This document shows positions 1-64,000 of a stretch of 64,000 bases of DNA, one piece after another. The DNA is taken from contig NZ_VFRP01000007.1 in assembly GCF_006385685.1 (NCBI RefSeq), positions 62,001 to 126,000 of the forward strand, in the 5' to 3' direction. Both the position numbers and the translations under genes were made by a program. Within the stretch, counting starts at the first letter, position 1. Each line of letters starts with the position of its first letter. Source of the stretch: Amaricoccus solimangrovi (lineage in GTDB: Bacteria; Pseudomonadota; Alphaproteobacteria; Rhodobacterales; Rhodobacteraceae). Under the pieces are notes generated by a model, which saw only the letters and a program-made list of their open reading frames with translations, had not been told where the DNA came from and searched no databases.

Positions 1-2
1 TC

Positions 3-200
3 GGTCTCGGCGCCGCCGTGACCGCGAGCGGAACCCTGCTTCTCTCGGGCGGCGGATTTCTCGCCGCGCTCGCGCTCTACATGCTGACCGGCTCGGCCAC
101 GCTCGGCCTCGCCGCCTTCGTCCAGGCGGCGCGGCCGCTCCGCCCGCGGCTCGCCCGGCTCCTCGCGCGCCGGCGCCGGCCGGCGCTGCTCTCCCACTGA
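3..200 (+). CDS. C-terminal fragment of an unrecognised membrane protein
   Basis: An open frame enters from the left edge and stops just before cysW. About 65 residues are visible: a hydrophobic stretch (LLLSGGGFLAALALYML), a second apolar stretch, then a strongly basic Arg-rich tail. This looks like the end of an inner-membrane protein. The usual neighbour of cysW is cysT, but the tail does not resemble the CysT C terminus I know, so I do not call it cysT. The stop is 22 bp before the cysW start, so co-transcription is likely. Identity needs the sequence to the left of the window. Confidence 0.45.
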   Translation, partial: GLGAAVTASGTLLLSGGGFLAALALYMLTGSATLGLAAFVQAARPLRPRLARLLARRRRPALLSH

Positions 201-222
201 CGCGACAAGGAAAGAACCGGCC

Positions 223-1125
223 ATGCCCGCGGATATCGCCCTTCCCGCCAGCGCCCCCCTCTCCGCCCGTCCGCCGCGCCGCCGGGCGCGCCGGGTGACG
301 ACGGAGCCGGGATGGTTCCGCGCCGCGCTGATCGCGACGGTGCTGACGCTGCTCGCACTCCTCCTGTTCCTGCCGCTCTGGGAAGTGTTCAGCCAGGCGC
401 TCTCCGAGGGGTTCGGCGCCGCCGTCGCCTCGCTCGGCAATCCCGACGCGCGCCACGCGATCCTGCTCACGCTCCTGACCGCGCTCGTCGCGGTGCCGAT
501 GAACGCGGCCTTCGGGATCGCGGCGGCCTGGATGATCGCCAAGTTCGACTTCCGGGGAAAGGCCTTCCTGATCACGCTGATCGATCTGCCCTTCTCGGTC
601 TCGCCGGTGGTCGCGGGGCTCTGCCTCACGCTGCTCTTCGGCTCGGGCTCGGCGCTCGGCGCCTTCATGATCGCGCACGGGATGCAGGTCGTCTTCGCGG
701 TGCCGGGGATCATCCTCGCCACGATGTTCGTGACCTTCCCCTTCGTCGCCCGCGAACTCATCCCGGTGATGCAGGAGCAGGGCCGCGCCGAGGAGGAGGC
801 GGCGCTGACGCTCGGCGCCTCCGGCTGGCGGACGTTCCGCACGGTGACGCTCCCGAACATCCGCTGGGCGCTGCTCTACGGCGTCCTGCTCTGCAACGCG
901 CGCGCGATGGGCGAATTCGGCGCCGTGGCGGTGATCTCGGGCAAGATCCGCGGCGAGACCATCACCATGCCGCTGATGATCGAGATGTCCTACAACGAAT
1001 ACCTGACCGTCGCGGCCTTCACGATGGCGGCGCTGCTCGCCTCGCTCGGCCTCGTCATGCTGACCGCCAAGACGCTGCTCGAATGGCGCTTCGCCGACCA
1101 GCTCGCCGCCCGCCACCGCCATTGA
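223..1125 (+). CDS. cysW: Sulfate/thiosulfate ABC transporter permease CysW
   Basis: The 300-residue protein is the inner-membrane permease subunit that, with CysT and CysA, imports sulfate and thiosulfate delivered by a periplasmic binding protein. A basic N terminus is followed by about six hydrophobic segments. The cytoplasmic EAA-type loop that docks the ATPase is visible around residues 188-215 ([13 protein letters not shown], then FRTVTLPNI). The run [20 protein letters not shown] is characteristic of CysW. The ATG is preceded by the purine-rich AAGGAAAGAACC. The ATPase gene follows after 26 bp, so the genes form an operon. The length is usual for the family. Confidence 0.93.
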
Positions 1126-1151
1126 ATCCCGGGCTCACCAGGAGTTTCCCC

Positions 1152-1871
1152 ATGAACATCGAAATCGAGGAACTGGCCAAGGAATTCGGCGCGACCACCG
1201 CGCTGATGCCGGTCAGCCTGTCGATCCCCTCGGGCGCGCTCGTCTCGCTGCTCGGCCCCTCCGGCTCGGGCAAGACTACGCTCCTGCGCGTTCTCGGCGG
1301 GCTCGAATTCCCGACCTCGGGCCGGGTGCTCTTCGACGGGCAGGACGCGACCGGGCTCTCGGTGCAGGAGCGGCGCGCGGGCTTCGTCTTCCAGCACTAC
1401 GCGCTCTTCCGGCACATGACGGTGTTCGAGAACATCGCCTACGGGCTGCGCGCCCGGCCGAGGCGCTCCCGCCCGACGGAGGCGGAGATCGACCGGCGGG
1501 TCCACAAGCTCCTCGCGATGATCCAGCTTCCCGACATCGCCCGCCGCTATCCCGCGCAGCTCTCGGGCGGCCAGCGCCAGCGCGTGGCGCTCGCCCGCGC
1601 GCTCGCGATCGAGCCCCGGATGCTGCTGCTCGACGAGCCGTTCGGCGCGCTCGACGCGCGGGTGCGGCGCGAGCTCCGGGGCGGGTTGCGGACGATCCAC
1701 GACCAGACCGGGCTCACCACGATCTTCGTCACCCACGACCAGGAGGAGGCGATGGAGCTCTCCGATCTGGTGGTGGTGATGAGCATGGGCCGGATCGAGC
1801 AGGTAGGCGCGCCCAGAGAGATCCGCGCCCGGCCCGCGACCCGCTTCGTCGCCGAATTCATCGACGCCTGA
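1152..1871 (+). CDS. cysA: Sulfate ABC transporter ATPase, CysA type, short form
   Basis: This ATPase powers sulfate/thiosulfate import. Walker A (GPSGSGKTT, about residue 35), the Q-loop (FQHYALF), the ABC signature LSGGQRQR (about 137), Walker B ([13 protein letters not shown], about 158) and the switch histidine (VTHDQEEAM) are all present. The protein ends at 239 residues just after the nucleotide-binding domain (FVAEFIDA). Many CysA proteins are about 350 residues with a C-terminal regulatory/TOBE region, absent here. No frameshift is visible before the stop, so the short form seems genuine. The ATG at 1152 has GGAG about 10 nt upstream. It is the last gene of the cys transport operon. 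Confidence 0.88.
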
Positions 1872-1875
1872 GGGA

Positions 1876-1896
1876 GCCGGGCGCCCTCAGCCCGGC
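1876..1896. terminator. Hairpin between convergent cysA and lipoprotein genes
   Basis: Perfect 7-bp stem GCCGGGC/GCCCGGC with a 7-nt loop lies directly after the cysA stop. The TGA of the opposing lipoprotein gene (1887-1889) is inside the loop. No T-run follows. The position between convergent genes suggests a bidirectional terminator; this is inference. Confidence 0.55.
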
Positions 1897-2390
1897 ACCC
1901 GGGCCGGCGCCAGCGAGCGCGGCGCGGCGCCCCTCCGGTTCTGGAAGCGGTTGCTGACCGCGAGGATCTGCGCCCCCCAGCCGCAGGCGGAGCCGTCGCC
2001 GTCGCCGTCGAGCCCGTCGGGATCGGCCGCCGGGCCGCCCGCCGCGAGAAAGGCCTTCTGCGCCGCCGCCGCGCTCGGGAAATCGGCGCAGCCGCGCCGG
2101 CCGGTCACGGGCGCGGTCCGGGAATAGGTGACGAGCCCGACCCCGGCGGCGGTGCGCGAGCCGAGATAGCGCCCGTTCGGATCGGAGAGCTGGCCCCGGG
2201 TGCCGAGTTCCGCCTCCACCATCATCAGCTCGCGCGGATCCCCGGTCGTCGCCTGCCGCTTCCAGAGCGTCCCGCTCGGTTCCGCCGCGTAGGCCTCGGA
2301 GAGGGCGGTCAGTCTCGGGTCGGGCGGCGGCGCGGAGGCGCAGGCCGCGACGAGCAGCAGGCACAGGATGGCCCGCGTCGGACCCGGCAT
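1887..2390 (-). CDS. Lipoprotein with excalibur calcium-binding motif
   Basis: The 167-residue protein begins MPGPTRAILCLLLVAAC, a lipoprotein signal peptide with lipobox VAAC and Cys17 as the predicted lipidated residue. Near residues 122-137 it carries an Asp-rich calcium loop (DPDGLDGDGDGSACGW) matching the excalibur pattern DxDxDGxxCE. Excalibur domains occur in extracellular bacterial proteins; the precise role is unknown. The frame extends upstream to 2456, but that stretch is Arg-rich with no signal sequence, so the ATG at 2390 is chosen. It is convergent with cysA and lies in the same orientation as the alpha-glucosidase gene upstream of it, with a gap of about 115 bp. Confidence 0.75.
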   Translation of the reverse strand: MPGPTRAILCLLLVAACASAPPPDPRLTALSEAYAAEPSGTLWKRQATTGDPRELMMVEAELGTRGQLSDPNGRYLGSRTAAGVGLVTYSRTAPVTGRRGCADFPSAAAAQKAFLAAGGPAADPDGLDGDGDGSACGWGAQILAVSNRFQNRRGAAPRSLAPARVPG

Positions 2391-2504
2391 CGCCGCCTCC
2401 CTCCTCCGGTTCGAGTTCCTGCTCCGACGGTGGGAAGGCCTCGGGCGATTCGTCAATGCGCTCCTCCCGGCACCCCCGGGCCGGAACCCGGGGATGCGCG
2501 TTTC

Positions 2505-4115
2505 TCAGGCATCGCTGACCAGCGGCTCGCCATCGATCGCGAGGATCGCGAAGCCGTTCGCATGCAGCCTCACCTTGTCCCCCTCCCCATGCTCGACCCC
2601 TCGCGCCAGCGCCGGCGGGCCGGCGCCCTCGATCCGGAGCTCGACCGTCTCGGGCGAGAGATTGAAGACGCAGAGCAGTTCGCCGCCGCGGGAGAAGGCC
2701 AGCACCGGATCGGACGTGTCGAAGAACACGGTCCCGCCGGTCCTGAGCGCCGCGTTCTCCCTCCGCAGCCGCAGCAGCGCGCGGTAGGTCTCGAGCACCG
2801 AATCGGGATCGCCGAGCTGGCCCGCGACGTGGCGCGCCGCCTGCGGCTCCTTGACCGGCAGCCAGGGCCGCCCGGTCGAGAAGCCCGCGCTCGCATTGCC
2901 CCCGTCCCAGACCATCGGCGTGCGGCAGCCGTCGCGGCCCTTGTTCTCGGGCCAGAAGTTCAGCCCCTGCGGATCGGTGAGCTCGTAATATTCGAGATCG
3001 GTCTCGGTCTGGCCGAGCTCCTCCCCCTGATACATCGAGATCGACCCCTGGAGCGTCAGGAGCAGCGCGCCCGCCTGTTTCGCCAGCGCCTCCTCGCTCA
3101 CACAGTGTTTCTTCCACCGCGTCAGGTGGCGCACCACGTCGTGGTTCGAGAAGGCCCAGCAGGGCCAGCCTTCCGGCGCGCCCCGGAAGAAGTCCTCGAT
3201 CTGTCCGCGGAAATGCGCGGGCGTGAAGGTGTCGCCCAGCATCTCGAAGGAATAGGCCTTATGCAGCCGCCCCTCGCTCGTGTACTGGCCCATGATGTCG
3301 ATCGCGTGGTGGGACTCGCCCACCTCGCCCACCATCGCGCGCGCCTCGTATTCGTCGAGCAGCTTGCGCATCCGGGCGAGGAAGACCAGGTTCTCCGGCT
3401 GGTTCTTCGAGAAGATGTGGTACTGCATGTCGTAGGGATTCCACGCGGGCTTCTCCTTTCGGCGGAAATCCGCGGGATCGTCGCGCAGCAGCCTGTCGTG
3501 GAAATAGAAGTTCACGGTGTCGAGCCGGAATCCGTCCACGCCGCGGTCGAGCCAGAAGCGCATCGTGCCGAGCAGCCAGTCCTGCACCTCGGGATTGTGG
3601 AAGTTGAAATCCGGCTGCTCGGCCAGGAAGTTGTGGAGATAGTACTGGTGCCGCCTGGGCTCCCAGGTCCAGGCGCCGCCGCCGAAGATCGCGAGCCAGT
3701 TGTTGGGCGGCGAGCCGTCATGCTTCGGATCGGCCCAGACATACCAGTCCGCCTTCGGATTGGTCCGGCTCTGGCGGCTCTCGAGGAAGAGCGGGTGTTT
3801 CGACGAGGAATGCGACAGCACCTGGTCGATGATCACCTTGAGGCCAAGCTCATGCGCCCGTTCGAGCAGCGCGTCGAAATCCGCGAGCGTGCCGAAGACC
3901 GGGTCGATGTCGGTGTAATCGGCCACGTCGTAGCCCATGTCGGCCATCGGCGAGGTGAAGATCGGCGAGAGCCAGATCGCGTCGACGCCGAGATCGGCGA
4001 CATAGGGCAGGCGGGCGGTGATGCCCCGCAGGTCGCCGACGCCGTCGCCCGTCGAATCCTGGAACGACCGGGGATAGATCTGATAGGTCACCGACCCCCG
4101 CCACCAATCACGCAT
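2505..4115 (-). CDS. GH13 alpha-glucosidase (oligo-1,6-glucosidase/sucrase-like)
   Basis: This 536-residue cytoplasmic glycoside hydrolase cleaves alpha-linked glucosides. It opens with the hallmark WWRGSVTYQIYPRSFQDS. The GH13 conserved regions follow in order: DQVLSHSS near 97, GFRLDTVNF with nucleophile Asp199, MVGEVGES with acid/base Glu264, and FSNHDVVR with stabiliser Asp326. A C-terminal beta-domain is apparent (VLAFSRGGELLCVFNLS). The ATG at 4115 has GAGGAG 6 nt upstream; an in-frame extension to 4229 lacks family similarity. No signal peptide. Substrate range (trehalose, sucrose, isomaltose) cannot be read from sequence. The divergent neighbour is a glycosyltransferase, but no sugar transporter is adjacent. 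Confidence 0.92.
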   Translation of the reverse strand: MRDWWRGSVTYQIYPRSFQDSTGDGVGDLRGITARLPYVADLGVDAIWLSPIFTSPMADMGYDVADYTDIDPVFGTLADFDALLERAHELGLKVIIDQVLSHSSSKHPLFLESRQSRTNPKADWYVWADPKHDGSPPNNWLAIFGGGAWTWEPRRHQYYLHNFLAEQPDFNFHNPEVQDWLLGTMRFWLDRGVDGFRLDTVNFYFHDRLLRDDPADFRRKEKPAWNPYDMQYHIFSKNQPENLVFLARMRKLLDEYEARAMVGEVGESHHAIDIMGQYTSEGRLHKAYSFEMLGDTFTPAHFRGQIEDFFRGAPEGWPCWAFSNHDVVRHLTRWKKHCVSEEALAKQAGALLLTLQGSISMYQGEELGQTETDLEYYELTDPQGLNFWPENKGRDGCRTPMVWDGGNASAGFSTGRPWLPVKEPQAARHVAGQLGDPDSVLETYRALLRLRRENAALRTGGTVFFDTSDPVLAFSRGGELLCVFNLSPETVELRIEGAGPPALARGVEHGEGDKVRLHANGFAILAIDGEPLVSDA

Positions 4116-4298
4116 CTCGATCTCCTCGCACTCTCTGAGGGCGGCCCCGGCCGGGCCGCCCGCGCGGGGCCGACCGTCACAGTCTCGAAGCGCTTTGGCA
4201 AGCCCCCGGGACCCGGCCGCGCCCGCCAACCCGCTTGGCGCCCCCGGCCCCGGCCTCTATTCCTGATCCCGCCGGGAGGCGGACGGTCCGGAGCGCGC

Positions 4299-5522
4299 AT
4301 GCGAATTCTCTTTATCCACGACAATTTCCCGGCGCAGTTCGGCGTGCTCGGCGTGTGGCTCGCGCGCCAGGGCTGGGACGTCACCTTCGCGACGAGCGCG
4401 GAGAAGGCGGCGGCGCCGGGGATCCGCGTGCTCCGCTACGCGCCGCACCGCGCCCCCTCGCCCGAGACGCATCCCTACGCCCAGCCGATGGACAAGGCGG
4501 CGATCAACGGCCAGGGCTTCGCACGCGCCGCGCTCCGGGCGCGGGAGGCGGGCTACGCGCCCGACATCATCGTCGCCCATTCAGGCTGGGGCGGCGGCAT
4601 GTTCGCCCGCGACGTCTTCCCGAAGGCCGCCTATGTCGCCTATTGCGAATGGTGGTACCGCCATCCCGGGGCCGACGTCGCCTTCCTGTCGCGCCTGACC
4701 GGCGAGCCGGTCGCGGGCTCGGTCGAATCGCCGATGCTCGAGAGCGCGCGCAACGCGCCGATCGCGATGGATCTCGCGCGCGCGGACGCGGTGATCTGCC
4801 CGACCCGCTTCCAGGCGGAGCAGTTCCCGGACCGGCTGCGCGCGCTCCTGACCGTCCAGCACGACGGGATCGACACCGCCTACCACGCGCCCGATCCCGC
4901 CGACCGGCGCTCGACGCTCGACGGGCTCGTCGCCCCGGACGCCCCCGTCGTCACCTATGCGACGCGGGGGATGGAGCCGCACCGGGGCTTCCCGCAGTTC
5001 ATGGCGAGCCTGCCCGCGATCCTCGCGCGCGACCCGCGCCTCCAGGTGGTGATCGCGGGCGAGAACCGCGTCGCCTACGGAAACCAGGCGAAACGCGCGG
5101 TGGACTGGAAGGCGAAGGCGCTCGCCGACCACGATCTCGACCCGGCGCGGGTGCGTTTCGTCGGCCGGCTCGACCGCCCGCTCTACCGCCGGCTGCTGCG
5201 GCGCTCGGACGCGCATGTCTATCTGACCGTGCCCTTCGTGCTCTCCTGGTCGATGCTGGAGGCGATGAGCCTCGCCTGCCCGCTCGTGCTCTCCGACACG
5301 GCGCCGGTGCGCGAATTCGCCGACGCGTCCTCGGCGCGGCTCGTCCCGTTCGGGGATCCGGCGGCGATCGCGGAGGGCGTGCTCGAGACCCTCGCGGAGC
5401 GCCCGCCCGCCGAGGCGCGCGGCGCGCGGGCCCGCGAGATCATCACCTCCACCTGTTCGATCGCGACGCTCTGGCCCGAGAAGGCGCGCCTCTTCACCGA
5501 ACTGGCGCGCGCCGGAGGGTAG
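4299..5522 (+). CDS. GT4-family glycosyltransferase
   Basis: The 407-residue GT-B fold protein begins MRILFIHDNFPAQFGVL, a glycosyltransferase N terminus with the acceptor-side Rossmann strand. The C-terminal half carries the GT4 donor-binding signature LSWSMLEAMSLACPLVLSDT (about residues 313-332) and VVIAGENR/VRFVGRLD strands. It probably transfers a sugar from a nucleotide donor to a polysaccharide or glycolipid acceptor; the acceptor is unknown and no other cell-surface gene is adjacent. The ATG at 4299 is where family similarity begins; the frame is open far upstream only as antisense to the GH13 gene. The TAG stop is the loop of a hairpin. Confidence 0.85.
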   Translation: MRILFIHDNFPAQFGVLGVWLARQGWDVTFATSAEKAAAPGIRVLRYAPHRAPSPETHPYAQPMDKAAINGQGFARAALRAREAGYAPDIIVAHSGWGGGMFARDVFPKAAYVAYCEWWYRHPGADVAFLSRLTGEPVAGSVESPMLESARNAPIAMDLARADAVICPTRFQAEQFPDRLRALLTVQHDGIDTAYHAPDPADRRSTLDGLVAPDAPVVTYATRGMEPHRGFPQFMASLPAILARDPRLQVVIAGENRVAYGNQAKRAVDWKAKALADHDLDPARVRFVGRLDRPLYRRLLRRSDAHVYLTVPFVLSWSMLEAMSLACPLVLSDTAPVREFADASSARLVPFGDPAAIAEGVLETLAERPPAEARGARAREIITSTCSIATLWPEKARLFTELARAGG

Positions 5523-5530
5523 CCCTCCGG
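5512..5530 (+). terminator. Hairpin with the glycosyltransferase stop codon as its loop
   Basis: CCGGAGGG (5512-5519) pairs perfectly with CCCTCCGG (5523-5530); the 3-nt loop is the TAG stop codon itself. No T-run follows. It may terminate or stabilise the transcript end. Confidence 0.45.
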
Positions 5531-5667
5531 GCGGTGGCGCCGCGTCCGGCGTTGCGCGCGTGGCAGCGTGGCGTCCGCGGCGCGTTTCCGGACCTTCGCC
5601 CGTGACAACCCCCGCGGCACCCGCCGGCTCTTCGCCCCGCCGGGTGGTCCGCCGACGCTCGCTTCCT

Positions 5668-5810
5668 CCCATGTTTCATATGGGCATGAAATCTATCGGG
5701 CAGTCCGTCCCGGCCAACGGGCCGGGACGAGGGGCCCCGCCAACAGGCGGGGAGAAAAAGTACTCGCGGCCAAAGGGCCGCTCCGTCCGATCCCGCCGGA
5801 GGCGGGATCG
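5668..5810 (+). promoter_or_regulatory. Array of tandem hairpins in the leader of the MFS gene
   Basis: The 388-bp gap 5531-5918 holds no convincing gene but contains consecutive inverted repeats. Four are perfect: GTCCCGGCC/GGCCGGGAC (5707-5728, loop AACG), CCCCGCC/GGCGGGG (5735-5752, loop AACA), GCGGCC/GGCCGC (5766-5781, loop AAAG), and CGATCCCGCC/GGCGGGATCG (5788-5810, loop GGA). A weaker one (CCCAT/ATGGG) lies at 5668-5684. All four strong stems close with CC...GG over a 3-4-nt purine-rich loop. An A-tract (5755-5759) separates the second and third. The array ends about 109 bp before the MFS start. It could be a leader regulating the transporter or an independent small RNA. Confidence 0.5.
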
Positions 5811-5918
5811 CCGCCGCCCCGGTGCGAAAATCGCTGGCCTTCGCGGCGCGATGATCTATTTCCGCCCCGTGGGCCCTTCGCGCGGCCCCGGTTCCGCCCG
5901 CAGTCTTACGAAAGTTCC

Positions 5919-7163
5919 ATGTCGCATTCCGAGTCCCAGCCCCGGGTCCCCGACCTGCCGGGCCTTCCCGAATTCATCGCGCTCACCGCCTGTCTCATGG
6001 CGCTGACCGCCTTTTCCGTCGACATCATGCTGCCCGCCCTGCCCCGGATCCGCGAGGATTACGGCCTCGCGGATGTGAACGCGCAGCAGCTCGTCGTCAG
6101 CGCCTATGTCGGGGGTTTCGCGCTCGGCCAGCTCTTCATCGGCCCGATCTCGGACCGCTACGGCCGCAGGCCGGTGCTCCTGATCGGCCTCGCCGCCTAC
6201 GCGGTCGCGGCCTTCGCCTGCCTCGTGGCCGACAGTTTCTCCGGGCTCCTGCTCGCCCGCTTCGTCCAGGGCCTCGCCAATGCCTCGCCCCGCGTCATCG
6301 CGATCGCCATGACGCGCGACAGTTTCCACGGCCGGCGGATGGCCGAGGTCATGTCCTTCGTGATGATGGTCTTCATCATCGTGCCGGTGATCGCGCCGAC
6401 GCTCGGCGGGCTGTTCCTGCTCGCCGGATCCTGGCACCTGATCTTCGCCTTCCTCTGCCTCTTCGCGATCGGCATCCTCGCCTGGTGCGCGCTCCGGCTG
6501 CCCGAGACGCATCCCGCGGCGCAGCGCGCGCCGATGAGCCTCGGCTGGCTCGGCGAGGCGATCCGCGAGACCGCGACCCACCGGCAGACGCTCGGCTACA
6601 CGCTCGCGACCGGCGTGATCTTCGGCGCGCTGATGGGCTACATCAATTCCGCGCAGCAGGTGTTCCAGGGGATCTACGACGTCGGCGCGCTCTTCCCGGT
6701 CCTCTTCGGCGCCTGCGCCATCGCGCTCGCGATCGCGGCCTTCGTCAGCGGGCGCTTCGTGATGCGGGTCGGGTCGCGCAAGCTCGGCCACGCCGCCGTG
6801 CTCGGCTTCGCCGCGCTCTCGACGCTGCATTACGGGCTCTTCCTCGCCATCGGCACGCCGCCGCTGCCGGTCTTTCTCGTGATCCTCTCGGGCTGCCTCT
6901 TCTGCTTCGGCCTCGTGATGCCGAACTACAACGCGCTGGCGATGGAGCCGATGGGGCGGATCGCGGGCACCGCCTCCTCCTTCGTCGGCGCGGTCACCAC
7001 CGGGCTCGCGGCGGTGCTCGGCCTCGTCATCGGCCAGCGTTTCGACGGCACCGTGGGGCCGCTGCTCGCGGGATTCGCCTTCTTCGGCGTCGCGAGCGTC
7101 GCGATCACGCTCGTCACCGAGCGCGGCCGGCTCTTCGGCGCCGGGCAGCCCCGGATGGCGTGA
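5919..7163 (+). CDS. MFS multidrug exporter, Bcr/CflA family
   Basis: The 414-residue protein is an inner-membrane proton-driven drug exporter. After a short polar N terminus (MSHSESQPRVPDLPG) comes the first membrane segment with the family motif FSVDIMLPALPRI. MFS motif A (GPISDRYGRRPVLLIG) is near residue 76, and the TM5-like segment VPVIAPTLGGLFLL near residue 150 carries the antiporter Pro-rich pattern. Twelve hydrophobic segments can be traced. The ATG at 5919 is chosen because upstream in-frame codons read through the non-coding hairpin array. The gene stands alone behind that long leader. Substrate unknown. Confidence 0.88.
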   Translation: MSHSESQPRVPDLPGLPEFIALTACLMALTAFSVDIMLPALPRIREDYGLADVNAQQLVVSAYVGGFALGQLFIGPISDRYGRRPVLLIGLAAYAVAAFACLVADSFSGLLLARFVQGLANASPRVIAIAMTRDSFHGRRMAEVMSFVMMVFIIVPVIAPTLGGLFLLAGSWHLIFAFLCLFAIGILAWCALRLPETHPAAQRAPMSLGWLGEAIRETATHRQTLGYTLATGVIFGALMGYINSAQQVFQGIYDVGALFPVLFGACAIALAIAAFVSGRFVMRVGSRKLGHAAVLGFAALSTLHYGLFLAIGTPPLPVFLVILSGCLFCFGLVMPNYNALAMEPMGRIAGTASSFVGAVTTGLAAVLGLVIGQRFDGTVGPLLAGFAFFGVASVAITLVTERGRLFGAGQPRMA

Positions 7164-7188
7164 GCCCGCGGGGCGGCACACGCCCCGC

Positions 7189-8847
7189 TCAATGCGCGTG
7201 GGTCTCGGTGCCGCTCAGATGGTGGGGATCCTCGTGCGTCCGGGCGACCTGGCGCACGACCATCCGCCGGACCCTCGGCGGCGCCTCGCCGGCGTGGAGC
7301 GCGCGCAGCCGCTCGCCGATCACCGCGTCGGCATGGGTGATGCGCTGGTTGTGGCGCATGTACTCGATCCAGGTCGGCGTCTGGTAGGTCTCGATCCAGA
7401 CCCGCGCGTCGCCGATGTCGCGCATCAGCGTCCAGTGCCGCGCGCCGTCGCGGCGGCGGATCCGGCGGCGGTCGATCATCGCGTCGAGGAAATCGGCCTC
7501 GTCCTCCGGCCGGATGATGTATTCGATGACGATCGCCATCGGCCCGCTGCGCGGCTTCAGGTCGATCTCGATCTCGGGCATGCGCCAGCGGTTCAGCGGA
7601 TCGAGATTGAGCTCGGCCCGGTCCGGCAGCCGGAAGCGGAAGCCGATCGCCCCCCCGGCGAGGAGCGCGCCGGCGGTGGCGAGGAGCGCGGTGGTCGGGT
7701 CTGTCCGCTCCGCCAGCACGCCCCAGATCCAGCTTCCGATCGCCATGCCGCCGAAGGTCGCGGTCTGGTAGAGCGCGAGCGCCCGCGCCACCACCCAGCG
7801 CGGCGTCGAGAGCTGCACCGTCACGTTGAAGGTCGAGAGGCTCAGCACCCAGCTCGCCCCCCCGAGCAGCAGGCCGAGCCCGGTCAGCCAGGACATCCGG
7901 CTGAGCCCCACCACCGCCGCGCAGATCGCGAAGGCGAGGAAGCCGAGCCGCACGATCGCCTCGCTCGAGAGCCGCGCGCGCAAGGGCGCGGCGAGATAGG
8001 CGCCGCCGAGCGCGCCGACGCCGAAGGCGCCGAGCAGCAGCCCGTAGGTGAGCGGCCCGCCCGCCACCAGATCGCGCGCGACGACCGGCAGCAGCGCCTG
8101 GACCGAGATCGCGCCGAGCCCGAAGACGAAGCCGCGCAGCAGCACCTTGCCGATATTGGGCGACATCGCGACGTAGCGCAGCCCCGCCCCCATCGCCATG
8201 CCGATCGTCTCGCGCGGGAGCGTGTTCCGCTCCCGCCTCGGCTTCCAGCGCGCGAGCACGAGGAGGAGCGGGAAATAGCTCAGCGCGTTCGCGGCGAAGG
8301 CCGCCGCCCCGCCGCCGGCGGCGACGATGGCGCCGCCGATCGCGGGGCCGACGCTGCGGGTGATGTTGAAGCCGACGCTGTTCAGCACCACCGCCGCCGG
8401 CAGGTCGGCGCGCGGCACCAGGTCGCCGACCGAGGCCTGCCAGGCGGGATTGTTGAGCGCGGTTCCCGCGCCGATCAGGAAGGTGAAGCCGAGCAGCAGC
8501 CAGGGCGTCAGCCCGTCGACCCAGGCGACCGCGGCGAGGCCGAGCGAGACGAGGCACATGAAGACCTGCGCGATGATCATCACGCCGCGGCGGTCGAAAT
8601 TGTCGGCGATCGCGCCCGCGGTCAGCGAGAAGACCATGATCGGCAGCGTGGTCGAGGCCTGGACCAGCGCCACCATGTCCGCCTGGCTGGTGAGCGAGGT
8701 CATCATCCAGGCCGCGCCGACGGTCTGGATCAGCCCGCCGAGATTGGAGACGAGACTCGCCATCCAGATCTCGCGGAAGGTCGGGTGCCGGAACGGGCCG
8801 AGCGCCGAGGGTGGCGGGGCGGCCCCGTCGCGGCTCGTGTCCTCCAT
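7189..8847 (-). CDS. MFS transporter with soluble C-terminal domain (MFS_3 type)
   Basis: The 552-residue protein combines a 12-segment MFS core (start LGPFRHPTFREIWMASLVSN) with a cytoplasmic tail of about 130 residues (from IEIDLKPRSGPMAIVIEY). The tail has an antibiotic-monooxygenase-like ferredoxin-fold look. This architecture matches the MFS_3/EntS-like exporter group, in which the tail is common. The ATG at 8847 has GGGGAGG 7 nt upstream; an earlier in-frame Met (8883) has no such site. It is convergent with the Bcr-like exporter, with 25 bp between stops. Exported substrate unknown. Confidence 0.85.
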   Translation of the reverse strand: MEDTSRDGAAPPPSALGPFRHPTFREIWMASLVSNLGGLIQTVGAAWMMTSLTSQADMVALVQASTTLPIMVFSLTAGAIADNFDRRGVMIIAQVFMCLVSLGLAAVAWVDGLTPWLLLGFTFLIGAGTALNNPAWQASVGDLVPRADLPAAVVLNSVGFNITRSVGPAIGGAIVAAGGGAAAFAANALSYFPLLLVLARWKPRRERNTLPRETIGMAMGAGLRYVAMSPNIGKVLLRGFVFGLGAISVQALLPVVARDLVAGGPLTYGLLLGAFGVGALGGAYLAAPLRARLSSEAIVRLGFLAFAICAAVVGLSRMSWLTGLGLLLGGASWVLSLSTFNVTVQLSTPRWVVARALALYQTATFGGMAIGSWIWGVLAERTDPTTALLATAGALLAGGAIGFRFRLPDRAELNLDPLNRWRMPEIEIDLKPRSGPMAIVIEYIIRPEDEADFLDAMIDRRRIRRRDGARHWTLMRDIGDARVWIETYQTPTWIEYMRHNQRITHADAVIGERLRALHAGEAPPRVRRMVVRQVARTHEDPHHLSGTETHAH

Positions 8848-8939
8848 CGCTCGGCCTCCCCAACGGATCGTCTTTCGCCCCATGATGCCGATCGCGCGGA
8901 CGGCGGCAACCGCTTCCGCCGCGCTAACCCCTCCGAAGT

Positions 8940-9416
8940 TCAGCCCTCCGAAAGCGGCAGGCAGGTCGACTGTTTCACCTGCGCGAGCGCGAAGCTCGAT
9001 TCGATCGAGGCCACGCCGTCGAGCCGGGTGAGCCGGCGCTTGAGGAAATCCTCGTAGGCTTCGAGGTCGCGGACGACGATCCGCAGCAGGTAGTCCCTCG
9101 GCCCGGTCATCAGGTAGCAGTCGACGATCTCGGGCCAGCGGGCGACGGCGGCGGCGAACCGGTCGAGATCCTCCTCCCGCTGGCGTTCGAGCTTCACGGA
9201 GGCGAAGACGCTGACCGGCAGCCCGGCCTTCACCTGGTCGAGCACCGCGACGTAGCCCCGGATGACGCCCTTCGCCTCGAGCCGGCGGATCCGCCTGGCG
9301 CAGGGCGAGGCCGAGAGCCCGACCATCGCGCCGATCTTCTCCACGGTGAGCCGCGCGTCGGTCTGCAGCGCCGCGAGGATGCGCCGGTCGATCTGGTCCA
9401 TGCCGGTTTCTGCCAC
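8940..9416 (-). CDS. Lrp/AsnC-family transcriptional regulator
   Basis: The 158-residue regulator has an N-terminal winged helix-turn-helix (MDQIDRRILAALQTDARLT, then the recognition helix SASPCARRIRRLEAKG) and a C-terminal RAM ligand domain ending PRDYLLRIVVRDLEAYEDFL. It probably senses an amino acid. A GTG at 9416 is preceded by AAGGGA at suitable spacing; ATG 9401 is the alternative start. It is divergent, across about 130 bp, from the E1-type dehydrogenase gene. This pairing resembles the mdeR-mdeB pair of Pseudomonas putida methionine catabolism, so autoregulation and control of the partner are likely. Confidence 0.88.
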   Translation of the reverse strand: MAETGMDQIDRRILAALQTDARLTVEKIGAMVGLSASPCARRIRRLEAKGVIRGYVAVLDQVKAGLPVSVFASVKLERQREEDLDRFAAAVARWPEIVDCYLMTGPRDYLLRIVVRDLEAYEDFLKRRLTRLDGVASIESSFALAQVKQSTCLPLSEG

Positions 9417-9547
9417 GAATCTTCCCTTATGCCGTGATTCCTGGCCCGATCCGCCCCCGCGGGCACTGCGGACGCGCGAATTTGGCCACAAGTGGCGCCC
9501 AGCCTGCCCTATGCTCGCGGGAAAGCAAGCCTCCGGAGGAATCGCCG

Positions 9548-11968
9548 ATGCCGAGCGAGAAGATCGCGATCCTGAGCGAGATCGAGCGCAAGCTGCTCTG
9601 GCTCTCGACCTGGACGATCCACAATGCGAACCACCTGCGCGGGAACGCGGAGGGGATCAAGGTGGGCGGGCACCAGGCCTCCTCCGCCTCGCTCGCCAGC
9701 GTGATGACCGCGCTCTATTTCGACGCGCTGCGCCCCGAGGACCGGGTGGCGGTGAAGCCGCACGCGGCGCCGGTCTTCCATGCGATCCAGTATCTGCTCG
9801 GCAACCAGACCGAGGAGAAGCTCCGGAACTTCCGGGGATTCCACGGCGCGCAGAGCTATCCCTCGCGCACGAAGGACATCGACGACGTCGACTTCTCCAC
9901 CGGCTCGGTCGGGCTCGGCGTCGCGCAGACGCTCTTCGCGGCGCTGACCCAGGACTATCTCCGCGCCAAGGGCCGCGCCTCCGGCCAGCCCGAAGGGCGG
10001 ATGGTGGCGCTTCTCGGCGACGCGGAGATGGACGAGGGCAACATCATCGAGGCGCTGATGGAGGGCTGGAAGCACGGGCTCCGGAACTGCTGGTGGGTCG
10101 TCGACTACAACCGCCAGAGCCTCGACGCGGTGGTGCGCGAGGGGCTGTGGCAGCGGTTCGAGGACCTGTTCCGGGGCTTCGGCTGGGACGTGGTGATCCT
10201 GAAATACGGCGCGCTGCAACGGGCGGCCTTCGCGGAGCCGGGCGGCGAGCGGCTGCGCGACTGGATCGACGCCTGCCCGAACCAGCTCTATTCCGCGCTG
10301 ACCTTCCAGGGCGGCGCGGCCTGGCGCGCGCGGCTCATGGACGAGATCGGCGACCAGGGCGAGGTCGCCGCGCTGCTCGACCGGCGCTCGGACGCGGAGC
10401 TCGGGGCGCTGATGGGCAATCTCGGCGGCCACGACCTGCCCTCGCTCACCGAGGCCTTCGCGGCGGCGCGCGGGCATGACCGGCCGACCTGCTTCATCGC
10501 CTATACGATCAAGGGCCACGGCCTGCCGCTCGCCGGCCACAAGGACAATCACGCCGGCCTGATGACGGCGGCGCAGGTCGAGACGCTGCGCGCGGAGATG
10601 AACGTGCGCGCGGGGCGCGAATGGGCGCCGTTCGAAGGGCTCGGCGTGCCGGAGGCGGAACTCCGCGCCTTCCTCGACGCGGTGCCCTTCGCCGGCCGCG
10701 GCCGGCGGCGGTTCGCCGCGCCGCGCGTCGCGGTGCCGGAAACGCTCGACCTGCCCGCCCAGCCGGTCATGTCGACGCAGCAGGGTTTCGGCCTGCTGAT
10801 GAACGAGCTCGGCAAGCGCGACGACGCGCTGGCGGCGGCGGTCGTCACGACCTCGCCCGATGTCACCGTCTCGACCAATCTCGGCGGCTGGGTGAACCGC
10901 CGCGGGCTCTTCGCGCGCGAGGAGATGGCGGACCTCTTCCGGCAGGAGCGCATCCCCTCGACCTTCAACTGGCGCTTCGCCCCGGAAGGCCAGCACATGG
11001 AACTCGGCATCGCCGAGATGAACCTCTTCCTGATGCTCTCCGCGATGGGCCTGTCGCATTCGCTCTTCGGCGAGCGGCTGCTGCCGGTCGGCACGCTCTA
11101 CGATCCCTTCATCCAGCGCGGGCTCGACGCGCTGAACTACGCCTGCTACCAGGACGCGCGCTTCATCCTCGTGGCGACGCCCTCGGGCATCACGCTGGCC
11201 CCGGAGGGGGGCGCGCACCAGTCGATCTCGACGCCGCTCATCGGCATGGCGCAGGACGGGCTCGCCGCCTTCGAGCCCGCCTTCTGCGACGAACTCGCCG
11301 TGATACTGCGCTTCGCCTTCGACTACGTCCAGCGCGACGGGGAAGCGGAACGCGATCCGGCGACCTGGCTTCGCGACGCCTCCGGCGGCTCGGTCTACCT
11401 GCGCCTCTCGACGCGCCCGCTCGACCAGCCGCGGCGCGCGATGACCGGCGCGCTGCGCGACCAGATCATCAACGGCGGCTACTGGCTCCGCGCGCCCGGG
11501 CCGAAGGCGCGGGTGATCCTCGCCTATCAGGGCGTGGTCGCGCCCGAGGCGATCGAGGCGGCGGGGCTTCTCGCGGAGGAGCGGACGGATCTCGGCGTGC
11601 TCGCCGTCACCTCCGCCGACCGGCTGCACGCCGGCTGGTCGGCGGCGCAGCGGGCGCGCGAACTCGGCCACACGGGCGCGCGCTGCCATGTCGAGACGCT
11701 GCTCGCGGAGGCGCCGCGGGACTGCGCCATCGTCACGGTGGCGGACGGGCATCCGGCGGGGCTCGCCTGGCTCGGATCGGTGCATGGCCACCGGACCCGC
11801 GCGCTCGGCGTCGAGCATTTCGGCCAGACCGGGACCATCGCCGATCTCTACCGCCACCACGGGATCGACGCGCAGTCGATCGCCCGCGCGGCCCAGGCGA
11901 TCAGCCCCGGCGCCCCGCTCCGCCGGCTCCGGCGGGCGACGGAGGAAGAGAGGGCCGCGGCCTCGTAG
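9548..11968 (+). CDS. Thiamine-diphosphate E1-type 2-oxoacid dehydrogenase, AceE/MdeB-like
   Basis: The 806-residue protein resembles homodimeric pyruvate dehydrogenase E1 and transketolase. It has the active-site region HAAPVFHAIQYLLG near residue 75 and a ThDP/Mg motif beginning GDAEMDEGN and ending WWVVDYNRQSLD near residues 157-193. It also has a pyrimidine-binding half starting around 400 (QQGFGLLMNELGKRDD) and a transketolase-like C-terminal domain. It is shorter than AceE (about 886) and has no adjacent E2/E3 genes. It more likely acts as MdeB-like 2-oxobutyrate dehydrogenase in amino-acid catabolism. The start has GGAGGA 9 nt upstream. Its TAG stop lies inside a REP-like element. Confidence 0.8.
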   Translation: MPSEKIAILSEIERKLLWLSTWTIHNANHLRGNAEGIKVGGHQASSASLASVMTALYFDALRPEDRVAVKPHAAPVFHAIQYLLGNQTEEKLRNFRGFHGAQSYPSRTKDIDDVDFSTGSVGLGVAQTLFAALTQDYLRAKGRASGQPEGRMVALLGDAEMDEGNIIEALMEGWKHGLRNCWWVVDYNRQSLDAVVREGLWQRFEDLFRGFGWDVVILKYGALQRAAFAEPGGERLRDWIDACPNQLYSALTFQGGAAWRARLMDEIGDQGEVAALLDRRSDAELGALMGNLGGHDLPSLTEAFAAARGHDRPTCFIAYTIKGHGLPLAGHKDNHAGLMTAAQVETLRAEMNVRAGREWAPFEGLGVPEAELRAFLDAVPFAGRGRRRFAAPRVAVPETLDLPAQPVMSTQQGFGLLMNELGKRDDALAAAVVTTSPDVTVSTNLGGWVNRRGLFAREEMADLFRQERIPSTFNWRFAPEGQHMELGIAEMNLFLMLSAMGLSHSLFGERLLPVGTLYDPFIQRGLDALNYACYQDARFILVATPSGITLAPEGGAHQSISTPLIGMAQDGLAAFEPAFCDELAVILRFAFDYVQRDGEAERDPATWLRDASGGSVYLRLSTRPLDQPRRAMTGALRDQIINGGYWLRAPGPKARVILAYQGVVAPEAIEAAGLLAEERTDLGVLAVTSADRLHAGWSAAQRARELGHTGARCHVETLLAEAPRDCAIVTVADGHPAGLAWLGSVHGHRTRALGVEHFGQTGTIADLYRHHGIDAQSIARAAQAISPGAPLRRLRRATEEERAAAS

Positions 11969-11986
11969 GGCGGACATCTGTCCGCC
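11965..11986 (+). repeat. REP-like element copy 1 (stop codon of the E1 gene inside)
   Basis: GTAG foot followed by GGCGGAC, centre ATCT, GTCCGCC. The TAG of the foot (11966-11968) is the stop codon of the upstream E1 gene. Together with copy 2 in opposite orientation it brackets the minisatellite, like a bipartite REP unit. Confidence 0.8.
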
Positions 11987-11990
11987 ATCC

Positions 11991-12137
11991 GGCGCGCCCA
12001 ACGGCGGCGCGGTCGACGGCGGCGCGCCCAACGGCGGCGCGGTCGACGGCGGCGCGCCCAACGGCGGCGTGGTCGACGGCGGCGCGGTCGACGGCGGCGC
12101 GCCCAACGGCGGCGTGGTCGACGGCGGCGCGGTTGAG
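11991..12137. repeat. 15-bp GC-rich minisatellite
   Basis: Nine full 15-bp units (12003-12137) plus a partial first unit. The main types are GGCGGCGCGGTCGAC and GGCGGCGCGCCCAAC, alternating, with variants containing GTGGTCGAC and a last unit ending GTTGAG. A 30-bp higher-order period is visible. Since 15 is a multiple of three all frames stay open, giving low-complexity shadow ORFs; I see no evidence that it is translated. It fills the gap between two convergent genes. Confidence 0.85.
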
Positions 12138-12159
12138 GGCGGACCGAGGTCCGCCCTAC
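12138..12159 (-). repeat. REP-like element copy 2 (stop codon of guaD inside)
   Basis: On the minus strand: GTAG, GGCGGAC, centre CTCG, GTCCGCC. The TAG of the foot (12158-12156) is the stop codon of guanine deaminase. Inverted relative to copy 1. Confidence 0.8.
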
Positions 12160-13484
12160 GGGTAGCGGAATTGTTCCGGCCGGTCGCGGTCGTAGACGCG
12201 TTCGCCCGCGACATAGGTCCGGCGGATCGCGCGGTCGTCGCCCATGATCATTAAGGCGAAGAGCAGTTCCTCGATCGACTGGCAGTATCCGGTCCGGAAC
12301 GCCATGAAGGGCGTCGCCTTCGGGTCGAGCACGACGAGATCGGCCTCGTAGCCCGGCGCGATCCGGCCGAGCCGGTCGCCGAGGCGGAGCGCCTCCGCGC
12401 CCCCCGCCGTGGCGAGCCAGAAGCCGCGGACCGCGTCGAGCTTCGCGCCCGAAAGCGCCACGACCTTGTAGGCCTCGTCGAGCGAGCGGAGCTGGCTGAG
12501 CGAGGTGCCGCCGCCGACGTCGGTGCCGAGCCCGACCCGGACCGGCCGCTTCGGGTCCATCGCGTCGTAGAGCCGGAACAGCCCGGAGCCGAGGAACAGG
12601 TTCGAGGTCGGGCAGAAGGCGAGCGCGGCGCCGGTGTCGTGGCAGGTCTGGAAATCGCCTTCGTGCATGTGGATCGCATGGCCGAACATCGACCGGGGGC
12701 CGACGAGCCCGGCATGGGCGTAGACGTCGAGGTAGCTCTCGCGCGCCGGGAAGAGCTCGCGCACCCATTCGATCTCGGCGCGGTTCTCGCAGAGATGCGT
12801 CTGGGTGAACACCCCCGGCGTCTCGCGCACGAGCGCGCCGGCCGCGTCGAGCTGCGCCTCGGTCGAGGTCGGCGCGAAGCGCGGCGTCACGCAGTAGAGC
12901 TGCCGCCCCACCCCGTGCCAGCGCTCGATCAGCGCGCGGCTCTCGGTGTATCCCCGCTCGGCGGTGTCGAGCAGCGCGGGCGGCGCGTTGCGGTCCATCA
13001 GCACCTTGCCCGCGATCATCCGCGTGTTGAACCGCGCCGATTCCGCGAAGAAGGCGTCGACCGAGCCGGGATGGACCGTGCAGTAGACCACCGCCGTCGT
13101 CGTGCCCGCGCGCAGCAGTTCGCGCAGGAAGAGCCCCGCGACCCGCGCGGCATGCGCGTCGTCGGCGAAGCTCTGCTCGGCGGGGAAGGTATAGGTGGTC
13201 AGCCATTCGAGCAGTTCGGTGCCATAGGCGCCGATCACCTGCATCTGCGGGTAATGCACATGCGCGTCGATAAAGCCCGGGCAGAGGAGGCCCTCGTAGC
13301 GCTCGGGCTCCACGCCCGGGCGGACCGCCGCCGGGTCGTAGGGGCCGAAGGCGGTGACGATCCCGTCCGAAATCACGGTGAGCGCGTCCTCGTGATGGGT
13401 GAGGCAGTCGCGCGGCTCGCGCAGGAAGGGATCGGCGTCGATGCTGATCGCCGCGCCGCGCAGGGCCTTCGTGGTCGCTGTCAT
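12156..13484 (-). CDS. guaD: Guanine deaminase
   Basis: The 442-residue zinc amidohydrolase converts guanine to xanthine and ammonia. It carries the metal motif PGFIDAHVHYPQ (His75, His77), the GuaD-typical ELLEWLTTYTFPAE after it, then TQTHLCEN, MFGHAIHMHE, FCPTSNLFLGSG and GLGTDVGGGTSLS. These contain the remaining Zn ligands and catalytic residues. It is the downstream gene of a purine block: the NCS2 permease gene ends 65 bp upstream and the hydroxylase genes lie behind it. The product xanthine would feed a xanthine dehydrogenase. The stop codon lies in a REP-like element shared with the inter-gene minisatellite region. Confidence 0.93.
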   Translation of the reverse strand: MTATTKALRGAAISIDADPFLREPRDCLTHHEDALTVISDGIVTAFGPYDPAAVRPGVEPERYEGLLCPGFIDAHVHYPQMQVIGAYGTELLEWLTTYTFPAEQSFADDAHAARVAGLFLRELLRAGTTTAVVYCTVHPGSVDAFFAESARFNTRMIAGKVLMDRNAPPALLDTAERGYTESRALIERWHGVGRQLYCVTPRFAPTSTEAQLDAAGALVRETPGVFTQTHLCENRAEIEWVRELFPARESYLDVYAHAGLVGPRSMFGHAIHMHEGDFQTCHDTGAALAFCPTSNLFLGSGLFRLYDAMDPKRPVRVGLGTDVGGGTSLSQLRSLDEAYKVVALSGAKLDAVRGFWLATAGGAEALRLGDRLGRIAPGYEADLVVLDPKATPFMAFRTGYCQSIEELLFALMIMGDDRAIRRTYVAGERVYDRDRPEQFRYP

Positions 13485-13511
13485 CTGGTTCTCCCGGTCG
13501 CGCGGGGGGGG

Positions 13512-13533
13512 GGCGGACAGATGTCCGCCCTAC
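13512..13533 (-). repeat. REP-like element copy 3
   Basis: Minus-strand orientation GTAG, GGCGGAC, centre ATCT, GTCCGCC, located between the NCS2 permease stop and the guaD start. Here the TAG is not used as a stop: the permease ends 17 bp earlier with TGA. It is preceded on the plus strand by a run of about 10 G residues. Confidence 0.8.
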
Positions 13534-13549
13534 GGGCGCCGCGCGGATT

Positions 13550-14854
13550 TCAATGGCCGCCGGTCTCGGCGATGAACTTGTAGAGGAAGACCGCGGCGAT
13601 CACCCAGACCACCGGATGGACCTCCTTCGCCCGGCCCGTCAGCAGCTTCAGCGCCGCGTAGGTGATGAAGCCGAAGGAGACGCCGTTCGCGATCGAATAG
13701 GTGAAGGGCATCAGCAGCGCCGTGACGCAGCCCGGGATCACCTCGGTGATGTCGTCCCATTCGAGCTCGGTCAGTTCGCGCATCATCAGGCAGGCGACGA
13801 AGAAGAGCGCGGGCGCGGTCGCATAGGGCGGCACGGTGCCCGCGAGCGGCGAGAAGAACAGCGCGAGCAGGAAGAGGACCGCGACGGTGACGGCGGTGAG
13901 CCCGGTGCGCCCGCCCTCCTGTACGCCGGCGGCGCTCTCGATATAGGCGGTCGAGGAGGAGGTGCCGAGCATCGAGCCCATGAAGATCGCGCCCGAATCC
14001 GCGAGCAGCGCCCGGCTGAGCCGCCCTTCCCGTTCCGGCGTCAGCAGCCCCGCGCGCCGGGCGACGCCCATCAGCGTGCCGGTGGCGTCGAAGAGTTCGA
14101 CGAGGAAGAAGACCAGCACGACATGGACGATCCCCGCCGAGAGCGCGCCCCGGATGTCGAGCTGGAACAGCGTCGGCATGATCGAGGGCGGCGCCGAGAC
14201 GAGGCCCGCGAAGCGGTTGTCGGTGAAGAAGTAGCTGAGCACGGTGACGAGCACGATCCCGATCAGGAGCGAGCCCTTCACGCCCCGCGCCGACATGACG
14301 CAGATCAGGATGAAGCCGATCGCGGCCAGCACCACCTCGGGCCGGTGCAGGTCGCCGATCGTGACCAGCGTCGCCTCCGAGCCCACGACGATCCCGGAGC
14401 TCTTGAGCGAGATGATCGCGAGGAAGAGGCCGATGCCGACGGTGATGGCGATCCTGAGGCTCTGCGGGATGCCGCGCACGATGATCTCGCGCAGCCTGAA
14501 GAGCGTGACGATCAGGAAGAGCGAGCCGGAGATGAAGACCGCGCCCAGCGCCTGCTGCCAGGTGAAGCCCATGCCGAGCACGACGACATAGGCGAAATAG
14601 GCGTTGAGCCCCATGCCGGGCGCGAGCGCGATCGGGTAGTTCGCGTAGAGCCCCATGATCAGCGTGCCGATCGCGGCGACGAGGCAGGTCGCGACGAAGA
14701 CCGCGCCCTGCGGCATGCCCGCGTCGCCGAGGATCATCGGGTTGATGAAGATGATGTAGGCCATGGTCACGAAGGTCGTGAAACCGGCCAGGAGCTCGGT
14801 CCTGACGTTCGTGCCGTGCTCCTTCAGGGCGAAGTATCTTTCCAGCGTCTCCAA
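13550..14854 (-). CDS. NCS2-family purine permease (AzgA/GhxP-like)
   Basis: The 434-residue inner-membrane transporter probably takes up guanine, hypoxanthine, xanthine or adenine. The start reads LETLERYFALKEHGTNVRTE, typical of the AzgA subgroup, followed by FTTFVTMAYIIFINPMIL and the conserved APGMGLNAYFAY. The NCS2 signature region (GSMLGTSSSTAYIESAAGVQEGGRTGL) is intact. The start codon is TTG (14854-14852) with GGAGG 7 nt upstream; the longer open frame upstream is antisense noise. It lies between the hydroxylase and guaD genes, matching purine salvage or catabolism. Confidence 0.9.
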   Translation of the reverse strand: METLERYFALKEHGTNVRTELLAGFTTFVTMAYIIFINPMILGDAGMPQGAVFVATCLVAAIGTLIMGLYANYPIALAPGMGLNAYFAYVVVLGMGFTWQQALGAVFISGSLFLIVTLFRLREIIVRGIPQSLRIAITVGIGLFLAIISLKSSGIVVGSEATLVTIGDLHRPEVVLAAIGFILICVMSARGVKGSLLIGIVLVTVLSYFFTDNRFAGLVSAPPSIMPTLFQLDIRGALSAGIVHVVLVFFLVELFDATGTLMGVARRAGLLTPEREGRLSRALLADSGAIFMGSMLGTSSSTAYIESAAGVQEGGRTGLTAVTVAVLFLLALFFSPLAGTVPPYATAPALFFVACLMMRELTELEWDDITEVIPGCVTALLMPFTYSIANGVSFGFITYAALKLLTGRAKEVHPVVWVIAAVFLYKFIAETGGH

Positions 14855-14982
14855 GTCCGTCCTCCAGTCCGGGCGGTTCCCCGCGGCAAGGGGGAGCCGG
14901 GGCCGGTCGCGGGGGGCGCGCCGGCGGGTTGCGTCTCGTCTCGGGCGGTCGCGCCGGGCGGGGGCCGCCCCGGCGCCATCTC

Positions 14983-17700
14983 TCAGGAAGATCCGGCGGC
15001 GCGGGCGCGCAGCGCCCGGCTCACCACGTCGGCCGCGAAAGGCGTCGCGCGCAGGCGCAGGCCGGTCGCATCGGCGATCGCATTGGCAAGCGCCGCGGCG
15101 ACCGGATTGTAGGGGCTCTCGCTCATCGACTTGGCGCCGAGCGGCCCGACGCTGTCGGTGGTCGCGGCGAAGCGGACCAGCGTGTCGGGGCATCCGGCCG
15201 CGGTCGGGATCTGGTAGCCGCGGAAGGTGCCGTTCACCACGGCGCCGGCCTCGTCGATCCGGAGATTCTCGTAGAGCGCGGCGCCCAGCGCCTGGGCGAC
15301 GCCGCCCTCGACCTGGCCCCGGCACTGCATCGGGTTGACGACCGTGCCCGCGTCCGCCGCGTGCAGCGAGCGCAGCACCCGGACCTCGCCGTAGCGCCGG
15401 TGCACCACGACCTCGAACCCCTGGACGTTGAAGGCGACCGAGCGCGGCGAGCCGGCGGCGTCGCCGGTCGCCTCCAGCGGCCCGGCCGTCGCGGCGAGAT
15501 CCGCGAGCGGGAGCGTGGCACCCGCCCCCGTCACGCTCTCCGGACCGATCCGGCACTCCTCCGGCGGGGCGCCGAGGAGCGCGGCGGAGGCCTCCCGGAT
15601 CCGCGCGGCGAGCGCCGCCGCCGCCGCCTGCGTCGCGGAGCCGCCGACGACCGTGCCGGTGCTGCCATAGGCGCCGGTATCGTGGCGCGTCAGGTCGGTG
15701 TCGGACTGGTGGATCCGGATGCGCCCGGCCTCGGTGCCGAGCACGGTGGCGGCGATCTGCCGGTGCACCGTCGTCGTCCCGTTGCCGAATTCGGCCGTGC
15801 CGACGTAAAGATCGTAGCAGCCGTCGCCCGCGAGCGCGATCCGGCTCTCGGCATGGTGGCCGCGCGGGGGGATCGTGTCGATCATCGCCGCGGCCATGCC
15901 GCGCCCGACCATCCAGTCGGGTCCGAGGTCCGGCCGCTCCTCCGCCGCGAAATCCGCCTCCACCATGTCGAGGCACTGGGGCAGGCCGTAGCTGCCCCAT
16001 TCCACGTCATGCTCATGCGCGTCCCAGGAGACGAGCGCGTCGCCGGGCTTGGCGACATTGATCCGGCGGAAGGCGAAGGGATCGATGCCGAGCTTGCGCG
16101 CCAGTTCGTCCATCGCGGATTCGATGGCGAAATTGGTCTGGCTGAGGCCGTAGCCCCGGAAGGCGCCGGCCGGGACGGTGTTGGTATAGACCGCCTTCCC
16201 CTCCACCCGCTTGTTCGGGCAGCGGTACATCGCCACCGCCTCGCCCGAGCCGTGGAAGAGCACGCCGGGGCCGTGGTTGCCATAGGCGCCGGTATTGGAG
16301 AGCATCCGCGTCTCGATCGCCGTCAGCGTCCCGTCCGCCTTCGCGCCGAGGCGCACCGTCACCTTCATCGGGTGCCGCGTGGTGGAGGCGATGAACTGCT
16401 CCGGCCGCGTGTATTCGAGCTTCACCGGCCGCCCGGTCCGCAGCACGGCGAGCGCGACGATATCCTCGACCAGCATCTCCTGCTTCGCGCCGAAGCCGCC
16501 GCCGACGCGCTTCGTGATCACGCGGACCTTGCCGCGCGGCAGGTCGTAGAGATCGGCGAGCGCGTCGCGGGTCAGGAAGGGCACCTGCGAACTGGTGCGG
16601 ATCACCAGCCGGTCGCCCTCCATCCAGCCGATGGCGCCGTGGGTCTCGAGATGCGCGTGCTGCAGCCGCTGGCTCAGGTAGACGCCCTCGTGGATCGCGT
16701 CGGCCTCGGCGAAGCCCGCCGCGCAATCGCCGATCTCGCCCGCGAACTGCGCGACGATGTTGCGCGCGGGATCGCTGATCCGGGGGCAGGTCGCGTCGGA
16801 ATGCACCTGATGCGCGCCCGGCGCCAGCGCCGCCTCGGGATCGAACACCGCCGGGAGGATCTCGTAATCGACCGCGATCAGGTCGCGCGCCGCCTCCGCC
16901 GCGGCCTCCGAATCCGCCACGACCGCGGCGACGCGCTGGCCGATGAAGCGCACCACCGGATCGAGCACCATCGTGTCGTCCACGTCGTCGGTCGCAAGCT
17001 CGTGCCGGCCGGTCGAGAAGCGTTTCGCCGGCGCGTCCTTCGCCGTCAGGACGGCGACCACGCCCGGCACCGCCGCCGCCGCCGCGGTGTCGATGGCGCG
17101 GATCCGGGCCGAGGGATGCGGGCTGCGCAGGATCTTCATGTGCAGAAGACCCTCGATGGCGACATCCATCGTGTATTCGACCCGCCCCGTCACCACGCCG
17201 GGGCCGGCGGGCGCGGGCAGGTTGCGCCCGACGGCCGCGCCGCCCCCGGCGGTCTCGACATGGGCGATGCCCGCCACCGCGTCGCGGATCGCGCGGTAGC
17301 CGGTGCAGCGGCAGAGATTGCCCTTCAGCGACCGGTCGAGCTCAGCCTTCTGTCCCTGATCGAGCGCCGCCGCCGTCATCACCATGCCCGCGGTGCAGAA
17401 GCCGCACTGGAATCCCTGCGCGGCGAGGAAGGCCTGCTGCGTCGGGTGAAGCCCCTCGCCGCCCGGCCCCGAGCCCCCCAGCCCCTCGATCGTCGTCACG
17501 GCCCTGCCCTCGGCGCGGAAGGCGGGGACGAGGCAGGAATGCACCGGCTGGCCGTCGAGATGCACGGTGCAGGCGCCGCAATCGCCCGCGTCGCAGCCCT
17601 TCTTCACCCCGAACCAGCCGAGATCGCGCAGGAAGGTCCGCAGGCACTGGCCCGGACGCGGCTCGTCCTCGAACCGCTCGCCGTTCACGAGAAAGCTCAT
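14983..17700 (-). CDS. Molybdenum hydroxylase with fused [2Fe-2S] and Mo-pterin domains
   Basis: The 905-residue protein joins a ferredoxin-like domain (Cys36, 41, 44, 56), a helical [2Fe-2S] domain (Cys99, 102, 130, 132) and, after a linker near 160, the molybdopterin domains. Those show [40 protein letters not shown] and, near the C terminus, SMSESPYNP with putative catalytic Glu861. Domain order and length resemble the aldehyde oxidoreductase Mop rather than classical XdhAB, in which the Fe-S domains sit on the FAD subunit. With guaD and a purine permease downstream, xanthine hydroxylation to urate is the likely role, but another purine is possible. Its start overlaps the FAD subunit stop by ATGA. 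Confidence 0.85.
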
Positions 17701-18521
17701 GGCCGGAGCCCCGCGAGCTCGGCCCGGATCTCGCCGGCGAATTCGCGCGTCATGTGCGCGCGCCAGTCGGGAAGCCCGTGCACGTCGTCGTACCAGAGAT
17801 CATCGGGCACCTCCGCCCCGATCCGGTCGGCCAGCGCCCCGGCCCCGGGCATCGTCTCGAAGCGGAGCACCGCCGGGCGCCGGGTCGCCGCGGTGATCGT
17901 GAGCGCGAAGCCGCCCTCCGCCGGCAGCGTGCCGATCAGGAGCACGCCCGAGCGCCCGAGCGGCGTCAGCGACTGGCGGCGGAACGCGTGGCGCCGGCGC
18001 AGCGCCTCCAGGGGCAGGTCGATCGCGCGCAGGATCTCGCCCGGTTCGAGCGCGGTGTCGAACGGCCCCCGCGTGAAATCCGCCGCCGCGACGCGCCGCT
18101 CGCTCCCGTCCGGCGACCAGATCAGGTACGACCCCTCCAGCGCGACGCAGAGCGAGACCATCGGCCCCGCCGGCAGCGAGGCGCAGAGGTTGCCGCCCAC
18201 GCTCGCCATGTTCCAGATCTTGAACGAGGCGAGGAAGGACCGGCAGCATTCGGCGAGAAGCCCGCCCGCGCGCCAGTCCGCCGGCGGCTCGAAGGCATGG
18301 AGCGCGGCCACCTTGCAGGTCGCCCCGATCCGGAGCCCGGCCTCGCTCACCTCGAGCGCGGGCCAGCCGAGCGCGTCGAGATCGATCAGCCGGCCGAGGT
18401 GGCGCTGCGGTTCCGAATAGAGCCAGGTCCCGCCCGCGAGGAACGCGTCGCCCGCGCGCCAGGGTCCGAGATCGGCGCGGCGCGCCGGGCGGAGGATCTC
18501 GGTGATCGTGTTCAGATCCAT
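17697..18521 (-). CDS. FAD-binding subunit of the molybdenum hydroxylase
   Basis: This 274-residue CoxM/XdhB-type flavoprotein transfers electrons from the Fe-S/Mo subunit. FAD-binding signatures are [12 protein letters not shown] near residue 28 (a variant of the AGGTDL motif) and [17 protein letters not shown] near 105, followed by the CO_deh_flav_C-like half ([11 protein letters not shown]). It is first in the operon and overlaps the catalytic gene by 4 bp, so the two are translationally coupled. It is divergent from a LysR gene across 219 bp. An adjacent xdhC maturation gene is not present. Confidence 0.85.
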
Positions 18522-18660
18522 GCCCGGCGCTCCCTGGCGGCGCGGCGGCGGGTGGCGAAGGTCGGGAGTGGCGTCATGGCTCTCGTCGGGTCTCGCGGAA
18601 CGGGTGGCGGCGGGCGCTGCGCGGAAAACGTGCGCTTCCCCCTCATTGCCTTGACCTTAA

Positions 18661-18679
18661 TCAAGCTTCGCGAAGTTGA
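18661..18679. promoter_or_regulatory. Putative LysR operator
   Basis: A 19-bp near-perfect dyad: TCAA, an 11-bp core containing the palindrome CTTCGCGAAG, then TTGA. It fits the LysR T-N11-A pattern. It lies in the divergent region between the hydroxylase operon and the LysR gene, 62 bp before the latter. A TGCCG/CGGCA dyad follows at about 18704. Confidence 0.55.
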
Positions 18680-18740
18680 AACCACCGATGCCAGCGCAGT
18701 ATGCTGCCGGAACGGCAACAGCCGCTCTCGGAGCGTAGAC

Positions 18741-19727
18741 ATGACGGAGAAATCCCCCGGGCCGCGGGAGCGGCCGCGCAAATCCTCCCTCTCTCCCGCG
18801 CTGCTCGCGCGCGTGTTTCACCAGCCCGCGCTCGTCTATTTCAACGCGGTCGCCGAGCATCTGTCGATTCGCGAGGCGGGCCGGCGGCTCAACGTCGCCT
18901 CCTCCGCCGTCTCGCGGCAGATCAGCGCGCTCGAGGACGGGCTCGGCCTGCCGCTCTTCGAGCGCGAGGGCCGCCGGCTGCGCCTCGCGCCCTCGGGCGA
19001 GATCCTCTACCGCCACACCCGCCGCCTCTCCGGGCCGCTGGAGGCGGCGGTGCAGGAACTGGAGATGCTGCGCGGACTCAAGACCGGCACGGTGCGGCTC
19101 GCCACGGTCGAGAGCGTCGGCTTCTCCTTCCTGCCGGAGATCATCGCCGAGTTCGGGCGGCGCTATCCGCGCATCCATCTCGACATCTCGGTCTGTTCCT
19201 CGGCGGATGTGATCGAACGCCTGCTCGCGGAGCGCTGCGACATCGGCCTCGGCTTCGTCTCCGCGCTCCCGCCCCGGATCGAGGCGGCGCTCCGGCGCGA
19301 CGTGCGCATCGGCGTCGTGACGCGGCCCGACCATCCGCTGGCGGCGCGCGAGAACCCGACGCTGCGCGACTGCGTCGCGCATCCGGTCGCGGTCGGCAAG
19401 CCCGAGATCTCGATCCGCGCGGTGATCGAGCCGTTCCTGCGCCGCGACGGCGAGGCGCCGCCGCCGCTGGTCGAGGTCGATTCGATCCGGCTGCTGGTCG
19501 AACTGGCGCTGACGGGGGCCTATGCCTCGATCATGACCCCGATCGGCGCGCAGGCGGCGCTGGCGCGGGGCGATCTGGTCTTCCGCCCGCTCGCCGACCA
19601 GGGCCTGCCGCTCAACCGCTTCGCGCTCCTCGCGCGCGCCGGCGGCAACCTGCGCTTCGCCGCGGCCGTCTTCCACGAACACGCGCGCCAGAGGCTCGCC
19701 GCCCTCCCCCTCCCCGGCTCCGTGTAG
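18741..19727 (+). CDS. LysR-family regulator, probably of the purine block
   Basis: The 328-residue regulator has an N-terminal winged helix at about residues 31-90 (LVYFNAVAEHLSIREAGRRL, then SSAVSRQISALEDGLGLPLFERE). A periplasmic-binding-protein-like ligand domain follows (VRLATVESVGFSFLPEIIAEFGRRYP). It is divergent from the hydroxylase operon, which it probably activates in response to a purine. The ATG at 18741 is chosen at the start of LysR-like sequence; the open frame continues upstream only in antisense of the FAD gene. The TAG stop lies in REP-like copy 4. Confidence 0.88.
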   Translation: MTEKSPGPRERPRKSSLSPALLARVFHQPALVYFNAVAEHLSIREAGRRLNVASSAVSRQISALEDGLGLPLFEREGRRLRLAPSGEILYRHTRRLSGPLEAAVQELEMLRGLKTGTVRLATVESVGFSFLPEIIAEFGRRYPRIHLDISVCSSADVIERLLAERCDIGLGFVSALPPRIEAALRRDVRIGVVTRPDHPLAARENPTLRDCVAHPVAVGKPEISIRAVIEPFLRRDGEAPPPLVEVDSIRLLVELALTGAYASIMTPIGAQAALARGDLVFRPLADQGLPLNRFALLARAGGNLRFAAAVFHEHARQRLAALPLPGSV

Positions 19728-19745
19728 GGCGGACGTCCGTCCGCC
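19724..19745 (+). repeat. REP-like element copy 4 (stop codon of the LysR gene inside)
   Basis: GTAG, GGCGGAC, centre GTCC, GTCCGCC. The TAG (19725-19727) is the stop of the LysR gene. Confidence 0.8.
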
Positions 19746-19773
19746 CCGCGAGCGCGGGGGGGGACGGGAGGGC

Positions 19774-19795
19774 GGCGGACAGATGTCCGCCCTAC
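19774..19795 (-). repeat. REP-like element copy 5
   Basis: Minus-strand GTAG, GGCGGAC, centre ATCT, GTCCGCC. The 8 bases before the foot (CGCTCGCG on the minus strand) equal the last bases of the M20 peptidase gene, so this copy looks like a duplicate of copy 6 plus the gene tail. Confidence 0.8.
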
Positions 19796-19818
19796 GCGAG
19801 CGGGACGGACGGAAGGAT

Positions 19819-19840
19819 GGCGGACAGATGTCCGCCCTAC
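19819..19840 (-). repeat. REP-like element copy 6 (stop codon of the M20 gene inside)
   Basis: Same sequence as copy 5, 45 bp further on. The TAG of the foot (19839-19837) is the stop codon of the M20 peptidase. With copy 4 in the opposite orientation this forms a bipartite cluster between convergent genes. Confidence 0.8.
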
Positions 19841-21216
19841 GCGAGCGCGGCGAGGACGCGGGCCCAGGAGCGGATGCCCTTGTGGAAGCAGGCGAGGTTG
19901 TACTTCTCGTTCGGGCTGTGGATCCCGTCGTCGTCGAGCCCGAACCCCGCGAGGATCACGTCCATGCCGAGCCTGTTCTTGAAGTCGCCCGCGATCGGGA
20001 TCGAGCCGCCCGCGCCGATGAAGGGCGCGGGCCTGCCCCATTCCTCGGAGAGCGCCCGCTGCGCGGCGCCGAAGGCCGGATTGGCGGTGTCGAAGGCGAC
20101 CGCCCGCCCGTTGCCATGGGGATGGAACTCGACCTCGCAATCCTCTGGCAGCCGCGCCCTCACGAAGTCCCGGAACGCGGCGCGGATCTTCTCCGGATCC
20201 TGGTCGAAGACCAGCCGGAAGGAGACCTTGGCCCGCGCCTCGGCCGGGATCACCGTCTTGAACCCCGCGCCCTGGTAGCCGCCGCCCATGCCGTTCACCT
20301 CGGCCGTCGGCCGCGACCAGATCATCTCGAGCGCCGATCGCCCGGTCTCGCCGGCCGGGACCGCGAGCCCGACGCCGCCGAGAAACGCCGCCACGTCGAA
20401 ATCGAGCGCCTCCCACTGCGCGCGCAGGCTCTCCGGGATCTCGGGCACGCCGTCGTAGAAACCCGGGATCGTCACCCTTCCGTCGGCGTCGTGGAGATCG
20501 GCGAGGATGCGCGCGAGCACGTGGTTCGCATTCGCCGCCGCCGAGCCGTACATGCCCGAATGCAGGTCCCGGCTCGCCCCCCGGATCACGATCTCCTCGC
20601 CGCAGAGCCCGCGCAGCATCGTCGTGATCGCGGGCGTCTCCGCGTCCCACATGCCGGTGTCGCAGATGAGCCCGAGATCGGCTTTCAGCTCGTCCCCGTG
20701 CGCCTCGAGGAAGGCGGGCAGGCTCGGGCTGCCCGATTCCTCCTCGCCCTCGAGCATGATCGAGACCGGGACCGGCAGCGCGCCCGTGACCGCGACCCAG
20801 GCGCGGCAGGCCTCGATGAAGGTCATGAACTGGCCCTTGTCGTCGGCGGCGCCCCGGGCGCGGATCACCTTCGCGCCGTCGGCGAGCGTCTCGACCGCCG
20901 GTTCGAAGGGCGGACGGTTCCAGAGCTCGGGCGGGTCGACCGGCTGCACGTCGTAATGGCCGTAGAACAGCACCGAGCGGCCCGGCGCGGCGCGGTTGTG
21001 CGCGACGACGATCGGATGGCCCGTCGTCGGCCGCGCCGCCGCCTCGAAGCCGAGCGCGGCCAGATCCGCGGCCACCGCCTCGGCGCAGCGCGCGCAATCG
21101 GCCAGATAGGCGGGATCGGTCGAGATCGACGGGATCCGCAGCAGCGCGAAGAGCCGCTCGAGCGCGGCGGGCTGGTCGGCGTCGATATGGGCGAGGACGG
21201 CCTCGAGGTCGGACAT
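19837..21216 (-). CDS. M20-family metallopeptidase (dipeptidase)
   Basis: The 459-residue di-zinc peptidase probably hydrolyses dipeptides or related amides in the cytoplasm. Metal-site motifs: FYGHYDVQPVD with His87, ARGAADDKGQFMT with the bridging Asp near 125, LEGEEESGSPSL with the catalytic Glu near 159. A late GGSIPIAGDF and a C-terminal His in DGIHSPNEKYNL complete the site. The lid domain (SRDLHSGMYG to EAR) is intact. The ATG at 21216 has GGAGA 8 nt upstream; an ATG two codons earlier is possible. It is single and convergent with the LysR gene across a REP-rich spacer. Confidence 0.9.
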   Translation of the reverse strand: MSDLEAVLAHIDADQPAALERLFALLRIPSISTDPAYLADCARCAEAVAADLAALGFEAAARPTTGHPIVVAHNRAAPGRSVLFYGHYDVQPVDPPELWNRPPFEPAVETLADGAKVIRARGAADDKGQFMTFIEACRAWVAVTGALPVPVSIMLEGEEESGSPSLPAFLEAHGDELKADLGLICDTGMWDAETPAITTMLRGLCGEEIVIRGASRDLHSGMYGSAAANANHVLARILADLHDADGRVTIPGFYDGVPEIPESLRAQWEALDFDVAAFLGGVGLAVPAGETGRSALEMIWSRPTAEVNGMGGGYQGAGFKTVIPAEARAKVSFRLVFDQDPEKIRAAFRDFVRARLPEDCEVEFHPHGNGRAVAFDTANPAFGAAQRALSEEWGRPAPFIGAGGSIPIAGDFKNRLGMDVILAGFGLDDDGIHSPNEKYNLACFHKGIRSWARVLAALA

Positions 21217-21382
21217 GGGCATGCTCTCCGGATCTTGCACCCTGCCCGGCGCGCGCGCGTCGGGCCGGCCGGCGGAGCCTAGCGCACCGGTGGTCCGGGG
21301 CCAGCGAAAAAGCGCGGACCCGGTTCGGCCTTCCGCGAAGGCCCCGGTTCCGGCATAAAGGCGGCGGGGAGGAACCGGCGGG

Positions 21383-22084
21383 ATGCGAGCGGAAAAGACC
21401 ACGGAAGAGACGGAGCCCGGCGCCTGGATCGAACGTTTCCACGGTCTCTCGAGCCTCTCCCCGGCCGTGAAGGCGACCCTGATCGCCGAGACCCGGGTCG
21501 CGCGCGTGCCGAAGGACACGGTGATCTTCGGCCCCGGCAAGGCGCCGGAAAACCTGCTCCTGCTGCTCGAGGGGACCGTGCGCGTCCAGCAGACCAGCGA
21601 ATCGGGCCGCGAGGTATTCCTCTACCGCGTGAACGCGGGCGAAAGCTGCGTGCTGACCACGGCCTGCCTGCTCGGCTACGAGGAATATACCGCCGAGGGC
21701 GTGGCCGAGACCGATCTCGTCGCGGCCCTGGTGCCGCGGGCGACCTTCGACGAGCTGATCGCGCGCTCGCCCGAATTCCGCCGCTTCGTCTTCGCCGCCT
21801 ATTCGCGCCGGATCACCGAGCTCTTCCGGGTGATCGAGGAAGTGGCCTTCCGCCGGATCGACCTTCGCCTCGCGCAGAAGCTGCTGAAGCTCGCGGGACC
21901 GGACCGCGTCCTCAATGCGACGCACCAGAGCCTCGCGCTCGAGCTCGGCACCGCGCGGGAGGTGATCTCGCGCCAGCTTCAGGAATTCCAGCGCCGGGGC
22001 TGGGTCGAGCTCGGGCGGGGCACGATCCAGATCACCGCGCCCGCGGCGCTGCGCCGCCTCGCCGAGGATGGCGGCGGCCGGTGA
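21383..22084 (+). CDS. Crp/Fnr-family regulator with two cysteines
   Basis: The 233-residue regulator has a cyclic-nucleotide-type beta-barrel (about 30-130), a long dimer helix and a winged helix (NATHQSLALELGTAREVISRQLQEF). The N-terminal Fe-S cysteine cluster of FNR is missing. The only cysteines are Cys89 and Cys95, six residues apart at the end of the barrel (ESCVLTTACLLGY). The gene lies directly before the YeeE/YedE and persulfide dioxygenase genes in the same direction. I infer it controls them and may sense reactive sulfur through the cysteine pair; no experimental basis is claimed. No preceding gene is close enough to suggest another target. Confidence 0.85.
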   Translation: MRAEKTTEETEPGAWIERFHGLSSLSPAVKATLIAETRVARVPKDTVIFGPGKAPENLLLLLEGTVRVQQTSESGREVFLYRVNAGESCVLTTACLLGYEEYTAEGVAETDLVAALVPRATFDELIARSPEFRRFVFAAYSRRITELFRVIEEVAFRRIDLRLAQKLLKLAGPDRVLNATHQSLALELGTAREVISRQLQEFQRRGWVELGRGTIQITAPAALRRLAEDGGGR

Positions 22085-22115
22085 GAAAGACCGGCGCGGA
22101 ACCGGTGAGGCATTG

Positions 22116-22128
22116 GTGACTTAGTCAC
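22116..22128. promoter_or_regulatory. Putative Crp/Fnr-type operator
   Basis: Dyad GTGAC-TTA-GTCAC lies 31 bp after the regulator stop and about 70 bp before the leader ORF. The half-site GTGAC resembles the TGTGA half-site of Crp-family proteins. It is a candidate binding site for the regulator just upstream. Confidence 0.55.
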
Positions 22129-22142
22129 AGACGCGCGGGGCG

Positions 22143-22177
22143 CTCCGATGGCATGAGGATGCCAACGCATATCGGAG
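22143..22177 (+). promoter_or_regulatory. Leader RNA stem that buries a ribosome-binding site
   Basis: CTCCGAT (22143-22149) pairs with ATCGGAG (22171-22177), enclosing an inner hairpin GGCAT/ATGCC (22150-22163, loop GAGG). The 3' strand contains GGAG, the ribosome-binding site of the 43-codon ORF that starts at 22186. Translation of that ORF, and by coupling the transporter gene, could therefore depend on opening this stem. Confidence 0.5.
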
Positions 22178-22185
22178 AAACCGAG

Positions 22186-22317
22186 ATGACCAGAACCATC
22201 GGCCCCGCCGATCGCGCCCCGCGCCGCGTCGCGGGCCGCGTGACGACCGCCACGCCGGGCGCGGCTCCGCGCCCGTTCCACCCGTTTTCCGGCACAAGGA
22301 CCCGCGCCCGGCCATGA
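22186..22317 (+). CDS. 43-codon leader ORF overlapping the YeeE/YedE start
   Basis: A short ATG frame preceded by GGAGAAA at 6-8 nt encodes 43 residues, basic and Pro/Arg-rich, with no cysteine and no membrane segment (start MTRTIGPADRAPRRV). Its TGA overlaps the next ATG as ATGA, the layout of translational coupling. I do not recognise the peptide. It may be a regulatory leader or a spurious frame in GC-rich DNA; the ribosome-binding site and the exact overlap support the former. Confidence 0.4.
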   Translation: MTRTIGPADRAPRRVAGRVTTATPGAAPRPFHPFSGTRTRARP

Positions 22318-22748
22318 CCAGCTTCACCCCCTTCGCCTCGCTCGCGGGCGGCGCCCTCATCGGCCTCGCCGCCGTCCTGCTGATGACGCTGGCGGGCCGC
22401 GTCTTCGGCGCGACCGGCGTGCTGACCGGCGCTTTCCTGCCCACCGGCCCCGGCGACCGGGGCTGGCGGCTGGCGCTTCTCGCCGGAATGGTCACCGCGC
22501 CGCTCCTCTGGCGGCTCTTCGCGGGCGCCATGCCCGCGCTGAGCGTTCCGGTCGGCCCGCTCGCGCTCGCCATCGGCGGGCTGCTCGTCGGCGTCGGCGT
22601 CACGCTCGGCGGCGGCTGCACCTCGGGCCACGGCGTCTGCGGGATGGCGCGGCTCTCGCCCCGCTCGATCGTGGCGACCCTCACCTTCCTCGCGACCGCC
22701 ATCGTCACGGTCTACGTGATCCGGCACGTCATCGGAGTTCAGCCATGA
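22314..22748 (+). CDS. YeeE/YedE-family half-transporter (PmpA-like)
   Basis: The 144-residue membrane protein has four hydrophobic segments and the sulfur-handling motif GGGCTSGHGVCGMARLS near residue 101. This matches the DUF395 family that includes the thiosulfate transporter TsuA. Short one-domain versions occur in pairs. It probably moves a sulfur species such as thiosulfate or a persulfide across the inner membrane with its partner gene. The partner starts 4 bp inside its end (ATGA-type overlap). Placement before persulfide dioxygenase supports a role in reactive-sulfur metabolism. Confidence 0.85.
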   Translation: MTSFTPFASLAGGALIGLAAVLLMTLAGRVFGATGVLTGAFLPTGPGDRGWRLALLAGMVTAPLLWRLFAGAMPALSVPVGPLALAIGGLLVGVGVTLGGGCTSGHGVCGMARLSPRSIVATLTFLATAIVTVYVIRHVIGVQP

Positions 22749-23179
22749 AGCTCGTCGCCACTTATCTCATCGGCCTCGTCTTCGGCCTCGGCATCGCCCT
22801 CTCGGGCATGATCAACCCGGCCAAGGTGCTGAACTTCTTCGATATCGCCGGCACCTGGGATCCGAGCCTCGCCTTCGTCATGGGCGGCGCGCTGATCGTC
22901 ACCGCGATCGGCTACCGCCTCGCCTTCCGACGCGGGCGCCCGGTCCTCGACCGGACGTTCCACCTGCCGAAGGCCTCGGCGATCGACGCCCGCCTCGTCG
23001 GCGGCTCGATGATCTTCGGCCTCGGCTGGGGCATCGCCGGCTTCTGCCCCGGCGGCGCCCTGCCCGCCCTCGGCACCGGGCGCGGCGAAGTGCTTCTCTT
23101 CGTCGCCGCGCTCGTCGCCGGCATCCTTGTCACCCGCGCGGTGCTCGACCGCCGCGCCGCGGCCCCGCGCCGCGCCTGA
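22745..23179 (+). CDS. YeeE/YedE-family half-transporter (PmpB-like)
   Basis: The 144-residue partner has four membrane segments, the opening KLVATYLIGLVFGLGIALSGM with NPAKVLNFFDI behind it, and a second conserved cysteine motif GWGIAGFCPGGALPALGTG. It overlaps the previous gene by 4 bp and precedes the dioxygenase by 17 bp, so three cistrons form one operon. The two halves likely form a heterodimer equivalent to one full-length TsuA-like protein. Confidence 0.85.
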   Translation: MKLVATYLIGLVFGLGIALSGMINPAKVLNFFDIAGTWDPSLAFVMGGALIVTAIGYRLAFRRGRPVLDRTFHLPKASAIDARLVGGSMIFGLGWGIAGFCPGGALPALGTGRGEVLLFVAALVAGILVTRAVLDRRAAAPRRA

Positions 23180-23196
23180 TCCGGAGGAACCCTGTC

Positions 23197-24081
23197 ATGA
23201 CCTATCCGATCGACACCTCGGTCAAGCCCGAAGTCACCGGCTTCTTCGACCCGGCCACCAACACCGTCAGCTACGTCGTCAAGGACCCGGCCACCGACGC
23301 CTGCGCGATCGTCGATTCCGTGATGGACATCGACTACGCCGCCGGCCGGATCTCCTACGGCCACGCCGACCAGATCATCGACTTCGTCGAGCGCCACCAG
23401 CTCAGGGTCGAATGGCTGATCGAGACGCATGTGCATGCCGACCACCTCTCGGCCGCGCCCTATATCCAGGGCAGGCTCGGCGGCAAGCTCGGCATCGGCT
23501 CGAAGATCAAGGTGGTGCAGGAGACCTTCGGCAAGATCTTCAACGAGGGTACCGAGTTCCAGCGCGACGGCAGCCAGTTCGACCGGCTGTTCGAGGATGG
23601 CGACACCTACGAGATCGGCACGATGAAGGCCTTCGCGATCCACACGCCCGGCCACACGCCCGCCTGCATGACGCATGTGATCGGCGACGCGGCCTTCGTC
23701 GGCGACACGCTCTTCATGCCGGACGGCGGCTCGGCGCGCGCCGATTTCCCGGGGGGCGACGCGGGCACGCTCTACGATTCGATCCAGAAGGTGCTGGCGC
23801 TGCCCGACGAGACCCGGCTCTTCATGTGCCACGACTACGCGCCGAACGGCCGCGAGATCCGGTGGGAGACCACCGTCGCGGAGGAAAAGGCGCACAACAT
23901 CCACGTCGGACAGGGCACCACGCGGGAGGCCTTCGTGAAGATGCGCGAGGAGCGCGACGCGTCGCTCGACATGCCGAAGCTCATCATCCCGTCGCTGCAG
24001 ATCAACATGCGCGCGGGCGAACTGCCCCCCGCCGACGAGAGCGGCAAGCGCTTCCTGAAGGTGCCGCTGAACGGGCTCTGA
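23197..24081 (+). CDS. Persulfide dioxygenase-type metallo-beta-lactamase-fold protein
   Basis: The 294-residue protein resembles ETHE1/Blh-type persulfide dioxygenases, which oxidise glutathione persulfide to sulfite. The metal motif THVHADHLSAA gives His78, His80, Asp82 and His83. TPGHTPACMTHVIGD, FVGDTLFMPDGGSARADFPGGD and LFMCHDYAPNGRE supply the remaining ligands and the dioxygenase-type signature. GGAGGA precedes the ATG. Its product sulfite and the transporter pair upstream indicate detoxification or use of sulfide-derived sulfane sulfur. A strong hairpin follows. No rhodanese domain is fused and no sulfide:quinone reductase gene lies in the window. Confidence 0.9.
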   Translation: MTYPIDTSVKPEVTGFFDPATNTVSYVVKDPATDACAIVDSVMDIDYAAGRISYGHADQIIDFVERHQLRVEWLIETHVHADHLSAAPYIQGRLGGKLGIGSKIKVVQETFGKIFNEGTEFQRDGSQFDRLFEDGDTYEIGTMKAFAIHTPGHTPACMTHVIGDAAFVGDTLFMPDGGSARADFPGGDAGTLYDSIQKVLALPDETRLFMCHDYAPNGREIRWETTVAEEKAHNIHVGQGTTREAFVKMREERDASLDMPKLIIPSLQINMRAGELPPADESGKRFLKVPLNGL

Positions 24082-24096
24082 GCCCCGGGAAACGAA

Positions 24097-24127
24097 GGCG
24101 GGCGCTCCCGTTTCGGGGGCGCCCGCC
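24097..24127 (+). terminator. Strong hairpin after the dioxygenase gene
   Basis: 14-bp stem with one G-U pair (GGCGGGCGCTCCCG against CGGGGGCGCCCGCC) and a TTT loop, 16 bp after the stop. No T-run follows. A likely operon terminator. Confidence 0.65.
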
Positions 24128-24243
24128 GGCCCGTTCCGGGAGAAATCCGTTAACCCTCCGCAACCTTGGGTGTTGCAAAGCGCGCGTCGCGGATCGATAG
24201 TCACCTCCAATGCACGCGATGGTTGCGGGGTGGAGGTCACTGC

Positions 24244-25893
24244 GTGGGCGCTGGGAAAGAGGACGACGGCGCGCGGATCCTGAGCCTGTCCCGCAAGCTC
24301 GCCGCGATCCACGCCGCGGGCGTGGCGCTCCTCCTCTTCGTCGTGATCTCGGCGACGCTCTGGATCTCGGCCGAGCATAACAGCCTCGCCCGCGTCGGTT
24401 CGGAGGAGCTGGTGTCGAGCGGCGTGAACGCGCTGCGCAACCGGCTCGGCACGCTGGTGCGCGACTATTCGATCTGGGACGACGCCTACGAGAACATCCT
24501 CGCCGACGACCGCGCCTGGATCTATCGCAACATCGGCAACGCGGCGACCGAGATCGGCACGGTCGACCTGATCGAATTCGTCCGCGCCGCGGGCGGCCCC
24601 CCCTTCGGATGGCGCGCGAGCTCGCCCCCCGGGGGGGAGACGGAGATCCTGCCCGCGTCGCTGCTGAACCGCATCCTGCGCGAACTCGACCCGCGCGATC
24701 CCGAGCGCGACATGCCCGGAACGCTGCTCGCGGAATACGACGGCGCGCCCTGGATCTTCTCGCTCGCCCTCGTCCGCCCGGTCGCGGGCATGCCGCCCGG
24801 GGTTCCGCCGGAGGCGCTGCCGCGCCAGATCCACGGCTACCAGCTCACGCGCGAACGGCTCGCCCGGATCGGCCGGGAACTTCTGATCGACGACATCCGG
24901 CTGGAGCCGGGCGACGCGGTCCCGGACGGTTCGGCGCGGCTTCCGCTCCGCAACGAGCTCGGCCGGGTGATCGGCCAGGTGGTCTGGACGCCGCCCCGGC
25001 CGGGGGCGAGCATCCTGCGCCGGGTCGCGCCGCCGCTCGGCCTCGCGCTCGCCGCGGTGATGGTGATCGGCCTCGTCAGTTCCCGCTCGGCGGTACGCGC
25101 GGCCGAGCGGCTCGAGGAGGCGCTCGACGCCGCCAAGGCCGCCGACCGCAGCAAGACGGAGTTCCTGTCGAACGTCAGCCACGAGTTGCGCACGCCGATG
25201 AACGGGATCCTCGGCGTCGCGCAACTGCTGCGCACCACCCCGCTCGACGCCGAGCAGCGCGAACTCCTCGAGATCCTGTTCAGCTCCGCCAATACGCAGA
25301 TGGCCCTCATCTCGGATCTCCTCGACCTCAGCCGGATCGAGAACGGCAACCGCGAGCTCTCGTCCGAGCCTTTCGAGCCGGCGGCGATCCTGCGCGACGT
25401 CTCCGACATGATCCGCGTCGCCGCCGCCAAGAAGGGCGTGGGCTTCACCGCCGATTTCGACGCGCTCACGGGCCTCGCGCTCACCGGCGACGCCCGCGCG
25501 TTCCGCCAGATCCTGACCAACCTGCTCGGCAACGCGGTCAAGTTCACCGACGCGGGCGGCGTGACGCTCCGGGCCGAGGTCCGGGGCGGGGACGGAAACG
25601 GAGACGGGGACGGGAACGGGGCGTGGCTTCTGGTCGTGAGCATCGCCGATACTGGCCGCGGGATCGCCGCGGCCGCCCTGCCCCGGATCTTCGACCGGTT
25701 CTACCAGGTCGACGGCTCGCCGACGCGCGCGGCCGAGGGCACGGGCCTCGGCCTCGCGATCAGCCAGTCGCTCGCGCGCATGATGGGCGGACGGATCGAG
25801 GTCGAGAGCCGGCTCGGCGCCGGATCGACCTTCGTCTTCAGCGCGCCCTTTGACCTCGCCGAGGCGCGGGCCGGAGATCTCGATGCGGCCTGA
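24244..25893 (+). CDS. Membrane sensor histidine kinase with CHASE4-like domain
   Basis: The 549-residue kinase has two membrane segments (about 15-36 and 260-282) around a periplasmic domain. That domain contains LVRDYSIWDDAYENI, the CHASE4 hallmark. The cytoplasmic part has a HisKA domain with phospho-acceptor His313 (SNVSHELRTPMNGILG) and an HATPase domain (NLLGNAVKFTD, DTGRGI, GTGLGLAISQSL). A short Gly/Asp/Asn-rich insert lies between the N and G1 boxes. GTG at 24244 has GGAGG 9 nt upstream. The receiver gene overlaps its end, so the two form a phosphorelay pair. Signal unknown. Confidence 0.9.
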   Translation: MGAGKEDDGARILSLSRKLAAIHAAGVALLLFVVISATLWISAEHNSLARVGSEELVSSGVNALRNRLGTLVRDYSIWDDAYENILADDRAWIYRNIGNAATEIGTVDLIEFVRAAGGPPFGWRASSPPGGETEILPASLLNRILRELDPRDPERDMPGTLLAEYDGAPWIFSLALVRPVAGMPPGVPPEALPRQIHGYQLTRERLARIGRELLIDDIRLEPGDAVPDGSARLPLRNELGRVIGQVVWTPPRPGASILRRVAPPLGLALAAVMVIGLVSSRSAVRAAERLEEALDAAKAADRSKTEFLSNVSHELRTPMNGILGVAQLLRTTPLDAEQRELLEILFSSANTQMALISDLLDLSRIENGNRELSSEPFEPAAILRDVSDMIRVAAAKKGVGFTADFDALTGLALTGDARAFRQILTNLLGNAVKFTDAGGVTLRAEVRGGDGNGDGDGNGAWLLVVSIADTGRGIAAAALPRIFDRFYQVDGSPTRAAEGTGLGLAISQSLARMMGGRIEVESRLGAGSTFVFSAPFDLAEARAGDLDAA

Positions 25894-26323
25894 ACCCCGC
25901 GACCCCCTCGGCGGCGCCCCCCGCCCCGATCTCGGCGCCGGACCGGCGCGGCGCGTCCTCGTCGTCGAGGACAACGAGGTCAATGCGATGATCCTCGCCG
26001 CGATGCTGCGCCGGGGCGGATGGGAGCCGGTCGCCGCGGCCGATGGCCTCGCCGGGATCGAGATGTCCGCGCGGCTCCATCCGCGGCTCATCCTGATGGA
26101 TCTGCAGATGCCGCGGCTCGACGGTTTCGCGGCCGCCCGCGACATCCTGCGCGCGAGCGCGCGGGAGGCCTGCCCGCCGCCGGCGATCGTCGCGATCACC
26201 GCCGCGCCGGGACCGGAAGCCCGCGCCTCCTGCCTCGCGGCCGGATTCGCGGACCTTCTGCCGAAACCGGTCGAGATGTCCGACCTGCTGGCGCTGGTGC
26301 GCCGCCACATGGAAGGGGAATAG
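25883..26323 (+). CDS. Single-domain response regulator
   Basis: The 146-residue protein consists of a receiver domain after a Pro-rich N terminus: VLVVEDNEVNAMIL, phospho-acceptor Asp73 in LILMDLQMPRLDG, Thr in AITA, and Lys in LPKPVEM. There is no output domain, so it probably acts by protein contact or as a phosphate shuttle. The ATG (GGAG 7 nt upstream) lies within the last codons of the kinase, an 11-bp overlap showing co-translation. Confidence 0.9.
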   Translation: MRPEPRDPLGGAPRPDLGAGPARRVLVVEDNEVNAMILAAMLRRGGWEPVAAADGLAGIEMSARLHPRLILMDLQMPRLDGFAAARDILRASAREACPPPAIVAITAAPGPEARASCLAAGFADLLPKPVEMSDLLALVRRHMEGE

Positions 26324-26326
26324 AGC

Positions 26327-26351
26327 GCGGGCGCCCCCGGGGCCAGCCCGC
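26327..26351. terminator. Hairpin between convergent response regulator and SET genes
   Basis: GCGGGC pairs with GCCCGC around a CCCCGGGG-containing loop, in the 41-bp gap between two convergent stops. Possible bidirectional terminator, no T-run. Confidence 0.4.
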
Positions 26352-26364
26352 CCGTCCCGCCCGG

Positions 26365-26841
26365 TCAGGCCGCCACCGGCTGACGTTCCAGGCCGCGCAG
26401 GAAATGATAGTGGCGCCGGCCCTGGCGCATGTAGAACGGATGGAGCCAGTGCCGGGGATCGAGCCCGGCGTCGGCCCAGAAGGAATAATCCTCGAAGAGT
26501 TCCTCCCCGGCGGCGATGTCGCGCAGCGCGACGCAGTGATCCTGGCGGAGTTCGGGCCAGAACCCCAGGCCCACATTGGCCATCTCGCCGTCGGCGTGGT
26601 TCATGAACTGCATTCCGTCGCGGTACCACAGGAACTTGTCGGACGGGCCGTGCAGATATCCGCCATGGAGCGCGTAGGCGAGATCCCGGTCGTCGAGACC
26701 GGCCAGCGCGTTCGAATCACACACATGCATGCTCTCGTCGAACTGCCAGAGCCGGGTGCCCGACCTGATCGCGCGACGCGCGAAGACCCCCATGCCGTCC
26801 ACCTTGCTCGACCTGAACTCGACATCAACCAACCAGCTCAA
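26365..26841 (-). CDS. Small SET-domain protein
   Basis: The 158-residue protein shows a SET methyltransferase pattern: an early VDGMGVFARRAIRSGTRLWQFD, a central MQFMNHADGEMANVGLG corresponding to the NHS motif that binds S-adenosylmethionine, and a late IAAGEELFEDYSFW corresponding to the GEEL.DY motif. No pre-SET or post-SET zinc clusters are present. Bacterial stand-alone SET proteins may methylate lysines, but the target is unknown. The start is TTG at 26841 with an excellent AAGGAGGTG upstream. The gene faces away from an AT-rich intergenic region, unlike its GC-rich surroundings, and is convergent with the kinase/receiver pair. Confidence 0.75.
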   Translation of the reverse strand: MSWLVDVEFRSSKVDGMGVFARRAIRSGTRLWQFDESMHVCDSNALAGLDDRDLAYALHGGYLHGPSDKFLWYRDGMQFMNHADGEMANVGLGFWPELRQDHCVALRDIAAGEELFEDYSFWADAGLDPRHWLHPFYMRQGRRHYHFLRGLERQPVAA

Positions 26842-27237
26842 TTACACCTCCTTCTGTTCCATGGCGAATACAGAGCGCCGCTGTGCTCCAACTTTTATCA
26901 CCATTCTATTCAACTTGCGCGTACTTCTCCACAAGTATGGTTATCACGCGTAACCACACTTAATCTTTAATACTATTAATGATAGATTGACGCGGGAGTG
27001 CAAGAGGAAAATGCACGCTAAAAGTGTATTCCATTTTATACCAGGCAGATGATCCGCCACCCTCTTCGCCCGTCGCGGCGTCTTCGGGCTCGCGCGCCGC
27101 CCCCCGGGCCTTGGACCATTGGCCAAGAGAATCGCGCCCCGCCGATGGGCTAGCGTCCCGGCGAGCGGCGCGGCCCCGGTTTGACCGGGCGGCGCGCGAT
27201 GCTATGGGATGACCAGGGAATCAAGGAGGAACCGGGC
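26842..27237. other. Intergenic region with an AT-rich patch
   Basis: The roughly 400 bp between the SET and fghA genes contain no convincing ORF. About 26840-27050 is markedly AT-rich (for example TAATCTTTAATACTATTAAT), against a GC-rich background. It holds the SET-gene promoter region, but I could not fix a confident -35/-10 pair. The remaining 180 bp are GC-rich, with the fghA ribosome-binding site AAGGAGGA at the end. No inverted-repeat ends or transposase remnants were seen. Confidence 0.6.
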
Positions 27238-28068
27238 ATGAAGACGGTATCGGAGAACGCGGCCTTCGGCGGCACACAAGGGGTCTACACCCATGCGTCC
27301 GAGGTCTGCGGCTGCGACATGACCTTCGCCGTCTACACCCCGCCGCAGGCGAAGGCCGGGCCGGTCCCGGTGCTGTGGTATCTCTCGGGCCTCACCTGCA
27401 CGCACGAGAATGCGATGACCAAGGCGGGGGCGCAGGCCTGGGCGGCGCGCGAGGGGATCGCGCTGGTCTTCCCCGACACCTCGCCGCGCGGCGAGGGCGT
27501 CGCGAACGACGAGGCCTACGACCTCGGCCAGGGCGCGGGTTTCTACGTCGACGCGACCGAGACGCCGTGGAGCCCGCATTTCCGGATGTGGTCCTATGTG
27601 ACCGAGGAACTGCCCACGCTCCTCTTCCGCAATTTCGAGCTCGAGGAAGGCGCGCAGGGCATCACCGGCCATTCGATGGGCGGCCATGGCGCGCTCACCA
27701 TCGCGCTCACCTATCCCGACCGGTTCAAGTCGGTCTCGGCCTTCGCGCCGATCGCCAATCCGAGCAATTCGGACTGGGGCCGCAAGCAGCTCGGCGCCTA
27801 TCTCGGCGCGGAGAGCGCGGCCTGGCACGCGCATGATTCGAGCCTGCTCCTGCGCGAGAAGGGCTGGAAGGGCCAGCTGCTGATCGACCAGGGCGCGAAC
27901 GACCAGTTCCTCGACCTGCTGAAGCCCGAGGCGCTCGCGAGCGCGATCGCGGAACGGCGCCAGCCCGCGACCTTCCGGATGCAGCCCGGCTACGACCACA
28001 GCTACTTCTTCGTCGCCTCCTTCATGGAGGATCACGTGAGCTTCCACGCCGAGGCGCTCTACGCGTGA
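27238..28068 (+). CDS. fghA: S-formylglutathione hydrolase
   Basis: The 276-residue alpha/beta hydrolase (esterase D family) releases formate and glutathione from S-formylglutathione, the last step of glutathione-dependent formaldehyde oxidation. Signatures: LWYLSGLTCTHENAMTKAG near the oxyanion region, nucleophile Ser146 in GHSMGGHGAL, the acid in DQGANDQFL and the histidine in PGYDHSYFF. AAGGAGGA precedes the ATG. Its TGA overlaps the GTG of the following DUF188 gene (GTGA). The glutathione-dependent formaldehyde dehydrogenase gene is not in the window. Confidence 0.95.
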   Translation: MKTVSENAAFGGTQGVYTHASEVCGCDMTFAVYTPPQAKAGPVPVLWYLSGLTCTHENAMTKAGAQAWAAREGIALVFPDTSPRGEGVANDEAYDLGQGAGFYVDATETPWSPHFRMWSYVTEELPTLLFRNFELEEGAQGITGHSMGGHGALTIALTYPDRFKSVSAFAPIANPSNSDWGRKQLGAYLGAESAAWHAHDSSLLLREKGWKGQLLIDQGANDQFLDLLKPEALASAIAERRQPATFRMQPGYDHSYFFVASFMEDHVSFHAEALYA

Positions 28069-28517
28069 TCTACGTCGACGCCGATGCCTGCCCGGTCCGC
28101 GACGAGGTGCTGCGCGTGGCCGAGCGGCACGGCGTCGCGGTCGTCTATGTCGCCAATGGCGGGATCCGGCCGAGCCGGCACCCGCTCGCCCGCGTCATCG
28201 TGGTCGACCAGGGCGCGGACGCGGCGGACAAGTGGATCGCCGAGCGGATCGGGCCGGGCGATCTCTGCGTCACGGCGGACATTCCGCTCGCCGCGCGGGT
28301 GGTCGAGGCGGGCGGCCTCGTGCTCGCGCCCGACGGGGCGCGGCTCGACGCGCGCAACATCGGCGAGAAGCTCGCGACGCGCGACCTGATGGCCGACCTG
28401 CGCGCCGCCGACCCGTTCCGGCAGGGCGGCGGCAGGAGCTTCCGCCCCGCCGACCGGTCCCGCTTCCTCGAAGCCTTGGAGCGCGAACTCCGCGCCCTCC
28501 CGAAACCCGCGCCGTAA
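28065..28517 (+). CDS. DUF188 (YaiI/YqxD) family protein
   Basis: The 150-residue protein begins IYVDADACPVRDEV and continues VVYVANGG, GPGDLCVTADIPLAARVVEAGG and GGGRSFRPADRSRFLEALE, all hallmarks of the UPF0178/DUF188 family. That family has a PIN-like nuclease fold of unknown biological role. The GTG start overlaps the fghA stop by 4 bp, giving a two-gene operon. A REP-like element lies 4 bp after its TAA. Confidence 0.88.
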   Translation: MIYVDADACPVRDEVLRVAERHGVAVVYVANGGIRPSRHPLARVIVVDQGADAADKWIAERIGPGDLCVTADIPLAARVVEAGGLVLAPDGARLDARNIGEKLATRDLMADLRAADPFRQGGGRSFRPADRSRFLEALERELRALPKPAP

Positions 28518-28521
28518 CGCC

Positions 28522-28543
28522 GTAGGGCGGACTTCAGTCCGCC
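28522..28543 (+). repeat. REP-like element copy 7 (stop codon of the NUDIX gene inside)
   Basis: GTAG, GGCGGAC, centre TTCA, GTCCGCC, after the DUF188 gene. On the opposite strand the NUDIX gene reads through the GTCCGCC arm and ends at the TGA formed at the centre (28536-28534). Confidence 0.8.
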
Positions 28544-29001
28544 ACCCCGCCCCCGCCCGCGACGAGCCCCTCCGCCACCAGCCGCGTGAAATGGCTGTCG
28601 CCATCGACGCTGAGCGCCCCGACCGCGTCGCGGATCGGCATCCAGACCGCGCGGTGGCCGGCCTCGCGCGGCGGCCCGTGGCGCGGCCCCGGGCGGCAGA
28701 GATAGACGTGGCAGACCTTGCGCGCCCAGAGATCGTATTCCGGCATGTAGGCGTAGCGCTGGTAGACGCCGAGCCGCCGGATCGGCCGGATCGTCCAGCC
28801 GGTCTCCTCGAGGCATTCGCGGTGCATCGCGCGCAGCGCGCCCTCGCCGGGATCGATCCCGCCGCCGGGAAGCTGCAGTTCCGGCGGATCGCCCGCCTGT
28901 TCTGTCAGCAGGATCTCGTCGCCGAGCCGGATCACGGCATAGGCGCCGAGGCGGTTCCGGTAGCTCTGGCGGGGGTCGACGGGGGAGCCGAATCTGCGCA
29001 T
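28534..29001 (-). CDS. NUDIX hydrolase
   Basis: The roughly 155-residue protein contains a complete Nudix box: GGGIDPGEGALRAMHRE followed by CLEETGW, the Mg-dependent diphosphate-hydrolysing loop. The flanks are AYAVIRLGDEILLTEQ and YMPEYDLWARKVCHVYLCRPG. Substrate cannot be inferred. ATG 29001 (MRRFGSPVD) is used; ATGs at 29010 and 29013 are alternatives and none has a strong ribosome-binding site. The last codons and stop are inside REP-like copy 7, shared with the convergent DUF188 gene. Confidence 0.8.
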   Translation of the reverse strand: MRRFGSPVDPRQSYRNRLGAYAVIRLGDEILLTEQAGDPPELQLPGGGIDPGEGALRAMHRECLEETGWTIRPIRRLGVYQRYAYMPEYDLWARKVCHVYLCRPGPRHGPPREAGHRAVWMPIRDAVGALSVDGDSHFTRLVAEGLVAGGGGVAD

Positions 29002-29129
29002 GGGCGGCATCATAGCGCGCGGCGCGGCGGGGGAAACCGCCCCCGCCCCGGCCGGCGCGGGGGCGCCGGATTTGCACTCGGCGGGTCGAACCCCTATGTG
29101 CAGGGGCAACAAGCCATCGGGACAAGACC

Positions 29130-30119
29130 ATGACACTCGCCGGCCGTATCGCCTGGGACGATTCCATCCTGCCGTTTCAACTCGACCGCGCCGATGTGCG
29201 CGGCCGCGTGGCGCGCCTCGATTCCGTGCTCGACACCATCCTCGGCCAGCACGCCTATCCCGCGCCGGTCGCGGCCCTCGTCGCGGAGGCGACGCTCATC
29301 ACCGCGCTGATCGGCCAGACCATCCGGCCCGGCTGGCGCCTCTCGCTGCAGCTTCGCGGCGAGGGCCCGATCCGGCTGGTCGCGACCGACTATTTCGGCC
29401 CCTCCGCCGAGGGCGAGCCGGCGCGGATGCGCGCCTATGCCGGATTCGACGCCGAGGCGCTGGAGGCCCGCCCCGCCGGGGAGAGCCCATACGCGCTGCT
29501 CGGCGCCGGGCTCTTCGGCATGCTGATCGACCAGGGGCCGGGCACGCAGCCCTATCAGGGGATCACGCCGCTCGCCGGACGCTCGCTCTCGGACTGCGCC
29601 GAGACCTATTTCGCCCAGTCGGAGCAGATCCCGACCCGGTTCGCGCTCGCCATGGGCGAGGCGACGCTGCCGGGCGAGGATGCGCGCTGGCGCGCGGGCG
29701 GCGTGATGCTGCAGCACATGCCCGCGGCCTCGCCGCATGCGAAACAGGAGGCGACCGGCTTCGACGGGCTGCTCGCGCCCGAGGACATGCTGGACGGGGA
29801 CGAGGCGGACAACTGGAACCGCGCCGTCACGCTGCTCGGCACGGTCGAGGAGACGGAGCTGATCGGCCCGCATGTCGGCCCGGACCAGTTGCTGCTGCGC
29901 CTCTTCCACGAGGAGGCGCCCCGGGTCTACGAGTCGCAGCCCGTGCGCTTCGGCTGCACCTGCGGGCCGGAGAAGGTGGTCCAGTCGCTCTCGATCTACT
30001 CGCCCGAGGAACTCGCGACGATGACGACGGAGACGGGCACGATCACCGCCGACTGCCAGTTCTGCGGCGCGCATTACGAGTTCGAGCCGGAAGACCTCGG
30101 CATCCGCGACGCGGACTGA
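29130..30119 (+). CDS. hslO: Redox-regulated chaperone Hsp33
   Basis: The 329-residue cytoplasmic holdase is activated by oxidative and heat stress. The C-terminal zinc switch is present as FGCTCGPEK (CxC) and DCQFCGAHYEF (CxxC). The N-terminal substrate domain includes ALIGQTIRPGWRLSLQ and LLGAGLFGMLIDQGPG. Length is slightly above the usual 290-300 because of an acidic insert in the linker (PEDMLDGDEADNWN). Single gene, divergent from the NUDIX gene. Confidence 0.95.
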   Translation: MTLAGRIAWDDSILPFQLDRADVRGRVARLDSVLDTILGQHAYPAPVAALVAEATLITALIGQTIRPGWRLSLQLRGEGPIRLVATDYFGPSAEGEPARMRAYAGFDAEALEARPAGESPYALLGAGLFGMLIDQGPGTQPYQGITPLAGRSLSDCAETYFAQSEQIPTRFALAMGEATLPGEDARWRAGGVMLQHMPAASPHAKQEATGFDGLLAPEDMLDGDEADNWNRAVTLLGTVEETELIGPHVGPDQLLLRLFHEEAPRVYESQPVRFGCTCGPEKVVQSLSIYSPEELATMTTETGTITADCQFCGAHYEFEPEDLGIRDAD

Positions 30120-30132
30120 CGCCCGGCCCGCC

Positions 30133-31200
30133 TCAGCGCGCCCGCCCCGGCCGCGCGAGCGTGCCATCCTTCGACATCAGGATGGCGAGCGGCCGGGTGC
30201 CGGGGAACTCGGCGAAGATGATGACGAGCATCGCCGTGATCGGCACCGACAGGATCGCCCCGGCGATGCCCCAGAGCGAGGCCCAGGCCACGAGGCTGAT
30301 CAGGATGACGAGCGGGCTGAGGTTCATCGAACTGCCCATCACATAGGGTTCGATGAAATTGCCGAGCAGGAGCTGGATCGCCGTCATCGCCAGCACGAAA
30401 CTCACCACCGGCCAGAAGGCCCCCATCTCGGCGACGGCGAGGAAGGCCGGCAGGACGACGCCGAGGAAGCTGCCGACATAGGGAATGTAGTTGAAGAGCC
30501 CGATCAGGATCGCCCAGAACCCGGCGAAGGGGATGCCGTACCACCACATGATCGCGTAGCTGCCGAGGCCGAGCACGACGTTGATCAGCGTCTTCATCAC
30601 CAGATAGGCGCCGATCGAGCTGTTGATGTCGCGGATCACCTCCTGGATCTGCGCGACCCGGGCGGGTTCGGCCGAGAGCAGCGCGATCTTGCGGCCGAAA
30701 CTGTCCTTCTCCGACAGGATGAAGCCCGCGTAGATCACGATGACGACGAAGGTGGCCGCGATCGAGGAGGCGGTGGCGACGGTGACGCCCACGGCGCGGC
30801 GCAGGTTGATCCGGCCGAGGATGTCGTCCCGGACCGCCTGCCAGTCGGGCTCCGCGTCGAAGCCGAAGCGTTCCGCGGCCGCCTGGAAGATCGTCATCAC
30901 CCGCTCCTGATATCTGGGCAGGGTCGCGGCGATCTGGCTCACGTTGGTCACGATAAGCCAGACGATGCCGACGAGGACCAGCCCGATCAGCAGCGCCGCC
31001 AGCCCGTAGCGCAGGCCGGCCGGGATGCGCGCGCCGAGGCCGGGGAGCCGCCCGAGCAGTTCGGCGAGGCCGAGGATCACATAGGCGACGACGACGCCCG
31101 CGACGACCGGCAGGATGACGGGCCTCCCGATCTGCAGGATCCAGCCGACCATCAGGGCGAAGGCGAGCCCGTAGACGAGTTGGGGAAACCAGTCCCGCAT
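30133..31200 (-). CDS. AI-2E family transporter (TqsA/PerM-like)
   Basis: The 355-residue membrane protein has about eight hydrophobic segments. It carries the family motif ILIGLFNYIPYVGSFLGVVLPA near residue 235 and the C-terminal GNFIEPYVMGSSMNLSPLVILISL, diagnostic of the AI-2E/PerM family. A soluble region of about 70 residues follows the third segment. Functions in the family range from autoinducer-2 export to ion antiport, so substrate is open. Convergent with hslO, 13 bp between stops. Confidence 0.88.
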   Translation of the reverse strand: MRDWFPQLVYGLAFALMVGWILQIGRPVILPVVAGVVVAYVILGLAELLGRLPGLGARIPAGLRYGLAALLIGLVLVGIVWLIVTNVSQIAATLPRYQERVMTIFQAAAERFGFDAEPDWQAVRDDILGRINLRRAVGVTVATASSIAATFVVIVIYAGFILSEKDSFGRKIALLSAEPARVAQIQEVIRDINSSIGAYLVMKTLINVVLGLGSYAIMWWYGIPFAGFWAILIGLFNYIPYVGSFLGVVLPAFLAVAEMGAFWPVVSFVLAMTAIQLLLGNFIEPYVMGSSMNLSPLVILISLVAWASLWGIAGAILSVPITAMLVIIFAEFPGTRPLAILMSKDGTLARPGRAR

Positions 31201-31291
31201 GGCCGCGGCCTTCCTCTTCGCTATCGCACAAACCCGGCTAGCACGGCGGGCGCCGCCGCGGAAGAAGGCGATCGCGCCCCCGCGCCGGGCC

Positions 31292-31720
31292 TCAGCCCTC
31301 CTCCTCCGGCCGCGAGCGGGCCGACTTGAGCGCGCCCCGGCGCGTCTTGGCCTCGAGCCGGCGGCGGACGGAGCCGAGCGTGGGCCGCGTCGGGCGCCGC
31401 GGCTTCGGCCGCTCCAGCGCGGCGAGGACCAGCGCGCGCAGCTTCTCGCGCGCCGCCTCCCGGTTCAGCGCCTGGCTGCGATGGGTCTCGGCGGTGACGA
31501 TGAGCGCCCCCTCGCCGGTCCAGCGCCGGCCGGCGAGCCGGCGGAGCCGCGCCTTCACGTCGGGCGCGAGATGCGGCGAACGCGCGGCCTCGAAGCGCAG
31601 CTCGACCGCGGTGGAGACCTTGTTCACATTCTGCCCGCCCGGACCGGACGCCCGCGTGAAACTCTCGGTGAGTTCCCAGTCGGCGAGCGCGATCTCGTCG
31701 TTGATTCTCAGCATCCCCAT
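31292..31720 (-). CDS. arfB: Alternative ribosome-rescue factor ArfB (YaeJ/ICT1)
   Basis: The 142-residue peptidyl-tRNA hydrolase rescues stalled ribosomes. The release-factor GGQ motif is at residues 28-30 within ASGPGGQNVNKVST. The C-terminal tail is strongly basic (RRRLEAKTRRGALKSARSR), which inserts into the mRNA channel in ArfB. MLRINDE two codons in is an alternative start. It is separated from the upstream small ORF and queuosine transporter by a UUCG hairpin and about 165 bp, so it is probably a separate unit. Confidence 0.92.
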   Translation of the reverse strand: MGMLRINDEIALADWELTESFTRASGPGGQNVNKVSTAVELRFEAARSPHLAPDVKARLRRLAGRRWTGEGALIVTAETHRSQALNREAAREKLRALVLAALERPKPRRPTRPTLGSVRRRLEAKTRRGALKSARSRPEEEG

Positions 31721-31884
31721 TCCCTCGCACCGCCGCGTGGCCAGCCGCCGGCGCCGGCCCGGAGGCCGTCACCGCCCGCCGGCGGTGGCGCCGCGTCGGC
31801 GGCCGCGCCTCCGGCGAGGTCGCGCGCGCGGCGCGTTCCGGGCGCCGCGCCCGTGGCGGGGCGCGCCGCCCCGGCCAAAGCGAA

Positions 31885-31908
31885 GGGGCCGCGGCGAACC
31901 GCGACCCC
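31885..31908 (-). terminator. UUCG-loop hairpin downstream of the 18-codon ORF
   Basis: On the minus strand GGGGTCGCGG, loop TTCG, CCGCGGCCCC: a 10-bp stem with one G-U pair and a UUCG tetraloop, followed by TTCGCTTT. It would end a transcript coming from the small ORF or from yhhQ. Confidence 0.6.
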
Positions 31909-31987
31909 CGGTCATTTGCTAGAACTTGGAGGCTGGCCGATCGGGCCTAACCCTCGCGCTTCGTGTCTGTCCCGAAGGGGCTGCCCC

Positions 31988-32044
31988 TCAGGCGACACCC
32001 CCGCGCGTCATACCGGCCACAAGCTCCAAAGTCCCGTCAGACAT
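31988..32044 (-). CDS. 18-codon ORF with near-perfect Shine-Dalgarno sequence
   Basis: ATG at 32044 follows GAAAGGAGGTGATCCA, which is complementary to the 3' tail of 16S rRNA over about 13 consecutive bases, the strongest such site in the window. The peptide would be MSDGTLELVAGMTRGGVA. A small hairpin (AGGGG/CCCCT) overlaps and follows the stop, and a UUCG terminator-like hairpin lies about 80 nt further on. I do not recognise the peptide. It could be a small protein, a leader peptide or a ribosome-binding RNA. It lies 66 bp after the yhhQ stop, same strand. The 390-bp gap between yhhQ and arfB holds nothing else obvious. Confidence 0.5.
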   Translation of the reverse strand: MSDGTLELVAGMTRGGVA

Positions 32045-32110
32045 TGGATCACCTCCTTTCGCTGGTTTCGGTTACCCTGATGGTGCCATCGTTCCGGCGA
32101 AAGGCAAGTG

Positions 32111-32737
32111 CTATTTCGCCGCCCTGGGCTGCCAGTTCCAGATCGCCATCCGGAAGGGTGCCAGCGCGAAGACGGCGATCGCGAACTTGACCGAGAAATC
32201 CGCGAGCGCGAGGCTCACCCAGAGCGGCAGGACGGGGCCCTGGCCGAGCAGCGGGACGGGCTCGTTGGCCCAGGCGACGTCGACGCCGGGGGCGATGAAG
32301 GCGAGGCTCGCCGAGAAGGCCAGCGAGAAGAAGATCACCGTGTCCGCGACGCTGCCGAGCGTGCTCGAGACCAGCGGCGCGCGCCACCAGCTGCCCCGGC
32401 GGAGCCGGTTGAACACCGCGACGTCGAGAAGCTGGCCGACGAGGAAGGCGCTGAGCGAGCCGATCGCGACCCGGAGGCTGACGAGCGGGCCGAACTGTCC
32501 CTCGATCTGCGTGCCGATCAGGCTGCAGACGAGCCCGGTCAGAAAGCCCGCGTAGACCACCCGCCGCGCCGCGGACGGCCCGCGCAGCCGGTTCATCAGG
32601 TCGGTGACGAGGAAGGCGAAGGGATAGGTGAAGGCGCCCCAGGTCAGCCACTGGCCGAAGAGGAACTGCACCAGGATGTTCGAGGCGAGCACGACGATCG
32701 CCATGGCGATCACGCCGAGGAGGAAACTGTTCTTCAT
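32111..32737 (-). CDS. yhhQ: Queuosine precursor transporter, YhhQ/COG1738 family
   Basis: The 208-residue inner-membrane protein has about six hydrophobic segments. Family features include GAFTYPFAFLVTDLMNRLRG near residue 34, LRVAIGSLSAFLVGQLLDV, and STLGSVADTVIFFSLAF. YhhQ imports preQ0/preQ1, the deazaguanine precursors of queuosine in tRNA. The ATG at 32737 sits 8 nt after a GGA that lies in the candidate preQ1 riboswitch. No queuosine biosynthesis genes adjoin. Confidence 0.88.
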   Translation of the reverse strand: MKNSFLLGVIAMAIVVLASNILVQFLFGQWLTWGAFTYPFAFLVTDLMNRLRGPSAARRVVYAGFLTGLVCSLIGTQIEGQFGPLVSLRVAIGSLSAFLVGQLLDVAVFNRLRRGSWWRAPLVSSTLGSVADTVIFFSLAFSASLAFIAPGVDVAWANEPVPLLGQGPVLPLWVSLALADFSVKFAIAVFALAPFRMAIWNWQPRAAK

Positions 32738-32742
32738 GAGCG

Positions 32743-32775
32743 ATCCGTTTTTTAGGGAAGGTCGCGGCGACTTCC
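32743..32775 (-). promoter_or_regulatory. Candidate preQ1-I-like riboswitch before yhhQ
   Basis: On the minus strand: P1 GGAAG pairing with CTTCC across a 10-nt loop TCGCCGCGAC, then an A-rich tail CTAAAAAA, then CGGA. CGG can pair with CCG of the loop to form an H-type pseudoknot that covers the GGA ribosome-binding site of yhhQ. Spacing and the N-T-A6-C tail copy the Bacillus preQ1-I layout, and the controlled gene is a known preQ1 target family. The base before the P2 strand is not the canonical C, so this remains a candidate. Confidence 0.55.
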
Positions 32776-32978
32776 ATCCCGCGCCTGCCGCGGGAACGGC
32801 GGCGGAATAGACAAATCCCCGCCCGCCAGCAAGCGGAACCTCATGTCGCGGCGGCGCCTCCCCCTGGGACGCGGAGTGGGACGTCGCCCACGAGTCGTTC
32901 TCTCCCCCCGAACAGCCGGCGCCCGCGGCGAGGCGTCCCGGCGCGGGCGGAAAGCCGGGCGCGGGCCCGGCGGGAGGC

Positions 32979-33398
32979 TCAGGCGAAGACGTGGGCGCGG
33001 TAGGAGGCGGCGGGGCGGGCGAGCCAGAGCTCCTCCGGCTGGCGTTCCGCCACGCTCTCCGGCAGTTCGATCTCGTCGAAACCCACGCGCCGCGCCGCGC
33101 GGGCCTGATCGACGATCAGCGGCCCCGAGGCGCGCAGCGTGCCCGTATAGCCCATCGCCCGGAGGCGGCGCGCGATCGAGAAGCCGCGGCCGTCGCCCAT
33201 CCCCGGGAAGGCCACGCGGATCATCGCGATCCGGTCGAGGAAGGGCGCGAGTTCCGCGGGATCGCGGTCGTTGGGCATGTCGATCGCGAGCCCCTGCCCC
33301 GGCATTTCCGGATTTGCGGTGAGCGCGTCGAGGGCGGTGAATTCGGCCCCGGCCCAGGGATCGGGCGAGAAGCCCGTGTCGGTCACAAGAACGGTCAT
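32979..33398 (-). CDS. DUF934 family protein of the cys cluster
   Basis: The 139-residue protein ends the sulfite/APS reduction cluster. Features include LAIDMPNDRDPAELAPFLDRIAMIRVAFPGMGDGRGFSIARRLR and VGFDEIELPES, as in DUF934 proteins that regularly accompany cysI/cysH in proteobacteria. Biochemical role unknown; an accessory role in sulfite reduction or electron supply is inferred from context. It lies 13 bp after cysH, so co-transcribed. Confidence 0.85.
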   Translation of the reverse strand: MTVLVTDTGFSPDPWAGAEFTALDALTANPEMPGQGLAIDMPNDRDPAELAPFLDRIAMIRVAFPGMGDGRGFSIARRLRAMGYTGTLRASGPLIVDQARAARRVGFDEIELPESVAERQPEELWLARPAASYRAHVFA

Positions 33399-33411
33399 CT
33401 CTTCTCTTTCG

Positions 33412-34152
33412 TCAGGAGGCGCGCAGGATCCGGCCGTCGGCGCCGAAATGGATGCCGCATTCCACCTTGTCGGTGCCCCGCCAGCGCCCGGCGCGCGGAT
33501 CCTCGCCCGGGGCCACCCGGGTCGTGCAGGGGGCGCAGCCGATCGAGGGATAGCCCTGCGCGACCAGCGGATGCCGCGGCAGTTCGTTCACATCCATGTA
33601 GGTCCGCAGATCCGAGGCCGACCAGCCGGCCAGCGGATTGACCTTGAGCCGCTCGCCATCGGCCTCGAACACCTCGAGCTTCGCCCGGGTCGCGGCCTGG
33701 TAGCGCTTGCGGCCCGAGATCAGCACCGAATACGGCTCGAGCGCGCGTTCGAGCGGCAGCACCTTGCGGATGTCGCAGCAGGAATCGGTGTCGCGCTGGT
33801 GCAGCGTGCCGGCCGGATCGGCGCGGGCGAGATCCACCGGGTTCGGCCGGATGTGCTGGACGTTGCGCAGCCCGAGATGGGCGGAGAGCGTCTTCTGGTA
33901 GTCGAGCGTCTCCTGGAACAGCATCAGCGTGTCGACGAGCAGCACCGGCAGGTCGCGGTCGACCTCGGCCGCCATGTGCAGGAGCACGGCCGCCTCGGCG
34001 CCGAAGGACGAGACGAGCGCCACCTCCCCGGGAAACTCGTCGACCATCACCTGGAGCACTTCCGGACCCCAGGCGCCCTCGTAGGTGGTGCGCAGCCGCT
34101 CCACCTGCTCCGACGGACGCAGCGCCCGCGGCGTTTCGCGATCATGCAGCAT
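33412..34152 (-). CDS. cysH: APS/PAPS reductase CysH
   Basis: The 246-residue enzyme reduces adenylyl sulfate to sulfite using thioredoxin. It has the PAPS-reductase fold start (VALVSSFGAEAAVLLHMAAE), Cys-Cys at about 124-125 (DSCCDIRKV), CAPC at about 206-209 and the catalytic KVECGIH near 232. The paired CC and CxxC motifs coordinate a [4Fe-4S] cluster and mark the APS-type reductase rather than the enterobacterial PAPS type. It overlaps cysI by 11 bp. Confidence 0.94.
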   Translation of the reverse strand: MLHDRETPRALRPSEQVERLRTTYEGAWGPEVLQVMVDEFPGEVALVSSFGAEAAVLLHMAAEVDRDLPVLLVDTLMLFQETLDYQKTLSAHLGLRNVQHIRPNPVDLARADPAGTLHQRDTDSCCDIRKVLPLERALEPYSVLISGRKRYQAATRAKLEVFEADGERLKVNPLAGWSASDLRTYMDVNELPRHPLVAQGYPSIGCAPCTTRVAPGEDPRAGRWRGTDKVECGIHFGADGRILRAS

Positions 34153-35803
34153 CGGAACGCGCCTCCTCGGGATAGAGCGCGGCGCGGAACGGGTCCGGGC
34201 CGAGACGGCGATAGGCGGCGAGGAAGCTCTCGCCGGGCTCCAGGCGATTGTCGAGATAGGCCTCGATCAGCCGTTCGACCGCCGGGACGATCTCCTCGTA
34301 GGAGAAGCCGGGGCCGGCGCGCTCGCCGATCGCCGCGGTCTCGGTACCGTCGCCGCCGAGCGTGACCTGGTAGCTCTCGACCCCCGCCTTGTCGAGGCCG
34401 AGGATGCCGATATGGCCGACGTGGTGGTGGCCGCAGGCGTTGATGCAGCCCGAGATCTTGATCTTGAGCGGCCCGATGTCGCGCTGGCGGTCGATGTCGG
34501 CGAAGGTCTCCGAGATCTGCTGCGCGATCGGGATCGAGCGGGCGGTCGCGAGCGCGCAGTAGTCCATGCCCGGGCAGGCGATGATGTCCGAGACGAGCCC
34601 GACATTCGCCGTGGCGAGGCCAGCCTCCCTGAGCCGCGCATAGATCGCCGGCAGGTGGCGGCGCGCGACGTGCGGCAGGATCACGTTCTGCTCGTGGCTG
34701 ATCCGGAGCTCGTCATGGCCGAATTCCTCGGCCAGATCTGCCATCACCCGCATCTGCTCCGCCGTCGCGTCGCCCGGCGTGCCGCCGACCGGCTTCAGCG
34801 AGATCGTGACGATGCCGTAATGGGCGAGCTTGTGGGCGCTGACATTGGTGTCGATGAAGGCGCGCAGCCCCGCGGAGAGCACCGGCGCGGCGGTGTCGGG
34901 CGCCGGCTCGAAGGCCGGCGGCGCGAAGGCCGCCTCGATCTCGGCCACGAGTTCGGGCGAGACGCGCGGCAGCAGCGCGCGGTTCGCCTCGTAGGCGGCC
35001 TCGACCTCCGCGCGCACCTTCTCGATCGTGCTCTCGTGGACGAGGATCTTGATGCGGGCCTTGTACTTGTTGTCCCGCCGGCCCTCCATGTTGTAGACCT
35101 GCAGGATCGCCTCGAGATAGCGGAGCAGCTCCGCCTTCGGCAGGAAGTCGCGGACCACCTTGCCGAGCATCGGCGTCCGGCCGAGCCCGCCGCCGATGAT
35201 GACCTCGTAGCCGGGCTCGCCCGCCTCGTCGCGCACCATCCTGAGGCCGATGTCATGCGCCTTGGTCACGGCGCGGTCGTTCGGGCTGCCGGTCACGGCG
35301 ATCTTGAACTTGCGCGGCAGCCAGGCGAATTCCGGATGGTCGGTCGACCACTGCCGGATCAGCTCGGCCGTCGGACGCGGATCCTCGATCTCGTCGGCGC
35401 TGGCGCCGGCGAAATGGTCCGCGGTCACGTTGCGGATGCAGTTGCCGCTCGTCTGGATCGCGTGCATCTCCACGTCGGCGAGCGCCTGGAGGATGTCGGG
35501 CACGTCCCGGAGCTTGGGCCAGTTGTACTGGATGTTCTGCCGCGTCGTGAAATGGCCGTAGCCCCGGTCCCATTTCTCGGCGATGTCGGCGAGGCGCCGC
35601 ATCTTGCGGCTGTCGAGCGTGCCGTAGGGGATCGCCACGCGCAGCATGTAGGCGTGCAGCTGGAGATAGAGCCCGTTCATCAGCCGGAGCGGCTTGAACT
35701 CGTCCTCCGAGAGCGAGCCGGTCAGCCGGCGCTCCACCTGGTCGCGGAACTCCGCGACGCGCGCGTTCACGAAGTCACGGTCGAAATCGGTATAATCGTA
35801 CAT
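34142..35803 (-). CDS. cysI: Sulfite/nitrite reductase hemoprotein, CysI type
   Basis: The 553-residue siroheme-[4Fe-4S] enzyme reduces sulfite to sulfide. It has two ferredoxin-like/NiR_SIR repeats (KLAHYGIVTISLKPVGGT in the second). The cluster ligands appear as ACPGMDYCALA near 407 and SGCINACGHH near 452. Siroheme-binding arginines occur in HFTTRQNIQYNW and the TSGNCIRNVTAD region. Sulfite rather than nitrite is inferred from cysH and cysG neighbours. It lies 3 bp after the DUF2849 gene. Confidence 0.92.
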   Translation of the reverse strand: MYDYTDFDRDFVNARVAEFRDQVERRLTGSLSEDEFKPLRLMNGLYLQLHAYMLRVAIPYGTLDSRKMRRLADIAEKWDRGYGHFTTRQNIQYNWPKLRDVPDILQALADVEMHAIQTSGNCIRNVTADHFAGASADEIEDPRPTAELIRQWSTDHPEFAWLPRKFKIAVTGSPNDRAVTKAHDIGLRMVRDEAGEPGYEVIIGGGLGRTPMLGKVVRDFLPKAELLRYLEAILQVYNMEGRRDNKYKARIKILVHESTIEKVRAEVEAAYEANRALLPRVSPELVAEIEAAFAPPAFEPAPDTAAPVLSAGLRAFIDTNVSAHKLAHYGIVTISLKPVGGTPGDATAEQMRVMADLAEEFGHDELRISHEQNVILPHVARRHLPAIYARLREAGLATANVGLVSDIIACPGMDYCALATARSIPIAQQISETFADIDRQRDIGPLKIKISGCINACGHHHVGHIGILGLDKAGVESYQVTLGGDGTETAAIGERAGPGFSYEEIVPAVERLIEAYLDNRLEPGESFLAAYRRLGPDPFRAALYPEEARSDAA

Positions 35804-35806
35804 CGT

Positions 35807-36109
35807 TTACGCCTGCCGCTGGTGCTCGGGATAGTTCGAGGGGCCGCGGGTGCGGAAATCCTCACGGAAATGGGCGGGGGCCGCGTGGCCGTTCGGGTCG
35901 ATCGTCACATCGGTCAGATAGACGCCGACGATCTGGTTCGGGAAGGCCTCGGCGCGGGCGAGCAGCGCCTCGGCGGCCTCCTTGTCGCGGGCGATGGCGG
36001 CCTCGGCGATGTGCCGGGACCAGCCGCCCTCGGCGGTGAAATAGACGACATCGCCTTCGAGCAGGTCGTTGCCGGTCGCCATCTGCGGCTTGAAAGCGCG
36101 CGGTGCCAT
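35807..36109 (-). CDS. DUF2849 family protein of the cys cluster
   Basis: The 100-residue protein (FKPQMATGNDLLEGDVVYF, GGWSRHIAEAAIARDKEAAEALLARAE, VGVYLTDVTIDPNGHAAPAHFREDFRTRGPS) matches DUF2849, found between cysG and cysI in alphaproteobacterial sulfite-reduction operons. Role unknown. It shares one base with cysG (TGATG) and precedes cysI by 3 bp, so it is tightly coupled to both. Confidence 0.88.
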   Translation of the reverse strand: MAPRAFKPQMATGNDLLEGDVVYFTAEGGWSRHIAEAAIARDKEAAEALLARAEAFPNQIVGVYLTDVTIDPNGHAAPAHFREDFRTRGPSNYPEHQRQA

Positions 36110-37485
36110 CAGAGTGCTTCCCTCAGTTCGTTGCGGGTGGCGGCGCCGAGGGCCGCGCGGGGTTCCAGGCCGAGGAGGATCATCACCGGGCCGGTCGGGC
36201 GGGCCTCGGCGAGCGCCTCGGGCAGGTCGATGAGCGTCGTGGCGATCACGCGCTGGTCGGGTCGGCTCGCGTTCTCGACGCAGGTCACCGGCGTCGCCGC
36301 CGCCGCGCCGTGCATGAGCAGCCGCCCCCGGACGAAGGCCGCCGCCTTCACGCCCATGTAGACCGCCGCCGTCGCGCCCGGCCGCGCGAGATCGCGCCAG
36401 TCGTGGTCGGCGAAGCCGTTCATGTCATGCGCGGTCAGCAGGCGAAGGCTGGCGTTGCGGCCGCGCCGGGTCAGCGACTGGCCGATGGCCGCGGCCGAGG
36501 CGCTGGCCGAGGTGATGCCGGGCACGACCGCGAAGCCGATGCCCGCCTCCTCCAGCGCCGCGATCTCCTCGTCGAGCCGGCCGAAGAGCACCGCGTCGCC
36601 GCCTTTGAGCCGGGCCACCGTGGCGCCGGCGCGGGCCTCGCGCAGGATGAGCGCGTTGATGTCCTCCTGCTTCCAGGAGGGGCCATAGGCGATCTTGCCG
36701 ACCTCGATCACCCGCGCCTCGCGGCGGGCGAGTTCGAGGATGGCGCCAGGCACCAGCCGGTCGTGGATCACCACGTCGGCCTCGTGCAGGATCCGCCGGG
36801 CCTTCATCGTCAGCAGTTCCGGATCGCCCGGCCCCGCGCCGATCAGATGGACGAAGCCCTTCGTCGCGGCCACGTCCTCGCCCAGCATCGTCTCGAGCGT
36901 GTCCGCGACGGCCTCGGGGCCGGCCGCGACCGCCCGCGGGCCCCGCTCGAAATAGAAGCGGGTCCAGAAGGCGCGGCGGGCGCGGGAATCGAGCGCCTCG
37001 ACCCGCGCGCGGAAGGACTGGCCGATCCGGGCGAGCAGGCCGAGCGAGCTCGGCAGCATCTCCTCCACCTCGGCCTTGATCTTGCGCGCGAGCACCGGCG
37101 CCGCGCCCTCGGTGCCGATCGCGACCGTCACCGGGTCGCGGTCGACGATCGCGGGCGTGATGAAATCGGAGGAGAGATCGTCGACGATGTTGACGAGCAC
37201 GCCGGCCGCGCGGCCGAGCGCGGCCACGCGCGCATCCTCCGCGGGATCGGCGTTGGCGGCGTAGACGAGCCGCGCGTCGCCGATCGCGGCGAGCGGCGCC
37301 TCGACGAGCGCGAGGCGGCCCTCCGCCGCCCAGCGGCGCACCTCCTCCGCCGGATCGGTGCCATGGACCTCGATCCGGGCCTCGGTCCGCATCAGCAGGC
37401 GCAGCTTCGCGACCGCGGTCTCGCCCGCGCCCGAAACCACGACGCGCCGACCGCGTGTGTCGAGGAAGACCGGAAAGTGCCTCAT
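36109..37485 (-). CDS. cysG: Siroheme synthase CysG (fused)
   Basis: The 458-residue trifunctional enzyme makes siroheme from uroporphyrinogen III, supplying CysI. The N-terminal dehydrogenase/ferrochelatase half starts MRHFPVFLDTRGRRVVVSGAGETAVAKLRLL. The C-terminal methyltransferase half (from about 215) has HLIGAGPGDPELLTMKARRIL, VARLKGGDAVLFGR and VVPGITSASASAAAIG. ATG 37485 has GAGGTG about 8 nt upstream; an extension to 37548 lies in the promoter region. It is the first gene of the cysG-DUF2849-cysI-cysH-DUF934 operon. Confidence 0.94.
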   Translation of the reverse strand: MRHFPVFLDTRGRRVVVSGAGETAVAKLRLLMRTEARIEVHGTDPAEEVRRWAAEGRLALVEAPLAAIGDARLVYAANADPAEDARVAALGRAAGVLVNIVDDLSSDFITPAIVDRDPVTVAIGTEGAAPVLARKIKAEVEEMLPSSLGLLARIGQSFRARVEALDSRARRAFWTRFYFERGPRAVAAGPEAVADTLETMLGEDVAATKGFVHLIGAGPGDPELLTMKARRILHEADVVIHDRLVPGAILELARREARVIEVGKIAYGPSWKQEDINALILREARAGATVARLKGGDAVLFGRLDEEIAALEEAGIGFAVVPGITSASASAAAIGQSLTRRGRNASLRLLTAHDMNGFADHDWRDLARPGATAAVYMGVKAAAFVRGRLLMHGAAAATPVTCVENASRPDQRVIATTLIDLPEALAEARPTGPVMILLGLEPRAALGAATRNELREAL

Positions 37486-37587
37486 GGATTCACCTCGCTG
37501 CTCTGACCCTGCAAGATAGAACTTTTTCCCCCATTTTCTCAATGTCACGCTTCAAATAAGGAATAGATCCTGCCATTATCCATCGGA

Positions 37588-37603
37588 CGGGAACATTTTC
37601 CCG
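37588..37603. promoter_or_regulatory. Dyad in the divergent cysG/Lrp region
   Basis: CGGGAA-CATT-TTCCCG, a perfect 6-bp inverted repeat 20 bp before the Lrp gene start, in the 138-bp divergent region whose other half is AT-rich. It is a candidate binding site for the Lrp-type regulator. Confidence 0.45.
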
Positions 37604-37623
37604 ATTTCAGGAGGCAGGGGCGA

Positions 37624-38091
37624 ATGGCGGCCGCTTTCGACGATCTGGACCGGAATATCCTCTCGCTGCTGCAGCGCGACGCGAGCCTCTCGCTCGACGA
37701 GATCGCACGAAAGGTCGGGGCTTCCAAGACCCCGGTCTGGAACCGGATCCGCAAGCTGCGCGCCTCGGGCGTGATCCGGGCCGAGGTGGCGCTGCTCGAC
37801 CCCGAGAAGATCGGGCTCGAAAGCTGCTTCTTCGTGCTGATCCGCACCGCCCAGCACGACGCGGACTGGCTCGCGCGCTTCCTGCGCGCGGTGCAGTCGC
37901 GGCCCGAGGTGACCGAGGCGCACCGGCTCGCGGGCGACATCGACTACATCCTGAAGGTTCAGGTGCCAAATGCCCGCGCCTACGACGATTTCTACCGCGC
38001 GCTGATCCGCGAGGTCAGCATCTTCAACGTCACCTCCACCCTCTCGATGGAGGTGATCAAGAGCACGACGGAACTGCCCCTGCCCGGGTGA
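37624..38091 (+). CDS. Lrp/AsnC-family regulator beside the cys operon
   Basis: The 155-residue regulator has a winged helix (FDDLDRNILSLLQRDASLS, recognition helix SKTPVWNRIRKLRASG) and a RAM domain (HRLAGDIDYILKVQVPNARAYDDFY). It is divergent from cysG and shares the promoter region, so control of sulfate assimilation, for example by cysteine as known for DecR/CuyR-like members, is the best inference. AGGAGG lies upstream of the ATG. Confidence 0.88.
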   Translation: MAAAFDDLDRNILSLLQRDASLSLDEIARKVGASKTPVWNRIRKLRASGVIRAEVALLDPEKIGLESCFFVLIRTAQHDADWLARFLRAVQSRPEVTEAHRLAGDIDYILKVQVPNARAYDDFYRALIREVSIFNVTSTLSMEVIKSTTELPLPG

Positions 38092-38202
38092 GCGCGGCGC
38101 GCCTTCCGGCGCGGAACCGAACCGCCCCGGAGCCTGTTGAAAAGGCGGGCGCGGGGGGGTATCTCCGTGGCTTTCGCCGGGAAGGGCCAAAGCGGGGTAG
38201 CC

Positions 38203-38532
38203 ATGTCCATCACCAAGATCACGCCCGAATACAGCGTCTCGACCCAGATCTCGGTCGAGGACGTCGCCGAGATCGCGGCGATGGGATACCGTTCGATCAT
38301 GTGCAACCGGCCCGACGGGGAGAGCCCGGACCAGACGCCGGTGGCCGAGATCCGCGCCGCCGCCGAGGCGCGCGGCCTCGCCTTCGCCTTCGTGCCGGTG
38401 ATCTCGGGCGGCGTCGCGCCGCAGAACGTCGCCGCCTTCGAGGAGGCGCTCGAGGAACTGCCCGCCCCGGTTCTCGCCTACTGCCGCTCGGGCACGCGCT
38501 GCCGCACGCTCTGGACGATGGCGCGGAGCTGA
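38203..38532 (+). CDS. DUF442/TIGR01244 family sulfurtransferase-phosphatase-like protein
   Basis: The 109-residue protein (VSTQISVEDVAEIAAMGYRSIMCNRPDGE, GLAFAFVPVISGGVAPQNVAAFEEAL) ends with the active-site loop AYCRSGTRCRTLW. It holds nucleophile Cys94 in a CRSGTR loop of rhodanese or dual-specificity phosphatase type. The family is the extra domain of Blh proteins that act with persulfide dioxygenases. It follows the cys regulator by 111 bp in the same direction, so a role in sulfur trafficking is plausible. It is not next to the dioxygenase gene of this window (about 14 kb away). Confidence 0.82.
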   Translation: MSITKITPEYSVSTQISVEDVAEIAAMGYRSIMCNRPDGESPDQTPVAEIRAAAEARGLAFAFVPVISGGVAPQNVAAFEEALEELPAPVLAYCRSGTRCRTLWTMARS

Positions 38533-38654
38533 CGGCGATCGGGCGACCTGATCGGGCGGCGCGATCGGGCGGCGGGCGGCCGCGCGCATCTGGCATCGCG
38601 CCGCCCGCGCCCTAGATGATCCGGGCGAAGCAGCAAGGATCAGGATCGGATCAG

Positions 38655-38966
38655 ATGGGGAGGGATTCCGAGCCGCGCCTCTGCGAGGCGAATGTGCGCG
38701 CGCTCTGGGGCCGGATGGTCGGCGAGATCCTGCCCGCCGCCGCCCCCCGGTTCGGCTGGCCGCCGCTGACGCCGGCGGAATACGCCGAGGCGCTGCTCGA
38801 CCAGGTCAGGCAGTCTCCCTGCGAGCCCGGACGCCCCCCCTGCGCGATCGACCTCGTGCTGGCGATCGAACTCGCGGACCGCGCGCTCCGGGGCCAGGTC
38901 TGCATGAAGGGCCTCGCGCGGCGCTCGCGGGAGATGCGCGAACGCGCCGGGCGCGGCCGGGGCTGA
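38655..38966 (+). CDS. Hypothetical protein
   Basis: The 103-residue protein is not recognised. It has four cysteines (RLCEANVRALWGRM, SPCEPGRPPCAIDL, GQVCMKGLAR), no membrane segment and a basic C-terminal tail. ATG 38655 is chosen; 38616 is an alternative in-frame start and neither has a strong ribosome-binding site. It is convergent with the nitrilase-like gene, stops 10 bp apart. The Cys-x6-Cys pair might bind a metal, but this is speculative. Confidence 0.5.
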   Translation: MGRDSEPRLCEANVRALWGRMVGEILPAAAPRFGWPPLTPAEYAEALLDQVRQSPCEPGRPPCAIDLVLAIELADRALRGQVCMKGLARRSREMRERAGRGRG

Positions 38967-38976
38967 TCGCCCGGAG

Positions 38977-39876
38977 TCAGGACGTGACGACCCGGGCGGC
39001 GCCGAGGCGCACGGTCTCGACCGGGCCGAAGCTCTCGCTCAGCGCGGCCCGGAGATCCGGATCGGCGCTGGCGCGGCGATTGCGCGCGGCGCGCAGCGGC
39101 TCCGGATCGAAATCGCCGTAGACCCAGCCTTCGGCGTTCATCTTGCCGGCGGCGAGCACGCCGTCCTGCGGCATCTCCTCCTCGGGCGGCGTCAGGATGG
39201 CGGCGGCGCCGACATGATGGGGCATGCCGCCGAGCCAGTCCGAATCCCCGACCCGCGCCGCGAGCACCGCCACGCTCTGCGTCTCGACCGCGCGGGCGGC
39301 CGCGGCGATCCGGACGCGCCAGTAGCCGAGCACCGAATTCGCCCCCGCCGGAACGAGCAGGATCTCCGCCCCGGCCGCGGCCATGTCGCGGGCGAGCGCG
39401 GGGATCATCGCGTCGCGCCCCGGCAGGATGCCGATCTTGCCGAGCGCGGTGTCGAAGACGCGCCCGCCCCGCCCCGGCGCCAGCCCCGCCGCGCGCTCCG
39501 CCGGCGAGAGCGACTGCCGGTCCTGGAATGCCATCGTCCCGTCGGGGGCGAAGAAGCGGGTCCGGCTCGCCAGCGCCTCGCTCTCGTGAATCGGCGCCGA
39601 GCCGGCGGCGATATGGACCGAGAATTCCCGCGCGAGGGATTCGTGCAGCTCGTCGACATCCTTCGCCCGCGCGGCCACCGCCTCCGCCGCCCGGCGCGGA
39701 TCCCCGGCGTTGCTCTCGCGCGCGAGGCTCGCGAGTTCCATCGCCGCGCATTCGGGAAAGACCAGCAGATCCGCGCCGTTCTCGGCCGCGGCGCGCACCC
39801 AGACGCGGATCTTGCCGACATATTCGTTCCAGCGGTTGAGCCAGTCGATCGGATAGGCGGCGGCGGCGATCTTCAT
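38977..39876 (-). CDS. Nitrilase-superfamily protein lacking two catalytic residues
   Basis: The 299-residue protein has the carbon-nitrogen hydrolase fold: AAAENGADLLVFPECAAMEL with the conserved Glu42, then IGILPGRDAMIPALARDM and AEILLVPAGANSVLGYWRVR. By alignment to the usual IG-ICYD-P motif the catalytic Cys is replaced by Gly153. The catalytic Lys position (usual QDKQ) is Arg120 (FQDRQ). Glu42 alone remains, so it is probably catalytically inactive or uses another chemistry. The ATG at 39876 has GGGGAG upstream; the frame runs further to 40386 but crosses the tRNA. No disruption elsewhere. Confidence 0.78.
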   Translation of the reverse strand: MKIAAAAYPIDWLNRWNEYVGKIRVWVRAAAENGADLLVFPECAAMELASLARESNAGDPRRAAEAVAARAKDVDELHESLAREFSVHIAAGSAPIHESEALASRTRFFAPDGTMAFQDRQSLSPAERAAGLAPGRGGRVFDTALGKIGILPGRDAMIPALARDMAAAGAEILLVPAGANSVLGYWRVRIAAAARAVETQSVAVLAARVGDSDWLGGMPHHVGAAAILTPPEEEMPQDGVLAAGKMNAEGWVYGDFDPEPLRAARNRRASADPDLRAALSESFGPVETVRLGAARVVTS

Positions 39877-39999
39877 CTGCGTGCTCCCCAGGGAGTGTCC
39901 GGAGCGCGACCATAGCGCGTTCGCGCCGCCCGTCGACCCCCGCGCCCCACCCCCGCCCGCGCCCTCCGCCCGCGCCCTCCGCGGGCCGGGCGAAAAAGC

Positions 40000-40020
40000 C
40001 GCGCGCGGGCGCGATTTTTT
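40000..40020. terminator. Intrinsic-type terminator between the nitrilase-like gene and tRNA-Gln
   Basis: CGCGC/GCGCG stem with loop GCGG, followed by ATTTTTT on the plus strand and by GC-TTTTT on the minus strand. It could act in both directions and insulate the tRNA. The gap 39877-40033 contains nothing else evident. Confidence 0.5.
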
Positions 40021-40033
40021 CTCTCCGGCGCGC

Positions 40034-40062
40034 TTGATCTTTCCGGCGGGGGCGCATATTAC
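40034..40062 (+). promoter_or_regulatory. Promoter of tRNA-Gln
   Basis: TTGATC (40034-40039), 17-bp spacer, TATTAC (40057-40062), ending 12 bp before the tRNA 5' end. A good sigma-70-like match at the right distance. Confidence 0.6.
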
Positions 40063-40074
40063 GGCGCCGGTCGA

Positions 40075-40148
40075 TGGGGAATAGGTTAACGGTAGACCAG
40101 CGGACTCTGACTCCGTTAGTCCTGGTTCGAATCCAGGTTCCCCAGCCA
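40075..40148 (+). tRNA. tRNA-Gln (anticodon CTG)
   Basis: The 74-nt gene folds as a full cloverleaf. Acceptor TGGGGAA/TTCCCCA; D stem GGT/ACC; anticodon stem GCGGA/TCCGT with loop CTCTGAC, giving anticodon CTG at 40107-40109 (codon CAG). The variable loop is 4 nt, the T arm is CCTGG-TTCGAAT-CCAGG, the discriminator is G, and CCA is encoded. It has its own promoter. No integrated element or att duplication was seen at its 3' end. Confidence 0.97.
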
Positions 40149-40247
40149 ACCTCCCGTTTTCGCTGACTTCGCGCTTCCGACGCCCCTGGCGGGCGGGTCG
40201 CGCGCGGTCGTTTTCGGCGTATCCATTCCTTCCGGCGCGTCCGAAGA

Positions 40248-40263
40248 CCGTCCGAACGGACGG
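40248..40263 (+). other. Hairpin between tRNA-Gln and the aminotransferase gene
   Basis: CCGTCCG/CGGACGG, 7-bp perfect stem, 2-nt AA gap (so the closing pair must open). It lies about 100 bp after the tRNA in a 255-bp gap with no gene. A TATACT-like -10 box (around 40351-40358) before the aminotransferase suggests that gene has its own promoter. Confidence 0.35.
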
Positions 40264-40403
40264 CGATCTCCCTCCTCCCACGACCACGCGCCCGGCTTCC
40301 CCGGCGGATCGGGCGTCGCGACAGGTCCGGCGCGCGAAGGGCACTTCCGGGGTATACTGGCGGCGGCCGCAGCCTTCCCCATTCATCCTCCAGGGAGGAA
40401 CCG

Positions 40404-41594
40404 ATGTCCGTCGCCGCCGCCCGCGCGCATGCCGCCGCCCGATCGTTCAGCAGGGTCGAGAACTTCTTCCTGTCCCACCGCGCCCAGATGGCGGAGAGGC
40501 CGGCGGTGGCCGATTTCACCTTCGGCGATCCGCGCGACATGGCCCTGCCCGGCCTCGTCGCCGCGCTCAGGGCCCGCGCCGAGCCCCGGAGCGTGGACTG
40601 GTTCGCCTACAAGGCCAACGAGCCGGAAGCCTGCGCCTTCCTCGCCGACGTGCTCGCGGCGGAACTGGAACTGCCCTACGAGCCCGAGGACATCGCCCTC
40701 ACCCGGGGCGCCTTCGGGGCGATCAGGCTCGCCTTCACCCTGCTGCTCGAACCGGGCGACGAATGCGTCTCGCCGCTTCCGGGCTGGTTCTGCTACGGCG
40801 CGATGCTGGCCGCCGTCGGGGCGACGGAGGTGCCGGCGCCGCTCGCCCCGCCGCGTTTCGACCTCGATCCCGAGGCGATCGCGGCGGCCATCACGCCGCG
40901 CACGCGCATCGTGATCGTCAACACGCCGCACAACCCGACAGGCCGGATCTATTCGCGCGCGGATCTAAGCGCGCTCGCGGCGCTTCTGGAGGCGAAATCC
41001 GCCGAGATCGGCCGCCGGATCTGGATCCTCTCCGACGAACCCTACCGCCGCGTCCGCTTCGACGGGGCCGGATTCACCTCCCCCGCGGCGGTCTATCCGC
41101 ATACGCTGGTCGACTATTCCTACGGCAAGATCCTGCTCGCGCCGGGCCTGAGGCTCGGCTATCTCGCGATCTCGCCCCTGCTGCCCGCGGCCGAGCGCGA
41201 GGAACTGCGCCGGATCCGGTTCGCGGCGCAGATGGCCGATGGCTGGAACGTGCCGGACGCGCCGCTGATCTACGCGCTGCCGGATCTGGAGCCCCTCGGC
41301 ATCGACATCGCCGCGCTCGCCCGGCGGCGGGAGCGCATGCTCGACGCGCTGGCGGGCTGGGGCTACGCGATGACCCGGCCGGAGGGAACCTTCTATCTCT
41401 GGGGCCGCGCCCCCGGCGGCGACGCCGCCGCCTTCGCCGGGCGCCTGCGGGAGCATGGGGTCCATGTGATGCCGGGGACGCTCTTCGACCGGCCGGAGGA
41501 TTTCCGCCTCTGCCTGACCGCGACCGACGCGATGGTCGAGGCCGCGCTGCCCGCCTTCCGCGAGGCCGCGCGGGCGGAGGCGGAGCACGGCTGA
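40404..41594 (+). CDS. PLP-dependent aminotransferase, class I/II
   Basis: The 396-residue fold-type I enzyme has the PLP lysine Lys242 in VDYSYGKILLAPGLRLGY. It also has the aromatic stacking region PLPGWFCYGAML, the conserved VIVNTPHNPTGRIYSRADL and LSDEPYRRVRFDG. The N terminus (SRVENFFLSHRAQMAERPAVADFTFGDPRDM) is that of a bacterial aspartate-aminotransferase-like subgroup. Substrate is not predictable from sequence. GGGAGGA precedes the ATG. Monocistronic by appearance. Confidence 0.88.
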   Translation: MSVAAARAHAAARSFSRVENFFLSHRAQMAERPAVADFTFGDPRDMALPGLVAALRARAEPRSVDWFAYKANEPEACAFLADVLAAELELPYEPEDIALTRGAFGAIRLAFTLLLEPGDECVSPLPGWFCYGAMLAAVGATEVPAPLAPPRFDLDPEAIAAAITPRTRIVIVNTPHNPTGRIYSRADLSALAALLEAKSAEIGRRIWILSDEPYRRVRFDGAGFTSPAAVYPHTLVDYSYGKILLAPGLRLGYLAISPLLPAAEREELRRIRFAAQMADGWNVPDAPLIYALPDLEPLGIDIAALARRRERMLDALAGWGYAMTRPEGTFYLWGRAPGGDAAAFAGRLREHGVHVMPGTLFDRPEDFRLCLTATDAMVEAALPAFREAARAEAEHG

Positions 41595-41652
41595 GCCCTC
41601 CGCCCGGCCCGACCCGATCCCGCGCCGCCGGCGCGGGCGAGGCCCGATTCAC

Positions 41653-41720
41653 GATCTATCTCAATTCATGATATATCTTGATTTCCGATATATCTTGATT
41701 TTCGACATATCTGTTTCTAT
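41653..41720. repeat. Four 17-bp direct repeats upstream of padR
   Basis: Four contiguous 17-bp units start at 41653, 41670, 41687 and 41704. Units 2 and 3 follow GATATATCTTGATTTYC and differ at one base. Units 1 and 4 keep GATCTATC and GACATATC at the same place. Each core GATATATC is itself a palindrome. The block is AT-rich in GC-rich surroundings and ends 9 bp before the padR ATG, so it overlaps the promoter. Likely an array of operators for the PadR protein. Confidence 0.75.
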
Positions 41721-41729
41721 GTTACCGGC

Positions 41730-42578
41730 ATGAAACACATGGACGACGATCCGCCGCGCCACCGCGGCGAGGGAGCGGAGGGGCGGCGCGGGCGCCGGCC
41801 CTTCGACTACGGCGCGCTCCGGGGCATCGTGCTCGGCATGATCGCCGAGGAGCCCCGGCACGGCTACGAACTGATGCGGGCGATCGAGGAGCGGATGGGC
41901 GGCGGCTACAGCCCGAGCCCGGGGGTGATCTATCCGACCCTCTCCTGGCTCGAGGACATGGGCTATGCCGAGCCGGTCCGGGAGGCCGGCCGCAAACGCT
42001 ATGCGATCACGCCGGAGGGCACGGCCTTCCTCGCCGCGAGCAAGCCGGTTCCGCCCGCCTTCCGCGACGCGGCCGGCGGGCATGGCGACCGCCGCCCCCC
42101 GGCGCCGGAGGTGCGCGAGGCGATGGGGGATCTCAAGCACGCGCTGCGCCGCCGCTTCGCCGCCGGCGTCCCCGACCCCGAGACGATCGAAACCGTCGCC
42201 GCCGCCATCCGGGCCGCGGCGCGCAACGTGGAGAACACGATGACCGACGCGACCACCCGGACGGTCCCCGAAACCGCCGAACCCGCCGGGGCGGCCATCC
42301 GCGAGCTCGCCGAGGTGAGGACCGCGCATGCCGCGCGCTACCTCGGCCAGCTCTGCAAGCATTTCGCCCACAAGATCCCGGCGGTGGATTATGCCGAGAC
42401 CTCCGGGACGATCCCCTTCGCCGCCGGCACCGCCCGGCTCGCCGCCGGGCCGGAGGCGCTCAGGATCGAGCTCGAGGCCGCGCCGGCGGAGATGGAGCGG
42501 CTGCGGGACGTCGTGGTCCGCCACCTCGTCCGCTTCGCCTTCCGCGAGGAACTGGCCTTCGACTGGCGTCCCGCCTGA
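41730..42578 (+). CDS. PadR-family regulator fused to a DUF2218 domain
   Basis: The 282-residue protein has an N-terminal PadR winged helix (about 25-110: FDYGALRGIVLGMIAEEPRH, ELMRAIEERMGGGYSPSPGV, RKRYAITPEG). A linker with ATTRTVPETAEPAG leads to a C-terminal DUF2218 domain from about 187. That domain shows RTAHAARYLGQLCKHFAHKI, then FAAGTARL and HLVRFAFREELAFDW. DUF2218 proteins usually occur alone, often near siderophore or iron-uptake genes. A fused domain could sense a ligand. The gene is preceded by four 17-bp repeats. Its target, other than itself, is not obvious here. Confidence 0.82.
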   Translation: MKHMDDDPPRHRGEGAEGRRGRRPFDYGALRGIVLGMIAEEPRHGYELMRAIEERMGGGYSPSPGVIYPTLSWLEDMGYAEPVREAGRKRYAITPEGTAFLAASKPVPPAFRDAAGGHGDRRPPAPEVREAMGDLKHALRRRFAAGVPDPETIETVAAAIRAAARNVENTMTDATTRTVPETAEPAGAAIRELAEVRTAHAARYLGQLCKHFAHKIPAVDYAETSGTIPFAAGTARLAAGPEALRIELEAAPAEMERLRDVVVRHLVRFAFREELAFDWRPA

Positions 42579-42605
42579 CCCGCGCCGGCGCCGACATCGG
42601 GGAGC

Positions 42606-43448
42606 CTATTTCCGGGCGGCGAGCGACTGCTCCATGTCGAAGATCGTGGCGGCGAGCAGGCTGTCGTCGACCCGGATCAGCCCCTCGCTGCCCCGCCGGA
42701 TGTCGACCACCATGTACATGATCATGATCAGGAAGGAGGCGAAGGCGAAGGTGCGCCAGGTCAGCGCGTGGCCGAGGATGCCGGTCCGGTTGCCGAGCAG
42801 CAGGACCGCGATGACGGAACCGACCAGCAGCACGATCTGGGTGAAGGCCGCGATCGGCACCGAGACCGTCGCCATCCGGTAGAGATGCGCGTCGAGCGCC
42901 TCGTTCATCGCCCCGGCGACGAAGGCCTGGATCGGCGCCGGCGTCGGATCGGCGGTCGCCGCGAGCGTGAGCGGCCAGAGCCGGGCCTGCGCGGCGAGCG
43001 TCCTCTCGAGGAAGGCATGCGCCTCCGCGGCGTTGCGGATCGCGTGGTCCCGCGGCAGCATCCGGGTCCGCGCGTAATCGAGCAGCGCGCCCTGAAGCTC
43101 GGTCCGGCCCGGCTCGGCGAGATAGTCGGCGCGCAGGAAGGCGGTGCCGAGCGCCGCCGCCTCGTTCGTGATCGCATCCTTGGTCGCCTGCGCGACCGAG
43201 AGGGAATTGCCGAAGGCGAAGGCGAGCAGCAGGCCGAGCAGGGCGAGGAAGGTGTTCATCGTCGCGTCGCCGAGGATCTTCTCGACCGCCTCGGCCTCGT
43301 CCCGCAGCCTCCGGCGCTGGAAGCGCCCGAGCCAGAAGCCGAGGATCGCGGCGAGCGGCAGCGCGACGACGAGGATCGCCGCGACTTCCTCGAGGTTCAG
43401 GGGCGAGAGGGTGATCTGGCTGTAGAGATCGGCGGAGGTCGTCGGCAT
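42606..43448 (-). CDS. DUF4239-like membrane protein
   Basis: The 280-residue protein has two N-terminal membrane segments (VAAILVVALPLAAILGFWLG; FLALLGLLLAFAFGNSLSVA), a helical soluble domain and two C-terminal segments (IVLLVGSVIAVLLLG; FASFLIMIMYMVVDIRRGSEG). The pattern ATMNTFLALLGLLLAFAFG with the late IRRGSEGLIRV is that of DUF4239/bestrophin-like proteins, possible anion channels; function unproved. ATG 43448 is preferred over the TTG at 43472. Convergent with padR. Confidence 0.7.
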   Translation of the reverse strand: MPTTSADLYSQITLSPLNLEEVAAILVVALPLAAILGFWLGRFQRRRLRDEAEAVEKILGDATMNTFLALLGLLLAFAFGNSLSVAQATKDAITNEAAALGTAFLRADYLAEPGRTELQGALLDYARTRMLPRDHAIRNAAEAHAFLERTLAAQARLWPLTLAATADPTPAPIQAFVAGAMNEALDAHLYRMATVSVPIAAFTQIVLLVGSVIAVLLLGNRTGILGHALTWRTFAFASFLIMIMYMVVDIRRGSEGLIRVDDSLLAATIFDMEQSLAARK

Positions 43449-43593
43449 GTTCGCGGGGCTCGATATGTCCAAGGGGTCGCGGCCGGGGGGAGAAAGGGGG
43501 CCGGCGGCCGCTCATCCTATACCTCGCCGCGACGGCTTGCCGAGGAAATCCTCGCCCCGGCCGGAGGCGCGGAGGGACCGCCGCCGGGCCGGC

Positions 43594-44616
43594 TCAGCGC
43601 CAGCCGAGCCCGGGGGCGACATGGGTCAGGATCGCCTCCAGCACATGGGCGTTGTAATCGACGCCGAGCTGGTTCGGCACGGTGAGGAGCAGCGTGTCGG
43701 CCTCGGCGACCGCCTCGTCCCGCGCCAGCTCCTCGATCAGCCGGTCGGGCTCGGCGGCGTAGGAGCGCCCGAAGACCGCGCGCGTATCCGCGTCGATATA
43801 GCCGATCGAATCCCCGCCCTCGCCCGAGCCGCCGAAATACGCCCGGTCCTGATCGGTGACGAGCGCGAAGATGCTCCGGCTGACCGAGACCCTCGGCTCT
43901 CCGGCATGGCCCGCCTCCTTCCAGGCGGCGCGATAGGCGCGGATCTGGCGCGCCTGCTGGACGCTGAGCGGCTCGCCCGATTCGTCGAACTTCAGCGTCG
44001 AGCTCTGCAGGTTCATCCCGAGCTTCGCGGCCCAGACGGCGGTGGCATCGGTCGCGGCCCCCCACCAGATCCGCTCGCGCAGCCCCTCCGAATGCGGCTC
44101 CAGCCGCAGGAGGCCGGGCGGGTTCGGGAACATCGGCCGCGGATTGGGCTCGGCGAACCCCTCGCCCGCGAGCAGGGCGAGGAAGATCTCGGCGTGGCGG
44201 CGGGCCATGTCCGCGTCGCTCTCGCCCTCGGAGGGCAGATGGCCGAAATGCCGCCAGCCGTCGATCACCTGTTCCGGCGAGCCCCGGCTCAGCCCGAGCT
44301 GCAGCCGTCCGCCGGCGATCAGATCGGCGGCGCCGGCGTCCTCGGCCATGTGGAACGGGTTCTCGTAGCGCATGTCGATCACGGCGGTGCCGATCTCGAT
44401 CCGGCTGGTGCGCGCGCCGATCGCGGCGAGCAGCGGAAAGGGCGAGGCGAGCTGGCGGGCGAAGTGATGCACCCGGACATAGGCGCCATCGAGCCCCAGC
44501 TCCTCCGCCGCGACCGCGAGCTCGATCGACTGGAGGAGCGCGTCGCGGGCCGAGCGCGTGCCCGATCCCCGCGCCGGCGACCAGTGCCCGAAGGACAGGA
44601 ACCCGATCTTCTTCAT
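43594..44616 (-). CDS. LLM-class flavin-dependent oxidoreductase
   Basis: The 340-residue protein has the luciferase-like TIM barrel: MKKIGFLSFGHWSPARGSGTRSARDALLQSIELAVAAEELG, GAYVRVHHFARQLASPFPLLAAIGARTSRIEIGTAVIDMRYENP, and GRLQLGLSRGSPEQVIDGWRHFG. These are the FMN-site features of the group. Substrate is unknown. ATG 44616 has GGAGG 7 nt upstream. It lies between the DUF4239-like and sialidase-like genes, all on the minus strand, but gaps of about 100-150 bp leave operon membership open. Confidence 0.88.
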   Translation of the reverse strand: MKKIGFLSFGHWSPARGSGTRSARDALLQSIELAVAAEELGLDGAYVRVHHFARQLASPFPLLAAIGARTSRIEIGTAVIDMRYENPFHMAEDAGAADLIAGGRLQLGLSRGSPEQVIDGWRHFGHLPSEGESDADMARRHAEIFLALLAGEGFAEPNPRPMFPNPPGLLRLEPHSEGLRERIWWGAATDATAVWAAKLGMNLQSSTLKFDESGEPLSVQQARQIRAYRAAWKEAGHAGEPRVSVSRSIFALVTDQDRAYFGGSGEGGDSIGYIDADTRAVFGRSYAAEPDRLIEELARDEAVAEADTLLLTVPNQLGVDYNAHVLEAILTHVAPGLGWR

Positions 44617-44713
44617 CTCCGCCTCCACCGGCCGCGCCATTCCGCGCGCTCCACCCTAGGCGCGCGCGGGCGCGGTGCAAGCGGATCGGAAGGCCGGGGA
44701 CGCGGAAGCGGCG

Positions 44714-45886
44714 TCAGATCGCGTCGATCCAGCTCCGGTCGAGCACGACATGCTTGATCGCGCGGCGGTGGAAGGTGAAGGCGAGGTGCAGCGCGCCGTC
44801 GGGCGCCTCGACCATCGCGGGATAGGAGAGCTCCTGGTTCTTCCCGTCGAGCGCGTTGTTCGAGAGGCAGGTGCCCGGACCGTCCTCCACCACGCGCCGG
44901 CGCGGGAAGCTGCGCCCGCCATCCTCCGAGAGGCAGAGCGTCAGCGGCGCGCGCGGCACGCCCCAGATCGCCGGGACGCCGCCCGCGGGATCGGCCCGCC
45001 CGTCGTCGCCCTCGCCGAGCTCGTCATAGAGCGACTCGCGCCGCGCATCCGACTGCGCCGCGTTGACCGGGTTGCAGAGGAGCGCCACCCGGCCGTCGGC
45101 GAGCGCCACGGCGACGATGGAGGAATTGTTGTTGGGCACGTCGGTCGCCTCGGGCACCGACCAGGAGCGGCCGCCGTCCGCGCTCTCGCTGCGATAGACG
45201 AAATCCGCCTGCCGCCGGCGGAAGAAGGCGGCGATCCGCCCCTGGCCGAGCGGGACCAGCGTCATGTGCACGCAGCCGGTCGAGCCCGGCACCTCGACGA
45301 GATCCCAGCTCGCGCCCCGGTCCGTGCTCGTCGCCACCGCCGCGACGTCGTGACTTCCGGTCCAGCGCGCGCCGGGGCTCGTCCGGCAGAGGAAGAGCGG
45401 CAGCATCCAGGCGCCGTCGTCGCGCGGGGTGAGCGCGGCGCGCACGAAGCTCCCCTTCGGCAGGTCGAGCGTGCGCGACTTCCCCGAGCGCGCGGCGCCC
45501 TGCCCGATCTCGAGCGGGCGGAAGCGGACCACGCATTCCTCCTGCCGTCCGCCCGGCTGGGCGGTGTGGAAGAGGCCCGGCGCGCCGGTCTCGGGATCGG
45601 TGAAGATCACCGGGTTCTGTTCGGACCGGTCGGGATCGTCGGAGACGCGGCTCGCCGCGCTCCAGGCATCCGCGCCGGGGGCGAGCGTGGCGAGATGGAT
45701 GAAGATGTCCGAGCGCCCCTCGAGCGTGCCGCCGAACCAGGCGCAGGCGAGCGCGCCGTCGGGCAGCCACGTCAGGAAGGCGGCGTGGTTGTGCGCCACG
45801 GGCGAGGCGAGGAAGGCTTCCGCCCGCCCCGGCCCGGCCGCCTCGATTCGTCCGGTCATCCGCGCCGCGATGTCCTCAGGCGTCAT
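44714..45886 (-). CDS. Sialidase-like BNR-repeat protein
   Basis: The 390-residue six-blade propeller protein carries three Asp-box motifs (STDRGASWDLVEV, SADGGRSWSVPEA, SEDGGRSFPRR). It also has the sialidase-superfamily segments ALACAWFGGTLEGRSD and VLAHNH-like PVAHNHAAFLTWLPDG. There is no signal peptide, so it should act in the cytoplasm. That is unusual for a sialidase and suggests a relative acting on imported sugar acids or oligosaccharides. GGGGGGAGG lies before ATG 45886. It is divergent from a dipeptide-type ABC transporter operon, with which it probably works. Confidence 0.78.
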   Translation of the reverse strand: MTPEDIAARMTGRIEAAGPGRAEAFLASPVAHNHAAFLTWLPDGALACAWFGGTLEGRSDIFIHLATLAPGADAWSAASRVSDDPDRSEQNPVIFTDPETGAPGLFHTAQPGGRQEECVVRFRPLEIGQGAARSGKSRTLDLPKGSFVRAALTPRDDGAWMLPLFLCRTSPGARWTGSHDVAAVATSTDRGASWDLVEVPGSTGCVHMTLVPLGQGRIAAFFRRRQADFVYRSESADGGRSWSVPEATDVPNNNSSIVAVALADGRVALLCNPVNAAQSDARRESLYDELGEGDDGRADPAGGVPAIWGVPRAPLTLCLSEDGGRSFPRRRVVEDGPGTCLSNNALDGKNQELSYPAMVEAPDGALHLAFTFHRRAIKHVVLDRSWIDAI

Positions 45887-45939
45887 CCGAGCCTCCCCCC
45901 TTGCATGGTTTGGCGCCCGGAATGAACAACTTTGCAACG

Positions 45940-46070
45940 CCTGTCAAGTTGGAAATATCGGCTCTCCATATCTCAAAATCTCCATTTCCCGTGCATATTC
46001 AGCGATTTGGCATCGACCCATTCCCGACGCTGCCTGACCCGCCTGGAAGAATATTTATCATGTTGACAGG
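45940..46070. promoter_or_regulatory. Inverted octamers in the divergent sugar-acid promoter region
   Basis: CCTGTCAA (45940-45947) and its exact reverse complement TTGACAGG (46063-46070) lie 115 bp apart in the 284-bp region between the divergent BNR and substrate-binding genes. The rest of the region is AT-rich. They may be distal half-operators for the GntR regulator encoded downstream, or the second may simply be a -35 box. Confidence 0.4.
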
Positions 46071-46170
46071 ATTCGCGGCGACTGTCACCCTGAGGGCGTT
46101 CGGGAGTACCGGCGCCCGTGCCGATCGTTGGCCGAGGCGTGACCGCGGTTACCTACCGGGAGGAAAAAGA

Positions 46171-47682
46171 ATGAAGCGAACAACCTTGCTGCTGTCCTCG
46201 GCGCTGGCGCTGGCGCTGCCGCCGCTGGCGCCGGCCTTCGCGCAGGAGGGCAAGGACGTCACCATCGTGCTCGGCGAGGACATCGACCTGATGGAGCCCT
46301 GCATGGCGACCCGGTCGAACATCGGCCGGATCATCATGGAGAACGTCAGCGAGACGCTGACCGAATACGACGTGAAGAGCGGCAAGGGCGTCCTGCCGCG
46401 CCTCGCGGAATCCTGGGAGGACATGGGCGGCGGCACCTGGCGCTTCCACCTGCGCGAGAGCGTGACCTTCTCCGACGGCTCCGCCTTCGACGCGGCCGAC
46501 GTGAAGGCCTCCTACGAGCGGGCGAGCAGCGACAAGCTGACCTGCGAGACGCCGCGCTACTTCGGCGACACCAAGCTCACCTTCGACGTCGTCGACGAGC
46601 ACACGATCGACATCACCGCGGATCCGGCGCAGCCGATCCTGCCGCTGCTCATGTCGCTCGTCACCATCGTGCCGTCGGAGACCCCGGTCGAATTCGTCCG
46701 CGAGCCGGTCGGCACCGGCCCCTACAAGCTCGCCTCCTGGAGCCCGGGCCAGAGCGTCGTGCTCGAGCGGCGCGACGACTACTGGGGGGAGCAGCCCGCG
46801 GTCGAGAAGGCGACCTATGTCTTCCGCACCGATCCCGCCGTCGCGGCCGCGATGGTCGCGCAGGGCGAGGCCGATCTCGCGCCGTCGATCTCCGCGGTGG
46901 ACGCGACCGATTCCGAGACCGACGTCTCCTACCTCAATTCCGAGACGACCTACCTGCGCCTCGACAGCGCCATCCCGCCGATCAGCGACAAGCGCGTGCG
47001 CGAGGCGCTCAACATGTCGATCGACCGCGACGCCTTCGTCGGCACGCTGCTGCCCGAGGGCACGGTTCCGGCCGTCGCCATGGTGCCGCCGACGACGCTC
47101 GGCTGGAACCCGGACGTGAAGGAATACCCCTACGACCCGGAGAAGGCGAAGGAACTGCTCGCCGCGGCCAAGGCCGACGGCGTGCCGGTCGACACGACCC
47201 TCTACCTGATCGGCCGCTCCAACCTCTTCCCCGGCGTGACCGAGGTCTCCGAGGCGCTGCAGCAGATGATGCAGGACGTGGGCTTCAACGTCGAACTGCA
47301 GATGGTCGAGGTCGCCCAGCAGGAGGAGCTCTACTCGAAGCCCTTCAAGGAAGGCCGGCCGCCGCAGATGCTCTTCGTCAGCCATGACAACAGCAAGGGC
47401 GACCCGGTCTTCTCGATGTTCTTCAAGTACGACTCGAACGGCCGCCAGTCGGGCATCGCCGATCCCAAGGTCGACGAGATGATCGCCAAGGCCTCCGCCG
47501 CCACCGGCGAGGAGCGCACGAAGGACTGGCAGGAGCTCTTCGCCTATCTCCACGACGAGGTGGTGCCGGACGTCCTGCTCTTCCACATGGTGAGCTTCGC
47601 CCGCGTCGGCGACCGGATCGAGTTCACGCCGACGATCGCGACCAACTCGATGCTGCCGCTCTCGGAAATCTCGTTCAAGTGA
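46171..47682 (+). CDS. ABC transporter substrate-binding protein, SBP family 5
   Basis: The 503-residue periplasmic protein has a signal peptide (MKRTTLLLSSALALALPPLA, cleavage after AFA at about 24). The family-5 pattern follows: VSETLTEYDVKSGKGVLPRLAESWE, WRFHLRESVTFSDGSAFDAADVKASYER, GTGPYKLASWSPG, REALNMSIDRDAFVG, YDPEKAKELLAAA. Such proteins bind peptides, nickel or oligosaccharides. The downstream enzymes suggest a sugar-acid or glycoside ligand. GGGAGGA precedes the ATG. It is the first gene of the 46-55 kb operon. Confidence 0.9.
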   Translation: MKRTTLLLSSALALALPPLAPAFAQEGKDVTIVLGEDIDLMEPCMATRSNIGRIIMENVSETLTEYDVKSGKGVLPRLAESWEDMGGGTWRFHLRESVTFSDGSAFDAADVKASYERASSDKLTCETPRYFGDTKLTFDVVDEHTIDITADPAQPILPLLMSLVTIVPSETPVEFVREPVGTGPYKLASWSPGQSVVLERRDDYWGEQPAVEKATYVFRTDPAVAAAMVAQGEADLAPSISAVDATDSETDVSYLNSETTYLRLDSAIPPISDKRVREALNMSIDRDAFVGTLLPEGTVPAVAMVPPTTLGWNPDVKEYPYDPEKAKELLAAAKADGVPVDTTLYLIGRSNLFPGVTEVSEALQQMMQDVGFNVELQMVEVAQQEELYSKPFKEGRPPQMLFVSHDNSKGDPVFSMFFKYDSNGRQSGIADPKVDEMIAKASAATGEERTKDWQELFAYLHDEVVPDVLLFHMVSFARVGDRIEFTPTIATNSMLPLSEISFK

Positions 47683-47876
47683 GACCCGCGGGCGCGTGAG
47701 CGCACACGCGCGCGCGCCCGCCCCGGGCGAGCGGATGAGCGGGCGCGCTCATCCGCCGACCGACCCGTTCCGCCGCCCCGCCGATCAAGCCGATCAAGAA
47801 GAACCGCCGCGCCAGCGCGCCGGCGACAGGGATCCGCCCCGGGCGCGCCGCCGTCCGGCTCCAGATGGAGGACGCC

Positions 47877-48788
47877 ATGCCCCGATACGCCTCCCGCATC
47901 ATCTCGAGCTTCGCCTCGCTCGTGCTCCTGCTCGTGATGGTCTTCTTCCTCTCGCGCCTCACCGGCGACCCGGCCGCGCTCTTCCTGCCGGACGACGCCA
48001 CGCCGCAGATGATCGAGCAGTTCCGCGAACTGCACGGGCTGAACGATCCGATGATCGTCCAGTTCGGCCGCTACGTCTGGGACGTGCTGCATCTGAACTT
48101 CGGCGACAGCCTCCGCCAGGCGCGCCCGGCGATCGAGGTCGTGACCCAGGCCTTCGTCTGGACGCTCTGGCTCGCGCTCATCACCATGGCGCTCGTGACG
48201 GCGGCGGCGGTCGTGATCGGCTCCCTCGCCGCCTTCCGCCCCGGCGGGATCTTCGACCGGATCGTCACCTTCACCTCGCTGATCGGCGCCTCGGCCCCCG
48301 ATTTCTGGGTGGCGATCGTCGGCATCACCGTCTTCGCCATCGGCCTCGGCTGGCTGCCGACGAGCGGAACCGGCACGGTCTGGCACTGGATCCTGCCGAT
48401 CGCGGTGCTCTTCATCCGGCCCTTCGGCCTGATCCTCCAGGTCGTGCGCGGCTCGATGGTCTCGGCCTTCGGCTCCGCCTACGTGAAGACCGCGCGGGCG
48501 AAGGGCGTGCGCGACCGCTCGATCATCTTCGTCCATACGCTGAGGAACGCGATGCTGCCGGTCATCACCGTCGTCGGCGACCAGGCGGCGGCGCTCCTGA
48601 ACGGCGCGGTCGTGGTCGAGACGATCTTCGGCTTCCCCGGCGTCGGCAAGCTGATGATCGACTCGATCCTCAACCGCGACTTCAACGTGATCCTCGCCGC
48701 GATCATGGTCACCGCCATCGCGATCTTCGTGATGAACCTGCTGATCGACCTCGCCTACGCGCTGCTCGATCCGCGCATCCGGACCTGA
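47877..48788 (+). CDS. ABC transporter permease (DppB/OppB type)
   Basis: The 303-residue permease has an N-terminal segment (SRIISSFASLVLLLVMVFFLSRLTGDPAALFLP) typical of DppB, about six membrane segments and the EAA loop YVKTARAKGVRDRSIIFVHTLRNAMLP near residue 205. ATG 47877 has GGAGG 6 nt upstream. It follows the binding protein by 194 bp, a gap holding a GC-rich inverted repeat around GCGAGCGGATGAGCGGGC that may attenuate expression after the abundant binding protein. Confidence 0.9.
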   Translation: MPRYASRIISSFASLVLLLVMVFFLSRLTGDPAALFLPDDATPQMIEQFRELHGLNDPMIVQFGRYVWDVLHLNFGDSLRQARPAIEVVTQAFVWTLWLALITMALVTAAAVVIGSLAAFRPGGIFDRIVTFTSLIGASAPDFWVAIVGITVFAIGLGWLPTSGTGTVWHWILPIAVLFIRPFGLILQVVRGSMVSAFGSAYVKTARAKGVRDRSIIFVHTLRNAMLPVITVVGDQAAALLNGAVVVETIFGFPGVGKLMIDSILNRDFNVILAAIMVTAIAIFVMNLLIDLAYALLDPRIRT

Positions 48789-48792
48789 GCCG

Positions 48793-49764
48793 ATGGCCGT
48801 CTCGTCCCCCCTGAAGGCGCAGCACATGTCCACCCTCACCTCCTCCGGGCCCGCCGAGCCGAGCCGCCTCCGCGTCGTCCTCGGCATGCTCTGGCGCGAC
48901 AAGTTCGCCACCGCCGCCGTGATCTTCCTCCTGATCGCGATCCTCTGCGCGATCCTCGGCCCGGCGCTGCTGACCGAGGCGGCGACGAGGCAGAACCTGC
49001 GCGCCCGCAACTTCGCCCCCTTCTCGCTCGACCAGGGCTGGCTCATGATCCTCGGCGGCGACGCGCTCGGCCGCCCGCTGCTCGCGCGCATCATCGTCGC
49101 GGCGCGCAACACGCTGATGATCGCCGCCGGCGCGGTCGCGCTCTCGGCCTCGATCGGCGCGATGCTCGGCCTCGCCGCCGGCTACGGGCCGCGCTGGCTC
49201 GGCACGGTGATCATGCGCCTCGCCGACGTGATCATGTCCTTCCCCTCGCTCCTGCTCGCGGTGATCGTGCTCTACATGCTCTCGCCCTCGGTCGGGAACG
49301 TGATCCTCGTGCTCGCCGTCACCCGGATCCCGGTCTACCTCAGGACCACCCGCGCCGAGGTGCTGGAGATCAAGGAGCGCATGTTCGTCCAGGCGGCGCA
49401 GGTGATGGGCGCCTCCTCGCTCCGGATCGTGTTCCGCCACATCCTGCCGATGGTGATCCCGACGCTGGTGACGATCGCGACGCTCGACTTCGCCTTCGTG
49501 ATGCTCGCGGAAAGCGCGCTCTCCTTCCTCGGCATCGGCATCCAGCCGCCCGAGATCACCTGGGGCCTGATGGTCGCGCAGGGCAAGCAGTACCTCGCCA
49601 ACGCCTGGTGGCTCGCCTTCTGGCCCGGCCTCGCGATCATCCTGACCACGCTCTCGCTCAACCTGCTGTCGAACTGGCTCCGGATCGCCCTCGATCCCGC
49701 CCAGCGCTGGCGGCTGGAGATCACGCCTGCGAACAAGATTGGGGGAGGCAAGGCCAATGGCTGA
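48793..49764 (+). CDS. ABC transporter permease (DppC/OppC type)
   Basis: The 323-residue permease has the DppC-like opening (VVLGMLWRDKFATAAVIFLLIAILCAILGPALL), the NFAPFSLDQGWLMILGGDALGRPLLARIIVAARNTL segment and the EAA loop KERMFVQAAQVMGASSLRIVFRHILPM. It starts 4 bp after the DppB-type gene. An ATG at 48826 is an alternative. Its end overlaps the ATPase gene by 8 bp. Confidence 0.9.
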   Translation: MAVSSPLKAQHMSTLTSSGPAEPSRLRVVLGMLWRDKFATAAVIFLLIAILCAILGPALLTEAATRQNLRARNFAPFSLDQGWLMILGGDALGRPLLARIIVAARNTLMIAAGAVALSASIGAMLGLAAGYGPRWLGTVIMRLADVIMSFPSLLLAVIVLYMLSPSVGNVILVLAVTRIPVYLRTTRAEVLEIKERMFVQAAQVMGASSLRIVFRHILPMVIPTLVTIATLDFAFVMLAESALSFLGIGIQPPEITWGLMVAQGKQYLANAWWLAFWPGLAIILTTLSLNLLSNWLRIALDPAQRWRLEITPANKIGGGKANG

Positions 49765-51364
49765 CCATCTGCTCGAGGTGCGGAACCTGTCGGTGCGCTT
49801 CCACACCGCGCAGGGCATCGTCAACGCGGTCAACAACGTGAGCTGGCATGTCGACCGGGGCGAGACCCTCGCCATCCTCGGCGAGTCGGGCTCGGGCAAG
49901 TCGGTCTCCTCGTCGGCGATCCTGAACCTGATCGACATGCCCCCGGGCGAGATCACCTCCGGCGAGATCCTGTTCGACGGGCTGAACCTGCTGACAGCGA
50001 CGCACGAGGAACGCCGGCGGATCAACGGCAAGCGGATCGCGATGATCTTCCAGGATCCGCTCAGCCACCTGAACCCGGTCTATACCGTCGGCTGGCAGCT
50101 GCGCGAGGTGATGCGCGTCCACGCCGTTCCCGCGGCCGAGGCGGCGGCGCGCGCGCTCGACCTGATGCGCCGCGTCGGCATGCCGGAGCCGGAGGCCTCG
50201 CTCGACAAGTACCCGCACCAGTTCTCGGGCGGCCAGCGGCAGCGCATCATGATCGCGATGGCGCTGGCGATGAAACCCGACATCATCATCGCCGACGAGC
50301 CGACCACCGCGCTCGACGTGACGGTGCAGGCGGAGGTGCTGAAACTCCTGCGCGAGCTTCAGGACGAGATGGGCCTCGGCCTCGTGCTCATCACCCATGA
50401 TCTCGGCGTCGTCGCCGAGGTGGCCGACCGCGTGGTGGTGATGAACGCGGGCGAGATCGTCGAGGCCGGCACGCCGGCCGAGATCTACCACCATGCGAAG
50501 CATCCCTATACCCGCAAGCTGATCGCCGCGGCCCCCGGCAAGGGCGAGATGAACGCGCCGATGGCCGAGGGCGAGGCGCTGCTCAGGGTGGAGCGCGCCT
50601 GCAAGTCCTACGGGCCGTTCAAGGCGCTCAACGACGTCTCCTTCGAGCTTCGCAAGGGCGAGGTGCTCGCCGTGGTGGGCGAGTCGGGCTCGGGCAAGTC
50701 GACGGTCGCCAAGGCGATCCTGCGGCTGATCGAGGCGGATTCGGGCCGCGCGCTCTGGAAGGGGCGCGACCTCTTCACCATGCCGTCGCGCGAACTCTAC
50801 GCGATGCGCCGCGAGATCCAGATGGTGTTCCAGGATCCGACCCAGTCGCTCAATCCCCGGATGTCGATCTTCCAGATCATCTCCGAGGCCTGGGTGATCC
50901 ATCCCGAGATCCTGCCGAAGGCGCGCTGGAAGGAGCGGGTCGCGGAACTGCTGACCCAGGTCGGCCTCTCGCCCGACCATGCGCGGCGCTATCCGCACCA
51001 GTTCTCGGGCGGGCAGCGGCAGCGCATCGCCATCGCCCGCGCGCTGGCCCTCGAACCCGAGCTCATCATCGCCGACGAGGCGGTCTCCGCGCTCGACGTC
51101 TCGATCCAGGCCCAGGTGATCGAGCTCCTCGCGAAGCTCAAGCGCGAGCTCGGCATCGCCTTCATCTTCATCGCCCACGACCTGCCGGTGGTGCGCGACT
51201 TCGCCGACCACGTGATGGTCATGGAGAAGGGCCGCGTCGTCGAGATCGGCACCGTGCGCGAGATCTTCGACACCCCCGCCCAGCCCTATACCCGCCGCCT
51301 GCTCGCCGCCGGTCTCGACCCCGATCCCGAGGTCCAGAAGGCCCGCCGCCGCGCGGTCGCCTAA
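49757..51364 (+). CDS. Fused dipeptide-type ABC transporter ATPase (DppD-DppF)
   Basis: The 535-residue protein joins two ABC ATPases. The first has GESGSGKSVSSSAIL (about 42), SGGQRQRIMIAMALAM and ADEPTTALDVTVQAE. The second (from about 275) has GESGSGKSTVAKAILR, SGGQRQRIAIARALALEPEL and ADEAVSALDVSIQAQ, where Ala replaces the usual Pro after Glu. Oligopeptide C-terminal signatures (HAKHPYTRKLIAAAPG; DTPAQPYTRRLLAAGLD) follow each half. Fusion of both ATPases in one chain is common for glutathione- and sugar-type family-5 transporters. AGGAG-like GGAGG is upstream. Confidence 0.93.
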   Translation: MADHLLEVRNLSVRFHTAQGIVNAVNNVSWHVDRGETLAILGESGSGKSVSSSAILNLIDMPPGEITSGEILFDGLNLLTATHEERRRINGKRIAMIFQDPLSHLNPVYTVGWQLREVMRVHAVPAAEAAARALDLMRRVGMPEPEASLDKYPHQFSGGQRQRIMIAMALAMKPDIIIADEPTTALDVTVQAEVLKLLRELQDEMGLGLVLITHDLGVVAEVADRVVVMNAGEIVEAGTPAEIYHHAKHPYTRKLIAAAPGKGEMNAPMAEGEALLRVERACKSYGPFKALNDVSFELRKGEVLAVVGESGSGKSTVAKAILRLIEADSGRALWKGRDLFTMPSRELYAMRREIQMVFQDPTQSLNPRMSIFQIISEAWVIHPEILPKARWKERVAELLTQVGLSPDHARRYPHQFSGGQRQRIAIARALALEPELIIADEAVSALDVSIQAQVIELLAKLKRELGIAFIFIAHDLPVVRDFADHVMVMEKGRVVEIGTVREIFDTPAQPYTRRLLAAGLDPDPEVQKARRRAVA

Positions 51365-51376
51365 GGAGACGCATCC

Positions 51377-52501
51377 ATGCTCAACCTCAGTGATCCGATC
51401 GAGACGCAGCGCCCGCCGATCCTGCGCTTCGGCGCGGGACAGGTGGAGACGCTCGCCTCCTGGCTCGCCGCCACCGGCGCGCGGCGTCCCTTCGTCGTCG
51501 CCGACAAGGTGAACGCCGCCCGGCTCGACATCCTCGGCCTTCGCGACGTCACCGTCTTCGGCGAGGTGGTGCCCGAGCCCGACCTGCCCAATCTCGAAGC
51601 CGCCGTCGCGGCGGCGAAGGAGGCCGGTGCCGACGCGGTGATCGGCTTCGGCGGCGGCAGCGCGATGGACCTCGCCAAGCTCGTCGCGGTGCTCGCGACC
51701 AGCGACCAGCGCCTGCCCGGGATCTCCGGCCCGAACCGCGCGCCGAAGCGGCGGGTGCCGCTCGCGCAGATCCCGACCACCGCGGGCACCGGCAGCGAGG
51801 TCGGCACGCGGGCGCTGATCACCGACCCCGAAACCAAGAACAAGATCGCGACCGAGAGCATCGAGATGCTCGCCGACATCGCGATCATCGACCCCGCGCT
51901 CACCGTCTCGGTGCCGCCGATGGTGACGGCCGCGACCGGCGTCGACGCGATGGCGCATTGCGTCGAGGCCTTCACCTCGAAACGCGCGCATCCGATGATC
52001 GACGACTACGCGCTCCGGGGCATCGAACTCGTCGGCCGCTACCTCGCCCGCGCGGTCGCGGACGGGACCGATCTCGAGGCGCGCGCGGGCCTCTCGCTCG
52101 CGGCCTTCTACGGCGGCGTCTGCCTCGGCCCGGTCAACACGACCGCGGGCCATGCGATCGCCTATCCGCTCGGCACCCGGCACAAGCTCGCGCACGGGAT
52201 CGCGAACGCGCTCATCTTCCCGCATGTGCTCGCGGTGAACGCGCCCGCCGTGCCGGAAAAGACCGCGCTCGTCGGCCGCGCGCTCGGCTTCGGCGCCGAG
52301 GGGCGGCAGCAGGTTCTGGGCGGGGCGAACGACTTCTGCGAGAAGCTCGGCCTCGACATGAAGCTCAGCGCCCACGGCGTGCCGCGCGACGACCTGCCCG
52401 CCTCCGCGAAGGAGGCCCATGCGATCCGGCGGCTCCTCGACTGGAACCCGGTCGACCTCTCCGAGGCCGACATTCTCGAAATCTACGAGGCGGCCTACTG
52501 A
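51377..52501 (+). CDS. Iron-containing alcohol dehydrogenase
   Basis: The 374-residue group III alcohol dehydrogenase has NAD-binding GFGGGSAMDLAKLVAVLA near residue 92 and IPTTAGTGSEVGTRALIT near 133. Metal ligands appear in ATGVDAMAHCVEAF and AGHAIAYPLGTRHKLAHG. It probably oxidises a hydroxyl of the imported sugar acid or reduces an aldehyde intermediate. It lies 12 bp after the transporter ATPase and 19 bp before the DapA-family gene, clearly in the operon. Confidence 0.9.
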   Translation: MLNLSDPIETQRPPILRFGAGQVETLASWLAATGARRPFVVADKVNAARLDILGLRDVTVFGEVVPEPDLPNLEAAVAAAKEAGADAVIGFGGGSAMDLAKLVAVLATSDQRLPGISGPNRAPKRRVPLAQIPTTAGTGSEVGTRALITDPETKNKIATESIEMLADIAIIDPALTVSVPPMVTAATGVDAMAHCVEAFTSKRAHPMIDDYALRGIELVGRYLARAVADGTDLEARAGLSLAAFYGGVCLGPVNTTAGHAIAYPLGTRHKLAHGIANALIFPHVLAVNAPAVPEKTALVGRALGFGAEGRQQVLGGANDFCEKLGLDMKLSAHGVPRDDLPASAKEAHAIRRLLDWNPVDLSEADILEIYEAAY

Positions 52502-52520
52502 GGCCCGCGGAGACCCGATC

Positions 52521-53417
52521 ATGACCAAGGATGCCTTCGTCGCGCTCGTCACCTGTTTCAACGACGACGAGACCGTCAACTACGCCGCGACCCGCGCCCA
52601 GGTGCGCCGCCAGGTCGCGGCCGGCAACAACATCATGTGCGCCGGCACCAACGGCGACTTCACCGCGCTCACCTTCGACGAGAAGGTCCGGCTCTGCGCC
52701 GAGGTGGTCGAGGAGGTCGGCGGGAAGGCGCGGGTGATCGTCAACGCCGGCATGCCCGCGACCTTCGAGACCGTGCTGCTCGCGAAGGAATTCGCGCGGA
52801 TCGGCGTCGACGGCATCGCCGTGATCACCCCCTTCTTCATCCAGTGCACCCAGGACGGGCTGATCCGGCACTTCTCGACCGTGGCCGACGCGGTGACGAC
52901 GCCGGTCTATCTCTACGACATCCCGGCCCGCACCCAGAACCACATCGAGCCCGCGACGGCGAAGGCCCTCGCCTCCCACGGCAACATCGCCGGCATCAAG
53001 GATTCGGGCGGCGCGCAGGAGACGCTCGAGGCCTATCTCCAGGTCAGCCGGGAGATGCCGGGCTTCGAGGTCTATTCCGGCCCCGACCACCTGATCCTCT
53101 GGGCGCTCGGGAACGGCGCCGCGGGCTGCATCTCGGGCCTCGGCAACGTGATGCCGGAGACGCTGGCGGCGATCCTCGCGGGGTTCAACGCGGGCGACGA
53201 CAAGGCCGCGGAGGCGGCGCAGGAGGCCTTCGGCGCCTTCCGGAAGGATCTCTACGGCCTCGGCTATCCGCCGGCGCTGGTGAAGCGCGCGCTCTACGTG
53301 ATGGACCCTTCCGTCGGCGCCAGCCGCCAGCCCGCGCTCCCGCCGGATCCGGAGCAGGACCGCGCGATCGCGGCGCTGCTGGTCAAGCACGGGCTGATGG
53401 CCGGGGCGCCCGCGTGA
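52521..53417 (+). CDS. DapA/NanA-superfamily lyase
   Basis: The 298-residue TIM-barrel enzyme has the Schiff-base lysine Lys160 (NIAGIKDSGGAQETL) and the catalytic Tyr132 (VYLYDIPART). The usual GTTGE motif is GTNGDF here (CAGTNGDFTALTFDE). The family includes dihydrodipicolinate synthase, N-acetylneuraminate lyase and keto-deoxy-sugar-acid aldolases or dehydratases. Context favours cleavage of a 2-keto-3-deoxy acid to pyruvate and an aldehyde. It lies 10 bp before the next gene. Confidence 0.88.
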   Translation: MTKDAFVALVTCFNDDETVNYAATRAQVRRQVAAGNNIMCAGTNGDFTALTFDEKVRLCAEVVEEVGGKARVIVNAGMPATFETVLLAKEFARIGVDGIAVITPFFIQCTQDGLIRHFSTVADAVTTPVYLYDIPARTQNHIEPATAKALASHGNIAGIKDSGGAQETLEAYLQVSREMPGFEVYSGPDHLILWALGNGAAGCISGLGNVMPETLAAILAGFNAGDDKAAEAAQEAFGAFRKDLYGLGYPPALVKRALYVMDPSVGASRQPALPPDPEQDRAIAALLVKHGLMAGAPA

Positions 53418-53427
53418 CGCGCCTGCC

Positions 53428-54381
53428 ATGACCCTCGTCCTCACCACCTCGCCGGCCTTCGGCCTGCACGGGCGCGTACCCGCCCGTCTCGCCGAACTCG
53501 GCTGGGAGGTGGCGCGGAGCGACGATCCCGCCGGCGCCTCGCCGCGGCTCGCGGAGGCGGATTTCCTCGTCGCCGGGCTCGCCCCGGTGACGGCGGACTG
53601 GCTCGCCCGGGCGCCGCGGCTCCGGGGCGTGCTGAAGCACGGCACCGGCACCGACAACATCGACATTCCCGCCTGCTCGGCCCGCGGCGTTCCGGTCCTG
53701 AACGCGCCCGGCGCCAACGCGGCGGCGGTGGCGGAGCTTTCGCTCGGCCTTCTCTTCGCGCTGGCGCGCGAGATCCCGCTCACCCATGCCGAGACCGCCG
53801 GCGGCGCCTGGAACCGCCGGGTGGGGGCGGAGCTCGCGGGCGCCACGCTCGGCATCGTCGGGCTCGGCCGGATCGGCAAGCGCCTCGCCAGCGCCGCGCG
53901 CGCGCTCGGGATGGAGGTGGTGGCGACCGATCCGGTCAGCGACGCGGATTTCCTCGCCGCCCACCCGGTCGGCATGCTGCCGCTCGCCGCGCTCCTCGCC
54001 CGCGCCGACTACGTGGCGCTGCATCTTTCGGGGACCACGCGCGTGCTGGGGGCGGCGGAGATCGCCGCGATGAAGCCCGGCGCGCGGCTCCTCAACCTCG
54101 CGCGGGGCGAGGTGATCGACCTCGACGCGCTCACCGCCGCGCTCGCCCGGGGCCATCTCGCCGGCGCCGCGATCGACGTCTACACCCACGAGCCGCCGGA
54201 CCGGAGCCACCCGATCTTCGCGGATCCGAAGGTGATCTTCACCCCGCATGCCGGCGGCAACACGCTTCAGGCGGTCGAGCGGATCGGCCTGATGAACATC
54301 GCGGATATCGAGACCCTGCTCGCCGGGGGCCGCCCGGCCCGTGTCCTCAACCCCCAGGTTTTCGGGAAGGCCCCATCTTGA
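53428..54381 (+). CDS. D-isomer-specific 2-hydroxyacid dehydrogenase
   Basis: The 317-residue NAD-dependent enzyme has a Rossmann motif GIVGLGRIGKRLAS near residue 149. The catalytic set is Arg in LNLARGEVID, Glu in VYTHEPPDRSHPIF and His in FTPHAGGNT. GTGTDNIDIPACSARGVPVLNAPGANA is typical of phosphoglycerate-dehydrogenase-like members. It presumably interconverts a 2-keto and 2-hydroxy acid in the sugar-acid route. Its stop overlaps the next start (TTGA). Confidence 0.9.
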   Translation: MTLVLTTSPAFGLHGRVPARLAELGWEVARSDDPAGASPRLAEADFLVAGLAPVTADWLARAPRLRGVLKHGTGTDNIDIPACSARGVPVLNAPGANAAAVAELSLGLLFALAREIPLTHAETAGGAWNRRVGAELAGATLGIVGLGRIGKRLASAARALGMEVVATDPVSDADFLAAHPVGMLPLAALLARADYVALHLSGTTRVLGAAEIAAMKPGARLLNLARGEVIDLDALTAALARGHLAGAAIDVYTHEPPDRSHPIFADPKVIFTPHAGGNTLQAVERIGLMNIADIETLLAGGRPARVLNPQVFGKAPS

Positions 54382-55439
54382 CCGACCGTCACGACCCCGC
54401 CGAACTCACCGCCTTCGCCGAGGCGCTCTTCGCCGCCGCCGGGCTGGAGCCCGGAAAGGCCGCCGCCGTCGCCACCTATCTCGTCGCGGCCGACCTGATG
54501 GGCCACACGACGCACGGGCTCGGCCTCGCGGCGATGTACCTCAAGGCGATCGCCGACGGGACGATGACGGCCGCCGGGGATCCCGGGACGGTTTCGGACC
54601 GGGGCGCCGCGATCTGCTGGAACGGCCGCCGGCTGCCGGGCGCCTGGCTGACCTCGGAGGCGGTGAAGCTCGCCGCCGAGCGCGCGAAGCTCCACGGCAC
54701 GGCGACGGTCGCGATCGGGGACAGCCACCACAACGGCGCGCTCGCGACCTATCTCACGCTCGCCACCGACCAGGGGCTCATGGTCTCGATCGCCTCCTCC
54801 GCCCCCTCGGGGGCGCATGTCGCGCCCTTCGGCGGCCGTGTCGGGGTCTTCTCCCCCGACCCGGTGGCCCATGGCATCCCGACCGGCGGCGATCCGATCC
54901 TGATCGACATCTCCGCCTCGATCACCACCTTCAACATGGCACAGCGGATGATCCGCGAGGGCCGGCTCTACGAGCACGACTGGCTGCTCGACCGCGCGGG
55001 CAATCCCTCGCGCGATCCGAAGGCGCTCGGCGAGGGCGGCAGCCTGCTGACGGCGGGTGGGCTCGACCACGGGCAGAAGGGCTACGGCATGGCACTCCAG
55101 GTCGAGGCGCTGACCCAGGGGCTCGCCGGGCATGGCCGGGCCGAGGCGCCCCGGGCGCTGACGCTCGCGACCACGGTCCAGGTCTGGGATCCGGAGGCTT
55201 TCGGCGGGCGCGAGGCCTTTCTGCGCCAGACCGGCTGGCTCGCCCGGGCCTGCCTCGCGAGCCCGCCCCGCCCCGGCGTCGCCGCGGTCCGCCTGCCCGG
55301 ACAGGCCGGCCTCGCCCGGCGCCGCGCGGCGCTGGCGGAAGGCGTCGCGCTCCATCCGGGCATCCTCGAGAGCCTCGCGCCCCATGCCGAGCGGCTCGGC
55401 GTGCCGCTCCCGGCCGCGAGGGGCGTCACCCCCGGCTGA
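54378..55439 (+). CDS. Ldh-family (malate/L-lactate/YiaK-type) dehydrogenase
   Basis: The 353-residue NAD(P)-dependent oxidoreductase belongs to the LDH2/MDHG family. Features are AADLMGHTTHGLGLAAMYLKAI near 36-57, GDSHHNGALATYLTLATDQGL near 116 with the catalytic His, and GLDHGQKGYGMALQVEALTQGL. Start codon TTG overlaps the preceding stop. Family members reduce 2,3-diketo-L-gulonate, ureidoglycolate, sulfolactate or malate. Its last 14 bp overlap the convergent GntR gene. Confidence 0.88.
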   Translation: MTDRHDPAELTAFAEALFAAAGLEPGKAAAVATYLVAADLMGHTTHGLGLAAMYLKAIADGTMTAAGDPGTVSDRGAAICWNGRRLPGAWLTSEAVKLAAERAKLHGTATVAIGDSHHNGALATYLTLATDQGLMVSIASSAPSGAHVAPFGGRVGVFSPDPVAHGIPTGGDPILIDISASITTFNMAQRMIREGRLYEHDWLLDRAGNPSRDPKALGEGGSLLTAGGLDHGQKGYGMALQVEALTQGLAGHGRAEAPRALTLATTVQVWDPEAFGGREAFLRQTGWLARACLASPPRPGVAAVRLPGQAGLARRRAALAEGVALHPGILESLAPHAERLGVPLPAARGVTPG

Positions 55440-56175
55440 GGTCGATCAGCGTCCCGCCGAAGAGCCGGTCGCGCGAATGCGTCAGATGATCGCGCATCAG
55501 CCGCTCCGCCGTCTCGCCCTCGCCGTCGCGGATCGCGGCGAAGATCGCCGAATGCTCGCGGAAGACGTTCTTCAGCGCCTTGGCCCCGTCGGTCATCAGC
55601 GACTGGCCATGCATCTTCATGCCGACGTGGATATGCTCGCGCAGCGCCCGCATCGACGCCTCGAAATACTGGTTGTTCGCCGCCTTCGCGACCGCGAGAT
55701 GGAAGGCGAAATCCGCGTCCTCGCGATGGGTAAGCGAATCCGTCGCCCCCTCCATCAGCGAGAGCGCCGTCGCGAGTTCCCCGAGGGCCTCCTCGTCGCG
55801 CCGCGCCGCGGCCAGCCGCGCCGACATCGTCTCGATGCAGATGCGGAATTCGTAGCAGCGCTGGATGTCGGCGATCGTCTCCACCCGCGCGAAGCCGAGC
55901 GGCACCGAGCGGATCTCGCGCACGAAACTGCCCGCGCCCTGCCGCGAATGGATGAGCCCCTGCTCGCGCAGCCGCTCCAGCGCCTCGCGCAGGATCGGCC
56001 GCGACACGCCGAATTCCTCCGCCAGCGCCTTCTCGGAGGGCAGCTTCTGGTTCGCCGGATAATCCCCGTTCGAGATCCGGCCATGGAGCAGGTGATAGAC
56101 CCGGTCGGCGAGGCCCGGCTTCGCCCTCGGCCCCTCCGCGCCGCCGCGCGCCTCCTGATCGGTCACGTCCTTCAT
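55426..56175 (-). CDS. GntR-family (FadR subfamily) regulator
   Basis: The 249-residue regulator has an N-terminal winged helix (YHLLHGRISNGDYPANQKLPSEKALAEEFGVSRPILREALERLREQGLI) and an all-helical FCD ligand domain. The FCD metal-site residues appear in FAFHLAVAKAANN and FREHSAIFAAIRDGE. It is the likely repressor of the sugar-acid genes. ATG overlaps the stop of the DUF1537 kinase gene (ATGA), so both are co-expressed. Its 3' end overlaps the convergent Ldh-family gene. Confidence 0.9.
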   Translation of the reverse strand: MKDVTDQEARGGAEGPRAKPGLADRVYHLLHGRISNGDYPANQKLPSEKALAEEFGVSRPILREALERLREQGLIHSRQGAGSFVREIRSVPLGFARVETIADIQRCYEFRICIETMSARLAAARRDEEALGELATALSLMEGATDSLTHREDADFAFHLAVAKAANNQYFEASMRALREHIHVGMKMHGQSLMTDGAKALKNVFREHSAIFAAIRDGEGETAERLMRDHLTHSRDRLFGGTLIDLSRG

Positions 56176-57239
56176 CGCACGCCTTCCCGGGGGCGCGCCG
56201 CCGCCCCCACGATCGAGACGAGCGCGTCGGCGTCGCCGAACCCGCCCGACTTGGTGACGAGTTTCACCCGGCGCCCGCCGAGCGGCAAGGTCGAGACGGG
56301 CATGCCGGGCAGAATCTCGCCCTCGATGGTCAGCACGCCCTGCCCGAGCGCGCCGAGGACCGCGTCCGCGGTCTCGCCGCCGCAGCCGACCAGCGTCCGG
56401 ATCCCGCGCGCGCGCGCGAGTCCCGCGATGCCTTCCGCGAAGCGCGCGCCCGCCGCGCGGGGATCGAAGGGCCGCCCCTCCACCGGCGTCAGCCGGACGA
56501 GCCGCGCCGCCTCCGGCGCGGGCGCCGGGCAGGCGCCGTCCGGCGCCGTCGCCATCGCGACGCGCCCGGTCGCGGCCAGCCGCCCGACCTGGGCGACGGT
56601 GATCGGATCGTGCGAGCCGATCGCGAGCAGGATCGGCGCCTCGAGTTCCGGCGCCGGCACCGCCCAGGCCCCGGGCGCGAGACGCCGCGCCAGCGCCGCC
56701 GCGAGCCCCGCCGCCCCGACCAGCAGCGCCGGCGGGCCATCCAGCGCGCGCTCCAGCGCGGCGTCGAGCCCCGCCTCGTCCCGCGTTTCCGGCACGTCGA
56801 GCGCCAGACCGGAACCCGCGAGGCGCCCGGCCACGTCGATCGGGACCGGCACCCCGGTTCCGATCAGCGCGCCCTCCGCGACGAAGCGCCCCTGCGCCGG
56901 GATCGCCGGGGCGACCAGCGCGCGCCCGCGCCCCGCCGCCCGGGCCAGCGCCGCGACCTCGGCGGCGACATGACCCTTGAGGCGCGAATCCACCTTCTTG
57001 AACACGATTTCCGGCAGCGGCCCGACCGCCGCCAGCGCCCGGGCGACGGCGGCCCGGGCCCCGGCCTCGGACCCCTCGCGCGAGGCGGTGCTGACGGCGA
57101 GCACCTCGGGCGCCTCCGCCAGCGCGGCCGGCACGTCCTCCGGGCGCCGCGCCACCACGCAGCGGAGCCCGGCGCCGGTCAGCGCCGCCGCGCTGTCGAG
57201 GGCGCCGGTCAGGTCGTCGGCGATCATCAGTACACGCAT
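56172..57239 (-). CDS. Four-carbon acid-sugar kinase, DUF1537 (DtnK/OtnK-like)
   Basis: The 355-residue kinase has the N-terminal ADDLTGALDSAAAL (residues 7-20), KKVDSRLKGHVAAEV in the substrate domain, the central IGSHDPIT and the C-terminal ATP site (GCGGETADAVLGALG; LPLGGRRVKLVTKSGGFGDADAL). DUF1537 kinases phosphorylate D-threonate, erythronate and similar acids at O4. It is divergent from pdxA2, the dehydrogenase that acts next in the D-threonate pathway. It is slightly shorter than the usual 400-430 residues, so substrate specificity may differ. Start ATG 57239. Confidence 0.87.
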   Translation of the reverse strand: MRVLMIADDLTGALDSAAALTGAGLRCVVARRPEDVPAALAEAPEVLAVSTASREGSEAGARAAVARALAAVGPLPEIVFKKVDSRLKGHVAAEVAALARAAGRGRALVAPAIPAQGRFVAEGALIGTGVPVPIDVAGRLAGSGLALDVPETRDEAGLDAALERALDGPPALLVGAAGLAAALARRLAPGAWAVPAPELEAPILLAIGSHDPITVAQVGRLAATGRVAMATAPDGACPAPAPEAARLVRLTPVEGRPFDPRAAGARFAEGIAGLARARGIRTLVGCGGETADAVLGALGQGVLTIEGEILPGMPVSTLPLGGRRVKLVTKSGGFGDADALVSIVGAAARPREGVR

Positions 57240-57282
57240 GGCCAATCCGTATTTGCCTTTCGGCCATCCTACAGGTAAACAT

Positions 57283-57393
57283 GTTCATTGTGAACGCAGA
57301 AAATGACCTTTCTCCTCGGCGCGGTGACCTGATAAAAGGTTATATCTCAATGGGGTAATCGCAGGTCATGACGGAAATTGCCGAGTTGACAAC
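57283..57393. promoter_or_regulatory. Palindromes in the divergent kinase/pdxA2 promoter region
   Basis: GTTCA-TTG-TGAAC (57283-57295) is a perfect dyad near the kinase start. GTTGACAAC (57385-57393) is a 9-bp palindrome near the pdxA2 start and shares TTGACA with the octamer in the 46-kb promoter region. Both are candidate sites for the GntR regulator. The 187-bp region is AT-rich. Confidence 0.45.
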
Positions 57394-57426
57394 ACGAATC
57401 GGCATCGCGCTGGAGAGGACCAAGGT

Positions 57427-58419
57427 ATGACCGCTTCCGACACCCCCCCGATCGTGATCACCATGGGCGACCCGTCGGGCGTCGGCCCGGAGGTGACGGT
57501 CAAGGCCCTCGCCACCCTCTCCCCGGAGGAGCGGCGGGACTTCGCCGTGATCGGCGACAAGGCCGTGCTCGGCCGCGCGCTGACCGCCTGCGGGCTCGAC
57601 CTGCCGCTGGTCGCGCCGGGCGAGGCGGGCATCGCCGTGATCGACGTGCCCGTCGAGGGGCTTCCGGACCGGTTCGGCGTGCTGAGCCCGCGCTGCGGCG
57701 AGGCGGCCTACCAGTACATCCGCGCCTCCGTCGACTGGGCGCGTTCGGGCCGGGCGGCCGGGATCGTCACCGCCCCGATCAACAAGGAGGCGCTGAACGC
57801 CGCCGGTCATCACTACGATGGCCATACCGGGCTGCTCGCGCATCTGACCGGGCAGAAGGCCTCCTGGATGCTGCTCGCCTCCGAGCGGCTGAACGTGATC
57901 CATGTCTCCACCCATGTCTCGCTCCGGACCGCGATCGAGCGGGCGACGACCGAGCGCGTGCTGGAGACGATCCGGACCGGCCACCGGCACCTGCGCCGCA
58001 TGGGGCTCGAGTCACCCCGGATCGCGGTCGCCGGCATCAATCCGCATTGCGGCGAGAACGGCCTCTTCGGGACCGAGGACGACGACCAGATCGCGCCCGC
58101 CGTCGCCCGGGCGCGGGCCGAGGGGATCAATGTCGCGGGGCCGATCTCGGCCGATACCGTCTATCACCGCGCCTATAACGGCGCCTTCGACCTCGTCGTG
58201 GCGGAATATCACGATCAGGGGCACATCCCGATCAAGCTCGTCGCCTTCGACACGGCGGTCAACGTCTCGCTCGGCCTGCCGATCGACCGCAGCTCGGTCG
58301 ACCACGGCACCGCCTTCGACATCGCGGGCACCGGCAAGGCGAACCATGTCAACATGCTCTCCGCCCTCGCCTACGCGGGCCAGCTCGCGCGGCGGCGGCG
58401 CGAGACCGCGGCCGCCTGA
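57427..58419 (+). CDS. pdxA2: 4-phospho-D-threonate 3-dehydrogenase PdxA2
   Basis: The 330-residue enzyme belongs to the PdxA family: [18 protein letters not shown] at the start, [67 protein letters not shown] with metal His, and [17 protein letters not shown]. PdxA2 paralogs oxidise the 4-phosphate made by DUF1537 kinases, releasing CO2 and dihydroxyacetone phosphate. Its position divergent from the kinase gene, rather than with pyridoxine genes, favours that over PdxA proper. AAGGT lies before the ATG. Confidence 0.88.
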
Positions 58420-58429
58420 GCGGGCGGCC

Positions 58430-59941
58430 TCAGCCTTCCCGCGCGCCGAGGATCCGCGCCGCCTCGGCGGCGACCTCGCCGGCCGGGCGCCCCGCGGCGA
58501 TGACGCGCCAGCCGGCCGGCGGGTCCGCCCGCGCCGCCTGGCGCGCGACCACCTCGCCGGTCGCATCCGAGGCATCGGCGGTCCGGCGCTCCACCCGGGC
58601 CGCCGCCTCCGCCGCCGGCAGGTCGAGCCAGATCCCGTCGAAGGGCACGCCCTCGGCCCGGGCATGGGCCGCTAGACAGGCCCGCGCCTCCGGGTCGAGG
58701 AAGGTCGCGTCGAGCACGACCGCGGTTCCCGCCCGGAGCGCCGCCCGCGCGTCCCAGGCGATGCGCGCGAGAACCTTCCGGTCCGCCTCCGGCCCGTAGG
58801 CGGCGGGCGGAAGCCGGTCCTCCGGCCGGGCGCCCATCATCCGCTTCCGCGTAACGTCCGAGCGGATGACGACCGCCCCCGCGAGCGGGGCGAGCCGGGG
58901 CGCCAGCGCGCGGGCGAGCGTCGACTTGCCGCTTCCAGAGACGCCGCCGAGCGCGACGAGCCGGGGCGCCGCCCGCTGCCGGAGCCCGCGCGCCGCGAAG
59001 GCGAGGTCGCGCTCCGCCTCCTCCGCCGCGCCGCGCGAGGCCGCCGCCATCGCCCGGACCGCGCCGCGCATCGAGAGAAAGAGCGGCAGCGGCGGCAGCC
59101 CGCCGTGATCGCGCGTCGCCCCGAGATAGCGGCTGAGGAGCGCGTTCGCGAGATCCCGCCGCCCGCGGGTCAGCAGGTCCGCGAGCGTCAGCGCGAGGTC
59201 GTAGAGCAGATCGATCGAGGCGATGGCCTCGTCGAACTCGATCGCGTCGAAGGGAACCGGCCGCTCCCCGAGCAGGACCACGTTGCCGAGATGCAGATCG
59301 CCATGGCAGCGCCGCGTCCGGCCGAGCCAGCGCCGGCGCGCGACCAGCCCGGCGAGCGGCTCGAGCGCGGCCCGCGCCGCGCCGCGCCACTCCCCGGCCG
59401 CGTCCCGCCAGCCGGGACCGGCCCCGGCGAGCGCCCCCGCGATCTGGTCGATCCGCGCCCGAAGGTCGCCGATGTCGCCGAAACCCGGCGCGGGCGGCGC
59501 GGCGCGGTGCAGCGCGGCCACCTCGTCGGCCAGCCGCTCGACCATCGGAAGGGTGAGCCGCCCGGCGTCGCAGAGACGGTCGAGTTCGAGGCTCCGGTCG
59601 AACCGGCGCATCGCGACCAGCCATTCGACCGGCGCGCCCGGTCCGCCGAGCGCGAGCCCCTCCGCCTCCCGCGTCACCGGGACGACGCCGAGATAGAGAT
59701 CGCCGGCCGCGCGGTTCACTGCGATCTCCCGGCGGCAGCTCCGCTCCCGCCGGTCGAGCGTCGAGAAGTCGAGATAATTGGCGCGGATCGCCCGCTTCAG
59801 CTTCCAGGCCCGGTCCCCGGCGAGGAAGAGGCGCGAGATATGCGTGTCGACCCGCTCCACCGCCGCGCCCCCGTGCGTCGCGGGATCGGAGAGGAAGCGG
59901 ATCACCTCCTCCTGCCCCGCCTCGCCCGCCTCCCCGGTCAC
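58430..59941 (-). CDS. APH-like kinase fused to AAA-type P-loop ATPase
   Basis: The 503-residue protein has an N-terminal aminoglycoside-phosphotransferase-like domain, in order WKLKRAIRANYLDFSTLDRR, then CHGDLHLGNVVLL with the Brenner-type loop, then PFDAIEFDEAIASIDLLYDLA. A C-terminal kinase-like P-loop (GGVSGSGKSTLARAL at about 330) follows, with DATFLDPEARACLAAHARAEG. This fused architecture is widespread but uncharacterised. The GTG start overlaps the phaC stop (GTGA), so it is translated from the phaC mRNA. Convergent with pdxA2, 10 bp between stops. Confidence 0.85.
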   Translation of the reverse strand: MTGEAGEAGQEEVIRFLSDPATHGGAAVERVDTHISRLFLAGDRAWKLKRAIRANYLDFSTLDRRERSCRREIAVNRAAGDLYLGVVPVTREAEGLALGGPGAPVEWLVAMRRFDRSLELDRLCDAGRLTLPMVERLADEVAALHRAAPPAPGFGDIGDLRARIDQIAGALAGAGPGWRDAAGEWRGAARAALEPLAGLVARRRWLGRTRRCHGDLHLGNVVLLGERPVPFDAIEFDEAIASIDLLYDLALTLADLLTRGRRDLANALLSRYLGATRDHGGLPPLPLFLSMRGAVRAMAAASRGAAEEAERDLAFAARGLRQRAAPRLVALGGVSGSGKSTLARALAPRLAPLAGAVVIRSDVTRKRMMGARPEDRLPPAAYGPEADRKVLARIAWDARAALRAGTAVVLDATFLDPEARACLAAHARAEGVPFDGIWLDLPAAEAAARVERRTADASDATGEVVARQAARADPPAGWRVIAAGRPAGEVAAEAARILGAREG

Positions 59942-61719
59942 GGCGCCACGACGTAGAGCCCGGGCGCGTCCTCGAGCGCCGGATATCCCCAGCCCGGCGC
60001 CCCGAGCCCCGGCGGCGGCACCGGCTCGCCCGAGCGCCGGGCGAGCCATTCGGCCCAGGCGGTCCACCACGATCCCTCGTGGCGCGGCGCCGCCGCGAGC
60101 CAGGCCTCGGGATCGTGATAGGGGTCATGCGCCGCGGTGGTCCGCAGCCGGTAGTGCCGGCCCGGATGCCCGGGTTCGGAGACCACGCCCGCGTTGTGGC
60201 CGCCGTTGGTGAGCGCGAAGGTCACTTCCGCGTCGAAGAGCAGATGCGCCTTGTAGACCGAGCGCCAGGGCGCGACATGGTCGGTCTCGGTCCCGACCGC
60301 GAAGACCGGGGTCCGGATGTCCGAGAGCGCCACCGCCGCGCCGTCGACCTTGTAGTGCCCCTCCGCCAGCCGGTCCTCGAGGAAGAGCCAGCGCAGGTAT
60401 TCCGAATGCATCCGGTAGGGCAGCCGCGTCGCATCGGCGTTCCAGGCCATCAGGTCGCTCGGCCGCGCCCGCTCGCCCATCAGGTATTCCCGCGTCATCC
60501 GCGACCAGATCAGGTCGTTCGAGCGCAGGAGCTGGAAGGCGCCGGCCATCTGCCAGGTGTCGAGATAGCCCTGCTCCCACATCATGTCCTCGAGGAAGCT
60601 CACCTGGCTCTCGTCGATGAAGAGCGTGAGCTCGCCCGCCTCGGTGAAATCCGACTGCGCCGCGAGCAGCGTCAGCGAGGCGAGCCGGTCGTCGCCGTCG
60701 CGCGCCATCGCCGCCGCGGCGATGGTCAGCAGCGTGCCCCCGAGGCAGTAGCCGCAGGCATGCACCCGCTCGGCCCCGGTGATCGCCGTCGCCGCCTGGA
60801 GCGCCGCCATCTGCCCCTCGCGCAGGTAGTCGTCCATCCCGAGGTCGCGGTCCTCCGCCCCGGGATTGAGCCAGGAGATGATGAAGACCGTGAAGCCCCG
60901 CCCCACCAGATAGCGCACGAGGCTGTTCCCGGGGCTGAGATCGAGAATGTAGTATTTCATGATCCAGGCCGGGGTGATCAGGATCGGCTCCGGCCGCGCC
61001 GTCTCCGTCGTCGGCGCGTACTGGATGAGTTCTATGAGCCGGTTGCGATAGACCACCTTGCCCGGGCTCGCCGCGACGTCCCGGCCGACCTCGAACCCCT
61101 CCGGCCGGGGCACGGCCTGACCGGTCAGCGCGCGGCCCGCGTCCTCGAGCCAGTTACGCGCGCCCTGGACGAAATTCATGCCTCCCGTCTCGCGCGCCCG
61201 CTCCAGCACCTCCGGATTGGTCGGCACGAAATTCGCCGGCGAGAACACGTCGAGCATCTGCCGCGCGGCGAAGGCCACCACCTGCTCGTGCTGGCGCGTG
61301 ACGCCGCGCACGCCCGTGGTCGCGTTCCACCACCATTGCTGCTGCAGCAGGAAGGCCTGGTGGATGAGGTCGAAGGGCGGCTTCGACCAGCCCTCCGCGT
61401 CGAAGCGGCGGTCCTGCGGCAGCGGCGCGATACAACGGTCCGAGGCGCCGCCGGGCAGCGCGTAGTCGCGCAGCCGCGTCGTCTTGCTGAGCGCCTTGCG
61501 CGCCAGTTCCGCCTGTTTCCCCGGCGCCGCGGCGAGATGCGAGGCCCAGTCCGCCCAGGCCGCGCGCAGCGCCGCCGGCGACAGGCCGAGCGTCATCCGC
61601 GCCGCGAGCGCGTTCAGCGCCCGGTCGAAGACCCGCCCCGCCTCGTCGAGCGAGGCGGTGGCGGGCAAGGGGAGCGGACGGGTCCGGCGGACCGGGCCGG
61701 GACGAACTTCGCGATTCAT
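59938..61719 (-). CDS. phaC: Class I poly(3-hydroxyalkanoate) synthase
   Basis: The 593-residue enzyme polymerises 3-hydroxyacyl-CoA into storage granules. It has the lipase-box-like CGYCLGGTLLT with the nucleophile Cys. The class I N-terminal pattern is QAFLLQQQWWWNATTGVRGV, NFVPTNPEVLERARETGGMNFVQGARNWLED. The catalytic Asp/His are in FAVGTETDHVAPWRSVYK and FALTNGGHNAGVV. ATG 61719 has GGAGG 6 nt upstream; the longer frame to 61803 reads non-coding DNA. phaA, phaB and phasin genes are not in the window. It is co-translated with the APH/ATPase fusion gene. Confidence 0.93.
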   Translation of the reverse strand: MNREVRPGPVRRTRPLPLPATASLDEAGRVFDRALNALAARMTLGLSPAALRAAWADWASHLAAAPGKQAELARKALSKTTRLRDYALPGGASDRCIAPLPQDRRFDAEGWSKPPFDLIHQAFLLQQQWWWNATTGVRGVTRQHEQVVAFAARQMLDVFSPANFVPTNPEVLERARETGGMNFVQGARNWLEDAGRALTGQAVPRPEGFEVGRDVAASPGKVVYRNRLIELIQYAPTTETARPEPILITPAWIMKYYILDLSPGNSLVRYLVGRGFTVFIISWLNPGAEDRDLGMDDYLREGQMAALQAATAITGAERVHACGYCLGGTLLTIAAAAMARDGDDRLASLTLLAAQSDFTEAGELTLFIDESQVSFLEDMMWEQGYLDTWQMAGAFQLLRSNDLIWSRMTREYLMGERARPSDLMAWNADATRLPYRMHSEYLRWLFLEDRLAEGHYKVDGAAVALSDIRTPVFAVGTETDHVAPWRSVYKAHLLFDAEVTFALTNGGHNAGVVSEPGHPGRHYRLRTTAAHDPYHDPEAWLAAAPRHEGSWWTAWAEWLARRSGEPVPPPGLGAPGWGYPALEDAPGLYVVAP

Positions 61720-61866
61720 GCGCACCTCCAGTGGGCGACGGCCTCGCCCGGATCCGACGCCGGCCTGCCTGTCACGACGCCCCGCGACCATGACCTGCGT
61801 CAAGCCCCGGCCCGATGCAACCGGGGACCGGCCGCCCGCGGGGCCGGGCGGGCGGCCGGTCCCGCC

Positions 61867-62457
61867 TCAGCCCGCCCCGGCGCCGATCAGCGCGCGCAGC
61901 TTCGCCACCGCGCTCCCGGTCTCCTCGCGATAGCCGATGTTCCGGACGAAACGCCCGTCGCGGTCGAAGAGCATCACGAAGGAGGAATGATCCATCGTGT
62001 AGCCCCCGTCCGAGAGCGGAACCTTCCGCGCATAGACGCGGAAGGCCGCGAGCGCCTCGTCGACCTCCGCCCGCGTGCCCCCCGCGCCGGTGACGCCCGG
62101 GCTCCACGAGAGGTAGTCGCGAAGCCCGTCGACCGAATCGCGCTCCGGATCGACCGTCACGAACCAGAAGCGCAAGTCGCGCGCCTCCGCCCCCAGTTCC
62201 TCCCGCCAGGTTCCGATCTCGCCCAGCGTCGTCGGGCAGATGTCGGGGCAATGGGTGAAGCCGAAGAAGACGGCGGAGGGATGCCCCTCGAGCGAGGCTT
62301 CGGTGAAGGTGCTCCCGTCCGTCGCGGTCAGCGCGTAGCCGCCCCGGCCGGGCGCGCCCGCCTCGGGATCCGGTGCCCGGAGGAAGAGGACGGCGGCGGC
62401 GACGGCCGCCAGCGCGGCGGCGGCGACGAGGATCCGTTCGAAGGCCCCGCGTCCCAT
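61867..62457 (-). CDS. SCO1/SenC-family copper protein
   Basis: The 196-residue protein has an N-terminal membrane anchor (ILVAAAALAAVAAAVLFLRA) and a periplasmic thioredoxin-like domain. The copper motif is FGFTHCPDICPTTL (Cys70, Cys74), with the distal His in YTMDHSSFVMLFD. It delivers copper to the CuA site of cytochrome c oxidase. It lies 5 bp after the PCuAC gene, in the same operon. Confidence 0.92.
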   Translation of the reverse strand: MGRGAFERILVAAAALAAVAAAVLFLRAPDPEAGAPGRGGYALTATDGSTFTEASLEGHPSAVFFGFTHCPDICPTTLGEIGTWREELGAEARDLRFWFVTVDPERDSVDGLRDYLSWSPGVTGAGGTRAEVDEALAAFRVYARKVPLSDGGYTMDHSSFVMLFDRDGRFVRNIGYREETGSAVAKLRALIGAGAG

Positions 62458-62462
62458 CGGCG

Positions 62463-62978
62463 CTACTCCCCCGCTCCGGGGAAGTCCTCCGCGTCGGGCG
62501 CGAGAACGGCGAGCGGCACGGTGACCTCCCCCGCCCTCTCGAAGGTGAGCGTGACCTCGATCCGCGCGCCTTCGACCAGCGGCGCCTTCAGATCCATGAA
62601 CATCACGTGATAGCCGCCGGGCCGGAGCGCGACCGTCGCGCCGGCCGGGATCGGCAGGCCCTGGGCGAGCTCGCGCATCCTCATCACGCCCTCGGCCATC
62701 GCCATCTCGTGGAGCTGGGTGACGCCGGCCGCGGGCGAACGCGCGCCGACGAGCCTGTCGTCCCGCCCGGTGGCGTTGGTGATCACCATGAAGCCGCCCG
62801 CGACAGGCGCGCCGGGCCGCGTCGCGCGGGTGAAGCCCCGGGCGACCGAGAGCGCCTCGGCCGGGGCGGTGGCGGTGGCAGCCGCGGCGCCATGGTCATG
62901 GCCCTCATGCGCCCTCGCGCAGAGCGGCGAGGAGAGAACGAGGGCGGCGGCCATGCCGGCGCGAAGAAGGTTGGACAT
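62463..62978 (-). CDS. Periplasmic copper chaperone PCuAC
   Basis: The 171-residue secreted protein has a signal peptide (MSNLLRAGMAAALVLSSPLC, ARA cleavage) and a His-rich stretch right after it (HEGHDHG). The cupredoxin-like PCuAC domain has copper ligands in LHEMAMAEGVMRM and PGGYHVMFMDLK. It captures Cu(I) and works with SCO proteins on CuA assembly, matching the gene immediately downstream. ATG 62978 has GGGAGAAA upstream. Confidence 0.92.
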   Translation of the reverse strand: MSNLLRAGMAAALVLSSPLCARAHEGHDHGAAAATATAPAEALSVARGFTRATRPGAPVAGGFMVITNATGRDDRLVGARSPAAGVTQLHEMAMAEGVMRMRELAQGLPIPAGATVALRPGGYHVMFMDLKAPLVEGARIEVTLTFERAGEVTVPLAVLAPDAEDFPGAGE

Positions 62979-63122
62979 GGGTTTCTCCCATTCGATGAAA
63001 TGTTCCGGGCCGTGAAAATGCCGGGAGCGGAGCGTGAGCGGAGCGCAGGCGCCCGCGCCTCGCTCCGGGCGAGACACGGCGACGGCGGCGCGCCGGGGCG
63101 CATCGCCCGGCGTGGAAACATC

Positions 63123-63476
63123 TCAGGCGGCGGGAGGCGCGCGGGGCGGCGGCCGGGCGGCGCGGGGGCGGCCGGCGGGAACGAGATCCCGGTCGGCGCG
63201 CGCGGCGGGGCCGGGGACGGGCGCCAGGACCGGCGCGGCCGCGATCCGCTGGGCCGTGTCGGCCGCGTGCGCCAGAACGCAGTGGTCGGAATGCTCGACC
63301 ACCGGGACCGCGTCGCCCTCCTCGTCGATCCGGATGGTCCGGAGCGCGTCGCCGGTGCAGATGACGATGGTCCGGACGCCCGGCGCGGCGAAGGCGAGCA
63401 CGGCCGACACCCTCGGCGCCAGCAGGCCGAGGATGGTCAGGACGATCAGCAGGGATCGGGCCAGACGCGCGGACAT
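63123..63476 (-). CDS. Small secreted protein, DUF2946-like
   Basis: The 117-residue protein has an N-terminal hydrophobic signal or anchor (RLARSLLIVLTILGLLAPRVSA). A VRTIVICTGDALRTIRIDEEGDAV segment and HSDHCVLAHAAD follow, with Cys and His that could bind copper. The tail is Pro/Ala/Arg-rich. The CTGD and HCxxC-like layout is reminiscent of DUF2946 proteins near copper genes, here incomplete. It precedes the PCuAC gene on the same strand by 144 bp, so a copper role is inferred. Confidence 0.6.
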   Translation of the reverse strand: MSARLARSLLIVLTILGLLAPRVSAVLAFAAPGVRTIVICTGDALRTIRIDEEGDAVPVVEHSDHCVLAHAADTAQRIAAAPVLAPVPGPAARADRDLVPAGRPRAARPPPRAPPAA

Positions 63477-63616
63477 GCGCCCTTATGGGCCAGGCGCGGG
63501 GCGGCGCCAACGGGTACCTGCGTGGCGGATGGGCGCGGCGCCCGGCGTTCACGAAGCCGCGCGCCCCTTCAAGCGCGGCCCCCGGCGCGGCAGAATGGCG
63601 GCGGGAGGATCCTGCC

Positions 63617-64000
63617 ATGATCGAGATACGAGACACCGGTGAAACCGGGCTGCTGGAAATCCGGATGAAGGCCCCGGTCACCGACGGGGATTACCGCGAG
63701 ACGCTGATCCCCGCCATCGACGCGGCCATCGCCGCGGGGGACCGGCTGCGCCTGCTCGCCGTCATCGAGGCCGGGCTTTCCGACTTCACCCTCGGCGCCG
63801 TGCTCCAGGACGCGCGCACGGGGATCAAGCACTGGCACGGTTTCGACCGCGTCGCGATCGTCTCCGACAATGCCTCGATCACCCGGACGGTCGGCGCCGT
63901 CTCGGTCTTCATGCCCTGCCCGGTGGCGACCTTCGCGACCGGCGCGACCGAGGAGGCCCGCCGCTGGCTGCGCGAGAGCCTCGGCAGCATCCAGCGCGAG
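63617..64000 (+). CDS. SpoIIAA/STAS-like protein, truncated by the window edge
   Basis: At least 128 residues are open to the right edge: MIEIRDTGETGLLEIRMKAP, VTDGDYRETLIPAIDAAIA, LSDFTLGAVLQDARTGIKHWHGFDRVAIVSDNASI. This is the pattern of STAS/SEC14-like SpoIIAA family proteins (DUF3478), soluble and of unknown function. GGAGGAT precedes the ATG. It is divergent from the copper genes. Confidence 0.8.
   Translation, partial: MIEIRDTGETGLLEIRMKAPVTDGDYRETLIPAIDAAIAAGDRLRLLAVIEAGLSDFTLGAVLQDARTGIKHWHGFDRVAIVSDNASITRTVGAVSVFMPCPVATFATGATEEARRWLRESLGSIQRE

Follow-up and report, generated by a model that had tools for sequence, protein, structure and literature searches.

We analyzed a 64,000-nucleotide stretch of the genome of Amaricoccus solimangrovi (here called the window), in which a first-pass annotation had reported seven copies of a short palindromic element. 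The element consists of a GTAG foot, the arm GGCGGAC, a 4-nt center (NNNN), and the arm GTCCGCC, giving a 22-bp unit with a 7-bp hairpin; the hairpins of this REP family of A. solimangrovi are designated GTAGGGCGGAC. All seven reported copies are exact matches to the pattern, and the four feet described as supplying stop codons (for the E1, guaD, LysR, and M20 genes) do so in our own gene calls. The names E1 and guaD, insofar as they go beyond the Pfam families (transketolase/E1-like and amidohydrolase, respectively), are those of the first-pass annotation.

The first copy (positions 11965 to 11986, plus strand, center ATCT) has its foot TAG at 11966 to 11968, where it ends the transketolase/E1-like gene (9548 to 11968). 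The second (12138 to 12159, minus strand, center CTCG) provides the stop codon of the amidohydrolase (guaD) gene at 12156 to 13484. The third (13512 to 13533, minus strand, center ATCT) does not form a stop; its foot lies 16 bases beyond the TGA of a permease gene (13550 to 14854). Three copies lie close together farther downstream. The foot TAG of the plus-strand copy at 19724 to 19745 (center GTCC) ends the LysR gene (18741 to 19727), and that of the minus-strand copy at 19819 to 19840 (center ATCT) ends the M20 peptidase gene (19837 to 21216); the copy that these two stop-forming copies flank (19774 to 19795, minus strand, center ATCT) is not used as a stop. The seventh copy (28522 to 28543, plus strand, center TTCA) has its foot behind the TAA of a DUF188 gene (28065 to 28517), and the NUDIX gene on the minus strand (28534 to 29013) ends, as had been reported, at a TGA made by the center (28534 to 28536). 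A test of significance within the window allowing up to three mismatches was uninformative, with 26 matches found versus 28.06 expected.

Four versions of the element had predicted RNA folding energies of -13.8 to -17.2 kcal/mol. The predicted stem begins at the base after the TAG, which places a hairpin at the point of translation termination, as had been proposed; in the CTCG version with the tail TTCC, the predicted stem extends into the TAG itself.

Copy number, placement, and family membership

A genome search allowing any 4-nt center, the check that the first-pass annotation had suggested, yielded 118 exact copies in the A. solimangrovi genome (a 4.86-Mb draft in 135 contigs), 57 on one strand and 61 on the other. 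The reversed control pattern had no match in the same genome. The complete list was obtained by splitting the pattern (50 plus 68 copies), and all 118 copies were covered by 56 fetched stretches together with the window; gene ends are those of our own gene caller. The most frequent centers were ATCT (49 copies), CTCG (36), and ATTT (12), followed by rarer ones, and flank counts showed that N-[T/C]-C-C is common behind the hairpin. Copies with changed letters were counted solely within the fetched stretches. In this sampled DNA, the GTAG foot was retained in 117 of 135 hairpins with the REP arm and lost in 18, several of which carry GTGG or GCAG instead.

The copies are mainly extragenic and downstream of genes. 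Spaces between convergent genes hold 75 of the 118, whereas such spaces account for only 68 of the 328 found between genes in these stretches; 117 copies lie in convergent or tandem arrangements, and one lies in a divergent space. The two copies within called genes form a single foot-to-foot pair (locus L066), at which each of two convergent genes extends through the hairpin of the other, entering it at the tail. Neighboring copies up to 120 bases apart form 46 pairs, of which 19 are tail-to-tail, 16 point the same way, and 11 are foot-to-foot. The spacers of 18 tail-to-tail pairs measure 15 to 65 bases, and one further pair overlaps; the few that we compared by eye, without alignment, were dissimilar. 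A REPIN consists of two inverted REPs with a conserved spacer that move as a unit. Among the A. solimangrovi pairs up to 120 bases apart, the spacers of tail-to-tail pairs vary in length, unlike that of a REPIN.

A 20- to 40-bp palindrome with a GTAG foot, a high copy number, an extragenic position downstream of genes, and grouped, often inverted copies together define the element as a GTAG-tagged REP, and the earlier assignment on the basis of its foot is borne out by copy number and placement. The published account of the GTAG-tagged REP superfamily (Di Nocera et al. 2013, PMC3733652) gives the same picture: a short palindrome with GTAG at one end, present in many copies, often in inverted groups, in convergent or unidirectional spaces, with feet serving as TAG stops. 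In two genomes, according to the same account, most REPs in convergent spaces have both 3' ends no more than 20 bp away.

A bias toward gene ends and convergent spaces, together with a stable predicted hairpin, would also fit a nonmobile terminator that arose by selection where it stands, behind genes. We consider this very unlikely. One arm sequence occurs at 118 places in one species and has no exact copy in 10 congeners; the GTAG foot is conserved; neighboring copies are inverted, same-way, or foot-to-foot; and flank counts showed no T run behind the hairpin.

The family is restricted to A. solimangrovi among the genomes searched, with one exception. An exact copy was absent from all 40 relatives covered by the pattern search, 10 of them of the same genus, and from 392 of 393 other genomes sampled in the family. 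Of these 394 family genomes, then, only that of A. solimangrovi and one other (G084, with a single copy) carry the element. The distribution suggests that the REP family multiplied in A. solimangrovi or was lost elsewhere, and the expansion in this species is apparently recent.

The first-pass annotation had called for a RAYT transposase gene to be sought; we found no intact one in the A. solimangrovi genome, just a broken remnant. A search of this genome with the transposase profile PF01797 gave no match at an E value of ≤0.001. The RAYT model NF047646 (cutoff, 80 bits) matched 3 of 13 genomes, namely, two relatives of the same class (one above the cutoff) and A. solimangrovi; there was no match in the 8 congeners searched (of 10). 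The A. solimangrovi match comprises a C-terminal piece only and scores 53.6 bits, below the cutoff; that piece alone scores 54.9 bits across 47 residues. An upstream piece in another frame resembles the start of a RAYT in a weak alignment, as judged by the typical N-terminal motif of these proteins, and the middle part is missing. The stop codon of the remnant lies in the GTAG foot of a different hairpin, with the arm GGTGGGC and a 5-base loop, so the remnant need not be the cognate enzyme. A search for this arm with a 4-nt-loop pattern found nothing because of the 5-base loop; a palindrome scan of the sampled A. solimangrovi DNA recovered the hairpin once.

REPs very near or directly behind the stop codons of rayt genes have been described by Nunvar et al. 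(2010, PMC2817692). The A. solimangrovi family shares the GTAG foot with these RAYT-associated REPs, and the RAYT remnant in the genome likewise ends in a GTAG foot. The family differs in that no intact RAYT flanked by the same REP was found in the genome and in that the hairpin at the remnant has another arm.

Foot TAGs as stop codons and the C termini of the proteins

The foot TAG is the in-frame stop codon in 45 of the 118 copies, corresponding to 45 distinct genes. A gene end facing the foot lies within 60 bases of 83 copies, and in 45 of these 83 it coincides exactly with the foot; under random placement of feet no more than 60 bases from a gene end, the probability would be about 1e-70. 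The proposal that foot TAGs serve as stops far more often than by chance thus holds genome-wide. The distribution is a spike: 45 feet fall on the stop, 6 fall in the next 10 bases, and 31 nonstop feet lie 20 to 59 bases behind a stop. For none of the 118 copies does a gene that runs into the foot have its stop 5 to 60 bases beyond, and we saw no gene that passes through a copy from the foot side. In 10 of 29 convergent spaces, each of the two genes has its stop in a foot. Among 297 other genes in the same stretches, the stops are TGA (242), TAG (35), and TAA (20), and 12 (~4%; 13 with a lower score cutoff) end in GTAG.

We ran Pfam on 20 called genes, 17 of which end on a foot, and all 20 matched a family, indicating that stop use is not an artifact of spurious open reading frames. 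The genes that end on a foot include those for chorismate synthase (aroC), lipoyl synthase (lipA; radical SAM with LIAS_N), DNA gyrase/topoisomerase IV subunit A (parC-like), FlgI (flgI-like), phosphoribosyl-AMP cyclohydrolase (hisI), a class I E/Q tRNA synthetase-like protein, and an HbpS-like protein.

The use of REP feet as stops is already published: the passage on REP termini in PMC3733652 states that GTAG termini often give a TAG stop (there termed opal) to flanking open reading frames. What differs here from that passage is that stop use was counted across a genome, with orthologs from congeners as controls, and that only 2 of 118 copies lie in a called gene and no intact RAYT was found. 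A term search of the text of PMC3686654 found no word starting with "stop," and Amaricoccus was not named in the literature retrieved by our search on the topic.

A further inference of the first-pass annotation was that native C termini had been trimmed or replaced upon insertion. We compared ends with orthologs in the fetched parts of two congener genomes, G009 and G006, dropping best hits with <45% identity or <70% coverage and those that run off a stretch (together 52 of 120 for G009 and 49 of 109 for G006); 19 of the 45 genes ending on a foot were usable, against 98 control genes. The two congeners are distant, with 49 to 93% protein identity. The last residue coincides with that of the best ortholog from a congener in 7 of 19 cases (controls, 37 of 98), and the two ends are no more than 2 residues apart in 12 of 19 (controls, 65 of 98); identity over the last ten residues is 0.547 versus 0.543. 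The difference in length from the ortholog did not distinguish the two groups (P = 0.20). FlgI ends in HAEFIVQ in both species, with TAG in A. solimangrovi and TAA in G009, and the LysR protein ends in PGSV where its ortholog (TAA) ends in PGAV. The ortholog ends in GTAG in 2 of 19 cases versus 8 of 98 controls; one example is lipA of G006, which has GTAG at the same residue without the element, a case that the first-pass annotation had named as one that would count against it. Protein ends thus resemble those of controls, which does not support a general rule of wholesale trimming or replacement.

Some gene ends may nevertheless have been rewritten or shortened by a few codons. The A. solimangrovi protein is shorter than its ortholog in 10 of the 19 cases and longer in 2 (controls, 37 and 24 of 98; P = 0.19). 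Outside the set of 19, the AroC proteins of 4 of 9 congeners match that of A. solimangrovi in length, but those of G009 and G006, the congeners we used most, extend 5 and 4 residues further; for the M20 protein of locus L052, 6 of 10 ortholog rows show no difference in length, and the two closest orthologs are 2 residues longer. Among 88 guaD ortholog rows (G006 is counted twice, from L124 and L149), 50 end later, 2 have the same length, and 36 end earlier; of the five rows with >74% identity, four are 3 to 6 residues longer and one is 6 residues shorter. Over the last 30 bases, the coding signal is 1.35 in genes ending on a foot (n = 44, one gene having been dropped by a length or score filter) versus 2.00 in other genes (n = 292; P = 0.011) and 2.71 in 67 genes that end within 120 bases of a copy but not on a foot (P = 1.7e-4). 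A terminal proline occurs in 15 of 45 versus 20 of 297 other genes. The weaker coding signal and the excess of terminal proline hint at some rewriting of ends; the weaker signal, the shorter AroC, and the 10 shorter versus 2 longer proteins are signs of some trimming or rewriting.

These observations bear on the origin of the stops suggested by the first-pass annotation, taken here as a model in which the REP brings CGTAG with it, lands at random near gene ends, and persists only where an in-frame landing removes few residues. A C precedes GTAG in 64 of 73 nonstop copies, so that the foot unit looks carried, and the guaD, aroC, and length comparisons, like the proline and coding signals, are those expected of such a history. 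However, the same C is rarer before feet that are stops (30 of 45; P = 0.009), and the ortholog ends on the identical residue as often as in controls. One-third of landings would be expected in frame, yet only the two copies of the L066 pair lie in a called gene (P, about 2e-19). Random landing followed by purifying selection predicts a similar density on both sides of the stop and some run-through, and the spike therefore argues against random insertion. We regard this origin as rather unlikely.

How feet may have come to lie on stop codons

IS200/IS605 elements insert 3' of a tetranucleotide. A REP moving in this way could have joined just 3' of a preexisting native stop with the sequence GTAG (or CGTAG), so that the element selects the stop and does not supply it. 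We think this possible, though well short of even odds. It would account for protein ends that match those of controls, for the GTAG end of lipA in G006, and for the absence of genes running through a copy from the foot side. Of 28 unoccupied GTAGs that form a stop or have a 3' end no more than 100 bases away, 13 are stops, near the 45 of 118 seen for copies (P = 0.52). Yet stops make up 13 of 79 of all unoccupied GTAGs outside genes, below the proportion for copies (P = 0.0013); both tallies rest on the A. solimangrovi stretches, which are biased toward copies. For G009, the gene model applied in the GTAG tally had been trained on the A. solimangrovi genome and called 588 genes in 855 kb, so that the intergenic count is too high. 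Feet end both genes in 10 of 29 convergent spaces, yet GTAG ends are rare among other genes (P, about 2e-7 with 13 of 297 as the base rate and about 0.02 with occupied ends included). A TAG stop is present in 6 of 21 ortholog rows for genes ending on a foot, which is not clearly more than the 14 of 96 rows for controls whose own stop is TGA or TAA (P = 0.20), and PMC6006769 presents GTAG as a RAYT guide inside the element, at the foot on the 5' side of the hairpin.

Overlapping CTAG stops as the ancestral state of the two-sided cases were considered and are not general: in the fetched stretches, they account for only 1 of the 78 convergent pairs called for G009 and 1 of the 68 called for A. 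solimangrovi. One such overlap is present at the hisI/tRNA synthetase-like junction of G006.

Alternatively, a REP might land in the space 3' of a gene, and a later small deletion through a short shared T, TA, or TAG might fuse the gene to the foot. Such capture would explain why ends are near native, why a native TGA or TAA has been lost, and how both genes of a convergent space can end on a foot without two rare targets side by side; the 31 nonstop feet 20 to 59 bases behind a stop are in line with it. It would require dozens of similar deletions, none of which was seen directly, and we judge it unlikely.

With a probability of about 0.75, we favor the reading that the hairpins belong to a nonautonomous, RAYT-type family of GTAG-tagged REPs, expanded in one Amaricoccus species, with feet that lie on or near native stops. 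GTAG at the 5' foot of each hairpin would be the guide tetranucleotide. Copies lodge in the short spaces behind genes, above all convergent ones, and the foot is very often found at or near the stop position of the gene itself, with TAG ending translation and the hairpin starting at the next base. Movement would probably involve single-stranded DNA and a RAYT that either acts in trans or has since been lost, and the outcome would be landing at, or capture of, the stop and not a random cut into the gene. More tentatively, REP transposition may be aimed at or rescued at stop codons, with the in-frame TAG regenerated even on both sides of convergent junctions.

In PMC12306157, REPs of E. coli located <16 nt from a stop are reported to lower translation. 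The A. solimangrovi copies share with these a hairpin within 15 nt of the stop; they differ in that the predicted stem begins at the base after the stop and the foot itself is the stop. By analogy, a hairpin in this position may slow termination or protect the 3' end of the mRNA.

The published remark on REP feet as stop codons now has numbers, and no general shortening of proteins was found. The question therefore shifts from harmless insertion by trimming to why the feet lie exactly at the stop. If transposition is indeed aimed at or rescued at stop codons, this would be a mobile element that spares proteins while setting a hairpin immediately after the stop codons of dozens of genes, some of them housekeeping genes. 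Conserved genes with a hairpin at the base after the stop are a natural test set for control of termination.

Gene junctions with stops on both strands

At the ends of an aminotransferase gene and a luciferase-like gene, two REP copies lie foot to foot (L066:2566-2616, a stretch of the A. solimangrovi genome). The two genes overlap by 15 bases, and each traverses one hairpin and stops at the foot of the other. In the same genome, three hairpins lie at the junction (L050) where hisI meets a class I tRNA synthetase-like gene, with GTAG feet ending both genes. At this junction in a congener (G006, stretch L276), a single CTAG forms the overlapping stops of both convergent genes. In the window, tandem-like GGCGGCGCGCCCAAC / GGCGGCGCGGTCGAC units (12000-12137) occupy the space between the stop-forming copies at 11965 and 12138.

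Hairpins with unusual or missing feet

Only one of the 135 hairpins of this arm in the sampled A. solimangrovi DNA has a GTAG foot at both ends (L072:2563-2588). Eighteen hairpins in the sampled DNA have the same arms without a GTAG foot, including those at L035:2703, L035:2790, L045:2568, L044:7494, and L050:2550; several read GTGG or GCAG.

A RAYT remnant and a copy outside the genus

We also observed a broken RAYT gene in A. solimangrovi (L033:1440-1734; G000 C1, about 196.7 kb). It lacks its middle part, and the two remaining pieces, one start-like and one C-terminal, lie in different frames. The TAG of this remnant is part of a hairpin's GTAG foot; the hairpin has the arm GGTGGGC and a loop of 5 bases, and a slightly changed inverted partner follows it. 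One exact REP copy was found in another genus of the family (G084 C1:851750-851771).
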